From Gemmatimonadota bacterium (GTDB lineage: Bacteria; Gemmatimonadota; Gemmatimonadetes; Longimicrobiales; Longimicrobiaceae): a stretch of 64,000 nt of DNA. The stretch is from assembly GCA_028287185.1 (NCBI GenBank), contig JAQBQD010000043.1, positions 1 through 64,000 on the forward strand. The letters are read 5' to 3'. Position 1 is the stretch's first letter. The number at the start of each line of letters is the position of its first letter. Below the pieces are notes generated by a model. The model searched no databases and was not told where the DNA came from. It was given only the letters and a program-made list of their open reading frames with translations. Positions 1 to 64,000 of the stretch are shown here, one piece after another. The position numbers and the translations under genes are program-made.

Positions 1-78
<78 letters not shown>

Positions 79-177
79 GGAGCAGCGAGTAGGCAGCAGC
101 ACGAACGGCCTCGGCCGGACGGGTTGCGGCAGAAAGCTCTCACAGGTCGAACTTCACGGACGCTTCCTGGTTTTCAT

Positions 178-251
<74 letters not shown>

Positions 252-262
252 TCCATAAGTCG

Positions 263-297
263 AACCCCCTCAAGCACGTTAGCTTGTGGGGGTTTTT
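263..297 (+). terminator. Rho-independent terminator after tRNA-Ile
   Basis: An inverted repeat of about 13 base pairs with one mismatch (AACCCCCTCAAGC against GCTTGTGGGGGTT) encloses a 6-base loop and is followed by a run of five T. It sits 11 bases behind the tRNA. It should end the 16S-tRNA-Ile transcript here, so no 23S gene is expected in this transcription unit. Confidence 0.85.
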
Positions 298-423
298 GAC
301 GTCTCGATAACGGCGTGCAAAACCGTGCCCGATTCCTCCCCTCGTACGTGATTGGTCGGCAACCACATCGCCGGAGTCGATGGGTGACGTGATGTAGTCG
401 TGGTCCCACATCGAAGCACCCGC

Positions 424-455
424 GGCCCCGCACGGCAGAACGCACGTGTGGGGCC
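424..455. terminator. GC-rich hairpin, possible terminator
   Basis: GGCCCCGCAC pairs with GTGTGGGGCC (one G-T pair) around a 12-base loop. The plus-strand side is followed by the weakly T-rich GTCCTTCTCAT. It lies about 80 bases beyond the stop codon of the minus-strand precursor peptide and could end that transcript. The lack of a clear T run keeps this tentative. Confidence 0.35.
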
Positions 456-533
456 GTCCTTCTCATCGTTCGCCATCCTCCGGAATGCCTATTCGGATGG
501 CCGCGATAGCGGAGATCGTGTACACCCCGCGCG

Positions 534-767
534 TCAGATGCAGCCGGGGTAGCAGGTGAACTCGTTCAGCTTGGTGTGCACCTCGCAGACGCACTGGTCG
601 TCTTCCGAGATGGTCTCGCACCCCAGGTCGGCATAGGTGTGCGGGCAGAAGCAGTTCGAATACGACTGGTATTGCCCGCGCACGGACCCAAGGGCGGTCG
701 CTTCGAGGTCCGCAGTGGCGAACGCCTCCACCTTCAGCGCGTCGACGTCCAGCTTCAGCTTGCGCAT
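534..767 (-). CDS. Cys-rich RiPP (pinensin-like lanthipeptide) precursor peptide
   Basis: A 77-residue peptide with a charged leader beginning MRKLKLDVDALKVEAF, followed by a core of about 45 residues. The core is rich in Cys, Ser, Thr and Tyr and contains NCFCPH, DQCVCEV and a CYPGCI end, seven Cys in all. The leader pattern (M-K/R-K-L-x-L-x-x-D-x-L-x-V-E-x-F) is the type I know from class I lanthipeptides of the pinensin group, which would make the core a substrate for dehydration and Cys addition. The start is supported by AGGGAG five bases upstream of the ATG; longer in-frame starts lack such a site. No LanB/LanC dehydratase or cyclase, protease or transporter is in the window, so any modification enzymes would have to act in trans or lie to the left. 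The family call is an inference from the leader. Alternatives are another Cys-rich RiPP or a metallothionein-like peptide. Confidence 0.75.
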   Translation of the reverse strand: MRKLKLDVDALKVEAFATADLEATALGSVRGQYQSYSNCFCPHTYADLGCETISEDDQCVCEVHTKLNEFTCYPGCI

Positions 768-1321
768 TGTCACTCCCTGTGTGGATTGGGAAACGCAACG
801 GCCCGCCGCTACGGAGACGGAGCGGTGGGCCGCGGGGGTCAACAGTCGAAACGGATAACCAGAACCACTCGCACGAGCCCGGACCGGAGCGCGCCTGCGC
901 CGCCACGTACGCCCCCCGGCACGTGTCGGAAGGCCGTCGCTCGGGAATCCCGCCGACACTCGCGCGCGAGCACCGTCTCGCGCGGGGAGGGCGTCGGCGC
1001 CGTCTGGCACGTCTTGATGGGGAGCGCGTCCTCCTCCAGGCGCATTGCGCACGTGACCTCCTGGGAGGATCGGTCGGGGTGCGGCTGCGCGCCCTGGTTC
1101 GTAGTGTCGCGGCGACCTGAAAGGTGCTCAAAATCTGACGATAATGCAAGTTTGTTCTTAAAACGTGTCCGATAAAGAGATTACGACTAACGGCATGGAC
1201 GAGTGCGCGTGGAGTTGGCCTTGCCCTGTGGCGCTTGCGAGGGGTACCGTCGGCAGGCTGACCCTGCCCTATCTGAAATTCTGCTTCTTCGACATCATCA
1301 GCCCGTTGCTGAGCGGGCTGT

Positions 1322-1356
1322 AGCGTGAGGTCGGCCGTTCGGATCGACCCAGACCG
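1322..1356 (+). pseudogene. tRNA-Ile 3'-end remnant (possible attachment-site scar)
   Basis: These 35 bases match positions 216-250 of the tRNA-Ile gene at 31 of 35 sites, and the first 20 bases are identical. They cover the end of the anticodon arm, the variable loop, the T-arm and most of the 3' acceptor strand. Nothing resembling the 5' half of a tRNA precedes them, only a short hairpin (CAGCCCG/GCGGGCTG). A 3'-tRNA copy in the same orientation downstream of the intact gene is the usual footprint of tRNA-targeted integration, here flanking about 1.1 kb that contains the precursor peptide. No integrase is visible, so this may also be a decayed tRNA duplicate. Confidence 0.6.
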
Positions 1357-1903
1357 ACTTGAACTGCTCGTTGCCTGCCGTAGCTCATGCCGCGGCGGGG
1401 CTTTGTGCGTTCGGCAATCTCCGTCCACGTCGTCGACCCCGGGTCAGGTTTCCCCGCTCGTCTGGAGCGACTGACCGATTCCCTGCAGCTGGCGACCTCG
1501 TATGGCGACCTCGTGGGACCCCGTGGCCACGCGCACCGCACGTCGGGCCACCACCATCCCGGTGACCATCGGAAGATCGCCGGACGCGCCGTTCGTCCGG
1601 CCGCGGCCTCCACCTCGGAGGGGCGGCCGGACGTTTTCGCGTCCGCTCGTCGCACATGCGCGCGGAAGAACAGGGACTGGGTCGCTGGCTTCGCGAGGCG
1701 TGCGATGCCCAGGTTGCCGAGCCTGCATGGAGGCGGTCGAAGGAGGCGTCGGGCGGACCTGGGGGATGCGCGGACCCTTGCGTCCGAGCCCGGCGGACCC
1801 GGCGGAAAGCCTCCCCCCACGAAGGTGATGGAAATCCGAAAAATTGTGCCGGATCACGGGCGTATGTGTGGCACAGGTGTGGGGTTGTGAACGCCGTGCA
1901 GTT

Positions 1904-1918
1904 TTCTCGTAACGAGAA
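1904..1918. promoter_or_regulatory. Perfect palindrome upstream of the NRPS operon
   Basis: TTCTCGT-A-ACGAGAA is a 7+1+7 perfect inverted repeat in an otherwise GC-rich leader region. It has the size and symmetry of a dimeric repressor operator. It lies about 300 bases upstream of the first NRPS start, near a TTGTGA hexamer that could be part of a promoter. No cognate regulator gene is in the window. Control of the NRPS genes is inferred from position only. Confidence 0.4.
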
Positions 1919-2208
1919 GAACTACTACAAATCGCCGGACGGCCGTGTTACATTTGCTGCCACAGAATCCCGGTGTGAGCAGGGCGAGGGTAGCAGCCGG
2001 TGGTGTGGTCACCGCCAGCGAGGACGTTCGCCGCACTGGTTTCGGGTTCGTTGGACGAGCGGTCGACGGTTCCCGTAACGCGGGCGTCGGGAAAGCTTTC
2101 TGCGGTTCGCGGAGGCCTCCTGGCGGGATAGGCAAGCGCCTTTTTAGCCACAAGGTGGACACATTGTCGCTCTGGTGTCGCAGCACGTCCGTTCAGCATC
2201 TCCGCCGC

Positions 2209-2214
2209 GGGAGG
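2209..2214 (+). promoter_or_regulatory. Ribosome binding site that decides the start of the first NRPS gene
   Basis: GGGAGG lies five bases in front of the GTG at 2220. The in-frame GTG at 2175 has no comparable site at proper spacing. The 2220 start leaves about 20 residues before the first recognisable adenylation-domain sequence, which is normal for an initiation module. Confidence 0.55.
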
Positions 2215-2219
2215 CACGC

Positions 2220-5200
2220 GTGGTAGGCGCGGAAACCCGTGTGTCGGCCAGCGTTGTGCGTCCCGCGGCGACCCGGTGGGAGTGCGCGCACCAGGCGTTC
2301 GAGGCGAACGTCGTCTCCGCGCCGGACGCGGAGGCCGTCGTGGTGGGCGAGCGGCGGGCGACGTACGCGGAGCTGGACCGTCACGCGCGGGCCGTCGCCG
2401 CGCGGCTGCGGGCGCTGGGCGTGGGGCCCGAGCGGCGCGTGGTGGTGCTGATGGAGCCGGGGCCGGCGTTCGCCGCGGCGCTGCTCGGTGTGCTGAAGGC
2501 GGGCGGCGCGTACGTGCCCATCGACCCCGAGTACCCGGCCGAGCGCATCGCGTGGGTGCTGGAGGACTCCGCGGCGGCGGCCGTCCTTACGCACGCGGAG
2601 GCCGCGCACCGCCTTCCATCGACGGCGCTCCCCGTCGTCGACGTCCAAACCCTCGACCTCGCGCTCGGGGACGGGTTTGTCGCGGTGGACGTGGATCCCG
2701 ACAACCTGGCATACGTCATCTACACTTCCGGCAGCACGGGGCGGCCCAAGGGTGTGGGCGTGACGCACCGCTCGCTGGTGTCGCTGCAGCGTGTGGCCGT
2801 GGAGCTGTACGGGATGACGGCGGGCGACCGCATGGGGCAGCTCCCGTCCGTAGGCTTCGACATGAGCGTGGAGCCGATCTGGTCCACGTGGACGGCGGGC
2901 GCGGCGCTGCACTTCCGCCCGCGCGGCGTGCCCGCGCTGGGGCCGGGGTTCTGGCGGTGGGTGGAGGCCGAGGGGATCACGATCCTCAATCCCCCGACCG
3001 CGCTGTGGCATGCGTGGGTGGCGGACATGGCGGCGTCCGGCGTGCGCGTGCCGGCTTCCGTGCGCCTGCTGATCACGGGCGGCGAGAAGCCGCAGGGGGC
3101 CGCCCTCGCACGCTGGCGGGAGATCGCGCCCGGCGTGCGGTGGATGAACTGCTATGGACCCACGGAGGCGACGGTCTGGGCCACCACGTGGGAGCTTCCC
3201 GCCGGGGGCTGGGACGGCGACCCGCCCATCGGCACTGCGCGGGCGAACGCCTCCGTGGAGGTCGTCGGGACCGACGGCGAACCGGCGGAGGAAGGCGAGG
3301 TGTGCGTGGGCGGCGTGGCCGTGGCGCGGGGCTACCTGGGCCGCGCGGCGCTGACGGCGGAGCGGTTCGTCCCCGACCCGGTCTCGACGGAGCCCGGCGC
3401 GCGGATGTACCGCACGGGCGACCGCGTGCGGGTGCGGCCGGACGGCGCGCTGGAGTTCGTAGGGCGCGTGGACGAGCAGGTGAAGGTGGGCGGCTACCGT
3501 GTGGAGCCGGGCGAGGTGGAGGCGGTGCTTTCCGAGCACCCGGCCCTGGCCGCCGCCGCTGTGGCGGCGCGGCGCGGAGACGACGGCGCGGCGCGGCTGC
3601 ACGGCTGGGCGGTCGAGCGCGAAGGCGTGTCGGCGGACCCGGCAGCGCTGCGAGCCTGGCTGCGCGAGCGGCTGCCCGCGTACATGGTGCCCAGCACGCT
3701 GACGATGCTGGACGCGCTGCCGCTGAACGCGCACGGCAAGATCGACCGACGTGCACTTCCGACGTCGGCGGTGGAGTCCGCGGATTCTGCGGAAATCCTG
3801 GCCGACGCGGGCGAGACGGTGCGCGGGGTGGTGGAGATCTTCCGCGAGGTGCTGGCCGTAGCGGTGGGGGCGGAGGACGACTTCTTCGACGCGGGCGGGC
3901 ACTCGCTGCTGGGCATGCTGGTGCTGTCGCGCGTGCGGCAGAGATGGGGCGTGGAGCTGCCGGTGCGCGCGGTGTTCGAGGCGCGCACGGCTGCCGCGCT
4001 GGCCGAGCGGATCGACGCGTCGGCCCGCACCGCCGGGCAGCCGCCGCTCGTCCGCGTTCCGAGATACGGCGCGCTCCCGCTCTCCTTCCAGCAGCAGGGC
4101 CTCTGGCTGGTCCATCAGATGGAGCGGCCGGGGATCGCGTTCTACAACATCCCGCTGGCCGTGCGCCTCACCGGCGAGCTGGACGTCGACGGGTTGCGCC
4201 GCGCGCTGGGCCAGGTGGTGCGCCGCCACGAGGCGCTCCGAACGACGTTTCGCTCCACCGCGGCGGGCGTGGAGCAGGTGGTGAACCCCGCATCCCCCGC
4301 TTTCCCGCTTCCGCTGAGCGACCTTTCCGCGCTGCCGTACGATGCAGCCGAGGCGCAGGCGCAGCGCATCGCCACCGCGGAGGCGTCGACGGCGTTCGAC
4401 CTGTCGCGGGACGGCGTGCTGCGCGGGCGGCTGGTCCGCATCGGCCGTGACGAGCACCTGCTGCTGCTGACGGTGCACCACATCGCGGCCGACGGGTGGT
4501 CGATCGGCGTGCTGTTCCGGGAGATGGCGGCGCTCTACGAGGCGTTCCGCGAGGGCCGCCCATCGCCTCTCCCCGACCTGCCGGTGCAGTACGCGGACTT
4601 CGCGGCGTGGCAGCGCGGGTGGCTGAGCGACGAGGTGCTGGCGCCGCAGCTGGCGTACTGGCGCGCGCGCCTGGCGGACGCGCCGCGAGTGATGGAGCTG
4701 CCGACGGACCGGCCTCGGCCGACCGAGGGGCGCCACCGCGGCGGGATGCTGCGCTTCTCCGTCCCGGCGGACCTCGCCGCGCGGCTGCGGGAGACGGCGC
4801 GGCGGCACGACGCGACGACGTTCATGGTGCTGCTGGCCGCCTTCGACCTGCTGCTGCACCGGCTGGGCGGCGGGGACGACCTCGTCGTCGGCTCGCCGGT
4901 CGCCGGGCGGGCGCGGCCCGAGACGGAGGGGCTGATCGGCTTCTTCATCAACACCGTCGCGCTGCGGACGGACCTGGGCGGCGATCCCACGCCGGCGGAG
5001 TTGATCGGCCGCGTGCGCGAGGCCACGCTGGAGGCGTACGCGCACCAGGACCTGCCGTTCGAGCGGGTGGTGGAGGCGCTGCATCCGGACCGCGCGGCGG
5101 GGCTGAACCCCGTCTTCCAGGCGTCGTTCGCCCTGGGCAACGTGGAGATGGCGCCGGTGGACCTACCGGGCGTGCGCGTGCAGCCGCAGGACGTGCACAG

Positions 5201-7322
5201 CGGCACGGCCAAGTTCGACCTGTTCCTGGAGATGCACGAGCACGGCGGCGCGCTGCGTGGAGATTTGGAGTACGCGGCGGACCTGTGGGAGCCGGCGACG
5301 GCGGAGCGCATGGCCGCGCTGTACGTGCTCCTGCTGGAGGCGCTGGCGGACGACGCGGACCGTCCGCTCTCCGCGGCGCTTGCGGCGGCGGACGGGGCGG
5401 ATGCGCGCGCGGAGGCGGAGGCGTGGAACCGCACGGCGCGCGGCTATCCGCGCGAATCCACCATCCACGCGCGCTTCGCGGAGATCGCGGCGGAGCGGAC
5501 GGAGGCGGTGGCGCTGTCGTGGGACGGGGGGGAGATGACGTACGGGGAGCTGGACGCGCGTTCCAATCGCCTCGCCCACCACCTCGTCGGCAACGGTCTG
5601 CGGCCGGACCAGCCGGTTGCGGTGCTGCTGAACCGCTCGCCGGAGCTGGTCGTGGCGTTCCTGGCGGCGCTGAAGGCCGGGGGCGCGTACGTTCCCCTCA
5701 ACCCGCACTACCCCGCGGCCCGCACGGCGCTGATGCTGGACGACTGCCGCGCGCGCGTCCTCGTGACGGACCGCGCCTTCCTCGCCGACCTGCCGGCCGA
5801 TCGTCCGCCGACGGTGCTCGTGGACGACGCGGCGATCGATGCGGAATCGGCCGAGCCGACGTCCGTCGAGGTGCCCGCGGACGGCGCGGCCTACGTCATC
5901 TACACGTCGGGATCAACCGGGCGTCCGAAGGGCGTGGTGGTGCCCCACCGCGCGGTGCTGCGCCTGGTGCTGAACGCGGACTACGCGGAGCTCGGGGCGG
6001 GGGAGACGTGGCTGCAGATGGTGCCTGCGTCGTTCGACGTTTCGACGCTGGAGGTGTGGGTGCCGCTGCTGAACGGCGGGCGCAGCGCGATGTATCCGCC
6101 CGTGACGCCGGACCCGGCGGAGATCGGCGCGTTCATCCGCCGCCACGGGGTGACGTCGGCGTGGCTGACGTCGGCACTCTTCCACCAGGTGGTGGACCAG
6201 GACGTGGGCGCCTTCGCCCCGCTGCGGCAGCTGCTGTCGGGCGGTGACGTGGTGTCCGCGCCGCACGCCCGGCGCGTGCTGGACGCGTTCCCGGGCCTGC
6301 GGCTGATCAACGGCTACGGACCCACGGAGAACACGACGTTCTCCACCTGCCGTACCGTGACGCGCGACGACCTGGAGCGCGTCTCCATCCCCATCGGCGT
6401 GCCCGTGGCGAGCTCCACCGCGTACGTGCTGGACGAGCGCATGCGGCCGGTGCCGGCGTGCGTGCCCGGCGAGCTGTACGTGGGCGGCGACGGCGTGGCG
6501 CGTGGCTACCTGAACCAGCCCGCGCTCACCGCCGGGCGCTACGTGCCGGACCCGTTTGCCGCCACCCCCGGCGCGCGCCTCTATCGGACGGGAGACCGCG
6601 CGCGGCGGCGGGCGGACGGTGCGCTGGAGTTCCTGGGCCGCATCGACCAGCAGGTGAAGATCCGCGGCCACCGCACCGAGCCGGGCGAGCTGGAGGCGGT
6701 GCTGGAGCGGCATCCCTCCGTCGCGAGCGCCGTCGTCGTCGTGCGCGGGGACGCGGGGGGCGACCGGCGGCTGGCGGCGTACGTCGTTCCCGCGCGCACG
6801 GCCGACGCGCGCGATCTGCCGGCGCACCTGCGCGAGCACGTGCGCGGGGTGCTGCCGGAGCACATGGTGCCCGCGTCCGTGACGGTGATGGATGCGATCC
6901 CGCTGACGGCCAACGGCAAGGTGGACCGCCGCGCCCTGCCCGAGCCGGAGCCGCTTCGGCCGGACGAGGCGGACGGGACGGAGCCGTCGACCGAGACGGA
7001 GCGGCGGCTGGCCGGGATGTGGGGCGAGCTGCTGCGCGTGGAGCGGGTGTACGCGGACGACCACTTCTTCGCGCTGGGCGGGCACTCGCTGCTGGCGGCG
7101 CAGATGGCGGCGCGCGTGCGTGAGGAGCTCGGAGTCGGCCTGTCGCTGCCCGCCGTGCTGAAGGCGGGCACCGTGGCCGCGCTGGCCGCGGCCGTGGACG
7201 CGGAGGTCGCGGCCGTGCAGGCGGAGCTGGAAGCCGAGCTGGCGGGGCTGAGCGACGAGGAGGTTCGCGCGCTGCTGGAGGCGGAGGAGGCGTGGGACGG
7301 CTCCACGGTGAGGGGAGGCTGA
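2220..7322 (+). CDS. NRPS, modules 1-2 (A-T-C-A-T)
   Basis: Initiating non-ribosomal peptide synthetase of 1700 residues. It starts directly with an adenylation domain (about 20-515; A3 motif YTSGSTGRPKG, then YRTGDR and GKIDRRAL), a carrier domain (GGHSLLG, about 560-600), a condensation domain (about 615-1050; active site HHIAADG), a second A domain (about 1085-1575) and a second carrier (GGHSLLA, about 1610-1650). An acidic helical tail containing LSDEEVRALL follows and may dock to the next protein. There is no starter condensation or formylation domain, so the chain probably begins as a free amino acid. Pocket residues read by eye are D-M-E-L-I-G-C-V-W for module 1 (unassigned) and D-V-L-W-L-G-G-T-F for module 2 (close to Val). 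The start is GTG 2220; GTG 2175 is the longer alternative. The next gene begins seven bases after the stop, so the two are surely co-transcribed. Confidence 0.93.
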   Translation: MVGAETRVSASVVRPAATRWECAHQAFEANVVSAPDAEAVVVGERRATYAELDRHARAVAARLRALGVGPERRVVVLMEPGPAFAAALLGVLKAGGAYVPIDPEYPAERIAWVLEDSAAAAVLTHAEAAHRLPSTALPVVDVQTLDLALGDGFVAVDVDPDNLAYVIYTSGSTGRPKGVGVTHRSLVSLQRVAVELYGMTAGDRMGQLPSVGFDMSVEPIWSTWTAGAALHFRPRGVPALGPGFWRWVEAEGITILNPPTALWHAWVADMAASGVRVPASVRLLITGGEKPQGAALARWREIAPGVRWMNCYGPTEATVWATTWELPAGGWDGDPPIGTARANASVEVVGTDGEPAEEGEVCVGGVAVARGYLGRAALTAERFVPDPVSTEPGARMYRTGDRVRVRPDGALEFVGRVDEQVKVGGYRVEPGEVEAVLSEHPALAAAAVAARRGDDGAARLHGWAVEREGVSADPAALRAWLRERLPAYMVPSTLTMLDALPLNAHGKIDRRALPTSAVESADSAEILADAGETVRGVVEIFREVLAVAVGAEDDFFDAGGHSLLGMLVLSRVRQRWGVELPVRAVFEARTAAALAERIDASARTAGQPPLVRVPRYGALPLSFQQQGLWLVHQMERPGIAFYNIPLAVRLTGELDVDGLRRALGQVVRRHEALRTTFRSTAAGVEQVVNPASPAFPLPLSDLSALPYDAAEAQAQRIATAEASTAFDLSRDGVLRGRLVRIGRDEHLLLLTVHHIAADGWSIGVLFREMAALYEAFREGRPSPLPDLPVQYADFAAWQRGWLSDEVLAPQLAYWRARLADAPRVMELPTDRPRPTEGRHRGGMLRFSVPADLAARLRETARRHDATTFMVLLAAFDLLLHRLGGGDDLVVGSPVAGRARPETEGLIGFFINTVALRTDLGGDPTPAELIGRVREATLEAYAHQDLPFERVVEALHPDRAAGLNPVFQASFALGNVEMAPVDLPGVRVQPQDVHSGTAKFDLFLEMHEHGGALRGDLEYAADLWEPATAERMAALYVLLLEALADDADRPLSAALAAADGADARAEAEAWNRTARGYPRESTIHARFAEIAAERTEAVALSWDGGEMTYGELDARSNRLAHHLVGNGLRPDQPVAVLLNRSPELVVAFLAALKAGGAYVPLNPHYPAARTALMLDDCRARVLVTDRAFLADLPADRPPTVLVDDAAIDAESAEPTSVEVPADGAAYVIYTSGSTGRPKGVVVPHRAVLRLVLNADYAELGAGETWLQMVPASFDVSTLEVWVPLLNGGRSAMYPPVTPDPAEIGAFIRRHGVTSAWLTSALFHQVVDQDVGAFAPLRQLLSGGDVVSAPHARRVLDAFPGLRLINGYGPTENTTFSTCRTVTRDDLERVSIPIGVPVASSTAYVLDERMRPVPACVPGELYVGGDGVARGYLNQPALTAGRYVPDPFAATPGARLYRTGDRARRRADGALEFLGRIDQQVKIRGHRTEPGELEAVLERHPSVASAVVVVRGDAGGDRRLAAYVVPARTADARDLPAHLREHVRGVLPEHMVPASVTVMDAIPLTANGKVDRRALPEPEPLRPDEADGTEPSTETERRLAGMWGELLRVERVYADDHFFALGGHSLLAAQMAARVREELGVGLSLPAVLKAGTVAALAAAVDAEVAAVQAELEAELAGLSDEEVRALLEAEEAWDGSTVRGG

Positions 7323-7329
7323 GGCGGAG

Positions 7330-10300
7330 ATGACGGACGTCGCGAACCGCCCGCAGGATCTATCGCCGGAGCGCCGCCGGCTGCTGGAGCTGCGGATGCG
7401 CGCCCGGCAGGCGCAGGCCGCCGGCCCCGAGCTGCACCCCCGCGCCCGCCCGGACGGCACGGCGCCGCTCTCCGCCTCGCAGGCGCGGCTGTGGGTGCTG
7501 GACCGCATGGAGCCCGGCAACGGCGACTATTCGGCGTCGCTGCCCCTGCGCGTCCGCGGGCCGCTGGACGTGGACGCGCTCCGCCGCGCGCTGGAGACGG
7601 TGGTCGGGCGGCACGAGTCGCTGCGCACCACCTTCACCGAGCGCGACGGCGTGCCGGTGCAGGTGATCCATCCGCCGAAGCCCGTTCCGCTGGTCGCCGC
7701 CGATCTCTCCGCCCTGTCCGCGGACGGGCGCGAGGCGGAGGTGCGCCGGCGCGCGGACGTGGACGCGGGGACGGGGTTCGACCTGGAGGCGGGGCCCGTC
7801 TTCCGCGCCACGTTGCTGCGGCTGGGGGACGAGGACCACGCGTTGTTGCTGACGATGCACCACATCGTCACCGACGGGTGGAGCATGGGCGTGCTCGCGC
7901 GCGAGGTGGGCGAGGCCTACGCCGCCCACCGCGAGGGCCGCGCGCCCGAGCTGCCCCCGGTACCGGTGCAATACGCGGACTTCGCGGCGTGGGAGCACGA
8001 GCTGCTGCGCGGCGCGGAGCTGGAGCGGCTGGCGGCGTTCTGGCGCGAGGCGCTGGCGGGTGCGCCGCCGTCGCTCGACCTGCCGGCGGACCACCCGCGC
8101 CCGCCCCGCGCGAGTCGCGCGGGAGGCCTGGCGCACGCGCGGATCACGCCCGCGCTGGCGGAGCGGCTGCGGGCCTTCGCGCAGGGGCAGGACGCCACGC
8201 TCTTCCACGTGCTGATGGCGGCGTTCCGCGTCGTCCTCGCCCGCCACTCGGGGCAGGACGACGTGGTGATCGGCACGCCGCTGGCCAACCGGCCGCGGAG
8301 CGTGCTGGACGGGCTGATCGGCTTCTTCGTGAACACCGTTCCCCTGCGCGGCCGGGTGCGCGCGGACGCGACCTTCGCGGAGATGGTGCGGGCGGAGAAG
8401 CAGACGGCGTACGCGGCCGCGCAGCATGCGGGGCTGCCGTTCGACCGGATGGTGGAGGAGCTTCGCGTGACGCGCGACCCGGCGCGGAACCCGGTGTTCC
8501 AGGCGATGCTGGCCTTGCAGAACACGCGCACGGAGCCGCCGGCGCTGGCCGGCGCGGAGGTGACGCAGATCGACTCCGACGCCGGGGTCGCGCGCTTCGA
8601 GCTGACGCTGGACCACTGGCTGGACGCGGACGGCGGAATCGGCGTGCACGCCGAGTTCGCGCGCGAGGTGTTCGACGCCGCCACGGTGGATCGCATCCTC
8701 GACCACTTCGTCCATGTTCTGGAGCAGGGCTGCGCAACCCCGCACACCCGCCTCGCCGGGCTGCGCCATGCGCCGGACGCCGAGGTCGCGCAGGCGGAGG
8801 CGTGGGGGCGCGGCGCCGTCGACCTGCCGTGCACCGAGACGCTGCACGGGATGATCGCGGCGCAGGCGGCGCTCACGCCGGACGCCCCGGCACTGGCGTG
8901 GGACGGCGGATCGCTGACGTACGCGGAGATGGTGGCTCGCGCGGAGATCCTCGCGCGCCGGCTGCGGGGCATGGGGGTGGGCCCGGAGAGCGTCGTCGGG
9001 ATGATGCTTCCGTCGTCGCCCGAGGCCGTCGTCGCCATCCTGGGCATCCTGCGGGCGGGCGGCGCGTACCTGCCGCTCGATGCGGCGAATCCCCCGGCCC
9101 GCATCGCCCACGCGCTCGCGGACTCCCGCGCCGTGGCCGTCGTCGGCTATCCGGCCGGCGCGGCGCTCGCCTCCGATCTTCCGTTCGTCGCGATCACGGG
9201 CCTCGAATCGTTCGCCGGCATCGAAGAATCGACCGACTCGACCGACTCGGCGGACTCGGCAGACTCGGCAGACTCGGCAGACTCGGCAGACTCGGTTGGG
9301 CCGGGGGATGCGGAGGATGCACTGTCCGCCGAGGTCCGCGCGGAGAGCCTGGCGTACGTCATCTACACGTCCGGGTCGACGGGCACGCCGAAGGGCGTCG
9401 GGGTGGCGCACGGGCCGGCGGCGATGCATGCGCGGGCGGTGGCGCGGGAGTACCGGCTGCGCGCGGACGACCGGTGCCTGGGATTCGCGGCGCTGACCTT
9501 CGACGCGTCGGTGGAGCACATCTTCGGCACGTTCGCGGCGGGCGCGTGCCTGGTCCCACGGACGGAGGTGTGGGGGCCGGCGGAGCTGGCGCGGCACGTG
9601 GAGCGGCTGGGGATCACGGCCGCGCTGACCTCCACCGGCTACTGGACGCAGCTCACCCACGACGACGCCGTGCTGTCGTCGCTGCGCGGAAACTTGCGGC
9701 TGCTCTCCACGGGCGGCGAGGAGATGCGGGCGGACGCGGCGTGCGCGTGGTACGCCAGGCCCGGCGGCGCGCAGCTCGACAACGCTTACGGGCCCACGGA
9801 GGCGGTGGTCACCGCCGCGTTCTTCCGCGTGCCGCAGGACTTCGCCGCGTCGAACCCGGCGCGCGTTCCCGTCGGCGGGCCGATCTCCGGGCGCACGCTG
9901 CGGGTGCTGGATGACGCGCTGAACCCCGTCGGCATCGGCGTGCCGGGCGAGCTGTGCATCGGAGGGTTCGGCCTGGCGCGCGGGTACCTGGGGCGGCCGG
10001 CGCTGACGGCCGAGCGCTTCGTGCCCGACCCCGCTGGCGAGCCGGGGGCGCGGATGTACCGTACCGGGGACCGTGCCCGGTGGCGCGAGGACGGCCTGCT
10101 GGACTACCTGGGGCGCGCGGACGAGCAGGTGAAGGTGCGGGGCTACCGCATCGAGCTGGGCGAGGTGGAGGCCGCGCTCCGCACGCACTCCTCCGTCGTG
10201 GACTGCGCCGTGGCTGCGCGGCCGGACGCCTCCGGGACGCTGAACCTGGTCGCGTACGTCGTCCCTGGCGGCGGCGCGCTGCCCGATCCCGCGGAGCTGC

Positions 10301-13300
10301 GCGCGCACCTGGCGGCGCGGCTGCCGGAGTACATGCTGCCCGCCGCCTTCGTCGTGATCGGCGCCATCCCGCTGACGACGGCCGAGAAGGTGGACCGCCG
10401 CGCCCTTCCGGAGCCGGCGACGGTGGACGCCGCGCGCTCCTTCGCCCGGCCGGAGACGCCGGACGAGGTCGCGCTGGCGGCGATCTGGACGGAGCTGCTG
10501 GGTGTCGAGAGGGTCGGCGCGGAGGACGACTTCGTATCGCTGGGCGGGCACTCGCTGCTGGGCGTGCGCGTGATCTCGCGGATCGCCGGACGCCTGGGCG
10601 TGGAGGTGCCGCTGCGCGCGGTGTTCGAGGCGCCGACGGTCCGCACGCTCGCCCGCCGAGTGGCGGATGCCCGCGCGTCCACGGGCGTGTCGAGGACGGC
10701 TCCGATCCCGCGGGCGGACCGCTCGGCGCCCCTGCCGGCGTCGTTCGCGCAGGAGCGGATGTGGTTCCTGCAGCAGCTCGATCCCGGCTCGGCCGCGTAC
10801 AACATCGCGCTCGCGCTGCGGCTGCATGGCGGGCTGGATTCGGACGCGCTTCGCCGCGCGCTGGCCGAGGTCGTCCGCCGCCACGAGGTGCTGCGCACGG
10901 GGTTCGCCGCGGGCGAGGCCGGGCCGGTGCAGGTGGTGATGGGGGACGACGCGTTCGGCTGGGAATCCATCGACCTGTCGCACCTCACGCCCGATGTAGG
11001 GGGGGCGGAGGCGGCACGGCGAGCGGAGGCCGATGCCCGCGAGCCGTTCGACCTCGCGCGCGGGCCGGTGATGCGCGCGGTCCTCGTGCGCATTTCGGCC
11101 CACGAGCACGTGCTGTCGCTGGCGATGCACCACGTCGCGAGCGACGCGTGGTCGTGGGAGGTGATGAACCGCGAGCTGGGCGCGCTGTACGCCGCGTTCC
11201 GCGAGGGCCGTCCATCGCCCCTGCCCGAGCTGCCGGTGCAGTACGCGGACTTCGCGGCGTGGCAGCGCGGATGGCTGCGCGGTGCGGAGATGGAGCGGCA
11301 GGCGGCGTTCTGGCGCGAGCGGCTGGCGGGCGCTCCGGCGGTGCTGGAGCTGCCCACGGACCGGCCCCGCCCGGCCGTGCAGGACCTGCGCGGCGCCCTG
11401 CACCCGTTCCGTATTCCCGCGGACGTGGCGGATGCCGCGCGGGCGCTGGCGGCGAGCGAGCGCGCGACGCCGTTCATGGTGCTGCTGGCCGCGTTCGCCG
11501 TCGTGCTCCAGCGCTGGAGCGGCGACGACGACGTGGTGGTCGGCACGCCCGTCACCAGCCGTCCGCGGGCCGAGCTGGAGCCGCTGATCGGCTTCTTCAG
11601 CAACACGCTGCCCGTCCGCGCAAGCCTGGCCGGCCGCCCCGCCTTCCGCGAGGTGCTGCGCCGGGTGCGCGAGACCGCGGTGGACGCGTTCGCGCACCAG
11701 GACCTGCCGTTCGAGCGGATGGTGGACGAGGCGAAGGCGGAGCGCAGCCTGAGCCACACGCCGCTCTTCCAGGTGATGTTCTCGCTCCAGCACGGCTCCG
11801 CGACGGAGCTGTCGCTGCCGGGCATCACCGCGACGGACGCCGGCGTCGACCCCGGCACGTCGCGCTACGACCTGACCGTGCTGCTGAGCGACGGGCCCGC
11901 CGGCGCCCTCGACGGCCAGGCGGAGTTCGCCACCGCGCTGTGGGACGAGCCGACCATCGCCCGGCTGACGGCGCACCTCGCCGCCCTCCTCGGCGCGGCG
12001 ACGGCGGACCCGGACGCGCCCGTCGCCACGCTGCCCCTGCTGCCGGCGGACGAGCACGCGCGGGTGGTCAACGTCTTCAACCGCACCGAGATCGAGCTCG
12101 ACGGCAGGCTCGTCCATCACCTCGTCTCCGATACCGCCGCTCGGACGCCCGACGTGGTCGCCGTCGAGCACGCGGGCGAGTCCGTCACCTACGCGGAGCT
12201 GGAGGCACGCGCGAATCGCCTGGCGCACCGGCTCGTGCGCCTGGGCGTCGGCCGGGACGTGCGTGTGGCAGTGGCGCTGGAGCGGTCCATCGACATGGTC
12301 ACCGCCGTGCTCGCGGTGCTGAAGGCAGGCGGGTGCTACGTCGCGGTCGATCCGGCGTATCCCGCGGACCGAATCGCCTACATGCTGGCGGACAGCCGCG
12401 CGGCCGTGGTGCTCACGACGTCCGTCGTCGCGGCGCGGCTGCCGGCGACGGACGCCACGGTCCTGCGCCTCGACGCCGCCGACCTTTCCGCCGAGCGGAC
12501 GGATGCGCCGCGGGTAGAGGTCGACGCCGAGAGCCTGCTGTACGTGCTGTACACCTCCGGCTCCACGGGCCGGCCGAAGGGCGCCGCGCTGCCGCACCGC
12601 GCGCTGGCGAACGTGATCCGCTGGCAGGTGGCGCGCTGGCGGGATGATGCGCCCGCGCGGACGCTTCAGTTCGCGTCGCTGTCGTTCGACGTGTCGTTCC
12701 AGGAGATCTTCTCCACCTCGGCCGCCGGCGGCACGCTCGTGCTGATCGGCGACGACGCGCGACGCGACGCGGAGGCGCTCATCCGCCACCTGCGCGAGCA
12801 TCGCATCGAACGCCTGTTCCTGCCGTTCGCGGCGCTCCAGAACCTCGCCGAAGCGGCGGAAGGGGGCGACGCGCATCTCCCCCATCTGCGCGCCGTCATC
12901 ACCGCCGGGGAAGCGCTGCGCTCCACGCCGCAGCTCCGCGCCTTCTTCCGCGCGAACCCGCGGGCGGCGCTGGAGAACCAGTACGGGCCCAGCGAGACGC
13001 ACGTCATCTCCGCACACGTGGTCGACGGTGACCCGGAGGCGTGGCCGGCGCTGCCGCCAGTCGGCGCGCCGGTGGCGAACACGCGGCTGTACGTGATGGA
13101 TGGCGAGATGCAGCCCGCGCCCATCGGCGTGCCCGGCGAGCTGTTCGCGGGCGGGGCCAACCTGGCCCGCGGGTACCTCGATCGACCCGCGCTGACGGCC
13201 GAGCGCTTCATCCCCGATCCGTTCTCCGCCACGCCCGGCGCGCGCCTGTACCGCACGGGCGACCGGGTGAAGTGGCGCGCGGACGGGGCGCTGGAGTACG

Positions 13301-16300
13301 TGGGGCGGACGGACTTCCAGGTGAAGGTGCGCGGCTTCCGGGTGGAGCCGGGCGAGGTGGAGGCGGCGCTGACGGAGCATCCCGCCGTCGTCCAGGCCGC
13401 CGTCGTGGCGCGGGGCGAGGGCGCGGAGCGGCGGCTGGCGGCGTACGTCGTCCCCGCCGCAGGCGCCGCGCCGACGGTGGCGGAGCTGCGCGCGCACCTG
13501 GCCGCCCGGTTGCCGGAGCACATGGTGCCGCGCGGGTGGCGGGTGATGGATGCGCTCCCGCTGACGCTCAGCGGCAAGGTGGACCGCCGCGCCCTCCCTG
13601 AGCCCGACGCCGCGCCGGCCGACGAAGGCCGCGTGGAGGCGCGCACGCCGGCGGAGGAGATGGTGGCGGACGCGTGGCAGGCGGTGCTGAAGGTGCGGCC
13701 CGGCGCCCACGACAACTTCTTCACGCAGGGCGGGCACTCGCTGGCCGCGACGCAGGTGGTGGCGCGCATCCGCCGCGCGTTCGGCATCGACCTGCCGCTC
13801 CGCGCGCTGTTCGAGGCGCCCACCGTCGCCGGGCTGGCGGTGCGCGCGGCGGATGCGCGGCGGGGCGGCCACCTCCAGCTTCCTCCGCTGCTCCCAGTCG
13901 ATCGGGGAGCCGAGGCACCGCTGTCGTTCGCCCAGCAGCGCTTCTGGTTCGTGGAACGTATGGGTGCCGCGGGCGGGGCGTACAACATCCCCCTCCTGCT
14001 GACCCTCCGCGGGGAGCTGGACGTCGCCGCACTCCGCGCCGCGCTCGACGGCCTCGTCGCCCGGCACGAGGCGCTGCGGACCACGTTCCACCTGCGCGGC
14101 GGCCAGCCGGTGCAGGTCGTCGCTCCGGAGCACTCGGTCGATCTGCATCTCCACGACCTCGCCGGGCCCGACGGGTCGGCTGATGCGCGCGCGCACGCGG
14201 AGGCGGACCGCATCTCACGCGCGGAGTGGGAGGCGCCGTTCGACCTGGCGCGGGGTCCGCTGATGCGGGCGCGGCTTCTCCGCATGGCGGCGGATGAGCA
14301 CCGGCTTCTGCTCACCTTCCATCACGTTGTCTGCGATGCCTGGTCGCTGAACGTGGCGTTCCGCGAGCTGGGCGAGCTGTACGGGGCGGCGGTGGAGGGA
14401 AGGGAGGCGGATCTGCCGCCGCTGCCGGTTCAGTACGCCGACTACGCCATCTGGCAGCGCGAGCGGCTGGACGGCGCCTCGCTGGAGGCGGAGCTGGGCT
14501 ACTGGCGCACGCGGCTGGACGGCGCGGCGGTGATGGAGCTGCCGACGGACCGTCCGCGGCCGCCCGTGCAGGGCTTCCGCGGCGCGATGGTGCCGTTTCG
14601 CCTGGGCGCGGAGACGGCCGCGGGCGTGGCCGCACTCGCGCGGAGCGAGGGCGCGACGCCGTTCATGGTGCTGCTCGCCGCCTTCGACGTGCTGCTGTCG
14701 CGCTGGACGGGGGTGGAGGACGTCGTCGTCGGCTCCCCCGTCGCCGGGCGCGTGCCGGAGGAGACGGAGCCGCTGGTCGGTGTCTTCGTGAACACCCTGG
14801 CGCTGCGCACGGACGTCGGAGGAAATCCCAGCTTCCGCGAGGTGGTGTCGCGGGTGCGGGAAGCGACGCTGGACGCGTACGCCCACCAGGAGGTGCCGTT
14901 CGAGCGGCTGGTGGAGGAGCTGAAGGTGGGCCGCAGCCTGGACCGGCATCCGCTGTTCCAGGTGATCTTCTCCATGCACGCCGGCGGGTTCACGGCGCCG
15001 GAGATGCCGGGCCTGTCGGTTGCCGTGGCCGAGGGGGAAGGGGACACCAGCAAGGTCGATCTCGTCCTCGCGATGTCCGAGGATGCTGGCGAGCTGGACG
15101 GCGTCTTCCAGTACGCATCCGACCTGTTCGACGAGACGACCATCCGGCGGATGGCGTCGCACCTGGCAGCGCTGCTGGACGCCGCGCTGGCGGACCCCGC
15201 GCGCCCGGTCGCCGCGCTGCCGCTGATGCCGGCCGAGGAAGCCGCGCGGCTGGACACCTTCCACGGCGCGGCGGCGGACTATCCGCGCGGCGCCACGCTG
15301 CCCGCGCTGTTCGAGGTGCAGGCCGCGCGCACGCCTGACGCGATCGCCATCCGGTGGAACGGCGCCGCGACGACGTACGCGGAGCTGAACGCGGCGGCGA
15401 ATCGGCTGGCGCACCGGTTGATCGCGCTCGGCGTCGGCCCGGAGGTGCGCGTCGCGGTGTGCATGGAGCGCACGCCGGAGATGGTGGCCACGCTGCTGGC
15501 GGTGCAGAAGGCGGGCGGCGGGTACGTGCCCATCGACCCGGCGTACCCGGCGGATCGCATCGCCTACATGCTGGAGGATTCCGGCGCGTCTGTGCTGCTG
15601 ACCCACGCGCGCATCGCCGACCGGCTGCCGCCGTTCACCGGGACCACGATCCGGGTGGACGCCGATCGCGCGGAGATCGATCGTCAGCGCGCGGAGAATC
15701 CGTGCGTCCCGGTCGATCCGCGCAACCTCGCGTACGCCATCTACACCTCCGGATCGACGGGCCGGCCGAAGGGCGTGCAGATCGAGCATCGCAGCGCGGC
15801 GACGCTCGTCCACTGGCTTCGCGGACACGTGTCCGACGATGAACGGCGGGCGGTGCTGGCATCCACCTCCATCTCGTTCGACGTCTCCGTCGCGGAGATC
15901 TTCGGCACGCTGTGCTGGGGCGGCACGATCGTGCTCGTCCGCGACGCGCTGGCGCTGGCGGAGACGCGGGAGCCGGTGGTGCTCGCCAGCATGGCTCCCA
16001 GCGCCGCCGCCGAACTGCTGCGCATGGGCGCCATCCCGCCGACGCTGCGCGTGCTGAACCTGGGCGGAGAGGCACTGCCGAACGCGCTGGCCCAGGGGCT
16101 TCACGCGCTCGGCACGGTGCAGCGCGTGGGCAACTTCTACGGGCCCACGGAGGATACGACGTACTCCACGTGGTCGATCGTGGAGCGCGGGGCGAGCCGC
16201 GTCTACGTGGGCCGCCCCGTGGCGAACACGCGGGCGTACGTGCTGGATCGCAACCTCCGGCGCGTTCCCCTCGGCGTGCCCGGCGAGCTGTGGCTGGCTG

Positions 16301-17115
16301 GCGACGGCCTGGCGCGCGGCTATCACGACCGCCCGACGCTCACGGCGGAGCGCTTCGTCCCCGATCCGTTCTCCGCAGAGGAAGGCGCGCGCATGTACCG
16401 CGTGGGCGACCTCGTCCGCTGGAGGCTGGACGGGCAGCTCGAGTACCTGGGACGTCTCGACCACCAGGTGAAGATCCGCGGCCACCGGGTGGAGACGGGC
16501 GAGATCGAGGCCGTTCTCGCCGGACACCCGCGCGTCCGCGAGGCCGCCGTCGCCGCGCGCGAGGACGTGCCGGGCGATGCGCGGCTGGTGGCGTACGTCG
16601 TCGCGGCGGACGCATCGACCGAACCCACGCCCGCGGAGCTGCGCGAGCACCTGAAGGCGCGTCTGCCGGAGTACATGGTGCCCGCCGCGTGGGTGATGAT
16701 GGACGCGCTGCCGCTGAACCCCAACGGCAAGGTGGACCGCCTGCGCCTTCCCGCGCCGGGCGAGCGCGAGCGCACCCCGGCCGACGCCGCGCCGCGCACG
16801 GAGACGGAGCAGACCGTCGCCCGCGTGTGGCGCGAAGTCCTTGCCATTCCGCACGTGGGCGTGGACGAGAACTTCTTTGAGATCGGCGGCCATTCGCTGC
16901 TGCTGGCGCGCCTTCAGGAGCGGCTGAACGAGACCTTCGGAAGCTCGCTGAGCTTCGTCGACCTCTTCCAATTCTCCACCGTCGCCGCCCTTTCCGAGCG
17001 CCTGGCGCCGCCCGTGTCCACGGTGGACGATAGCGCGTCCGATGTCCCCGCGCCGAGCCCGACACCCGGCCGCGGAACCAGCCGCCGCGAGATGGTGCGG
17101 CGCGGGAGACGGTAG
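7330..17115 (+). CDS. NRPS, modules 3-5 (C-A-T x3)
   Basis: Elongating synthetase of 3261 residues with three C-A-T modules. Condensation sites are HHIVTDG (about 177), HHVASDA (about 1267) and HHVVCDA (about 2331); the last two have Ala in place of the usual Gly. Carrier sites GGHSL lie near 1070, 2135 and 3187. Pockets read D-A-E-L-S-G-A-V-T (module 3, unassigned; Glu at the third position sometimes accompanies basic side chains), D-V-Q-F-I-A-Q-V-I (module 4, close to Pro codes) and D-V-A-M-N-G-F-T-Y (module 5, unassigned). The first A domain holds a Ser-Asp-Ala repeat insert at about 633-656, just before its YTSGSTG loop, and has AEKVDR where NGKVDR is usual. The protein ends in a strongly basic tail (SRREMVRRGRR) that could dock to the acidic N-terminus of the PKS. 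Start ATG 7330, with a GGCGGAG site just in front. Confidence 0.94.
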   Translation: MTDVANRPQDLSPERRRLLELRMRARQAQAAGPELHPRARPDGTAPLSASQARLWVLDRMEPGNGDYSASLPLRVRGPLDVDALRRALETVVGRHESLRTTFTERDGVPVQVIHPPKPVPLVAADLSALSADGREAEVRRRADVDAGTGFDLEAGPVFRATLLRLGDEDHALLLTMHHIVTDGWSMGVLAREVGEAYAAHREGRAPELPPVPVQYADFAAWEHELLRGAELERLAAFWREALAGAPPSLDLPADHPRPPRASRAGGLAHARITPALAERLRAFAQGQDATLFHVLMAAFRVVLARHSGQDDVVIGTPLANRPRSVLDGLIGFFVNTVPLRGRVRADATFAEMVRAEKQTAYAAAQHAGLPFDRMVEELRVTRDPARNPVFQAMLALQNTRTEPPALAGAEVTQIDSDAGVARFELTLDHWLDADGGIGVHAEFAREVFDAATVDRILDHFVHVLEQGCATPHTRLAGLRHAPDAEVAQAEAWGRGAVDLPCTETLHGMIAAQAALTPDAPALAWDGGSLTYAEMVARAEILARRLRGMGVGPESVVGMMLPSSPEAVVAILGILRAGGAYLPLDAANPPARIAHALADSRAVAVVGYPAGAALASDLPFVAITGLESFAGIEESTDSTDSADSADSADSADSADSVGPGDAEDALSAEVRAESLAYVIYTSGSTGTPKGVGVAHGPAAMHARAVAREYRLRADDRCLGFAALTFDASVEHIFGTFAAGACLVPRTEVWGPAELARHVERLGITAALTSTGYWTQLTHDDAVLSSLRGNLRLLSTGGEEMRADAACAWYARPGGAQLDNAYGPTEAVVTAAFFRVPQDFAASNPARVPVGGPISGRTLRVLDDALNPVGIGVPGELCIGGFGLARGYLGRPALTAERFVPDPAGEPGARMYRTGDRARWREDGLLDYLGRADEQVKVRGYRIELGEVEAALRTHSSVVDCAVAARPDASGTLNLVAYVVPGGGALPDPAELRAHLAARLPEYMLPAAFVVIGAIPLTTAEKVDRRALPEPATVDAARSFARPETPDEVALAAIWTELLGVERVGAEDDFVSLGGHSLLGVRVISRIAGRLGVEVPLRAVFEAPTVRTLARRVADARASTGVSRTAPIPRADRSAPLPASFAQERMWFLQQLDPGSAAYNIALALRLHGGLDSDALRRALAEVVRRHEVLRTGFAAGEAGPVQVVMGDDAFGWESIDLSHLTPDVGGAEAARRAEADAREPFDLARGPVMRAVLVRISAHEHVLSLAMHHVASDAWSWEVMNRELGALYAAFREGRPSPLPELPVQYADFAAWQRGWLRGAEMERQAAFWRERLAGAPAVLELPTDRPRPAVQDLRGALHPFRIPADVADAARALAASERATPFMVLLAAFAVVLQRWSGDDDVVVGTPVTSRPRAELEPLIGFFSNTLPVRASLAGRPAFREVLRRVRETAVDAFAHQDLPFERMVDEAKAERSLSHTPLFQVMFSLQHGSATELSLPGITATDAGVDPGTSRYDLTVLLSDGPAGALDGQAEFATALWDEPTIARLTAHLAALLGAATADPDAPVATLPLLPADEHARVVNVFNRTEIELDGRLVHHLVSDTAARTPDVVAVEHAGESVTYAELEARANRLAHRLVRLGVGRDVRVAVALERSIDMVTAVLAVLKAGGCYVAVDPAYPADRIAYMLADSRAAVVLTTSVVAARLPATDATVLRLDAADLSAERTDAPRVEVDAESLLYVLYTSGSTGRPKGAALPHRALANVIRWQVARWRDDAPARTLQFASLSFDVSFQEIFSTSAAGGTLVLIGDDARRDAEALIRHLREHRIERLFLPFAALQNLAEAAEGGDAHLPHLRAVITAGEALRSTPQLRAFFRANPRAALENQYGPSETHVISAHVVDGDPEAWPALPPVGAPVANTRLYVMDGEMQPAPIGVPGELFAGGANLARGYLDRPALTAERFIPDPFSATPGARLYRTGDRVKWRADGALEYVGRTDFQVKVRGFRVEPGEVEAALTEHPAVVQAAVVARGEGAERRLAAYVVPAAGAAPTVAELRAHLAARLPEHMVPRGWRVMDALPLTLSGKVDRRALPEPDAAPADEGRVEARTPAEEMVADAWQAVLKVRPGAHDNFFTQGGHSLAATQVVARIRRAFGIDLPLRALFEAPTVAGLAVRAADARRGGHLQLPPLLPVDRGAEAPLSFAQQRFWFVERMGAAGGAYNIPLLLTLRGELDVAALRAALDGLVARHEALRTTFHLRGGQPVQVVAPEHSVDLHLHDLAGPDGSADARAHAEADRISRAEWEAPFDLARGPLMRARLLRMAADEHRLLLTFHHVVCDAWSLNVAFRELGELYGAAVEGREADLPPLPVQYADYAIWQRERLDGASLEAELGYWRTRLDGAAVMELPTDRPRPPVQGFRGAMVPFRLGAETAAGVAALARSEGATPFMVLLAAFDVLLSRWTGVEDVVVGSPVAGRVPEETEPLVGVFVNTLALRTDVGGNPSFREVVSRVREATLDAYAHQEVPFERLVEELKVGRSLDRHPLFQVIFSMHAGGFTAPEMPGLSVAVAEGEGDTSKVDLVLAMSEDAGELDGVFQYASDLFDETTIRRMASHLAALLDAALADPARPVAALPLMPAEEAARLDTFHGAAADYPRGATLPALFEVQAARTPDAIAIRWNGAATTYAELNAAANRLAHRLIALGVGPEVRVAVCMERTPEMVATLLAVQKAGGGYVPIDPAYPADRIAYMLEDSGASVLLTHARIADRLPPFTGTTIRVDADRAEIDRQRAENPCVPVDPRNLAYAIYTSGSTGRPKGVQIEHRSAATLVHWLRGHVSDDERRAVLASTSISFDVSVAEIFGTLCWGGTIVLVRDALALAETREPVVLASMAPSAAAELLRMGAIPPTLRVLNLGGEALPNALAQGLHALGTVQRVGNFYGPTEDTTYSTWSIVERGASRVYVGRPVANTRAYVLDRNLRRVPLGVPGELWLAGDGLARGYHDRPTLTAERFVPDPFSAEEGARMYRVGDLVRWRLDGQLEYLGRLDHQVKIRGHRVETGEIEAVLAGHPRVREAAVAAREDVPGDARLVAYVVAADASTEPTPAELREHLKARLPEYMVPAAWVMMDALPLNPNGKVDRLRLPAPGERERTPADAAPRTETEQTVARVWREVLAIPHVGVDENFFEIGGHSLLLARLQERLNETFGSSLSFVDLFQFSTVAALSERLAPPVSTVDDSASDVPAPSPTPGRGTSRREMVRRGRR
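9226..9297 (+). repeat. 9-base tandem repeat (GACTCGGCA type), 8 units
   Basis: Eight consecutive 9-base units run from GAATCGACC through four exact GACTCGGCA copies to GACTCGGTT. In frame they encode Glu/Asp-Ser-Thr/Ala/Val. They sit in a surface loop of the module-3 adenylation domain ahead of its A3 motif. Because the unit is a multiple of three, copy-number change does not break the gene. Confidence 0.95.
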
Positions 17116-17245
17116 ACCGGGCGATGCATCTCCATCGCGCGACGCGTTTCGGACGTCGGTCGCGAAAGAAACGGAAGCAGGACGCGCAGCATCCATCGAC
17201 CAATCGGGCCTTTCTCGCGGCCCTGCATGGAGATAGACGGACTAC

Positions 17246-20200
17246 ATGAGCACCGATCTCGACGCGCAGTCCCATCATCCGCAGCCCGACGCCGCATCCG
17301 ACGCGGCGGCGGAGTTCGACGCGTCCGGCGCGAGCGACCTGGACGTGGCCATCGTCGGCATGGCGGGCCGCTTTCCGGGCGCGGACGACCTGGACGCGTT
17401 CTGGGCCAACCTCCGCGATGGGGTGGAGTCCATCTCCTTCTTCACGGACGACGAGATGCGGGCCGCGGGCGTGTCCGAGGCGGAGCTCACGCATCCGGAC
17501 TACGTGAAGGCCATCGGGCGTCTGCGCGACGTGGAGCACTTCGACGCCGGCTTCTTCGGCTACAGCCCGCGCGAGGCGGAGGTGCTGGAGCCCGGCCATC
17601 GCCTGTTCCTGGAAGTCGCGTGGGAGGCGCTGGAGGACGCGGCGGTGGACCCCGCGCGCGTGGCGGGGCGTGTGGGCGTGTACGCGGGCGTGGGCTCCAG
17701 CGGCTACACCGAGCGCCACGTGAAGCCCAACGCGGCGCTCATGGAGTCCGCCGGCGACTTCCAGGTGAGCCTGGGCAGCGAGAAGGACTTCGTCGCCACG
17801 CGCACGTCGTACAAGCTGGACCTGCGCGGGCCCAGCCTGGCCGTGCAGACCGGGTGCTCCACCTCGCTGGTGGCCGTGCACCTGGCCGCGCAGAGCCTGC
17901 TGCGCGGCGAGTGCGACGTGGCGCTGGCGGGCGGCGCGTCCGTCATCGTCCCGCAGACCACGGGCTACACCTGGGCGCACGGCTCCATCGTCTCGCCGGA
18001 CGGGCACTGCCGCGCCTTCGACGCGCGCTCGGCCGGCGCGGTGTCGGGCAGCGGCGTGGGCGTGGTGGTGCTGAAGCGCCTGGACGATGCGCTGCGCGAC
18101 GGCGACCCGGTGCGCGCGGTGATCCGCGGAAGCGCCGTCAACAACGACGGCGGGGCGAAGGTGGCCTTCACCGCGCCGGGCGTGGAGGGCCAGGCGGCCG
18201 TCATCAAGGAGGCGCTGGAGGCCGCGGACGTGGAGCCGCAGACGGTGACGTACGTGGAGGCGCACGGCACGGGCACGGACCTGGGCGACGTGATCGAGAT
18301 CGCCGCGCTCACCCGCGCCTTCCGCGAGCGCACGGACCGCGCGGGCTTCTGCGCGGTGGGCTCGGTGAAGACCAACATCGGCCACCTGGATACCGCCGCG
18401 GGTATCGCCGGGCTCGTCAAGACGGTGCTGGCGATGGAGCACGCGCAGATCCCGCCCACGCTGCACTTCCAGGCGCCCAACCCGCGCATCGCCTTCGCCG
18501 CCGGCCCGTTCTACGTGGCCGCGGGCGAGACGGTGGCGTGGGAAACCGACGGCGGGCCGCGCCGCGCGGGCGTCAGCTCGTTCGGCATCGGCGGCACGAA
18601 CGCGCACGTGGTGCTGGAGGAGGCGCCCGCGCCGCAGCCGTCCGGCCCCTCGCGCCCCTGGCAGCTCCTGCTGACCAGCGCCCGCAGCGCCGCCGCCGCC
18701 CGCGATTCCACCGCGCGCCTGGCGGACCACGTCGAGCGGGATCCCGGCGAGCCGCTGGCGGACGTGGCGCACACGCTCCGCGAGGGGCGCCGCGCGTTCG
18801 CGCACCGGCGCATCGCCATCGTCCGCGAGGGGGAGGACGCGGCGGCCATCCTGCGTGGCGCCGTGCCGGAGCGTGTCGAGGCGGGCATCGCGGAGGCGGG
18901 CGCGCGCTCCGTCGCCTTCCTCTTCCCCGGCCTGGGCGACCATCACCCCAACATGGCGCGCGGGTTGTACGAGGCCGAGCCCGCGTTCCGCGCGGAGGTG
19001 GACCGGTGCGCCGCCATCCTCCGCCCGCTGCTGGGGATGGATATCCGCGAGGCCATCTTCGCCGGCGATGCGCCGTCCGACGAGGCGCCGAAGGCCGGCG
19101 GCTTCGACCTGCGGGGAATGCTGGCGCGCACGGCTCCTTCCGCCGAGTCGGAGAGGCTGAACCGCACCGCCATCGCGCAGCCCGCGGTGTTCGCCATCGA
19201 CTACGCGCTGGCGAAGCTGTGGATGAGCTGGGGCGTGGTGCCCGAGGCGGTGATCGGCCACTCGCTGGGCGAATACGCTGCCGCCTGCATCGCCGGCATC
19301 CTGTCGCTGAAGGACGCGCTCGCGCTGGTCGCGGGCCGCGCGCGCGCCATCGAGCCGCTGCCTGGTGGGGCGATGCTGGCCGTCTCGCTCGATCCGGACA
19401 CAGTCTATCCGTATCTCTCGACCGATGTGTCGATCGCCACGGTGAACGCGCCGGGGCTCTGCGTCGTCGCGGGACCGGAGGACGCGGTGGCATCCGTCGA
19501 GGCGCGGCTGGCGGCGGACGGGATCGTCGCGCGCAGGCTGGCGACCACGCACGCGTTCCACACGCCGATGCTTGCGCCGGCGGCGGGGCGCCTGGCGGAG
19601 ATCGCCGGCTCCGTGCGTCTGCGCGCGCCGCGCATCCCCATGGTCAGCAACGTGAGCGGAACCTGGATCACGGACGCGGAGGCGACGGACCCGGCGTACT
19701 GGACGCGGCACATGCTGGGCACCGTGCGCTTCGCGGAGGGCGTGGGCGAGCTGCTGCGCACCCCCGGCCGCGTGCTGCTGGAGGTGGGCCCCGGGCAGAC
19801 GCTTACGACGTTCGTGCGCCAGCGCCCGGGGGAGGGCGAGCAGGCCCCCGTCGCCGTGATCCCGTCCATGCGCTACGCCTACGACCGGCGGCCGGACCAG
19901 GCGGTGCTGCTGGAGGCGATGGGCCGCCTGTGGCTGGCCGGCGTGGCGCCGGACTGGACGGCGTTCCGCGGGCGCGAGCTGCGCCGCAAGCTCCATCTGC
20001 CGACGTACCCGTGGGAGAAGCAGCGCTACTGGGTCGATGCGCTCCCCGAGAACGCGCTCCCGTCCGCCCGCGCCAGCACGGACCCGGCGGACTGGACGTA
20101 CGTGCCCGACTGGCGCCGCGCTCCGGCTCCCGCGCCGTCGGCCGCCCTCGTCCGGATCCTCGTGGTGGCGGAGGACGACTCGGGCGATGCGCTCGCCGCG

Positions 20201-21691
20201 GCGCTCCGGGCGCTGGGCCGCACCGTCACCGTGCGCCGCGCATCCGCCGCCACCGACCGCGACGGCTTCCGCGCGATGGCGGACGCGGACTTCGATCCGC
20301 CGCACGCGGTGGTGTGCGTATCCAACGACGCGGTCACGCTGCTGATGCTGGCGGAGGCGCTGGCGCACGCCGAGAGCTCCGCGCGCCTGGTCGCCGTCAC
20401 CCGCGACGCGCAGGACGTGACCGGCCGCGAGCCGCTGGACGTGGCCGCCGCGTCCGTCGCCGCGGCGTGCCTGGTGGTCACGCAGGAGCACGCGCCGCTC
20501 CGCGCACGCGCAGTGGACGTGCAGGCGGACGCGCGCGAGATCGGTCGATTGGCGGCGGAGATCGTCGCGGACGCGGATGACTCCGTGGTCGCCCTGCGCG
20601 GCCCGCACCGGTGGACGCGCGGCTTCCGCGCCGTGAAGCCCTCCACTCCGTCCGCGGCGCTCCGCGACGGCGGCGCATACGTGCTCGTCGGCGGCATGGA
20701 GGGCCAGAACGCCGTCTTCGCCCGCGCGCTCGCCCGCGTCCCCGGCGTCCGTCTCGCCACGGTGACGGCATTGGGTGATTCGGTTGATGGATTCCGTGGA
20801 GTCGACGGTTTCGATGCAGGCATCATCGCCTTCCGCGCCGATCCCACCGATGCCGCAGCGCTGTCGACTGCGTTCCGCGAGGCGGAGGCGCGGTTCGGGC
20901 GTATCGACGGCGTGCTGTGGACACCCGGCGGTTCCGCGCTCTCCCTCGCCGCCGCGGATGAGGCAAAGCCGTCGTGGCGCGGCGACCTTGAACGCGCGCT
21001 GGCGGAGATGGCGGCGCTGGAATCCGCCGTGGGGGATCGGCCGATGGACTTCTGCCTGATCGACTCCTCACTCGCCGGCGTCCTGGGCGGCGTGGGCCTG
21101 GTGTGCGCGGCGCTGCTGCACGCGCAGGCGGACGCGTTCGCGCAGCACCACGCCCGCACGTCCGCCGCGCGCTGGACGAGCGTCGCCGCGGACCGCTGGC
21201 TTCAGCCGGGCGAGACGGCCGGCGGCCTGCCGTTCGACTCGGCCGATGCGGTGCTGGCGCGCGTGCTGGCGATGGCCGCCCAGCCGCAGGTGCTCGTCTC
21301 GCCCGACGACCTGGACGCCCGCCTCCGCGGCGCCACGCACCCCGCCGTGCGCCCGGCCGGGACGGGGCTCTATGCGAGGCCCGACGACCTGGGCATCGAC
21401 TACGCCGCGCCGCAGACGGAGCTGGAGGAGCGGATCGCCGCCGTGTGGCAGGACCTTCTGGGCCTGGAGCGCATCGGCATCCACGACGACTTCTTCGCCC
21501 TCGGCGGCCACTCGCTGCTCGCGACGCAGATCATCAGCCGCCTGCGCGACCAGTTCGAGCTGGAGCTGCCGCTGGCGGTAATCTTCGAGGCCCCGACCGT
21601 CGCCAAGATGGCCGTCCTCGTGGAGGACGCCTTCTTCGCCGAAGTCGAGGGGCTGAGCGAAGAAGAGGTGGACGCGCTGATCGACGCCTGA
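17246..21691 (+). CDS. Type I PKS module (KS-AT-degenerate KR-ACP)
   Basis: Polyketide synthase of 1481 residues, module 6 of the line. The ketosynthase (about 33-455) has Cys204 in QTGCSTSLVA, plus EAHGTGTD and KTNIGHLD histidine motifs. The acyltransferase (about 556-865) has GHSLGEYAAA with Ser673 and HAFH, the pattern of malonyl-specific domains. A region of about 960-1390 resembles a ketoreductase, but the NADPH loop reads VGGMEGQN and the position of the catalytic Tyr reads VCAALLHAQAD without Tyr, so it is probably structural only. The C-terminal carrier has GGHSLLA (about 1420). The expected step is one malonyl extension left as a beta-ketone, giving a peptide-polyketide-peptide backbone. 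An acidic N-terminal extension may dock to the basic tail of the preceding NRPS. No strong ribosome binding site precedes ATG 17246. Confidence 0.92.
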   Translation: MSTDLDAQSHHPQPDAASDAAAEFDASGASDLDVAIVGMAGRFPGADDLDAFWANLRDGVESISFFTDDEMRAAGVSEAELTHPDYVKAIGRLRDVEHFDAGFFGYSPREAEVLEPGHRLFLEVAWEALEDAAVDPARVAGRVGVYAGVGSSGYTERHVKPNAALMESAGDFQVSLGSEKDFVATRTSYKLDLRGPSLAVQTGCSTSLVAVHLAAQSLLRGECDVALAGGASVIVPQTTGYTWAHGSIVSPDGHCRAFDARSAGAVSGSGVGVVVLKRLDDALRDGDPVRAVIRGSAVNNDGGAKVAFTAPGVEGQAAVIKEALEAADVEPQTVTYVEAHGTGTDLGDVIEIAALTRAFRERTDRAGFCAVGSVKTNIGHLDTAAGIAGLVKTVLAMEHAQIPPTLHFQAPNPRIAFAAGPFYVAAGETVAWETDGGPRRAGVSSFGIGGTNAHVVLEEAPAPQPSGPSRPWQLLLTSARSAAAARDSTARLADHVERDPGEPLADVAHTLREGRRAFAHRRIAIVREGEDAAAILRGAVPERVEAGIAEAGARSVAFLFPGLGDHHPNMARGLYEAEPAFRAEVDRCAAILRPLLGMDIREAIFAGDAPSDEAPKAGGFDLRGMLARTAPSAESERLNRTAIAQPAVFAIDYALAKLWMSWGVVPEAVIGHSLGEYAAACIAGILSLKDALALVAGRARAIEPLPGGAMLAVSLDPDTVYPYLSTDVSIATVNAPGLCVVAGPEDAVASVEARLAADGIVARRLATTHAFHTPMLAPAAGRLAEIAGSVRLRAPRIPMVSNVSGTWITDAEATDPAYWTRHMLGTVRFAEGVGELLRTPGRVLLEVGPGQTLTTFVRQRPGEGEQAPVAVIPSMRYAYDRRPDQAVLLEAMGRLWLAGVAPDWTAFRGRELRRKLHLPTYPWEKQRYWVDALPENALPSARASTDPADWTYVPDWRRAPAPAPSAALVRILVVAEDDSGDALAAALRALGRTVTVRRASAATDRDGFRAMADADFDPPHAVVCVSNDAVTLLMLAEALAHAESSARLVAVTRDAQDVTGREPLDVAAASVAAACLVVTQEHAPLRARAVDVQADAREIGRLAAEIVADADDSVVALRGPHRWTRGFRAVKPSTPSAALRDGGAYVLVGGMEGQNAVFARALARVPGVRLATVTALGDSVDGFRGVDGFDAGIIAFRADPTDAAALSTAFREAEARFGRIDGVLWTPGGSALSLAAADEAKPSWRGDLERALAEMAALESAVGDRPMDFCLIDSSLAGVLGGVGLVCAALLHAQADAFAQHHARTSAARWTSVAADRWLQPGETAGGLPFDSADAVLARVLAMAAQPQVLVSPDDLDARLRGATHPAVRPAGTGLYARPDDLGIDYAAPQTELEERIAAVWQDLLGLERIGIHDDFFALGGHSLLATQIISRLRDQFELELPLAVIFEAPTVAKMAVLVEDAFFAEVEGLSEEEVDALIDA

Positions 21692-21852
21692 GCTCGGCCG
21701 ACCCGGCGTCCGGAGCATCGCTCGACCGCCGTCCGCCGACCACACCGCCGGGCGCGCGTCGTTTGCATCGACCCCCCCACCGCGGGCGACGCCGACGGCG
21801 GAAGCTCGCGAATCCACAAGACCTGACACCCTGACCGGGTTCTTCGATACCG

Positions 21853-24800
21853 ATGGACACCACCGACCGCCTGGACACGCTCTCGGAGAAGAAGCGCGCG
21901 CTGCTGGAAGCCCGCATGCGCGGAAAGGCGCACGCCCCGCAGCGCCGCGAGGTCATCGCGCGCGCGGCCGGCGAGGGGCCGGCGTTCCCCATGAGCTTCG
22001 GGCAGGAGCGCATGTGGTTCCTGGCGCAGGTGGAGCCCGAGAACCCCATGTACAACGTGCCCATCACCATCACGGTGCGGGCCGACCTGGACGTGGCGCT
22101 GCTGGAGCGCGCGCTGGCGCTGGTCGTCCGGCGGCACGAGGCGCTGCGCACCGTGTTCCGCATGGTGGACGGCGCGCTGAAGCAGGTGGTGATGGAGCCC
22201 TTCCAGCCGCGCGTGGAGGTGTTCGACGTGCGCGACCGGCTGGCGGCTGCGGGCGGCGACGCGCGCGACGAGGTGCTGCGGATGGCGGCGGACGAGGGCG
22301 CGCGCCTGCTGGACGTGGGCGCGCTGCCGCTGTTCCGGGTGACGCTGCTTCGCATCAGCGCCGAGCGGTACGCCATGGTCATCACCGTGCACCACATCGC
22401 GACGGACGGGTGGAGCTATCCCCTCATCCTGCGTGAGATGGACCTGTTCTACGCCGACCTGGTGCTGGGCCGCGCTCACACCCTGCCGGAACCCGCGCTG
22501 CGCTTCGTGGACTACGCCGTGTGGCAGCGAGGCTGGCTCACCGGTGAGACGCTGGACCGGCAGGTGGCGTACTGGCGCGAGCACCTGGCCGGCGCGCCGT
22601 CGCTGGCCGTGCCCACGGACCGGCCGCGGCCGCCCGTGCAGAGCTACCGCGGCACCTTCCACAATTTCGCCATCCACCGCGAGCTGACGCGCGCGCTGCA
22701 CGAGCTGGGGCGCCGCGAGGCGGCCACGCTCAACATGGTGATGATGGCGGCGTTCTACGCGCTGCTGGGGCGCTGGGCGGGGCAGGACGACGTGGTGGTG
22801 GGCACGCTGCTGGGCAACCGCAACCGGCCCGAGATCGAGGAGATCATCGGCTTCTTCGTGAACACGGCGGCGCTGCGGGTGCGGCTGGACGGCGATCCCA
22901 CCTTCGCCGAGGTGGTGCGGCGGACCCGGCGCGCCGTGCTGGACGCGGACCGCCACCAGGACCTGCCGTTCGAGAAGCTGGTGGACGAGCTGGGCCTGGA
23001 GCGCGACCCGTCGCGGCATCCGCTCTTCCAGGCGATGTACTTCCACCACAGCTACGTGCTCTCGCACCGCCCGCCCGAGGAGGGCTTCCAGACGCTGCTG
23101 GATCCGCAGCCGCTGCACCGCGAGACGGGCATCTCGCTGATCGACACCGGCGTCAGCAAGTTCGACCTGATGATGTGCACGGTGGAGCTGGACGGCGCGC
23201 TGGACACGCTGGTCGAGTACTCCACCGACCTGTTCGACGCTGCCACCATCCGCCGCTTCGGCCGCCACCTGGTCGCGCTGCTGGAGCAGGCCGTCGCCAG
23301 CCCGGACGCGCCGGTCTCCACCCTGTCGCTGCTCACGGCGGAGGAGCGTGAGACGGTGCTCGGCGCGTGGTCCGGCCAGGCGTCGGAGCTCCCGCGCGAC
23401 GCGTCGATCCCCGCGCTGTTCACCGAGCACGCCGCCGCGACGCCGGACGCGCCCGCCGTCGTCTTCGCGGGCGAGCGGCTCTCGTACGCGGAGCTGGATG
23501 CCCGCGCGAACCGCATCGCCCGTCGTCTCCACACGCTCGGCGTGGGGCCCGGCGACCGCGTGGGCGTGGCGATGGAGCGCTCGGCCGATCTCATCGTCGC
23601 GCTGCTCGCGGCGCTGAAGGCGGGCGCCTCGTATCTCCCGCTCGATCCGTCATATCCCGCGCCGCGGCTGGCGTTCCTGCTGGCGGATGCCCGCGCGGCC
23701 GCCCTCGTCGTCGCGGACGCGGTGCCGGACGCGCTGGCGGACTTCGCCGGTCCCGTGCTCTCCCTCGCCCGCGATTCCGAGTCGATTGCCGGGGAGGACG
23801 CATCGCCCATCGACGCGACGGTCGGGGCCGATGCGGAGGCGTACGTCGTCTACACGTCGGGCTCGACGGGGACGCCGAAGGGGGTGGCGGTGCCGCACCG
23901 GGCGGTGGTGCGGCTGGTGCGCGGGGCGGACTTCGCGCGCTTCGCGGCGGACGAGGTGTTCATGCAGCTCGCGCCGGTGGCCTTCGACGCGTCCACGTTC
24001 GAGATCTGGGGCGCGCTGCTGAACGGCGCGTCGCTGGCCGTGCACCCCCCGCACCTTCCCGCGCCGGCCGAGCTGGGCGAGTTCATCCGCGCCAACGGGG
24101 TGACGACGGCGTGGCTCACGGCCGGGCTCTTCAACCAGGTGGTGGATGCGGACCCGGCGAACCTCCGCGGGCTGCGCCAGCTCCTCGTCGGCGGCGACGT
24201 GCTCTCCCCGCCGCACGTCGCCCGGGCGATGGCGGCGCTGCCGGAGCTGGCCGTCGTCAACGGATACGGTCCGACGGAGAACACCACGTTCACGGCCACG
24301 CACGCCGTCCGGCGCGAGGAGGCGGAGGCGGGCACCATCCCCATCGGCCGTCCCGTGGCGAACACGCGCATCTACGTGCTGGACGGGCGGATGCAGCCGT
24401 GCGGCGTGGGCATTCCCGGCGAGCTGTGCGCGGGCGGCGACGGCGTGGCGCATGGATACCTGGGCGCGGCGGCGCTGACGGCGGAGCGCTTCGTCCCCGA
24501 TCCCTTCGCCGCGATCCCCGGCGCGCGCATGTACCGCACGGGCGACCGCGCGCGCTGGAACGAGCGCGGCGAGGTGGAGTTCCTGGGCCGGATGGACGAG
24601 CAGGTGAAGGTGCGCGGCTTCCGCATAGAGCCCGGCGAGGTGGAATCGGCCCTCGCGACGTACCCCGCCGTCCGCTCCGCCGCCGTGGTCGCGCGCGACG
24701 ATGGCCGCGGGCGCCGCCTGGTGGCCTACGTGGTGCCGGCGGGTGGAGCGACGGTGGATTCCACCGATCTCCGCGTCCACCTCCGCGCCTCGCTGCCGGA

Positions 24801-26574
24801 CTACCTCGTCCCGTCCGCCTTTATCACGATCGACGCGCTGCCGCTCACGCCCAACGGCAAGCTGGACCGCGCCGCCCTTCCCGCGCCCGATTCGGCGGAA
24901 CCGACGGATGCGCAGTCGTCCGAATCCGCCGCGCCGTCGACTCCGGTGGAGGAGGCACTCGCCCGCATCTGGGCGCAGGTGCTTGGGCGCGAGCGCGTGG
25001 GCGTGCACGACAACTTCTTCGAGCTGGGCGGAGATTCCATCCTCTCCATCCAGGTGATCGTCCGCGCGACGGAAGCCGGCATCCGCCTCACGCCGCGGCA
25101 GATCTTCCAGCACCAGACCGTCGCCGAGCTGGCGGCCGTGGCCGGGACCGCGCCCGCGGTGGCGGCGGAGCAGGGAACCGTGACGGGCGATGCGCCGCTG
25201 ACGCCCATCCAGCAATGGTTCTTCGATGGGGATGCGCCGGACCTGCAGCACTGGAACATGCCCGTGCTGCTGCGCGCCACGGAGCGCATCGACGCGGATG
25301 TCCTGGCGCGCGCCGTAGCCGCCATCGCCGAGCACCACGATGCGCTACGGATGCGGTTCGAGCGCGGCGCGACCGGCTGGCGCCAGTGGAACACCGACGC
25401 GGCGGAGGCGCCACCGGTGGACGTCGCCGATCTCTCCGCCGTTCCCGACGCGGAGCTGGAGGCGGCGATCGACTGCCGGTCCGCGGAGGCGCAGCGCGGA
25501 CTCGACCTCGCGCGCGGACCGCTGCTGCGCGTGGTGCTGTTCGACTGCGGCCCGGCGCGTCCGCAGCGCGTGCTGATCGTCGCGCATCACCTGGTGATGG
25601 ACGCCGTGTCCCTGCCGGTCGTCGCCGCGGACCTGGAGACGGCGTACCAGCAGACGGCGGCGGGCGATGCGGTGCGGCTGCCGGCGAAGACGACGGCGTT
25701 CCGCGACTGGGCGCGGCGCCTGGCGGACCACGCCGGCTCGCCGGAGCTGCGCAAGGAGGCGGACTGGTGGCGCGCCGCCATCCCCCGCGAGGTGCCGGCG
25801 CTGCCGGCGGACGACGCGGCGGCGACCGACACCGAGGTGGACGCGGAGATCGTGTCCGTGGAGCTGACGGCGGAAGAGACGGGCGTCCTCCTTCGTGACG
25901 CGCAGGCGGCGTACGGAGCGCAGATGCCGGAGCTTCTGCTCGCCGGCCTGGCGCGCGCGGTGGAGCGCTGGAGCGGCGCGTCGAAGGTGCTGGTGGATGT
26001 GGAGGCGCACGGGCGCGAGGAGCTGTTCGGGGACGTGGACCTGTCACGGACCGTCGGCTGGTTCACGGCCATCCACCCCGTGCACCTGTCTCTCGAAGGC
26101 CGCGCCGCGCCGGCCGACGCCGTCCGCGCCGTGAGCGAGACGCTGCGCGCGGTGCCGAACCGCGGCATCGGGTTTGGCGTGCTTCGCTGGCTCTCGCTGG
26201 AGCCGCGGGTACGCGCGGCGCTGCGGTCGCTCCCGCGCGCGCAGCTCAGCTTCAACTACCTGGGCCAGATGGACGCCGCCGCGCCCGCCGCCGGGTCGCT
26301 CTTCGCACCCGCCGACGAGGGCGTCGGCACCTACCGCGCGCCCGCCGCCCCCCGCCGCCACCGCATCGCCGTGGACGGCGGCGTGTGGAACGGACGCCTG
26401 CACCTCTCCCTCGTCTACGGCCGCCGCGTCTACCGCCGCGAGACGATGGAGCGCCTGGCGGACGCGTACACGAACGCCCTGCGCGAGCTGATCGCCGGAT
26501 GTGCGGCGCCCGACGCCGCTGTGATCGCGGACATCGTCGCGACCGAGTTCGCCGCGGGCGTGGTCGGCGGCTGA
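21853..26574 (+). CDS. NRPS, module 7 (C-A-T-E, D-Val predicted)
   Basis: Synthetase of 1573 residues with a condensation domain (HHIATDG near 180), an adenylation domain (YTSGSTGTPKG near 665), a carrier with the GGDSI variant typical of carriers that precede epimerases (near 1060), and an epimerization domain (about 1115-1560). The epimerase shows HHLVMDAVS, TVGWFTAIHP, GIGFGVLRW and QLSFNYLGQM. The pocket D-A-F-W-L-G-G-T-F matches well-known Val codes. Module 7 should therefore add Val to the polyketide carbonyl and convert it to D-Val, which fits the first condensation domain of the next protein. The epimerase active-site motif has Ala where Gly is usual. The upstream gap is 161 bases and the ribosome binding site is weak, but same-strand layout supports one operon. 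Confidence 0.94.
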   Translation: MDTTDRLDTLSEKKRALLEARMRGKAHAPQRREVIARAAGEGPAFPMSFGQERMWFLAQVEPENPMYNVPITITVRADLDVALLERALALVVRRHEALRTVFRMVDGALKQVVMEPFQPRVEVFDVRDRLAAAGGDARDEVLRMAADEGARLLDVGALPLFRVTLLRISAERYAMVITVHHIATDGWSYPLILREMDLFYADLVLGRAHTLPEPALRFVDYAVWQRGWLTGETLDRQVAYWREHLAGAPSLAVPTDRPRPPVQSYRGTFHNFAIHRELTRALHELGRREAATLNMVMMAAFYALLGRWAGQDDVVVGTLLGNRNRPEIEEIIGFFVNTAALRVRLDGDPTFAEVVRRTRRAVLDADRHQDLPFEKLVDELGLERDPSRHPLFQAMYFHHSYVLSHRPPEEGFQTLLDPQPLHRETGISLIDTGVSKFDLMMCTVELDGALDTLVEYSTDLFDAATIRRFGRHLVALLEQAVASPDAPVSTLSLLTAEERETVLGAWSGQASELPRDASIPALFTEHAAATPDAPAVVFAGERLSYAELDARANRIARRLHTLGVGPGDRVGVAMERSADLIVALLAALKAGASYLPLDPSYPAPRLAFLLADARAAALVVADAVPDALADFAGPVLSLARDSESIAGEDASPIDATVGADAEAYVVYTSGSTGTPKGVAVPHRAVVRLVRGADFARFAADEVFMQLAPVAFDASTFEIWGALLNGASLAVHPPHLPAPAELGEFIRANGVTTAWLTAGLFNQVVDADPANLRGLRQLLVGGDVLSPPHVARAMAALPELAVVNGYGPTENTTFTATHAVRREEAEAGTIPIGRPVANTRIYVLDGRMQPCGVGIPGELCAGGDGVAHGYLGAAALTAERFVPDPFAAIPGARMYRTGDRARWNERGEVEFLGRMDEQVKVRGFRIEPGEVESALATYPAVRSAAVVARDDGRGRRLVAYVVPAGGATVDSTDLRVHLRASLPDYLVPSAFITIDALPLTPNGKLDRAALPAPDSAEPTDAQSSESAAPSTPVEEALARIWAQVLGRERVGVHDNFFELGGDSILSIQVIVRATEAGIRLTPRQIFQHQTVAELAAVAGTAPAVAAEQGTVTGDAPLTPIQQWFFDGDAPDLQHWNMPVLLRATERIDADVLARAVAAIAEHHDALRMRFERGATGWRQWNTDAAEAPPVDVADLSAVPDAELEAAIDCRSAEAQRGLDLARGPLLRVVLFDCGPARPQRVLIVAHHLVMDAVSLPVVAADLETAYQQTAAGDAVRLPAKTTAFRDWARRLADHAGSPELRKEADWWRAAIPREVPALPADDAAATDTEVDAEIVSVELTAEETGVLLRDAQAAYGAQMPELLLAGLARAVERWSGASKVLVDVEAHGREELFGDVDLSRTVGWFTAIHPVHLSLEGRAAPADAVRAVSETLRAVPNRGIGFGVLRWLSLEPRVRAALRSLPRAQLSFNYLGQMDAAAPAAGSLFAPADEGVGTYRAPAAPRRHRIAVDGGVWNGRLHLSLVYGRRVYRRETMERLADAYTNALRELIAGCAAPDAAVIADIVATEFAAGVVGG

Positions 26575-26783
26575 TCGGCGGATGGGTGAGGACCGTGATT
26601 GCGAACGCGGTCGACGGACGGAAGGTTCGCCCGCCGAGATGCGAGCGAGACCGTGGCCGCCGAGCCATCGGGTTGAAACCCGAGGCCGCAACTGCATATC
26701 CGCCGCCTTCGCGGGCTCGCTCCGCGCGGCGAAGGCCTCCTCGCGGACCGCAGGCATCGGCGTGCCGCGCGGAGCCTCGATCC

Positions 26784-26843
26784 CGCGCGGAGCCAGCCTC
26801 CGCAGGGAGGCTTCGCGCAGTCGTTGCCGCGGATTCATCCGCC
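26784..26843 (+). repeat. Dispersed intergenic repeat, copy 1
   Basis: About 60 bases containing GGAGCCAGCCTCCGCAGGGA and then CGTTGCCGCGGATTC. They match, in inverted orientation, the segment at 63514-63570 over nearly the whole length. Both copies lie between genes. The core can form a small stem (AGCCTCC/GGGAGGCT). It looks like a genome-wide intergenic family rather than a coding sequence. Confidence 0.65.
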
Positions 26844-26855
26844 TGTCGATGCCGA

Positions 26856-26884
26856 TGACGCCCGTTGACGCCCGGTGACGCCCG
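26856..26884 (+). repeat. Three direct repeats of TGACGCCCG
   Basis: TGACGCCCG occurs three times with a period of 10 bases, about one helical turn, ending 70 bases before the start of the largest NRPS gene. The even spacing would place three binding sites on one face of the DNA. A regulatory role is a guess from position. Confidence 0.5.
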
Positions 26885-26954
26885 GGGCGCAGGTCCACGG
26901 TTGATCCCCGAGATTGCCGTTGCACATCCACACCCCCACGGGTGCGAGACATAG

Positions 26955-44213
<17,259 letters not shown>

Positions 44214-44318
44214 TCGGCTGATCGGCGGGCCGGGGTCAGGGTGGGCTCCGGCGGGGATCATCGTCTCCGAAGCGCCGTCGAGACCTGTCCGCGGCCCGGA
44301 CTCGACACGCGGCCCGGG

Positions 44319-45257
44319 TCAGTCGTCGAAGTGCAGCTCTCCGCGGGCGCGGCGCTCCAGGGGCAGCAGCGCGTGGTGGATGAAGGCGTGCACGGGGGTG
44401 CCGACGCCCGCCTCGCGGCCCAGGCGCGCGACGGCTCCGCTCCACGCCTCCAGTTCCGAAGGCCGCCCCGCGGCGATGTCGCGCTGCAGCGACGAGGTGC
44501 CGGCCGCCGGGAGCGTGTCCACGAATGCCATCGTGCGATCGACCACGTCCGCCGGCAGCGCGACGCCGTGCGCGTGCGCCACGCCCAGGATCTCGCGCAT
44601 CGCGGCCTCCAGCATGGCCCGCGTCTCGGGCACCCCGCGGATGGCGCCCACGGGTGCCCGCGCCACCGCACCGATGCCGCCCATCGGGACGACGAACAGG
44701 AACTTCTCCCAGAGCGCCGCCCAGATGTCGGTCGGCGCGTCCACGGTGACGCCCGCTTCGGCGAGAGCGCTCCGCAGGCGGCGCACGCGTTCGCTGGGCG
44801 CGTTGTCCCACTCCGCGAAGGCGATGCGCTCCGGGCCGGTGTGGCGGATGCGTCCCGGGCCGGCGACCTGCGCGAACACCTTCACCAGCCCCGCCAGCAC
44901 GCGCTCCCGCCCGACGGCCGCGGCGGCGTGGTGCGGCGCCTCCACCCCGTTCTGCAGGGTGACGACCGCCGTCTCCGGCCCCAGCATCCCCGCCGCCGCC
45001 GCGCAGGCCTCGCGCACCTGCCAGCTCTTCACGCCCAGCAGCACCGCGTCCACCGGGCCGATCGTCGACGGCTCGTCCGTGGCCTGCGCGGGATGGACCA
45101 CGAAGTCCCCGCGGACGCTCTCCACCGCCAGCCCGCCGTCGCGGATGGCGCGAAGGTGCTCGCCGCGGGCGATGAACCACACGTCGTGACCGGACTGCGC
45201 CAGGCGCGCCCCGAAGTACCCGCCCACCGCACCCGTGCCGTAGATCGCGATCCGCAT
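44319..45257 (-). CDS. 2-dehydropantoate 2-reductase family (ketopantoate reductase-like)
   Basis: A 312-residue NADPH-dependent oxidoreductase of the PanE/ApbA type. The N-terminal Rossmann motif GTGAVGGYFG is followed by VKSWQV, LQNGVEA and the C-terminal helical domain with LWEKFLF, which carries the family's conserved Lys. Family members reduce ketopantoate to pantoate in coenzyme A synthesis, but many paralogues act on other 2-keto acids, so the substrate is not fixed. The start is supported by AGGGGAAG before the ATG. It is the first gene right of the NRPS cluster and converges on it. It may form one unit with the DinB-like and SMP-30-like genes upstream (gaps of 80 and 71 bases). A link to pantetheine supply for carrier domains is possible but speculative. 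Confidence 0.85.
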   Translation of the reverse strand: MRIAIYGTGAVGGYFGARLAQSGHDVWFIARGEHLRAIRDGGLAVESVRGDFVVHPAQATDEPSTIGPVDAVLLGVKSWQVREACAAAAGMLGPETAVVTLQNGVEAPHHAAAAVGRERVLAGLVKVFAQVAGPGRIRHTGPERIAFAEWDNAPSERVRRLRSALAEAGVTVDAPTDIWAALWEKFLFVVPMGGIGAVARAPVGAIRGVPETRAMLEAAMREILGVAHAHGVALPADVVDRTMAFVDTLPAAGTSSLQRDIAAGRPSELEAWSGAVARLGREAGVGTPVHAFIHHALLPLERRARGELHFDD

Positions 45258-45337
45258 GTCTTCCCCTGCCAGTGTGGATACCGGGAGCGGCGGCCCTGCG
45301 CGCTCCCAAGTCGATGCTGCTGCGTTCCGCCCGCCGC

Positions 45338-45883
45338 TCACTCCGCCGACGCCTCCGAGCGGGCCCGCACCTCTTCCGAGGTCAGGCCGTAGATGGGTGG
45401 CGTCGGCACGCCGCGCAGGGCGAGCATCAGGTAGAGCTGCCCGCGGTGGTGGGCCTCGTGCTCGGCCATGCTGCGCAGCCACTTCCACGCGGCCATCGAC
45501 ACGCCCGCTGGGGTCTGTACCCGCGCCGTGAGCGCCGCCGGGTCGAGCGACGCGAAGATGGCGGCTGACTCGGCGTGCAGCCGGTCGTAGTACGCCAGCA
45601 CGCCGTCGAAGCCGCTCGCCAGCTCCGGGCCGTGTCCGGCGTACCGGCTGGGGCGGCCGCACACGTTCTCGGCGAACATCCAGCGCTCCAGCGCCGCCAC
45701 GTGGCGCACCAGCCCGCCGAAGGTGAACCAGCCCGGCTTCGGCGACCACTCGATGTCGCCGGGCGGGATCAGCAGCACCAGGCGCCGCGTCCGCTCGTGC
45801 ACGCGCTCCAGGTGCTCCGCCACCCCTGCCACGACGGAGGGCGCCCCGTCCGCCGCCTCGGCCCGCGCCGCCGATCCTTCCAT
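45338..45883 (-). CDS. DinB-like protein
   Basis: A 181-residue protein of the DinB/YfiT-like four-helix bundle family. It shows the spaced histidines expected for a metal site: one in LVRHVAALERWMF and two in EHEAHHRGQLYLML, the latter being the family's hallmark. Family members include thiol-dependent transferases and many stress proteins of unknown substrate. The start ATG has GGGAGG five bases upstream. It lies between the SMP-30-like gene and the ketopantoate reductase-like gene on the same strand. Confidence 0.85.
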   Translation of the reverse strand: MEGSAARAEAADGAPSVVAGVAEHLERVHERTRRLVLLIPPGDIEWSPKPGWFTFGGLVRHVAALERWMFAENVCGRPSRYAGHGPELASGFDGVLAYYDRLHAESAAIFASLDPAALTARVQTPAGVSMAAWKWLRSMAEHEAHHRGQLYLMLALRGVPTPPIYGLTSEEVRARSEASAE

Positions 45884-45954
45884 CCAGCCCTCCCGTAGTG
45901 ATTGGGTTCCCAGGCGTCCGCCAGGCCCGCGCCTCCGCTCGGACGGAGCCCGCC

Positions 45955-46917
45955 TCACCGTCCGTGGCCGCCGGGGCCGGACCCGGGGGCCGGCGCGAGG
46001 GGCCGCACCTGCACGCGGTTCAGCGTCATCTGCGGGATCAGCAGCCGGTTGCGCCGCGCGTCGTAGCCGATGGCGGCGGGGGATGGGACGGCGGTCGCGA
46101 CCTCCGTCCACCTCCCGTCTCGCCCCAGGCGGTACACGGCCTCGCCTTCCCAGCTCGACGCCAGTAGGGTGCCGTCCGGCAGCGCGGCCACGCCGTCCAG
46201 CCCACCGCGCGGCGGCTTCGCCAGGTCCGTTCGGCGGCCGGCGGCGTCCACCCGGTACACCGCGCCCGTGCCGGCCGCGACGACCAAGACGCCGCCAAGC
46301 GGGTGCGCCGCGACGCCGTTCGGGTTGCCCAGATCGCGCCCGCGTGCGACGGCGACGGCCGCGCCGCGGCGGTCGAAACGGTAGAGCGCATCGGTGCCCG
46401 AGGCCTCCATGCCGCCGCCGGCGCCGGCGCGGAACCCCGTGTCCGTCACGTACAGCGAACCGTCCCTCGCCACCGCCACGTCGTTCAGGAACGTGGCGCC
46501 GGGAACGGGGCGGCTGCCCAGCGGGCGGCCTGTCCGCCGGTCGAAGACGCGCACCACGGAAAGGTCGGCCACGAACAGGGTGTCGCCGTGAAACGCCATC
46601 CCCTTCGGCGCGTCCAGCGCGGCGCCGTTCCGCCCGCCCTCGATCCACCTCAGCGCCAGCACGCGGCCATCCGGCGCCACGCGCGAGATGAACCCGTTTC
46701 CATCCCTCGCCGCCGGGCCGCCGTTCACGCTGGCGACCAGGTACACGTCTGCGCGCGCATCGTAGCGGACGCACTCGGGCGCCTGGAACCCCACGTCCGC
46801 GATGGTGAACGCGCCCTGCCGCGCCGGCGCGCCCGCCGCCGCCGCCAGCCCCAGCGCCACGGCCGCCGCGGGCCGGGCGATCCTCTTCCGCCGGATGGAC
46901 CCGATCAACCGTCTCAT
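45955..46917 (-). CDS. Exported SMP-30/gluconolactonase-like beta-propeller protein
   Basis: A 320-residue protein with an N-terminal basic stretch (MRRLIGSIRRKR) and an Ala-rich hydrophobic segment ending near APARQ, a signal peptide. It continues as a six-bladed propeller of the SMP-30/NHL kind. Blade motifs include PECVRYDARADVYLVAS, PKGMAFHGDTLFVAD, LNDVAVARDGSLYVTD and NPNGVAAHPLGGVLVV; the Glu, Asn and Asp positions resemble the divalent-metal ligands of SMP-30 lactonases. A lactonase or sugar-acid function is possible but not proven. The start is supported by GGGAGG. It is transcribed divergently from the HTH-citrate synthase gene, with a shared 130-base intergenic region. Confidence 0.8.
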   Translation of the reverse strand: MRRLIGSIRRKRIARPAAAVALGLAAAAGAPARQGAFTIADVGFQAPECVRYDARADVYLVASVNGGPAARDGNGFISRVAPDGRVLALRWIEGGRNGAALDAPKGMAFHGDTLFVADLSVVRVFDRRTGRPLGSRPVPGATFLNDVAVARDGSLYVTDTGFRAGAGGGMEASGTDALYRFDRRGAAVAVARGRDLGNPNGVAAHPLGGVLVVAAGTGAVYRVDAAGRRTDLAKPPRGGLDGVAALPDGTLLASSWEGEAVYRLGRDGRWTEVATAVPSPAAIGYDARRNRLLIPQMTLNRVQVRPLAPAPGSGPGGHGR

Positions 46918-46985
46918 GTCCGCCTCCCTCGCTGTGTGGACGTGTCCGTCGTTCGCGCATCCTCCTCCCGAACCGCACGGCGAAG

Positions 46986-47011
46986 TTGACGAAGTCGCAA
47001 CGTATCGTCAA
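46986..47011. promoter_or_regulatory. Inverted repeat in a divergent promoter region
   Basis: TTGACGA, 12 bases, TCGTCAA form perfect 7-base arms in the intergenic region between the exported propeller gene and the HTH-citrate synthase gene. The left arm contains a TTGACG hexamer that could be a -35 box. An operator for the downstream gene's own MerR-like HTH domain is a reasonable guess from position. Confidence 0.45.
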
Positions 47012-47050
47012 TCTTGATCGGCGAATCAACCTCACGTTTCGGAGATGCGA

Positions 47051-48268
47051 ATGGCCGCTCCATCGTACCTGTCCGCCGGCGAGGCGCGGCGCGAGCTGGG
47101 GGTGACGGCGCAGACGCTGTACGCGTACGTGAGCCGCGGGATGATCCGCTCCGAGCCGGCGCCGGACGGCAGCCGCACCCGGCGCTACCACGCGGAGGAC
47201 GTGCGCCGGCTGAAGGACCGAAAGGCGGCGCGGCGCGATCCCGAGCAGGCGGCGCGCGGGGCGCTGCGCTGGGGTGCTCCGGTGCTGGACTCGGCGCTCA
47301 CCCTCGTCACCGACGGCCGCATCTTCTATCGCGGCCACGACGCGGTGGAGCTTGCGCGCAGTCGAAGCGTGGAGCAGGTGGCGGCGCTGCTGTGGACCGG
47401 CGCCGCCGACGTGCCGCACGGCTGGTTCGGCGCGGGCGTCGACGGCTCGGCGGGCGAGGAGGACGTGGGGCCGCTGGCGGCGATGCAGATCGAGCTTGCC
47501 CGGCAGGAGGCGCGCGACCCGGCGACGTGGGACCTTCGACCGGAGCGCGCCGCCCGCACCGGGGCGCGCATCCTGGAGCGGCTGACGGCGGTGGCGACGG
47601 AAGGATCGGTCGATGGGGAGGCGGAGACGATCCCGGAGCGGTTGCAGCGGGCGTGGGCGCCGCGGGCGCCGGAGGCGGAGCCGCTCCTTCGCGCGGCGAT
47701 GATCCTGCTGGCGGACCACGAGCTGAACGTGGCGTCGTTCACGGCGCGGTGCGTGGCGTCCGCGGGATCGACGGCGTACGCGGCGGTGTCGGCGGGGCTG
47801 GGCGCGCTGCAGGGTTCCGGGCACGCGCGCAACACCGAGCGCGTGGAGGCGCTGTTCCGCGAGGCCGGCGCGCCGGAAGGCGCGCGGACGGTGGTGCGGG
47901 CGAGGATGCGGCGCGGCGAGCCCATCCCCGGGTTCGGCCACCGGCTGCACCCCTCCGGAGATCCCCGCGCGGTGGAGCTGCTGCGGCTGCTGCGCGAGGT
48001 CCGCCCCGCCAGCCCGGCCCTGGCGCTCGCCGACGCGCTGGTGGAGGCGGCGGAGGCGCTGATGGCGGAGCGCCCGACGGTGGAGGTCGCGCTCGTCGCC
48101 CTGTCCCTCGCCTTCGATCTGCCGCCCGACGCGCCGCTGGTGCTGTTCGCCCTCGGCCGCACGCTGGGGCTCGTCGCGCACGCGGTGGAGCAGTACCGCT
48201 GCGGCGAGGCGATCCGTCCCCGGGCGCGGTACACGGGCGCGGTACCCGCCGAGCTCGGGTCCCGATGA
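47051..48268 (+). CDS. Citrate synthase family protein with N-terminal HTH domain
   Basis: A protein of 405 residues. The first 65 or so form a MerR-type helix-turn-helix (LSAGEARRELGVTAQTLYAY, then SRTRRYHAEDVRRLK). The rest follows the citrate synthase fold, with DHELNVASFTARCVASAG and the catalytic-type GFGHRLHPSGDPRA. The usual His-containing stretch after GALKG (typically GPLHGGA) reads GALQGSGHARN, so the active site is altered in part. Such HTH-citrate synthase fusions are known in bacteria and may be metabolite-sensing regulators, enzymes or both. The start at 47051 is preferred because GGAG lies six bases before it, whereas the ATG at 47045 abuts the same site. A strong hairpin follows the stop. 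Confidence 0.85.
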   Translation: MAAPSYLSAGEARRELGVTAQTLYAYVSRGMIRSEPAPDGSRTRRYHAEDVRRLKDRKAARRDPEQAARGALRWGAPVLDSALTLVTDGRIFYRGHDAVELARSRSVEQVAALLWTGAADVPHGWFGAGVDGSAGEEDVGPLAAMQIELARQEARDPATWDLRPERAARTGARILERLTAVATEGSVDGEAETIPERLQRAWAPRAPEAEPLLRAAMILLADHELNVASFTARCVASAGSTAYAAVSAGLGALQGSGHARNTERVEALFREAGAPEGARTVVRARMRRGEPIPGFGHRLHPSGDPRAVELLRLLREVRPASPALALADALVEAAEALMAERPTVEVALVALSLAFDLPPDAPLVLFALGRTLGLVAHAVEQYRCGEAIRPRARYTGAVPAELGSR

Positions 48269-48275
48269 GGAAAGC

Positions 48276-48312
48276 GAACGACCCGGCCGCGCGTCCTGCG
48301 GCCGGGTCGTTC
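48276..48312. terminator. Perfect 15-bp hairpin between convergent genes
   Basis: GAACGACCCGGCCGC and GCGGCCGGGTCGTTC form a perfect 15-base stem around a 7-base loop, seven bases after the citrate synthase stop. The monooxygenase on the other strand ends at 48371, so this hairpin can serve both transcripts. No T run follows. Confidence 0.7.
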
Positions 48313-48370
48313 AGTGTTCGATGCTGCATCCCGTCTGCTGCATCCCGTCGACGCGGGCGTGGGATCGCGC

Positions 48371-49393
48371 CTACGCGGCGGACGCGGCGGGCTCCTCTGC
48401 GGCGGCCAGGGCGTCGCGCGCCCCGGCGGCGATCTGGAACGAGCGCAGCCGGGCGGCGTGGTCGTGGATCTGCCCCGTGACCATCAGCTCGTCCGCCCCG
48501 GTGGCGGCGACGAAGGCGGCCAGGCCCTCGCGCACGGTGGATGGCGAGCCCACGACGGAGCAGGCGAGCGCCTCGTCCAGCATGGCCTTCTCCAGCGGGT
48601 CCATCGTAGCCTCGAAGCCTTCCACCGGCGGACGGAGCGGGCCCGGCCGGCCGCGGCGCAGGTTGACGAAGGCCTGCTGCAGCGAGGTGAACAGCAGCCG
48701 GGCCTCGTCGTCCGTGTCGGCCGCGAAGACGTTGACGCCCAGCATGACGTACGGCGTCTCCAGCCGCTCCGAAGGGCGGAAGCCGGCGCGGTACGTCTCC
48801 AGCGCCCGCGTCAGCAGGGCCGGCGCGAAGTGCGACGCGAAGGCGAACGGCAGCCCCATCGCGGCGGCGAGCTGCGCGCCGAACAGGCTCGACCCCAGGA
48901 TCCACACGGGCACCTCCAGCCCCGCGCCGGGCACCGCCTGCACCAGCTGGCCGGGCTCCGTGGGGCGGAAGTAGGCCATCAGCTCGGCCACGTCCTGCGG
49001 AAAGTAGTCCGCCTCAGCCGGGCTGCGGCGTAGCGCGCGGGTGGTGGCCTGGTCCGAGCCCGGCGCGCGGCCCAGCCCCAGGTCGATGCGGCCGGGGAAG
49101 AGCGCCGCCAGCGTGCCGAACTGCTCGGCGATGAGCAGCGGCGAATGGTTGGGCAGCATGATGCCGCCGGCGCCGACGCGGATGGTGGAGGTGCCCCCGG
49201 CCACGTGCGCGATGACCACCGAGGTGGCCGCGCTGGCGATGCCCGGCATGTTGTGGTGCTCGGCCAGCCAGAAGCGCCGGTATCCCAGGCGCTCGGCGTG
49301 CCGCGCCAGGTCCAGCGAGTTGCGCAGGGCCTGCCCGGCATCTCCCCCCGCCACGATGGGCGCCAGGTCCAGAACGGAAAACGGGATCATCAT
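48371..49393 (-). CDS. LLM-class flavin-dependent oxidoreductase (luciferase-like)
   Basis: A 340-residue protein of the bacterial luciferase-like monooxygenase family, in the MsnO8/YhbW-like branch. It shows the opening FSVLDLAPI, then [30 protein letters not shown], the FMN/F420-binding region [11 protein letters not shown], and the C-terminal [13 protein letters not shown]. These enzymes reduce or oxygenate substrates with FMN or F420; the substrate cannot be told from sequence. Two in-frame ATGs stand together at the start and neither has a strong ribosome binding site. An AT-rich stretch just upstream is the likely promoter. Confidence 0.88.
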
Positions 49394-49404
49394 CCAGTCC
49401 GGCT

Positions 49405-49450
49405 GCGGTTTATGTACATCTATTTATCGATACGAATCTAACAACGTCCC
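49405..49450 (-). promoter_or_regulatory. AT-rich promoter-like region of the monooxygenase gene
   Basis: About 40 bases of clearly lower GC directly upstream of the minus-strand gene. On the minus strand TTGTTA is followed after 16 bases by TAGATG, a possible -35/-10 pair. The match is loose and the call rests mainly on base composition and position. Confidence 0.3.
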
Positions 49451-49591
49451 CGGCCCGCGGGTAGGGCCGGATCGCCGGATCGCCCGTCGTCGTGACGATT
49501 CGGCGCGAAGCAGAACCGCCCCGGCGTCGGGCCCGGAGGGGCGTTCGTGAGGATGGCCGGTCGCAGGCGGCATCGACGGCGCGCGCGGCCG

Positions 49592-50575
49592 TCAGTCCAC
49601 CGCCACGACGGGGATGTCGTTCTCGTCGCCCCAGCGCTGCCAGCCCGCGGACGTCCGCTCGCGGAAGAAGCCTTCGAGGCACGCGTGCGTCAGCTCGCCG
49701 CCGCACGCCGCGGAGAGGCGGGCGGCGAAGTGCGGCTCCAGCGCGGCGAGGGCGATCCAGCCGTCCGCCGAGCGGTACAGCCCGTACTGCGGAAGCCCGC
49801 CGCCCAGCAGGCCACCGGGCGCGGTGAGGCCGTGGCGGAGCGGGGCGGCGAAGTCGTGCGCGGCGGACGCGAGCGCCACCTCCGCGTACGAGCCGCGACC
49901 GGTGCGGTGGCGGCCGAGCAGCGCGGCGAGGCAGGCGCCGAATGCCTGTTCGGCGCCCGCCAGGTCGGCGAGCAGGGTGCGGGGAAGGGACGGCGGGTCG
50001 AGCAGCCCGGCGGCGGCGGCGTACGTCAGGTCGTGCCCCGCGCGGTCGCCGTCCGCACCGGACGAGCCGACGATGGCCACGTGGCAGAGGCGTGGGAAGC
50101 GGGCGTGGAGGCCCGCCCATTCCAGCCCCAGCCGCGCCAGCGCCGCCGGCCGCGTGGCGGTGACGAGCACGTCCGCCTCCGCCAGCAGCCGGCCCATCTC
50201 GTCGCGGGCGTCCGCCCGGTGCAGGTCCAGGCGGACGACGTGCTGCCCTTCCGCCAGCTCCTCATACCACGCGCGGGCGTAGGCGGCCAGCGGATCGCCG
50301 GAGGGCGGCTCCACCTTGTGGACGGCGGCGCCCAGCGTGCGCATCCGCGCCGCCATCACCGGCCCCGGCACGTTGAGCGCCAGGGTGACGACGCGCGTTC
50401 CCGCCAGCGGCGCCGCGTCCGCCGATTGCTTCGCCGAATCCGTCGAATCGTCCGAATCCGCCGAGCCGGCCGAGCCCGCCGAGCCCGCCGAGCCCGCCGA
50501 GCCCGCCGAATCCTCGCGATCGTCCGAAGCCGCAGCGGTGCCCGGAGCGGCGCCCGTCACGTTCCCTGGATCCAC
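49592..50575 (-). CDS. CaiB/BaiF-type (family III) CoA-transferase
   Basis: A protein of 327 residues. The N-terminal 55 or so are a low-complexity Ser-Ala-Gly/Asp linker made by a 9-base repeat. The family III CoA-transferase/alpha-methylacyl-CoA racemase core follows, with PLAGTRVVTLALNVPGPV, GAAVHKVEPPSGDPLAAY, and GHDLTYAAAAGLL containing the conserved Asp. The core of about 270 residues is short for the family, whose members are often 350-400. It could be a racemase-like short form. The start codon is GTG (50575, or GTG 50560 with AGGGA in front). It is the last gene of a three-gene operon with the NTF2-like and aminotransferase genes (gaps of 26 and 37 bases). Confidence 0.8.
   Translation of the reverse strand: MDPGNVTGAAPGTAAASDDREDSAGSAGSAGSAGSAGSADSDDSTDSAKQSADAAPLAGTRVVTLALNVPGPVMAARMRTLGAAVHKVEPPSGDPLAAYARAWYEELAEGQHVVRLDLHRADARDEMGRLLAEADVLVTATRPAALARLGLEWAGLHARFPRLCHVAIVGSSGADGDRAGHDLTYAAAAGLLDPPSLPRTLLADLAGAEQAFGACLAALLGRHRTGRGSYAEVALASAAHDFAAPLRHGLTAPGGLLGGGLPQYGLYRSADGWIALAALEPHFAARLSAACGGELTHACLEGFFRERTSAGWQRWGDENDIPVVAVD
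50436..50516 (-). repeat. 9-base tandem repeat (GGCTCGGCG type), 9 units
   Basis: Nine 9-base units. On the coding (minus) strand the centre is GGCTCGGCG, encoding Gly-Ser-Ala, flanked by Asp-Ser-Thr/Ala/Asp units that keep the GATTC core. It differs from the 9226-9297 unit (GACTCGGCA) at two bases and is read in the same frame. It lies in the N-terminal linker of the CoA-transferase. Confidence 0.93.
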
Positions 50576-50601
50576 CGGGTCCGGGCCCCTGAATGGCGGC
50601 G

Positions 50602-50949
50602 TCAGACGGCGGGGCGGAAGAAGTACGAGCGCCGCGTCTTGATGCGGCCTTCCTCGAAGGTGTAGACGTCGGCGAAGCGCTCGTCGATGGCGCTGCCGTT
50701 CTTGTGCAGGCCCACGAACCGGCCGAAGCAGGCGCCGGTGGGGCCCTCCACCACGATCTTCTCGAGCTGGTGCTCGCCCGAGGCGATCACCCGCTCCTCG
50801 CGGTAGAAGTGGAGCACGCGGTCCAGGCCCACCAGCGGCTCGTAGCCGGGGCGCTCGTAGACGGCGTCGTCCGTGAACGACTCGCGCAGCGCTTCGAAGT
50901 CGCGTGCGTCCACGCGGCGGAAGAGCTCGGTGATGATGGCGCTGGACAT
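50602..50949 (-). CDS. NTF2/SnoaL-like protein
   Basis: A 115-residue protein with the small alpha+beta barrel pattern of the SnoaL-like/NTF2 superfamily. An N-terminal helix containing LFRRVDARDFEALRESF is followed by TDDAVYERPGYEPLVG, then strands with GACFGRFVGLHKNGS, and an ending with ADVYTFEEGRIKTRR. Members are isomerases, cyclases or binding proteins, and the fold alone does not give a function. The start MSSAIITELF is chosen because the N-terminus then begins with the first helix; a longer frame would add 25 unstructured residues. It is the middle gene of an operon between the aminotransferase and the CoA-transferase. Confidence 0.8.
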   Translation of the reverse strand: MSSAIITELFRRVDARDFEALRESFTDDAVYERPGYEPLVGLDRVLHFYREERVIASGEHQLEKIVVEGPTGACFGRFVGLHKNGSAIDERFADVYTFEEGRIKTRRSYFFRPAV

Positions 50950-50986
50950 GGGATCGGGCCTTTCGTCGATCGGGGATGGGGGCGCG

Positions 50987-52159
50987 CTACGACAGGTAGG
51001 CGCGAATGGCTTCGTCGGAGGCACCGACGGCGACGCCGTTGGCGGGGTCGGCCAGCTCGGCCAGGAAGCGCTCGCGCAGGCGGCGGGTGACGGGGCCGGC
51101 TTCGCCTTCGCCCAGCGCCTGGCCGTCCACGGCGGTGACGGCCATCAGCCCGGCGCCGGTGCCGGTCAGGAACGCCTCGCGGTCGGGGCCGCGCCAGTCG
51201 GAGGGCAGCATGTTGCGCAGCACGCGCACCGCATGGCCCTCCTCCGCGGCGATGCGCATCAGGAGCTGCCGGGTGATGCCGTTCAGGCAGTAGTCCTCCG
51301 TGGGCGTGGAGACCGTGACCTTCGCGGGGTCCGCTTCCCAGCCCGGCTCCCTGCTCACCAGGAACAGGTTGTCGGCCGTGGCCTCGCTCACGTACCCGTC
51401 GCGGGTGAGCATCATGGTCTCCAGCGTCCCCTCGTCGATGGTGTCGAGCAGCGCCAGGATGTTGTTGAGGTAGTTGCTGGACTTCACCCGCGGATCGACG
51501 TTGTCCTGCCCGTTGCGCCGCACGTTGCGCGAGACGGACACGGCGATGCCCCGCCGGTACGCCGCCTCGGGATACACCGCCAGCTTGGCGGCGATGGCGT
51601 AGACGGTGCTGCCCAGGCACTTGCGCGGGTTGATGCCCAGGTCGCCCAGCCCGCGCGACACCACCAGGCGCACGTACGCCCGGTCGCCCGCCGCCAGCCC
51701 CATGGCCTCCACCGCCTCCAGCGTGTGCCGGGTGAGGTCCACGTCGTCGTAGGGGACGCTGATGCGCAGCCGCCTGGCCGAGGCGTGCAGCCGCTCCAGG
51801 TGCTCGCGCCACAGGAAGAGGCGGCCGTCCACCACCAGCACGCCCTCGAACACCGAGTCGCCGTACAGCAGCCCGTGGTCGAACAGCGGCAGCCCGATCT
51901 CGTCCACGCGGAACACGCCGTGGCGGCGCTCCAGCGGCTCGTCGCACGGGTACGACGCGCTGCCTGCGTGCTCCCTCAGCACGCGCGGGGTCACGCCCTC
52001 CAGGAACGGCATGCTCACGAAGACGCGGGCGCCCAGGCAGACCTCCTGCAGGTCGCGGGCGGCGCCGGGTGCGCCGTCCACCGCGTAGGCGGCCCCGCGG
52101 GCGCGGCGCGGCGAGATGGCGGGCAGCTCCACGCCGGCGGCGGTGGTGGACGACGGCAT
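50987..52159 (-). CDS. Class IV aminotransferase (branched-chain aminotransferase-like)
   Basis: A PLP-dependent fold-type IV enzyme of 390 residues. Visible motifs are DHGLLYGDSVFEG, the probable PLP-binding Lys in VKSSNYLNN, GYVSEATADNLFLV, and TGTGAGLMAVTAVDG. The spacing is that of branched-chain or D-amino-acid aminotransferases. An N-terminal extension of about 80 residues precedes the usual start and looks degraded or atypical, so a later start is possible. It leads the three-gene operon. It could supply amino acids to the nearby NRPS (Val, or 2-aminoadipate from 2-oxoadipate), but nothing in the sequence proves such a link. Confidence 0.87.
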   Translation of the reverse strand: MPSSTTAAGVELPAISPRRARGAAYAVDGAPGAARDLQEVCLGARVFVSMPFLEGVTPRVLREHAGSASYPCDEPLERRHGVFRVDEIGLPLFDHGLLYGDSVFEGVLVVDGRLFLWREHLERLHASARRLRISVPYDDVDLTRHTLEAVEAMGLAAGDRAYVRLVVSRGLGDLGINPRKCLGSTVYAIAAKLAVYPEAAYRRGIAVSVSRNVRRNGQDNVDPRVKSSNYLNNILALLDTIDEGTLETMMLTRDGYVSEATADNLFLVSREPGWEADPAKVTVSTPTEDYCLNGITRQLLMRIAAEEGHAVRVLRNMLPSDWRGPDREAFLTGTGAGLMAVTAVDGQALGEGEAGPVTRRLRERFLAELADPANGVAVGASDEAIRAYLS

Positions 52160-52902
52160 CGAGGTGGCTCCTGGGGTTTCGGTTCGATCGAAAGCGCCTG
52201 CATGCTCGTCCCCGCACGCGGCGGGACGGGAAGGCGCGGTCGACGGATGGCGCGGGCGAGCTTCTCGGGGGCGGGGCCGGAGCTGAACAGGGGCGGGATC
52301 GACGACGCTTCGTCGCCGCCCGGAACGGTCACGCCTATAACATTATCAGACAAATTACAATCCACGCAAGGAGCGTTGCGCATCCAGCCACGTCGCCCCT
52401 CCGCATCGTCCGGAGAACCGGTCCTCGGTACCGCCGCGGCGGGTCCTTCGCCGATCGCGCGAGTGTATCACGCGGACGTGTGGCAGATGCGATCCCCCGT
52501 AGGCATCGGTACATGGACGGCCAGGACCTCACCCGCGCGAGGGGCATCCACGGCGGTGCACGGCGGCGGGAGAGCGGCATCCAGAGTTCTCGAATACGAT
52601 CCGTGGATGGATCATAATCGGACCTTACGCGAATGTTCGACTGAGGCTACGGTGCCATGCTGCCCGATCTTCCCCTCGTCCGCCAGACCAAATGTTTCCA
52701 CCGCGGAACAGCTCCCGAGAATTCGACGTCGAGTGCATGGGGCGCGGCAGGCTGATCCGGTGCGCGGGCTTGCGGAGCGTGGCCGGCGTGCGTTATTGCT
52801 CAGCGGCGGCAGGGGCCGGCGGCGGGCGCCGTTCCCCGCGCGCGCGACGGGTGGGCGGGCCCACGGGCCGGGGCCGCTCGCGGCACACGGGCAGGCTGGA
52901 GA
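52160..52902. other. 743-base intergenic region
   Basis: This separates the minus-strand aminotransferase operon from the plus-strand receiver gene. Frames here have no recognisable product. It contains an AT-rich promoter-like patch at 52331-52365 and a short symmetrical sequence (GATCCGTGGATGGATC near 52599). I see nothing else. Confidence 0.55.
52334..52360 (-). promoter_or_regulatory. Promoter-like sequence upstream of the aminotransferase operon
   Basis: On the minus strand TTGTAA and TATAGG are separated by 15 bases inside the most AT-rich patch of the region, about 175 bases upstream of the aminotransferase start. The spacing is short for a sigma-70 promoter, so this is tentative. Confidence 0.3.
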
Positions 52903-53415
52903 ATGGACTCGGAAACCATCAAGAGCGCATCCATCGTCATCGTGGACGACGAGGAGATGAACCTTCGCATCCTCCGGCGGTTCCTGGAGAGCGAGGGCTA
53001 CACCGGCGTCTTCACCACCACCGACGGCCGCGAGGTCATCTCGCACCTCCAGACGCGCGGGGCGGACCTGGTGGTGATGGACCTGTACATGCCCTTCCCG
53101 GACGGCTTCGTGCTGCTGGACTGGATCGGCGCCGCCATCGGCAAGGACGAGTACCTGCCCATCCTGGTGGTCACGGCCGACTTCAGCATCGAGACGCGGA
53201 ACCGCGCGCTGGCCCTTGGCGCCCGGGACTTCCTCACCAAGCCGTTCGACTTCTTCGAGGCGCGGTACCGCATCCGCAACCTGCTGCAGGCGCGTGACCT
53301 GTATCGCCAGCTCAAGGCCTGCCGCGACGGGCTGGGAACGCAGGCCAGCGGCGAGGGCCGAGGACCGGCCGATGGATCGGGAGACGCGGGTTCCGGCGGC
53401 GGGGCGGGGGGGTAG
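52903..53415 (+). CDS. Stand-alone receiver-domain response regulator
   Basis: A 170-residue protein made of one receiver domain (about 8-130) and a disordered Gly-rich tail. The acidic pair is in IVIVDDEEMN, the phosphorylatable Asp60 in VVMDLYMP, the conserved Thr in VVTAD, and Lys113 in LTKPFD. There is no DNA-binding or output domain, so it probably acts by binding another protein, perhaps the nucleotide cyclase on the opposite strand, though no histidine kinase is near. The start is supported by CTGGAG just in front of the ATG. Confidence 0.9.
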   Translation: MDSETIKSASIVIVDDEEMNLRILRRFLESEGYTGVFTTTDGREVISHLQTRGADLVVMDLYMPFPDGFVLLDWIGAAIGKDEYLPILVVTADFSIETRNRALALGARDFLTKPFDFFEARYRIRNLLQARDLYRQLKACRDGLGTQASGEGRGPADGSGDAGSGGGAGG

Positions 53416-53660
53416 CGCGGTCGAGCACGGCCCGTGGAGCGGCGGAGAGACAGGGCCGATGCTCGGTGCGGGCGTCGGCCCTTTCAGCCGTCGCCCCGGC
53501 CGTTCTCCCGCAAGCGGACGAGGGGTGCCTCGGGCAGGCGGGAACCCGGATGCCGGCGTCCGCGCGGGATGGAGGCCGGAGGTCCCGATCGCATGGAAGA
53601 GACGGGAATCGGACACCGTGGCGGATCCAGTCCGCAGGTGTGGATGGGTCCGCCGTTGGA

Positions 53661-54899
53661 TCAGAAGCCGTAGGACCATTGGACGGACAGGAGGTTGGCG
53701 CTGCCGACCCGGGGCTGGCCGCCGATGTTCCACAGGTACTCGGCGCGGAGCTGCGTGTTGCGGCCGGTGTGGAGGCCGGCGCCCAGCTCCACGCGCTCGT
53801 CGTAGTAGTCCCAGGGGATGCGGCTGGCGGCCGTTCCGCTGCCGTCGGGAATGCGGTTGAAGCGGATGGCGGCGTAGCGGGCCGCGGCGTAGGCGCGGGC
53901 GCCCAGCTTCACGCGGCTCTCCAGGTAGTACGACAGGTCGCGCGGGTCCTGCGGCATGTTCGGGACCTCCCAGCGGTCCACGAACACCTCGGCGTGCGTC
54001 TCCACGGGGCCGCTGGCGAGCGTGGCCTCGGCGCCCCACAGCTCCTGGTCGTAGTCGCCGAGCGCGTCGCCGTACGCGACGGGACCCTCCACCTTCGCGC
54101 GCAGGTAGGGGCCGCGGTCGTACGAGACGCCCAGGCGCAGCTCGGGCAGCACCTGCGCGGACAGGCCGGCCACCACGGAGGGATGCTGGGTGGCCGAGAC
54201 GTCCGGGTTCCACGAGGGCGGCGGGCTGGACGGCGCGCTGTTCATCACCGCCACGCGCGCCGCAACGCCGTGCAGCGAGCCGAACGCCATGGCCCCCGCC
54301 TGGTACGGCACGCCCCAGATCACGGGCGATCCGATCCCGCGGAACTCGTCCGGCTCGTCGCGCCAGGTGAGGAAGCCCCTTGCGGAGCCGGGCGCGATGC
54401 CGGCGCAGATCACCGTGCGGTACTCGTACGGCAGCGGCGGGCGGATGAACGGGTCCGCCGACGTGCCGTGGCGCTGGGCGTACGCGCCGAAGGGTGTGGC
54501 GAACTTGCCCGCCTGCACGCCGAAGTCCTTTCCCGCCCATGGCGTCCAGCGCGCGAACGCCTGCTCCAGCCGCGCCTGGACGGGACGCGGGGCCGGCTCT
54601 TCGCCGCGGTCCGCGCGGCCCTCCGCGAAGGCGTACAGGTGGCTGCCCAGGAACACGTCCGCGTAGAGGCTCAGGCGCGGCGCCACGAACGCGTCCGTCG
54701 TGGGGATCAGCCACGACGGGTAGTCCGCCGGCACGTATCCCGTCACGTCCAGCCGCCCGCTCGGCGCGATCTGCAGCCACCCGCCGGGCGACGAGTAGCG
54801 GACGCCCTTCTCCTGCAGCGTGGGAAGCTCCTGCGCCGCGCCGGCGCGGGGCACCACCGCCGCGAGCAGCAGCAGCGCCGCCGTCACCGACCCACGCAC
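53661..54899 (-). CDS. Alternative model: separate outer-membrane porin
   Basis: An internal GTG at 54899 would begin a 412-residue protein with an ideal signal peptide (VRGSVTAALLLLAAVVPRAG, cleavage after AGAA) and then a porin-like barrel. The barrel's alternating pattern includes GWLQIAPSGRLDVTGY, APRLSLYADVFLG and FGVQAGKFATPFGAY, and it ends in Phe, as outer-membrane barrels do. It resembles phosphate-selective or OprO/P-like porins. The GTG has only a weak GGGGCAG site. This model and the fused model share the same stop codon and exclude each other unless both forms are made. Confidence 0.5.
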   Translation of the reverse strand: MRGSVTAALLLLAAVVPRAGAAQELPTLQEKGVRYSSPGGWLQIAPSGRLDVTGYVPADYPSWLIPTTDAFVAPRLSLYADVFLGSHLYAFAEGRADRGEEPAPRPVQARLEQAFARWTPWAGKDFGVQAGKFATPFGAYAQRHGTSADPFIRPPLPYEYRTVICAGIAPGSARGFLTWRDEPDEFRGIGSPVIWGVPYQAGAMAFGSLHGVAARVAVMNSAPSSPPPSWNPDVSATQHPSVVAGLSAQVLPELRLGVSYDRGPYLRAKVEGPVAYGDALGDYDQELWGAEATLASGPVETHAEVFVDRWEVPNMPQDPRDLSYYLESRVKLGARAYAAARYAAIRFNRIPDGSGTAASRIPWDYYDERVELGAGLHTGRNTQLRAEYLWNIGGQPRVGSANLLSVQWSYGF

Positions 54900-56846
54900 C
54901 CCCGACTGCCCCGCGGGACCCGATCTCGCAGCCACGGGTGATCTGGAATCCTTCGCGTCGGTCGATTCGCTCGCTTCCTTCGGCCCGACTGATTCCGGAG
55001 CGTCCGCAGAAGCCGCGCAATCCGCGCAATCCGCGGAATCCGCGGAATCCGCGGAATCCGTCGAATCCACCGGGTCCGTCGAGGTCGATGCGCCGTGGAC
55101 GTGGGACGGCTTCGCGTCTTCGAGCGGTTCGGGATCGCGGAGCGATTCGACGCAGAAGACCTCGACCGGCACGGACAGGCCCTTGAGCTGGCGCGTGCCG
55201 CCGTGGGCCAGGCGGAAGGCGTCGCCCAGGCGCCGGCGGGTCGCTTCGGAGATGAGGATCTCGTCGGCGGCGGCGACGGAGCAGAGGCGGGCGGCCACAT
55301 TCACGGACTCGCCGAGGACGGTGTAGTTCAGCCGCTCGGGCGATCCCACGAAGCCGGCGACGGCGGTGCCGGTGTTGATGCCGATGCCCACGCGGAACTC
55401 GGGCTCGCCGCGCGCCGCCCGCTGTGCCGACAGCTCGGCGACCGCGGCCTGGATGCGGAGCGCCGCTCGCGCGGCCCGGACGGCGTCCTCGCCGCGCGCC
55501 ATGGGGGCGCCGAACAGGGCCATGATCTGGTCGCCCAGGTACTTGTCCACCAGCCCGCCCTCGCCCGACACCGCCGCGCCGGCGCGCTCCAGGAAGCCGT
55601 TCACGATGGCGATCACCTCCTGCGGCTCCATCCCCTCCGTGAGCGTCGTGAACCCGCGGATGTCGGCGTACAGGATGGTGACCTCGCGGTTCTGGCCGCC
55701 GGGCGCGATGTCGGTGCCCTTCACCAGCTCGGCGGCGATCTCGGGCGAGTTGGTCTTCACCAGCGCGGCCTGGTAGCGGTCCTTCAGCATCAGGTCGTGC
55801 GTCATCTCGTTGAAGCCCTCGGACAGCGCCCCCAGCTCGTCGTCCTCCTCCACCGGCACGCGCGCCGAGTAGTCGCCCGCCCGCACCCGCACCGTCGCGG
55901 CCGAGAGCGCCTGCACGGGCCGCGTGAGGCGGTTCGACAGCGCCGCGCCCAGGGCCAGGGCCCCCAGCAGCGCCAGCAGCCCGGTGGAGAAGGACACCAC
56001 CGCCAGCCGCCGGAAGGGCGAGATCACGTCGTCCAGCGGCACGGCCAGCACCCACCACACGGGCGTCGCCGAGTCGATGGAGACGGGGTTGGCCACCAGC
56101 GAGTAGGCGTGCCCACCCCAGGTCACGCGCTCGCCCGAGCGGTGGCCCGCCATGCCGGCCATCTGCCCCAGCGCGGGCGCCTCCGCGATCCCCGCCGTCC
56201 GCGCCACGCACCGGCTGCCGGCCACGAAGCAGACGTCCGCGCCGATGCCCTCGCCCAGCTGCTGCGCCACGGCGTCGTCCACCGGCAGGCCCACCGTCAG
56301 CGTGCCCGTGAACTGGGCGCCCGAGAACAGGGGCACGGGGTGGACGAAGAAGAGCCGGCCGCTCACGAAGTGGTAGCCGAACGCCGCGGTGTCGCCGCGC
56401 TCCAGCAGGCGCCGCACGAGGCGCGCGGGCACGGCGGGCCGGGGGTCGCGCAGCGACCGCGCGTCCAGCAGCGCGGCGACGGGGGCCCCGTCCTGACCCG
56501 TGAAGACCAGCAGCGAGTGCGGCGCCGCGGCCAGCTTCAGCTCGTATTCGGCGGTGCCCGGAAGGTCGCCCGCGTCGCCGCTCTGCACCGCCGCATCCAC
56601 CGCGGCGGCGAATCGGCCGTTGGAGCCCAGGCGCAGGCCCAGCGTGCGCAGCTCGGCCTGCTGCCGGCGCTCCTGCCCCGCGAACGCCCTGCGCGAGCGG
56701 GCCAGGGTATCGTCCACCACCCGGCTCACCTGGCGCGTGGCGACGATCCCGATGACCACCAGCATCACCAGGAAGAAGCCGCCCACCAGGACGAGCAGGT
56801 CGCGGAAGATCCGCGCGCGGAAGGTGCGGGGACGCAGCAGGGTCAC
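53661..56846 (-). CDS. Class III nucleotide cyclase running in frame into an outer-membrane porin
   Basis: One uninterrupted frame of 1061 residues. The N-terminal part is a membrane receptor: TM1 (about 15-36), an extracytoplasmic sensor (about 40-280), TM2 (about 283-305) and a HAMP region. A class III cyclase domain follows (about 385-560), with metal Asp motifs in LYADIRGFTTL and LVDKYLGDQIMALFG, then NYTVLGESVNVAARL. The Lys is that of adenylyl cyclases, but Glu replaces the usual substrate-selecting Asp/Thr, so ATP specificity is not certain. After a Ser-Asp-Ala 9-base repeat (about 590-611) comes a signal-peptide-like segment (about 650-673) and a beta-barrel of about 390 residues ending in aromatic QWSYGF. 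A cytoplasmic cyclase and an outer-membrane barrel cannot easily share one chain, so this is either a true fusion or two genes whose junction stays open. Start GTG 56846 lies 14 bases after the cupredoxin stop. Confidence 0.75.
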   Translation of the reverse strand: MTLLRPRTFRARIFRDLLVLVGGFFLVMLVVIGIVATRQVSRVVDDTLARSRRAFAGQERRQQAELRTLGLRLGSNGRFAAAVDAAVQSGDAGDLPGTAEYELKLAAAPHSLLVFTGQDGAPVAALLDARSLRDPRPAVPARLVRRLLERGDTAAFGYHFVSGRLFFVHPVPLFSGAQFTGTLTVGLPVDDAVAQQLGEGIGADVCFVAGSRCVARTAGIAEAPALGQMAGMAGHRSGERVTWGGHAYSLVANPVSIDSATPVWWVLAVPLDDVISPFRRLAVVSFSTGLLALLGALALGAALSNRLTRPVQALSAATVRVRAGDYSARVPVEEDDELGALSEGFNEMTHDLMLKDRYQAALVKTNSPEIAAELVKGTDIAPGGQNREVTILYADIRGFTTLTEGMEPQEVIAIVNGFLERAGAAVSGEGGLVDKYLGDQIMALFGAPMARGEDAVRAARAALRIQAAVAELSAQRAARGEPEFRVGIGINTGTAVAGFVGSPERLNYTVLGESVNVAARLCSVAAADEILISEATRRRLGDAFRLAHGGTRQLKGLSVPVEVFCVESLRDPEPLEDAKPSHVHGASTSTDPVDSTDSADSADSADCADCAASADAPESVGPKEASESTDAKDSRSPVAARSGPAGQSGVRGSVTAALLLLAAVVPRAGAAQELPTLQEKGVRYSSPGGWLQIAPSGRLDVTGYVPADYPSWLIPTTDAFVAPRLSLYADVFLGSHLYAFAEGRADRGEEPAPRPVQARLEQAFARWTPWAGKDFGVQAGKFATPFGAYAQRHGTSADPFIRPPLPYEYRTVICAGIAPGSARGFLTWRDEPDEFRGIGSPVIWGVPYQAGAMAFGSLHGVAARVAVMNSAPSSPPPSWNPDVSATQHPSVVAGLSAQVLPELRLGVSYDRGPYLRAKVEGPVAYGDALGDYDQELWGAEATLASGPVETHAEVFVDRWEVPNMPQDPRDLSYYLESRVKLGARAYAAARYAAIRFNRIPDGSGTAASRIPWDYYDERVELGAGLHTGRNTQLRAEYLWNIGGQPRVGSANLLSVQWSYGF
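55015..55077 (-). repeat. 9-base tandem repeat (GATTCCGCG type), 7 units
   Basis: Seven 9-base units. On the coding (minus) strand the core is GATTCCGCG, encoding Asp-Ser-Ala, with Asp-Cys-Ala and Asp-Ser-Thr variants. It falls exactly in the linker between the cyclase domain and the porin signal peptide. Because the units are multiples of three, they keep the two halves in one frame. Confidence 0.93.
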
Positions 56847-56860
56847 GGGATGCCGCCCGC

Positions 56861-57517
56861 CTACAGCCGCACGTCCACGCGCGCCGTTCCGCCGGCGGGC
56901 ACCGTCACGTCCACGGTGCGCTTGCCGCGGTCGAAGTCCCACACCGACAGGCGCCAGCGCCCCGCGGGCACATCCTCCAGCCGGAACGTCCCGTCGGCCC
57001 TCACCTGCGCGTGGTAGGGGTTCTCCACCACCACCACGCCCGAGCGCATCCAGCGGTGGATCTCGCAGAACACCTTCACGGTGCCCGGCCGGTCGAACGT
57101 CACCGGGCGCGACTCGCCGCGCGGAAAGCGACCCAGGTCGAAGCGCTTGGGGGTGGAGTACGAGAAGACGTTGTGGAAGAAGGGATCCTGGTTGGTGAAG
57201 TCCACCGTGGTGCCCACCGGCACCACCACCATCCCGGGCACGAAGCTGGTGTCGTGCTGCGCCAGGCGCGGGTGCCGCGGCAGGGCCGACGGGCGCGCGC
57301 CGCCCATGGCCCCTTCGAGGAACGCGACCATGGGCACCGGGGCCGTGGTGCGCGTGGCGACGCCCAGCCCCGCGTAGGGATTGGCGACGCGCTGCGGCGG
57401 ACGCGGCGTCACGATCGCGCGCCCCTCGATGGTGCCGGACGCGGCGCGCGTGCCGCCGGCCAGCAGCGGCACGAGCAGCAGGACGGGCGCGAGCACGGCG
57501 ACGAACCGTCGGTTCAC
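56861..57517 (-). CDS. Exported cupredoxin-like protein
   Basis: A 218-residue protein with a signal peptide (RRFVAVLAPVLLLVPLLAGG, cleavage near RAA) and a cupredoxin fold. Likely type 1 copper ligands are His in DPFFHNVFSY and Cys, His and Met in VFCEIHRWM. The C-terminal 60 residues (ADGTFRLEDVPAGRWRLSV) resemble a carboxypeptidase-regulatory-like beta sandwich. It probably carries electrons or copper in the periplasm. Start GTG 57517 is chosen for the AGGAG eight bases upstream; ATGs further out lack a site. It is the first gene of an operon with the cyclase-porin frame 14 bases downstream, which suggests a shared envelope role. Confidence 0.82.
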   Translation of the reverse strand: MNRRFVAVLAPVLLLVPLLAGGTRAASGTIEGRAIVTPRPPQRVANPYAGLGVATRTTAPVPMVAFLEGAMGGARPSALPRHPRLAQHDTSFVPGMVVVPVGTTVDFTNQDPFFHNVFSYSTPKRFDLGRFPRGESRPVTFDRPGTVKVFCEIHRWMRSGVVVVENPYHAQVRADGTFRLEDVPAGRWRLSVWDFDRGKRTVDVTVPAGGTARVDVRL

Positions 57518-57583
57518 GGGTCGATCTCCTGCCTGGGAGGTTGCGGCGCTTCGGAGCATGCGGGAGGGAGGAGGCTGCGCACC

Positions 57584-57612
57584 AATATAGACGGGAAGAC
57601 CGCGCCGTGCCA
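57584..57612 (-). promoter_or_regulatory. Promoter-like sequence of the cupredoxin operon
   Basis: On the minus strand a good -10 box, TATATT, lies 17 bases after TGGCAC, about 65 bases upstream of the cupredoxin start. The -35 match is poor. TGGCAC recalls a sigma-54 -24 box, but no TTGC follows at the right distance. Confidence 0.35.
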
Positions 57613-57790
57613 GAAACGGATTTGTAAGCCGCCGCGGACGAGAGGCCTCGGAATCCGTCCACGTGCCGGCACCAGACGTTTCCGCGAAAGTGACGATGCC
57701 GGCAGGTGATCGCCGGCCGTCCGCGGGAACACGGTCGATCCCGTCGCGTCCGCATGTCGGGCCTTCCGGACCGCGGAGCTCGAGCACGCG

Positions 57791-57827
57791 CGAAGGGCGC
57801 GGATCCACCCGGGATCCGCGCCCTTCG
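57791..57827 (-). terminator. Perfect 16-bp hairpin after the PhzF-like gene
   Basis: CGAAGGGCGCGGATCC and GGATCCGCGCCCTTCG form a perfect 16-base stem with a 5-base loop, about 50 bases beyond the PhzF-like stop. It lacks a T run but is the obvious transcription barrier between the two minus-strand units. Confidence 0.65.
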
Positions 57828-57878
57828 ATCGACCTACATCCACCACTTTCGTGACCCCGCCGCTCGCCGGACCCGGGA

Positions 57879-58694
57879 TCAGACCGGGACTTCTTCGATG
57901 ATGGGGACCTCGCTGGGCAGGATGCACTCCTTGATGGCGGCGCGGCGCGCCTTGCCGGACAGGTGCACGCGGTCGCCCTCGATGCGGCAGCGCATCTCGC
58001 CGCCGCGGCTGCTGACCTGGCGGGCGACGAGGGAGGTGCGGCCCAGGCGCTCGGCCCAGAACGGCGCCAGCAGCGTGTGCGCATAGCCCGTGACCGGGTC
58101 CTCGGGGATGCCGGCGTGCGGGGCGAAGTAGCGCGACACGAAGTCCACGCCGCCGCGGCCCGGCGCCGTGACGACGATGCCGTCCAGCCCCAGCTCGCGC
58201 ACCCGCTCGAAGTTGGGCTTCAGCGCGCGCACCGCCTGCTCGTCGCGGAACAGGGCCACGTGCGAGTTGCCGGTGAAGGCCTCCAGCGGCTCCGCGCCCA
58301 GCGCCTCCGCCAGCCCCTCGCCCGTGGAGGGGACCAGGGTGGCGGTGGGAAAGTCCAGCGCCAGGCGGTCGCCCGAGCGGCGCACGGGAATCGTGCCGGC
58401 GAAGCGCGAGGTGAACACCACCTCGTCCAGCGGGCGCGGCGCGTCCGAGAAGACCACCAGCGCCGCGGCGAGCGTGGCGTGCCCGCAGAGCTCCACCTCG
58501 GTGGTGGGCGTGAACCAGCGGATCTCGTATCCGTCATCGCCCTTCAGCACGTACGCCGTCTCGGCATACGCAAGCTGGGTCGCGACTTCCTGCATCTCCT
58601 CCAGCTCGGGCCACTCCTTCACGAACAGCACGCCGGCCGGGTTGCCCAGCAGCCCCGGCCCGATGAACGAATGCACCTCGTGCACCTTCCGCAT
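57879..58694 (-). CDS. PhzF family protein (isomerase/epimerase-like)
   Basis: A 271-residue protein of the PhzF/diaminopimelate-epimerase-like fold. The family's catalytic Glu is in TPTTEVELCGHATLA, and the second conserved loop reads EDPVTGYAHT. The opening is VHEVHSFIG followed by GNPAGVLF. PhzF itself isomerises a phenazine precursor, but most members have unknown substrates, and no phenazine genes are near. The start ATG has AGGAG five bases upstream. It is alone on its transcript, with a hairpin after it. Confidence 0.88.
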   Translation of the reverse strand: MRKVHEVHSFIGPGLLGNPAGVLFVKEWPELEEMQEVATQLAYAETAYVLKGDDGYEIRWFTPTTEVELCGHATLAAALVVFSDAPRPLDEVVFTSRFAGTIPVRRSGDRLALDFPTATLVPSTGEGLAEALGAEPLEAFTGNSHVALFRDEQAVRALKPNFERVRELGLDGIVVTAPGRGGVDFVSRYFAPHAGIPEDPVTGYAHTLLAPFWAERLGRTSLVARQVSSRGGEMRCRIEGDRVHLSGKARRAAIKECILPSEVPIIEEVPV

Positions 58695-58959
58695 CGCCAC
58701 TCCTGATCCCCTGCGGTTCCAGCGTTGCGCGGAATCCCAGTCCGCCGCCTGCCCCCCATACCACAAACCGGCGAAAACGATCCCCTTCCGTGGCGGGCCG
58801 CATCCCCCGCATCCTCCGTCGCCGGACGGAAACGCAAGGCGCGCGCTCGCCTCTCGCCCGGGCGTCCCGTTTTCGGCTGCCGGTGCGTACGCGCGGGGGG
58901 AGCAGGCGCCCGCGCCCGCTCCCCCCGCGGTCCTGTCGACGATCGTCCCCGCCCGAAGG

Positions 58960-59838
58960 CTATGCCGCGGGGCAGCCGATCGGCGGCACGGGCGGCGGCG
59001 GCGGCGTGCCCGTCATCACCTGCGTGAGGTCGGCGTGCAGGTAGAGCTGCGTGGTGTCCGGATGAAGGCGCAGCCCGCCCAGGTCGGCATGCGTGAGGAC
59101 GATGCCCGCGGTGCCGGTGCGGAAGTTCAGCACGTGGCCGCCGTGCACGTGCGCGTCGTCGATGAAGTGCACGTGGTAGCCGGGATAGCTGGTGCCGCCC
59201 ACGAACGGCGGCTCGCGGTAGCCGATGAACGTGCCCGTCACGTTGCGCAGCGTGTCCACCTTCATGCGGATGCGCGAGACGGGCGGATACGGCTTGGTCT
59301 GCGGCGCGAAGGTGCGCACCACCATGCAGGCGAAGGTGCCGTGGGCCCGCAGCGAGTAGAAGCGGTTGGCGCTGCGGAAGAAGGGATCGAACGCCGGCGG
59401 GTTTGGATACGTGGTGCCCGGCGGAAGCGTGCTGCGCGTGGCGGTCGCCACCGGCCAGCGGCTGACGAGGGCGAACGGCATGTGCTGCGTGTTGGGCGCC
59501 ACCACCGCGCGGCCGCCGACGTCGAAGCGGTAGAACACGCCGTCCAGCATCATCATCTCGCCGTTCAGCGCGTTGGCGGCGCCCAGCGCGAAGTTGCCGA
59601 CGCCCTTCAGCTGCCCGACGGTGAAGCTGCCGTCCAGCACGCCGTTCTGCAGGGCGATGAACGGGTTGAACTGGTCCAGGTACACCGGTGCCGACTGCAC
59701 CGGCGCGACGTTGGCCCGCGCGTCGCTGCACGCGGGCGCCACGCAGACGAGGCCGGCGACCGCGCAGAGCGTCGCGGCGATGGGCAGGATGCGGAACGCT
59801 CGCCGGGGACGCGCGTTCCGTGGTTGCATGGAGATCAT
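58960..59838 (-). CDS. Exported alpha-acetolactate decarboxylase
   Basis: About 292 residues. An N-terminal basic region and hydrophobic segment (FRILPIAATLCAVAGLVCV) form a signal peptide ending near APACSD, which could be a lipobox. The mature part matches acetolactate decarboxylase: LDGSFTVGQLKG, GNFALGAANALNGEMMMLDG, NTQHMPF, and the metal-binding histidines in YHVHFIDDAHVHGGHVLNF. The enzyme converts acetolactate to acetoin; exported forms are known in some bacilli, but most are cytosolic. A Pro-rich tail (TPPPPPVPPIG) closes the protein. The start is uncertain: ATGs at 59838 and 59829 both lack a good ribosome binding site. No acetolactate synthase or butanediol gene is adjacent. Confidence 0.83.
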   Translation of the reverse strand: MISMQPRNARPRRAFRILPIAATLCAVAGLVCVAPACSDARANVAPVQSAPVYLDQFNPFIALQNGVLDGSFTVGQLKGVGNFALGAANALNGEMMMLDGVFYRFDVGGRAVVAPNTQHMPFALVSRWPVATATRSTLPPGTTYPNPPAFDPFFRSANRFYSLRAHGTFACMVVRTFAPQTKPYPPVSRIRMKVDTLRNVTGTFIGYREPPFVGGTSYPGYHVHFIDDAHVHGGHVLNFRTGTAGIVLTHADLGGLRLHPDTTQLYLHADLTQVMTGTPPPPPVPPIGCPAA

Positions 59839-59873
59839 TGGAGACCGTGGCTGGTTCAGAGGAACAGAGAAGT

Positions 59874-59892
59874 CGGTTGCCTGCAGCAACCG
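59874..59892. promoter_or_regulatory. Inverted repeat in the leader of the decarboxylase gene
   Basis: CGGTTGC, five bases, GCAACCG is a perfect 7-base inverted repeat 36 bases upstream of the most likely start. It could be an operator or a hairpin in the 5' untranslated region. Confidence 0.35.
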
Positions 59893-59966
59893 GCGCCATA
59901 GCTGTAGTGAACTCTACGGAAGGGAATTCTCATCTTTGGTCTGCAATGTGGCGATAAACAAAATCC

Positions 59967-60956
59967 TCATTGGCGAATTGGCCTGCGCATAGTCGTAGGA
60001 TCCACAATAAATTTCGACCCTCCACAGGGCAAAAACAAGAAAATCTCAACGTTTCGATCTTTTTTATCGATGACGTCGCTAACCGTTCCATCTAGTACAG
60101 CATTCTGAATGCCGGCGTCGGCAAGTCGATGGGAAAAGTACATCCCGCGTAGATTTGGCAGGTCCCGATTCGCGAATGCTGATGGTATCTGTACACGGGT
60201 AAAGTGGTTCTGATAGATATTCGAGTCGCGCTGAGTGGGGGGAAGGAAATTTGCCCACCGAGACTCGCCAGAACGGATAGAATCGATATATGTTAACCGG
60301 TCACCAGCTAGATCAGCGTTTCCACGAACATACAACGCAAAAGTTGCTTTCGATAACCGCAAATCTGAACGTATTTGCTCGATCACTTCCTTGAATCTTG
60401 CTTCCGATTCGCGTTGCTGCCATTTACCACTATCAAATAGCAGCGAACGTTTCCGATCCGCCGTTCGGATATCGATTGTGTACCAATCACCACACTGGCC
60501 CTCGACAAGATTCTGTCGAAAATGCCGTTTAACAACGTAATCAGGCTTGTCGACTACGTTCACGCTGTCTAGGTACATCCGTAGTCGATCGGTAAATGAT
60601 ATCGTAGTAGACTGTTGCACAACGACCGTTGGCGGGTTAACCGATGGCGGGGTAGTCGATGCCGGAGAGTGTCCGAGGATCCACTTTGCGAGAGCGCTAA
60701 GTGCAAGGACGGCGATACTACCGAACCCGAGATTACGCTTTCGCTTAGAGTGCTGCGGTCTGACCGTTGGTTGAGGATCACGTGCGATTACATGCCCATG
60801 AGAATGGGTGGACGGTGATCTTCTTCGGGGGACCGTGGGTGAAACTTGACGGTCTGGTCTTGCCTGATGCCGTTTGCGCTGAATAGAGCAATACACGAGA
60901 GACGCCAAGGCGCCAGTCACGAGTCCAAGCAGGAATCCAAGGACAAACTGCGACAT
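59967..60956 (-). CDS. Membrane-anchored protein of unknown function, lower GC
   Basis: A 329-residue protein not assigned to a family. The first segment, FVLGFLLGLVTGALASLVYC, is a membrane helix. It is followed by a very basic stretch (about 28-75), a second hydrophobic segment (GSIAVLALSALAKWILG, about 79-95), a Pro/Thr-rich linker, and a soluble domain of about 220 residues. That domain ends with ALYVRGNADLAG and RNVEIFLFL, spaced somewhat like the OmpA/MotB-type peptidoglycan-binding fold. That resemblance is weak. Base composition is clearly lower in GC than all neighbours, which suggests recent acquisition. The start at 60956 has AGGATGG in front; an ATG two codons earlier is possible. 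Confidence 0.7.
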   Translation of the reverse strand: MSQFVLGFLLGLVTGALASLVYCSIQRKRHQARPDRQVSPTVPRRRSPSTHSHGHVIARDPQPTVRPQHSKRKRNLGFGSIAVLALSALAKWILGHSPASTTPPSVNPPTVVVQQSTTISFTDRLRMYLDSVNVVDKPDYVVKRHFRQNLVEGQCGDWYTIDIRTADRKRSLLFDSGKWQQRESEARFKEVIEQIRSDLRLSKATFALYVRGNADLAGDRLTYIDSIRSGESRWANFLPPTQRDSNIYQNHFTRVQIPSAFANRDLPNLRGMYFSHRLADAGIQNAVLDGTVSDVIDKKDRNVEIFLFLPCGGSKFIVDPTTMRRPIRQ

Positions 60957-61089
60957 AACCATCCTGATGGCAGGTGGAGGTCACTAAATTTTTCCTCCCT
61001 CATACTTACCGCGTGATCCCACCATAAACAAGGAGTTTGTGTTGGCGGCCTTTGCTGTAGAGGTCCAAACCGTTGACTGATAAACAAAT

Positions 61090-61131
61090 CCGTCTTCTCC
61101 GCCCAAGGCTCTGCCTTAGCGGAGAAGACGG
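61090..61131 (-). terminator. Terminator of the peptidase gene
   Basis: CCGTCTTCTCCGC and GCGGAGAAGACGG form a perfect 13-base stem, with an inner AAGGC/GCCTT pairing in the loop. On the minus strand it is followed by the T-rich ATTTGTTTATC. It lies 11 bases beyond the stop of the DPP-IV-like gene. Confidence 0.85.
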
Positions 61132-61141
61132 GAGCTCACAG

Positions 61142-63352
61142 TTAAAGGTTCTTCATCAGCCAGTCGGTCATCAGCGTGTACAGGTGAAGCTGGGTGCGGC
61201 CGCCGGAGATGCCGTGGTTGCGGTTGGGGTAGAGCATGAAGCTGAACTGCTTGTTGGCGGCCTCCAGCGCGTTGGCCCACTGCACCGAGTTCTGGAAGTG
61301 CACGTTGTCGTCGCCCGTGCCGTGCACCAGCAGGTAGTTGGCCGTCAGGCTGTCGGCGTACTTCAGCGCGCTGCTGGCGTCGTAGCCGGCGGCGTTCTCC
61401 TGCGGCGTGCGCATGAAGCGCTCGGTGTAGATGTCGTCGTACAGGCGCCAGTCGACGACGGGGGCCACGGAGATGCCGGCCTTGAAGAGCCGCCCGCCGC
61501 GCGCGACGGTGAGCGCCGTGGTGTATCCGCCGCCGCTCCATCCCCACATGCCGATGCGCTGGGCGTCGGCCCACGGCTGCGCGCCGATCCAGCGTACCAC
61601 GTCCATCAGGTCGCTGCTGACGATCTCGCCCTGGCGCAGGTAGCCCGCCTTCTCGAAGGCGCCGCCGCGGCCCGAGGTGCCGCGCGGGTCGACGCTCATC
61701 ACCACGTATCCCTGCGCGGCCAGGAGCTGGTGCCACAGGTAGCGCGACCCGCCCCACGCGTCCGTCACCGTCTGCGAGCCCGGGGTGCCGTACTCGTACA
61801 GCAGCACGGGATACCGCTTCGTGGGGTCGAAGCCCGGGGGACGGATGATCCACGCGTTGAGCTGGGTTCCGCCGGCGTTCGGGACGTGCACGAACTCGGG
61901 CGGCCGGGCGCCCGTGCCGGCGATGCGCTGGGCCACCGCCGCGTTGTCGGCCAGCGCGCGCACCAGGGTGCCGTCGCCGCGGAACAGGCGCGTGGAGGGG
62001 GGCGTGCCCAGGCGCGAGTACGTGTCCACGAAGTACAGCCCGTCGGGGCTGACGTTCGCCGAGTGCGTGCCGGGCTCGGCCGTGAGCTTGCGCAGGCCCG
62101 TGCCGTCCAGCTTCACGCGGAAGAGGTGGCGCTGCGTGGGGTCGCCGCCGGTGCCCGTGAAGTACACCCAGCCGCCGCGCTCGTCCACGCCGTCGACGGA
62201 CACCACGTCCCAGGGCTCGCGCGTGAGCTGGCGGAGCTGGCGGCCCGCCCGGGTGTACAGGTAGATCTGGTTGTAGCCGTCGCGCTGGCTGGTCCACAGG
62301 TGCTGCGCGCCGCCGTGCACGAAGGTGAGGTCGTCGTCCACGTTCACCCACGCGCTGTCGGTGTCGCTGAACGCCGTGCGGCTGCGGCCCGTGGCGGCGT
62401 CGGCGTACAGCACGTCGATGCGGTTCTGCAGCCGGTTCATGCGCTGGATCACCAGCTCGGTCGGGGACGCGGCCCAGTCCATCCGCGCCAGGTACACGTT
62501 GGTGTCGGCGCCGGTGTCCATCCACGTCGTCGGGCCGCCCGCGGCGTCCACCACGCCGATCTTCGCGATCGCGTTGGGGCTTCCGGGCTTGGGATAGCGC
62601 AGGGTGACGGGGCGCGAGTACTGGCCGCTGGTCTCGTTCACCCAGGTCTGCACGGGCTCGGGCGAGACGTCCAGGCGCCAGAAGGCGATGCGGCGCCCGT
62701 CCGGGCTCCAGCGCCACCCGTCGCGCAGGTCCAGCTCCTCCTCGTAGACCCAGTCGAAGGTCCCGTTCACCACCGTCTCGCCGCCGTCGCGCGTGAGCTG
62801 CGTCTCGCGGCCGGTGGCGACGTCGGTGACGAACACGTTGTTGTCGCGCACGAAGCCCACGCGCGTGCCGTCCGGCGAGAGCTTGGCGAACTGCTGCCAC
62901 CCCGGCGCGGCGCTCAGCGGGGTCAACCGCTTCGAGGCTGCGTCCCACACGTAGTAGGTGCCCTTGGTCCGCTGCCGCCACACCTGCTGCGAGTTGGTGT
63001 AGACCAGCGCGTGCCGCCGGTCGGCCGACCAGGCGACATCCTCCACGTCCACCGCCTTCGCGGCACCGGCGGGCACCAGCGCGGTGCCTTCCACCACGCG
63101 CTCGCGCTTGCCGGTGACGATGCCCTCCGTCCACACGTCGGCCGCCTGCGAGCCGGGCGCGGCCTGCACCAGCGTGAAGCTCTCGCCTCCGGGTGCCCAG
63201 TCGCCGCCGAAGCCGGTGGTGCGGTAGGCGCCGGTCGCGAAGATCTGGTCCAGCGTGAGCCGGTCCATCTGCGCGGCCGCGCGCGGGGGCGGGGCGAGCA
63301 CGGCCACGGCGAGCGCGGCGGCGGCGAGCGCCGGACGGGCGCGGTTCTGCAT
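61142..63352 (-). CDS. Exported S9 family peptidase (dipeptidyl peptidase IV-like)
   Basis: A 736-residue serine peptidase. A signal peptide (MQNRARPALAAAALAVAVLA, cleavage near RAAAQ) precedes an eight-bladed propeller with DPP-IV features (WSADRRHALVYTN, GTFDWVYEEELDLRDGW, which carries the Glu pair that binds the free N-terminus). The C-terminal alpha/beta hydrolase has catalytic Ser in GWSGGGY (about 606), Asp in HGTGDDNVHF (about 680) and His in NRNHGISGG (about 711). It should remove dipeptides, typically after Pro or Ala, from peptides in the periplasm or outside the cell. The start has GAGGG seven bases upstream. A strong terminator follows. Confidence 0.93.
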   Translation of the reverse strand: MQNRARPALAAAALAVAVLAPPPRAAAQMDRLTLDQIFATGAYRTTGFGGDWAPGGESFTLVQAAPGSQAADVWTEGIVTGKRERVVEGTALVPAGAAKAVDVEDVAWSADRRHALVYTNSQQVWRQRTKGTYYVWDAASKRLTPLSAAPGWQQFAKLSPDGTRVGFVRDNNVFVTDVATGRETQLTRDGGETVVNGTFDWVYEEELDLRDGWRWSPDGRRIAFWRLDVSPEPVQTWVNETSGQYSRPVTLRYPKPGSPNAIAKIGVVDAAGGPTTWMDTGADTNVYLARMDWAASPTELVIQRMNRLQNRIDVLYADAATGRSRTAFSDTDSAWVNVDDDLTFVHGGAQHLWTSQRDGYNQIYLYTRAGRQLRQLTREPWDVVSVDGVDERGGWVYFTGTGGDPTQRHLFRVKLDGTGLRKLTAEPGTHSANVSPDGLYFVDTYSRLGTPPSTRLFRGDGTLVRALADNAAVAQRIAGTGARPPEFVHVPNAGGTQLNAWIIRPPGFDPTKRYPVLLYEYGTPGSQTVTDAWGGSRYLWHQLLAAQGYVVMSVDPRGTSGRGGAFEKAGYLRQGEIVSSDLMDVVRWIGAQPWADAQRIGMWGWSGGGYTTALTVARGGRLFKAGISVAPVVDWRLYDDIYTERFMRTPQENAAGYDASSALKYADSLTANYLLVHGTGDDNVHFQNSVQWANALEAANKQFSFMLYPNRNHGISGGRTQLHLYTLMTDWLMKNL

Positions 63353-63715
63353 GACGTATCCCTCGGCTGGCGGACGGGTTGCCGGTGCCGCGCATGCGGT
63401 CCGGACGGGGGTTGCGGCGTGCGGCGTGGAACGGACGGAGCGCGCCGCCGTTCCGTGGAGATCGGTGAATCTACGGAGCGGCGCCGGACTGCGCACGGTC
63501 AAGCGGGCCGGGTGGTTGAAACCGCGGCAACGACCACGCGACGCCTCCCTGTGGAGGCTGGTTCCGCGCGGCGGTGGGCTCCTCCCGGCACGCACGTGGA
63601 TTCCGCGCGTCGAGTCGCGGTTCGACGGGAGCCGGATCGATGCCGACGCGCCCACGAACGCGCGCGACCCAGCGATCGGTCGACCTTCCTGCAGGAATTC
63701 CGTCGCCGGAAATGC
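63353..63715. other. 363-base intergenic region
   Basis: Between the GNAT-like gene and the peptidase gene, both on the minus strand. It contains copy 2 of the dispersed intergenic repeat (63514-63570). No gene is seen; the frames crossing it echo the repeat. Confidence 0.6.
63514..63570 (-). repeat. Dispersed intergenic repeat, copy 2
   Basis: The reverse complement reads GGAACCAGCCTCCACAGGGA and then CGTTGCCGCGGTTTC, matching copy 1 at 26784-26843 apart from scattered substitutions. It lies between genes and is oriented with respect to the downstream gene as copy 1 is to the large NRPS. Confidence 0.65.
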
Positions 63716-64000
63716 CTACGCCGTTGGCGCGCGCTGCCACTTCATGCGGGTGTAGGCGATGCGGAAGCCCTGGCGCTCGGCGTTGCGTTGGCAGGTGCTG
63801 CCGGGCAGCGCGCCCATGGAGGCGAGGTCGCAGCCGGACTCCACCGCGTCGCGAAGGCGGGCTTCCAGAAGCGCGAGCTGGGCGCCGTGGCCGCGGGCGC
63901 CGGGCAGGGTGCTGGCGCCGGCGAGCAGGGCTACGCCGTCGTGGACGTTGAGCGATCCCGTTGCCACCGCGCGGCCGTCCAGCTCCGCGAAGAAGCAGCG
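63716..64000 (-). CDS. GNAT-like acetyltransferase, C-terminal part (cut by the window edge)
   Basis: The last 94 residues of a protein whose start lies to the right of the window. FFAELDGRAVATGSLNVHDG is the central strand pair of a GNAT fold, and GASTLPGARGHGAQLALLEARL is the acetyl-CoA-binding loop and helix (the R/Q-x-x-G-x-G/A signature, here ARGHGAQ). It ends with AERQGFRIAYTRMKWQR. The fold is a confident guess; the substrate is unknown. Confidence 0.75.
   Translation of the reverse strand, partial: RCFFAELDGRAVATGSLNVHDGVALLAGASTLPGARGHGAQLALLEARLRDAVESGCDLASMGALPGSTCQRNAERQGFRIAYTRMKWQRAPTA

What the first reader, a model, noticed from the sequence alone, without database searches (positions are those of the whole stretch)
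2220..44213. Complete, apparently undescribed 11-module NRPS plus one-module PKS assembly line
Five co-directional genes encode, in order, A-T-C-A-T, (C-A-T)x3, KS-AT-degenerate KR-ACP, C-A-T-E and C-A-T-T-(C-A-T)x3-C-A-T-TE. Read as a line, they would make a chain of X1-Val-X3-Pro(?)-X5-(malonate-derived beta-keto C2)-D-Val-Val-Thr-Aad(?)-Ser-X12, released or cyclised by the thioesterase. The Thr and Ser side chains offer macrolactone sites. I do not recognise a known product with this order. Domain order is read directly; residue predictions are by-eye pocket readings.
Basis: partly seen in the sequence, partly recalled or inferred. Interest (0 to 1): 0.85.

Follow-up and report, generated by a model that had tools for sequence, protein, structure and literature searches.

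The report
Hybrid peptide-polyketide assembly line
Five neighbouring bacterial genes encode an apparently complete enzyme assembly line for an eleven-amino-acid peptide with one polyketide unit built in; it belongs to a family of related lines, and comparison with its closest relative shows that a block in the middle was exchanged during evolution.

Summary
Five unbroken co-directional genes (2175-44213) encode A-T-C-A-T | (C-A-T)x3 | KS-AT-KR*-ACP | C-A-T-E | C-A-T-T-(C-A-T)x4-TE: 11 amino-acid modules and one malonate module. Predicted backbone: basic-Val-basic-Pro-X-(malonate, keto kept)-D-Val-Val-Thr-Aad?-Ser-X. The Thr and Ser codes equal published ones; A9 matches the Lys2 (aminoadipate) profile best.

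The line is not unique. G010:C65, from another genus of the same family, is its orthologue: modules 1-5, the PKS, modules 8-11 and the TE correspond, whereas the block between (gene 4 and the first module of gene 5) does not and G010 has one module more. A block was exchanged by nature. The KR lacks its catalytic tyrosine in 15 of 15 KR-bearing modules aligned. MIBiG was not available, so 'undescribed' rests on paper searches only.

Verdict: real, probably functional, a new member of a known kind. In passing: in relatives, not in the window line, palindromic repeats sit in frame at one loop of 38 of 109 A domains examined.

The parts
2175..7322 (+). Gene 1, 1715 aa: module 1 A1-T1 (about 2352-4010, code DMENIGCVWK, basic Orn/Lys-like) and module 2 C1-A2-T2 (about 4071-7190, DVLWLGGTFK, Val-like)
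7330..17115 (+). Gene 2, 3261 aa: module 3 (about 7456-10659, DAELSGAVTK, Arg-like), module 4 (10729-13845, DVQFIAQVIK, Pro-like), module 5 (13909-17001, DVASNGFTYK, unknown), each C-A-T
17246..21691 (+). Gene 3, 1481 aa: KS (about 17342-18625), AT with malonyl-type HAFH motif (18914-19945), degenerate KR (20672-21205), ACP (21398-21616)
21853..26574 (+). Gene 4, 1573 aa: C5-A6-T7 (about 21982-25137, DAFWLGGTFK, Val) and epimerisation domain E (25198-26487); not orthologous to gene 4 of G010:C65
26955..44213 (+). Gene 5, 5752 aa: C6-A7-T8-T9 (about 27111-30452, DALWMGGTFK, Val), then modules Thr (30522-33644, DFWSVGMVHK), Aad? (33714-36950, DPRHFVYRAK), Ser (37068-40181, DVWHMSLVDK), X (40245-43337, DPSDLGAVAK) and TE (43395-44210)
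9235..9295 (+). 9-bp in-frame microsatellite (GACTCGGCA, 6.8 copies) in A3, encoding Asp-Ser-Ala repeats
36495..36558 (+). 9-bp in-frame microsatellite (GAATCGACG consensus, 7.1 copies) in A9, encoding Ser/Glu-rich repeats

Best explanation
A complete type I hybrid NRPS-PKS assembly line. Gene 1 loads a basic amino acid on an A-T start module and adds Val; gene 2 adds a basic residue, Pro and an unknown residue; gene 3 (KS-AT-KR*-ACP) adds one malonate unit without reduction, giving a 4-amino-3-oxo acyl unit from residue 5; gene 4 adds Val and epimerises it; the D-type C domain at the start of gene 5 takes up the D-Val chain and the gene adds Val, Thr, probably aminoadipate, Ser and an unknown residue; the TE releases the chain, by hydrolysis or by ring closure on Thr or Ser. 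It is one of a family of lines in its bacterial family and evolves by exchange of module blocks. Shown by sequence: domain order, motifs, orthology, C-domain types, loss of the KR tyrosine. Inferred: residues, order of action, release.
For: Domains and motifs. Codes: A8 and A10 equal the Thr and Ser codes DFWSVGMVHK and DVWHMSLVDK, A4 has the Val236/Gln239 of Pro domains, and A3 meets 8 of the 10 positions given for Arg in PMC12283262 (passages). A9 scores 503.9 bits with the Lys2 model TIGR03443 against 381.1 with the general A-domain model; the ten other A domains score 117.5-193.5 with TIGR03443. Tree of 76 C and E domains: gene 4's C lies in a clade (100/100) of 11 rows that holds all 9 labelled post-PKS; gene 5's first C lies in a clade (100/99) of 9 rows, 7 of them after an E. 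This fits the handover gene 3 to 4 to 5. The PKS is 78% identical over its length in G010, and codon-position divergence shows selection. KR: no Tyr at the catalytic place in 15 of 15 (the YxxxN motif is recalled). Block exchange: 8 of 10 window C domains have the G010 counterpart as sister (7 at 100/100, one at 100/94); C5 and C6 have other sisters.
Against: Residues 5 and 12 have no assignable code. The wider DPRH group blurs the Aad call: two relatives with other DPRH codes score 378.7 and 361.8 bits with the Lys2 model, and a published DPRHVSLLAK is for Asn. The genome has no match over cut-off for lysine 6-aminotransferase or LysX; only a saccharopine-dehydrogenase-like protein was found as a possible Aad source. 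C type and E presence do not agree everywhere: G010's gene 5 begins with a D-type C although its gene 4 has no E, and 2 of 9 rows labelled post-E lie outside the D clade. No MbtH in the contig; three elsewhere in the genome. Nothing shows expression or a product.
Confidence: 0.75

Rival explanations
1. The line makes the same backbone, but A9 activates another acidic or amide residue (Asn, Asp, Glu) and not aminoadipate.
For: DPRH codes occur for both Aad and Asn in PMC12283262 (passages and one section); relatives with codes DPRHAGFQAK and DPRHCGLQAK also score high with the Lys2 model; no clear Aad supply pathway found.
Against: The window's A9 and G010's copy score higher with TIGR03443 than with the general model, the two other DPRH domains do not; DPRHFVYRAK is identical in 9 A domains of 6 genomes; I recall the yeast Lys2 code as DPRHFVMRAK, 9 of 10 alike (recalled, no call).
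Confidence: 0.35
2. The line is a decaying relic that makes nothing.
For: Degenerate KR; microsatellites inside two A domains; no product known to me.
Against: Open frames, intact motifs in every counted C, A and T domain, and third-position-biased divergence over g1-g3 and g5; the KR loss is shared by the whole group aligned, so it is old.
Confidence: 0.08
3. The line is known under a MIBiG entry from a cultured relative.
For: Longimicrobium terrae has large NRPS/T1PKS clusters, with reported 'similarity' to ralsolamycin, crochelin A, microsclerodermin M and lysobactin (PMC7291104, whole text). I could not compare with it.
Against: Those similarities are 60% or less for the NRPS/T1PKS clusters in that table and no product is reported there; searches for the codes gave no paper.
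Confidence: 0.1

Closest known systems
   Same: A-T-C-A-T | (C-A-T)x3 | KS-AT-KR*-ACP at 73.5, 74.7 and 77.7% identity for genes 1-3; tail Thr-DPRHFVYRAK-Ser-X-TE with the same codes for Thr, A9 and Ser.
   Different: Gene 4 is C-A-T without E (code DIFHFGLILK); gene 5 starts with two other modules (DAWWLGGTF-, DALAMGLVTK), one module more in all; 10 of its 12 A domains carry loop inserts.
Other lines of the family: G011:C65, G017:C13, G011:C108, G014:C256/C218, G010:C152
   Same: KS-AT-KR*-ACP followed by C-A-T-E or C-A-T; Thr-DPRHFVYRAK-Ser also in G011:C65 and G014:C218; Pro-like then DVASNG-type code before the PKS also in G011:C65 and G011:C108.
   Different: G011:C65, G017:C13 and G010:C152 have two PKS modules; other residues.
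Fungal Lys2 / NCBIfam TIGR03443
   Same: A9 aligns to its A domain with 503.9 bits.
   Different: No reductase domain; the full-length cut-off of 1030 bits is not reached; here it is one module of a peptide line.
Longimicrobium terrae hybrid NRPS/T1PKS clusters
   Same: Hybrid NRPS/T1PKS clusters in a family I think is the window's (not shown by any search); PMC7291104, whole text.
   Different: Sequences not compared; module strings are not given in the paper.

Membership tests
Modular type I hybrid NRPS-PKS assembly line | Repeated C-A-T modules with intact core motifs | tested here: met
   11 A, 10 C, 12 PCP plus ACP
Modular type I hybrid NRPS-PKS assembly line | PKS module KS-AT-ACP with catalytic motifs | tested here: met
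Modular type I hybrid NRPS-PKS assembly line | Terminal release domain | tested here: met
   TE with GWSAGG at the end of gene 5 (class assigned from the motif, not by a Pfam scan of gene 5)
Reducing PKS module (active KR) | KR catalytic Tyr | tested here: not met
   absent in the window and in 14 of 14 other KR-bearing rows
Aminoadipate-activating A domain (Lys2 type) | Best match to the Lys2 A domain; PR-type pocket | tested here: met
   but see controls
Aminoadipate-activating A domain (Lys2 type) | Adenylation of Aad | not testable with these tools
   needs an enzyme assay
Any characterised MIBiG cluster | Same module string and codes | not testable with these tools
   MIBiG not held; paper searches only
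D-configured Val handover (E then D-type C) | C after E falls in a D-type clade | tested here: met
   100/99 clade, with two non-post-E members

The most novel reading that the evidence does not exclude
A family of keto-containing, aminoadipate-bearing cationic peptides is made by lines that share fixed ends (basic-Val-basic-Pro-X-malonate and Thr-Aad-Ser-X-TE) and exchange the block between them, each exchange bringing its own C (and E) types: the window and G010 are a natural before/after pair for module swapping. In a sister genus the same A domains were in addition invaded at one loop by hairpin-forming repeats, tolerated in frame, of which the window line is the insert-free state.
Probability: 0.4. 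Interest if true: 0.65.

Novelty: new member of a known kind. Interest (0 to 1): 0.45.

Why it matters
If the reading is right, this line and its G010 orthologue give exact natural boundaries for exchanging modules in an otherwise fixed NRPS-PKS line, between the PKS and the Thr module, which is what engineers of such enzymes look for. The predicted product (two basic residues near the start, an unreduced keto unit, Thr and Ser for ring closure, a rare aminoadipate) would be new chemistry from a bacterial group with, as far as I know, few characterised products.

Tried and rejected
That the window comes from Longimicrobiaceae is my recollection of such proteins, not a result.

Aad supply: lysine 6-aminotransferase and LysX models gave no match over cut-off; a saccharopine-dehydrogenase-like protein was found, too weak to support the Aad call.

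Co-conserved accessory genes: comparing flanks with six related regions gave a luciferase-like monooxygenase (48374-49423, minus strand) 50% identical to one 13 kb upstream of the G010 line; too common a family to count as part of the cluster. Twenty flanking ORFs were scanned with Pfam, a part of the mechanical ORF list; no transporter or MbtH family appeared among them.

A promoter/terminator scan of 26400-27100 found none. PMC11298585 came up for 'Lys2' only through residue numbers such as Lys2690 (passages). A paper search for in-frame palindromic elements listed Rickettsia papers (listing only).

A first domain annotation merged A with T because the A profile was too long; one search replaced it.

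A hand reading of A1 gave Leu at pocket place 4; the alignments gave Asn, which I use.

Full report
What is there. The window is the start of contig C92 (195,887 bases) of a 6.04-Mb draft genome in 225 contigs. Five genes on the plus strand, separated by 7, 130, 161 and 380 bases, encode the line: 2175-7322 A-T-C-A-T, 7330-17115 (C-A-T)x3, 17246-21691 KS-AT-KR*-ACP, 21853-26574 C-A-T-E, 26955-44213 C-A-T-T-(C-A-T)x4-TE. Motifs of C, E, A, T, KS and AT are in place. The two T domains in tandem in gene 5 share 39 of 75 residues.

Residues. Codes at the ten pocket positions, read from an alignment: A1 DMENIGCVWK, A2 DVLWLGGTFK, A3 DAELSGAVTK, A4 DVQFIAQVIK, A5 DVASNGFTYK, A6 DAFWLGGTFK, A7 DALWMGGTFK, A8 DFWSVGMVHK, A9 DPRHFVYRAK, A10 DVWHMSLVDK, A11 DPSDLGAVAK. 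PMC12283262 (passages and one section) gives DFWSVGMVHK for Thr and DVWHMSLVDK for Ser, Val236 and Gln239 as the mark of Pro, an Arg pattern that A3 meets at 8 of 10 positions, and DMEDVGSVDK for Orn/Lys, near A1. The Val reading of A2, A6 and A7 rests on recalled codes. A5 and A11 stay open. A9 matches the Lys2 model TIGR03443 with 503.9 bits against 381.1 for the general model; the ten other A domains have 117.5 to 193.5. As a control, two relatives with DPRHAGFQAK and DPRHCGLQAK have 378.7 and 361.8 bits, just below their general-model scores (379.3, 374.8), while G010's DPRHFVYRAK domain has 453.1 against 385.9. So A9 is of the Lys2 group and the most Lys2-like of those tried; that it takes aminoadipate is likely, not shown.

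PKS module. The AT has HAFH, the malonyl-type motif (recalled). The KR-like region lacks the catalytic Tyr in the window and in the 14 other KR-bearing modules aligned; two further modules in the alignment have no KR. The beta-keto group should stay, giving a 4-amino-3-oxo unit from residue 5.

Handover. In a tree of 76 C and E domains the 9 E domains are one clade. The C of gene 4 falls in a clade of 11 (100/100) with all nine rows labelled post-PKS; the other two are one whose preceding PKS fragment is cut by a contig end and one labelled post-E. The first C of gene 5 falls in a clade of 9 (100/99), 7 of them post-E. The tool warned that long branches meet between this clade and the E clade. 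Two rows labelled post-E lie elsewhere, and G010's gene 5 begins with a D-type C though its gene 4 has no E.

Relatives. Among 21 genomes of the family, 14 places in 7 genomes (window included) match gene 3 over nearly its whole length, 55-78% identical apart from itself (the weak end of that list was cut). Of 298 genomes drawn from the phylum, 23 have a match at E 1e-250 or better; near full-length matches were in family f1 only, and in the other 17 genomes the match did not reach the ACP (only two candidates were scored per genome). Fourteen regions from six relatives and the window's own genome were read. The code DPRHFVYRAK recurs in 9 A domains of 6 genomes, window included. Thr-DPRHFVYRAK-Ser occurs in 4 lines (window, G010:C65, G014:C218, G011:C65), and a Pro-like code followed by a DVASNG code before the PKS in 4 (window, G010:C65, G011:C65, G011:C108).

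Block exchange. Against G010:C65, genes 1-3 are 73.5, 74.7 and 77.7% identical; by domain the corresponding parts of modules 1-5 and the PKS range from 59% (A3) to 93% (ACP), and those of modules 8-11 and TE from 70 to 87%, A11 apart, whose G010 counterpart carries an insert and was not paired by BLAST (the aligned bins over A11 are 55-78%). Gene 4 is 53.9% identical and G010's lacks the E; the first module of gene 5 falls to 36-73% per 60-residue bin, and G010 has one module more. In the C tree 8 of 10 window C domains have the G010 counterpart as sister; C5 and C6 do not. The simplest reading is an exchange of the block from gene 4 to the first module of gene 5 in one of the two lineages. 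Which state is older is unknown.

Selection. Differences at codon positions 1, 2 and 3 between window and G010 are 0.169/0.156/0.348 in gene 1 and alike in genes 2, 3 and 5; gene 4, not orthologous, has 0.310/0.295/0.428.

Supply. Two phosphopantetheinyl transferase matches and three MbtH are elsewhere in the genome. For aminoadipate only a saccharopine-dehydrogenase-like protein was found.

Literature. PMC7291104 (whole text) reports 12 clusters in Longimicrobium terrae, several of them NRPS/T1PKS, without product. PMC8692599 (passages) notes highly divergent NRPS clusters in Gemmatimonadota. No paper was found for the DPRHFV code strings or for pairs of the recalled codes. These searches cover open-licence papers only, and codes in figures or supplements would be missed.

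Inserts in relatives. Of 109 A domains aligned, 38 have an insert of 10 residues or more at one loop between A7 and A8: G010:C65 10 of 12, G010:C152 7 of 8, G011:C65 9 of 12, G011:C108 9 of 17, G014:C218 2 of 7, G011:C25 1 of 4, window 0 of 11 and the other regions 0. Since only open frames were read, in-frame inserts are favoured by the method. Of nine inserts folded as RNA, eight gave -24 to -140 kcal/mol and one -2.4 (no shuffle control). The 19-mer GTGCGAAAGTGCGAGAGTG with up to two mismatches occurs 369, 547, 547, 551 and 263 times in G008, G010, G011, G014 and G015, 41, 15 and 3 times in G017, G012 and G013, 0 in G001 and once in the window's genome; the reversed control has 0 or 1 (overlapping matches in tandem arrays count separately). 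This resembles the palindromic elements known inside Rickettsia genes (recalled; one search was a listing).

Verdict. A real, intact and probably working line; a new member of a known kind, of more than usual interest for the clear block exchange.

Noticed in passing
Relatives: G010:C65 and C152 (L028-L031, L040, L041), G011:C65, C108, C25 (L034-L036, L042, L043, L067, L068, L070), G014:C218 (L065, L066): In-frame, mostly hairpin-forming palindromic repeats inserted at one loop between core motifs A7 and A8 in 38 of 109 A domains; the repeat occurs hundreds of times in five of the ten genomes searched but once in the window's genome.
   Followed up: partly
9235-9295, 36495-36558, 50458-50509, 55003-55068: Four 9-bp tandem repeats in the window; the first two lie in frame inside A3 and A9 and encode Ser/Asp/Glu-rich stretches.
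   Followed up: partly
47045-48268 (+): ORF with a MerR-type HTH at its start and a citrate synthase domain.
   Followed up: no
48371-49393 (-): Luciferase-like monooxygenase; a 50% identical protein lies 13 kb upstream of the G010 line.
   Followed up: partly
53661-57755 (-): Long ORF with HAMP and adenylate/guanylate cyclase domains.
   Followed up: no
G000 contigs C208, C43, C157, C103, C48 and others: The same genome holds many more NRPS/PKS genes: 91 matches to gene 3, most of them single carrier-domain matches.
   Followed up: partly
G010:C65 gene 4 (L029) and gene 5: Gene 4 has no E domain, yet the next C domain is of the D type.
   Followed up: no

Follow-up and report, generated by a model that had tools for sequence, protein, structure and literature searches.

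A receptor-type nucleotide cyclase and a predicted outer-membrane porin share one conserved frame in Gemmatimonadota and may form a polyprotein cut at an internal signal peptide

To our knowledge, polyproteins are rare in bacteria, and we know of none that sends its halves to two different membranes. The cytochrome b/c1 polyprotein of Bradyrhizobium, encoded by fbcH, reportedly contains a signal peptide within the chain, at which signal peptidase cuts it. The gene described here would resemble fbcH in giving two membrane-associated products from one gene through a cut at an internal signal peptide. However, both fbcH products stay in one inner-membrane complex, whereas here one half is a signalling receptor and the second is proposed to reach the outer membrane. 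Another comparison is with class III receptor adenylate cyclases. Our gene shares their TM-sensor-TM-HAMP-catalytic layout and all six catalytic and specificity residues, but they lack the in-frame signal peptide and porin found here. A literature search of open-access papers gave no description of a receptor-porin polyprotein, or of a cyclase-porin or kinase-porin fusion. By analogy with fbcH the mechanism has a precedent, and the receptor-porin version appears to be new.

The window, that is, the whole 64,000-nucleotide stretch of DNA that was analyzed, contains a single stop-free frame on the minus strand (53661-56846; all parts of the gene below are on this strand) with a GTG start, 1061 codons for amino acids and a stop codon at 53661-53663. 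The order of its domains is a transmembrane helix, a dCache-like sensor, a second transmembrane helix, HAMP, a class III cyclase, a linker, a signal-peptide-like helix, and a 16-strand porin. The initial annotation had described a cyclase running without a stop into a signal-peptide-like segment and a porin, and the open frame, the Pfam matches, and the AF2 and Foldseek results agree with it.

The first transmembrane helix (residues ~17-36; 56739-56798) was recognized in the sequence, is a helix in the AF2 model, and aligns with hydrophobic residues in relatives. The predicted periplasmic sensor (residues ~39-280; 56007-56732) is dCache_3-like according to AF2, Foldseek, and profile matches to dCache_3 receptors. 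Its pLDDT is mostly 70-89, and Foldseek matched it to a chemoreceptor model and to the PctD ligand-binding domain; the full-length model likewise retrieved the chemoreceptor model as well as porins. Confidence in the AF2 models is modest (mean pLDDT of 54.6 for the porin model and 51.8 for the full length, from five-row alignments), and the cyclase and the joint are poorly predicted in the full-length one, so that our conclusions use the sensor and the barrel only. The second transmembrane helix (residues ~282-303; 55938-56003) is seen in the sequence and its hydrophobicity is conserved in relatives. It leads into HAMP (residues 303-352; 55791-55940; PF00672, E 5e-13) and the class III nucleotide cyclase domain (residues 387-564; 55155-55688; PF00211, Guanylate_cyc, E 5e-24). 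D395, K435, D439, T509, N516, and R520 are all present, and identical in the 18 sequences compared. Judged by these residues, the cyclase half has the two metal-binding Asp, the transition-state Asn and Arg, and the substrate-specifying Lys and Thr/Asp of class III enzymes; the K435/T509 pair presumably indicates ATP as the substrate.

The C-terminal ~390 residues were modeled by AF2 as a helix followed by 16 strands. The predicted mature porin (residues 672-1061; 53664-54833) ends in Phe, which is found at the C-terminus of 14 of 15 aligned porins. A C-terminal Phe is a signal for the BAM machinery, and its conservation fits BAM assembly. Among solved structures, the best Foldseek matches of the porin model were OmpF/OmpC-type porins (E 4.6e-12, TM 0.56). 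No Pfam family matched this half above threshold, the best being PF07396 (Porin_O_P, E 0.075), and searches of Pfam, NCBIfam, and PDB gave no significant sequence match that would place it in a named porin family. The model therefore has the predicted 16-strand fold and C-terminal Phe of the general porins OmpF/OmpC and of OprP/Porin_O_P, but without significant sequence similarity to these families. With a signal peptide, an even number of amphipathic strands, and a C-terminal aromatic residue, it is a putative outer-membrane beta-barrel porin. The separate porins of L052, L079, L081, L119, and L120 have, near the first strands, an inserted segment with a c-type haem motif (CxxCH); the fused porins lack it.

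A cyclase and a porin in one frame were found in 14 genomes, the window's and 13 others, at ~40-50% identity (G016 or L072, G018, G010, G043 or L038, G412 or L039, L040, G168, G271, G323, G213, G304, G423, and G421). Most of the genomes compared are drafts, and L040 is a MAG filed at NCBI as 'Acidobacteria'. In a whole-genome search, the joined frame turned up in four genomes from the same order, with 44-53% identity in each half. The genome contigs gave no match to a single porin sequence, and four loci were recovered with an alignment. Between the two domain matches the relatives have 18-99 residues. The fused gene set is found in soil and groundwater Gemmatimonadota. In L121 (G421), one stop codon at 5979-5981 breaks the cyclase half, and the cyclase-porin joint is otherwise intact. 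The L039 locus holds both output types: two genes ahead of its cyclase-porin gene, and on the same strand as that gene, is a kinase-REC paralogue with the same sensor domain (772-2991).

Two other genes join a histidine kinase to the porin. In L088 (G274), a sensor-HisKA-HATPase-REC protein is joined to the homologous porin, and in L115 (G407) the porin follows a sensor-HAMP-kinase. Genomes close to them (G170, G202, and G383; G192) have the kinase and the porin as separate, adjacent, and often overlapping genes. In the porin tree, each kinase fusion sits inside separate kinase-porin genes, and the separate cyclase-type porins (G411; G422/G425 with G378, G339, and G393) fall among the fused ones. 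In the cyclase tree, rooted at the midpoint, the separate cyclases of G422/G425 are sister to the fused G323/G423. These placements indicate at least three origins of fusion, with the two kinase-porin fusions having arisen independently. Since the separate forms nest within the fused ones in both trees, fusion looks ancestral in the cyclase lineage and the separate genes look like later splits. The initial annotation had called for a comparison with relatives, in which plainly separate genes with a conserved porin start would have counted against it; relatives with separate genes exist, but in the trees they nest inside the fused ones. In L119 (2593-5827) and L120 (649-3987), the fused gene has been rearranged into convergent, tail-to-tail cyclase and porin genes with only a few bases between them. 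L132 (4591-5388; G248) encodes a chimera in which the N-terminal part of the cupredoxin is joined to the C-terminal ~115 residues of the porin, and it looks like the remnant of a receptor deletion.

The two halves are connected by an Asp/Ser/Ala-rich linker (residues 569-650; 54897-55142) that is longer than in most relatives; ahead of the helix, the linkers of the fused chains range from about 0 to 80 residues. Next comes the signal-peptide-like helix RGSVTAALLLLAAVVPRAGAA (residues 651-671; 54834-54896), which is helix 2-19 of the porin model. Cleavage is predicted at 671|672 (A|Q). All 16 fused chains (14 cyclase, 2 kinase) have a hydrophobic stretch and then x-x-A|Q within 17-24 residues, in a scan that sought A-Q and with the call based on the -3/-1 rule and conservation. 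The residues at -3 are small or aliphatic. This pattern, an h-region followed by small, conserved -3 and -1 residues, is that expected of a signal peptidase I substrate. A similar site is found in solo porins, where the signal peptide is an ordinary N-terminal one. Two separate cyclases stop just past the catalytic domain, without the helix.

The sequence around this site changes fast. In the closely related pair G016 and G018, the joint is only 27% identical, with a dN/dS of about 1.5, against 81-88% identity and a dN/dS of 0.24-0.35 for the cyclase, sensor, and porin; in two other pairs the dN/dS of the joint was 0.59 and 0.28. With the site kept in such a segment, little seems to be held except the frame, the hydrophobicity, and the cut site. 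The positive charges before the helix (n-region) were lost in L039, L072, and L073, as expected if the membrane part of the upstream receptor sets the topology. A cut at the internal signal peptide had been offered in the initial annotation as one of two explanations, and the 16 conserved sites in a fast-changing segment argue for it.

We propose, with a probability of roughly three in four, that the product of the gene is an obligate polyprotein, which signal peptidase I splits to give an adenylate cyclase bound to the membrane and a BAM-assembled porin. The chain would insert in the inner membrane as an ordinary receptor, with TM1, a periplasmic dCache-like sensor, TM2, HAMP, and a cytoplasmic adenylate cyclase. 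The third hydrophobic helix would derive from the signal peptide that the porin had ancestrally, and would take the downstream chain back out via Sec. Because the cyclase must be cytoplasmic, this helix should have its N-terminus inside and its C-terminus outside, as a signal peptide does. Signal peptidase I would then cut behind the A-x-A-type site, at A671|Q672. The cyclase half would remain in the inner membrane, where the used signal peptide might serve as an additional anchor, and the freed porin would reach the outer membrane by the BAM route, so that one receptor would be made per porin.

The single open frame would also accommodate an uncut chain, with the helix as a plain anchor and an inner-membrane cyclase covalently tied to an outer-membrane porin. 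We consider this very improbable. In the porin model ~19 residues lie between the predicted cut and strand 1; such a segment would reach no further than ~7 nm, which is not enough to cross a periplasm of usual width, so an uncut chain could not put the barrel in the outer membrane, and an A|Q shared by every fused chain would have no reason in a plain anchor. The orientation of the helix, this short span, and the terminal Phe together make the cut polyprotein the best reading. It is less far-fetched, but still unlikely, that most of the porin comes from translation beginning at an internal start, that it uses a signal peptide of its own, and that the long frame is merely stop-free. Several fused genes, the window's included, hold a GTG, ATG, or TTG ahead of the helix that the porin could use, and the two candidates in the window (54887-54899, minus strand) have anti-SD energies of -5.0 (weak) for GTG 54899 and -12.2 (strong) for GTG 54887. 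However, 32% of all the internal start codons in the genomes compared pair as well as -5, and the positions are not conserved in relatives, for which reason a conserved internal start with a Shine-Dalgarno sequence was discarded. L039, L072, and L073 have no ATG, GTG, or TTG at which translation of a separate porin could begin, leaving the downstream product there without a translation start of its own, and in L038 the nearest candidate lies within the cyclase domain. Ribosomes completing the cyclase would, moreover, make the fused chain anyway. In the window genome, where both codons are available, GTG 54899 or GTG 54887 may be an extra source of porin.

According to the initial annotation, the joint was precisely one of the 9-base repeat arrays, and the other of its two explanations was that the repeat had read through a former cyclase stop and intergenic gap while the porin was still started at GTG 54899. 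There is indeed an array of 7.3 copies inside the linker (55003-55068, minus strand), read as D-S-A type tripeptides, but none was present in the joints of relatives that we inspected, and these are still fused, including in other genera and families; a read-through caused by the minisatellite was thus rejected. Open frames are also cheap at this GC content: by shuffling, the window linker alone had a probability of 0.13-0.30 of being open, so one open GC-rich joint would be unremarkable by itself. Chance was plausible for one window and was ruled out by the same joined frame in the 13 other genomes, which also refute the idea that two genes, separate in the normal state, were joined by a recent repeat accident or by an error of assembly, an explanation that we regard as practically excluded. 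The pattern GANTCNGCN forms arrays at six sites of the window's genome (none with the reversed pattern as a control), and this dispersed family is found in the window and on contigs C12, C60, C66, and C157. Elsewhere in the window, arrays lie in frame in an NRPS (9235-9295, D-S-A repeats), in frame in a 5752-codon frame (36495-36558, E-S-x repeats), and between two predicted genes (50432-50513). With the fused gene, three giant or fused frames of the window have D/E-S-x tripeptide linkers encoded by 9-bp arrays, and the presence of such linkers inside the two giant coding frames is another argument against an accident. The array in the fused gene gives a flexible D-S-A linker and lengthened a linker that already existed, rather than creating the joint.

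The cut polyprotein could have a further role, in which the joint acts as a signalling device: cutting or export of the porin tail would be coupled to cyclase activity, and a porin stuck at the inner membrane would alter cAMP and so report on outer-membrane assembly. The independent histidine kinase-porin fusions would fit a selective advantage of such a device, which we put forward as a long shot.

The adjacent gene (56861-57517, minus strand) encodes a secreted protein with a cupredoxin and a CarboxypepD_reg-like domain, and the cupredoxin keeps its ligands His and Cys-x-x-His-x-x-Met. Nearly all related loci of sufficient length, of both cyclase and kinase types, have next to the receptor or the porin a gene for such a secreted cupredoxin-like protein, with its copper ligands conserved. 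In L040 and L121 this neighbor is hidden by contig ends, and it is absent from three solo-porin loci. Judging from gene content, the cyclase-porin and cupredoxin genes belong to a conserved cupredoxin-receptor-porin module, the ligand of which might, as a guess, be copper or a redox-active compound. Plasmids of Pseudomonadota (Caballeronia, Comamonas, and Novosphingobium) carry the same cupredoxin-like partner ('methylamine utilization') with a related dCache_3-HAMP receptor (E 3e-24 between our sensor and that of the Caballeronia plasmid receptor), in the same cupredoxin-receptor gene order. Unlike the cyclase here, the output of these receptors is GGDEF-EAL, and their possible outer-membrane partner, DUF3034, is a separate gene found in some of them only. 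DUF3034 had no significant match to the window porin family and was discarded as a homologue for that reason; the plasmids gave no match to the G065 porin either. In the plasmid loci L208 and L209, the cupredoxin and GGDEF-EAL receptor genes adjoin genes for DUF3034 and a truncated haemoglobin.

If the proposed reading is true, signal peptidase acts as a polyprotein protease in these bacteria, and a single chain yields both a receptor and a pore. Annotation by the cyclase domain alone would conceal the porin half. The gene would belong to an apparently unnamed cupredoxin-receptor-porin module that extends across a phylum and has interchangeable outputs (kinase and cyclase, and GGDEF-EAL with a different partner in Pseudomonadota), and the ligand of this module becomes a testable question.
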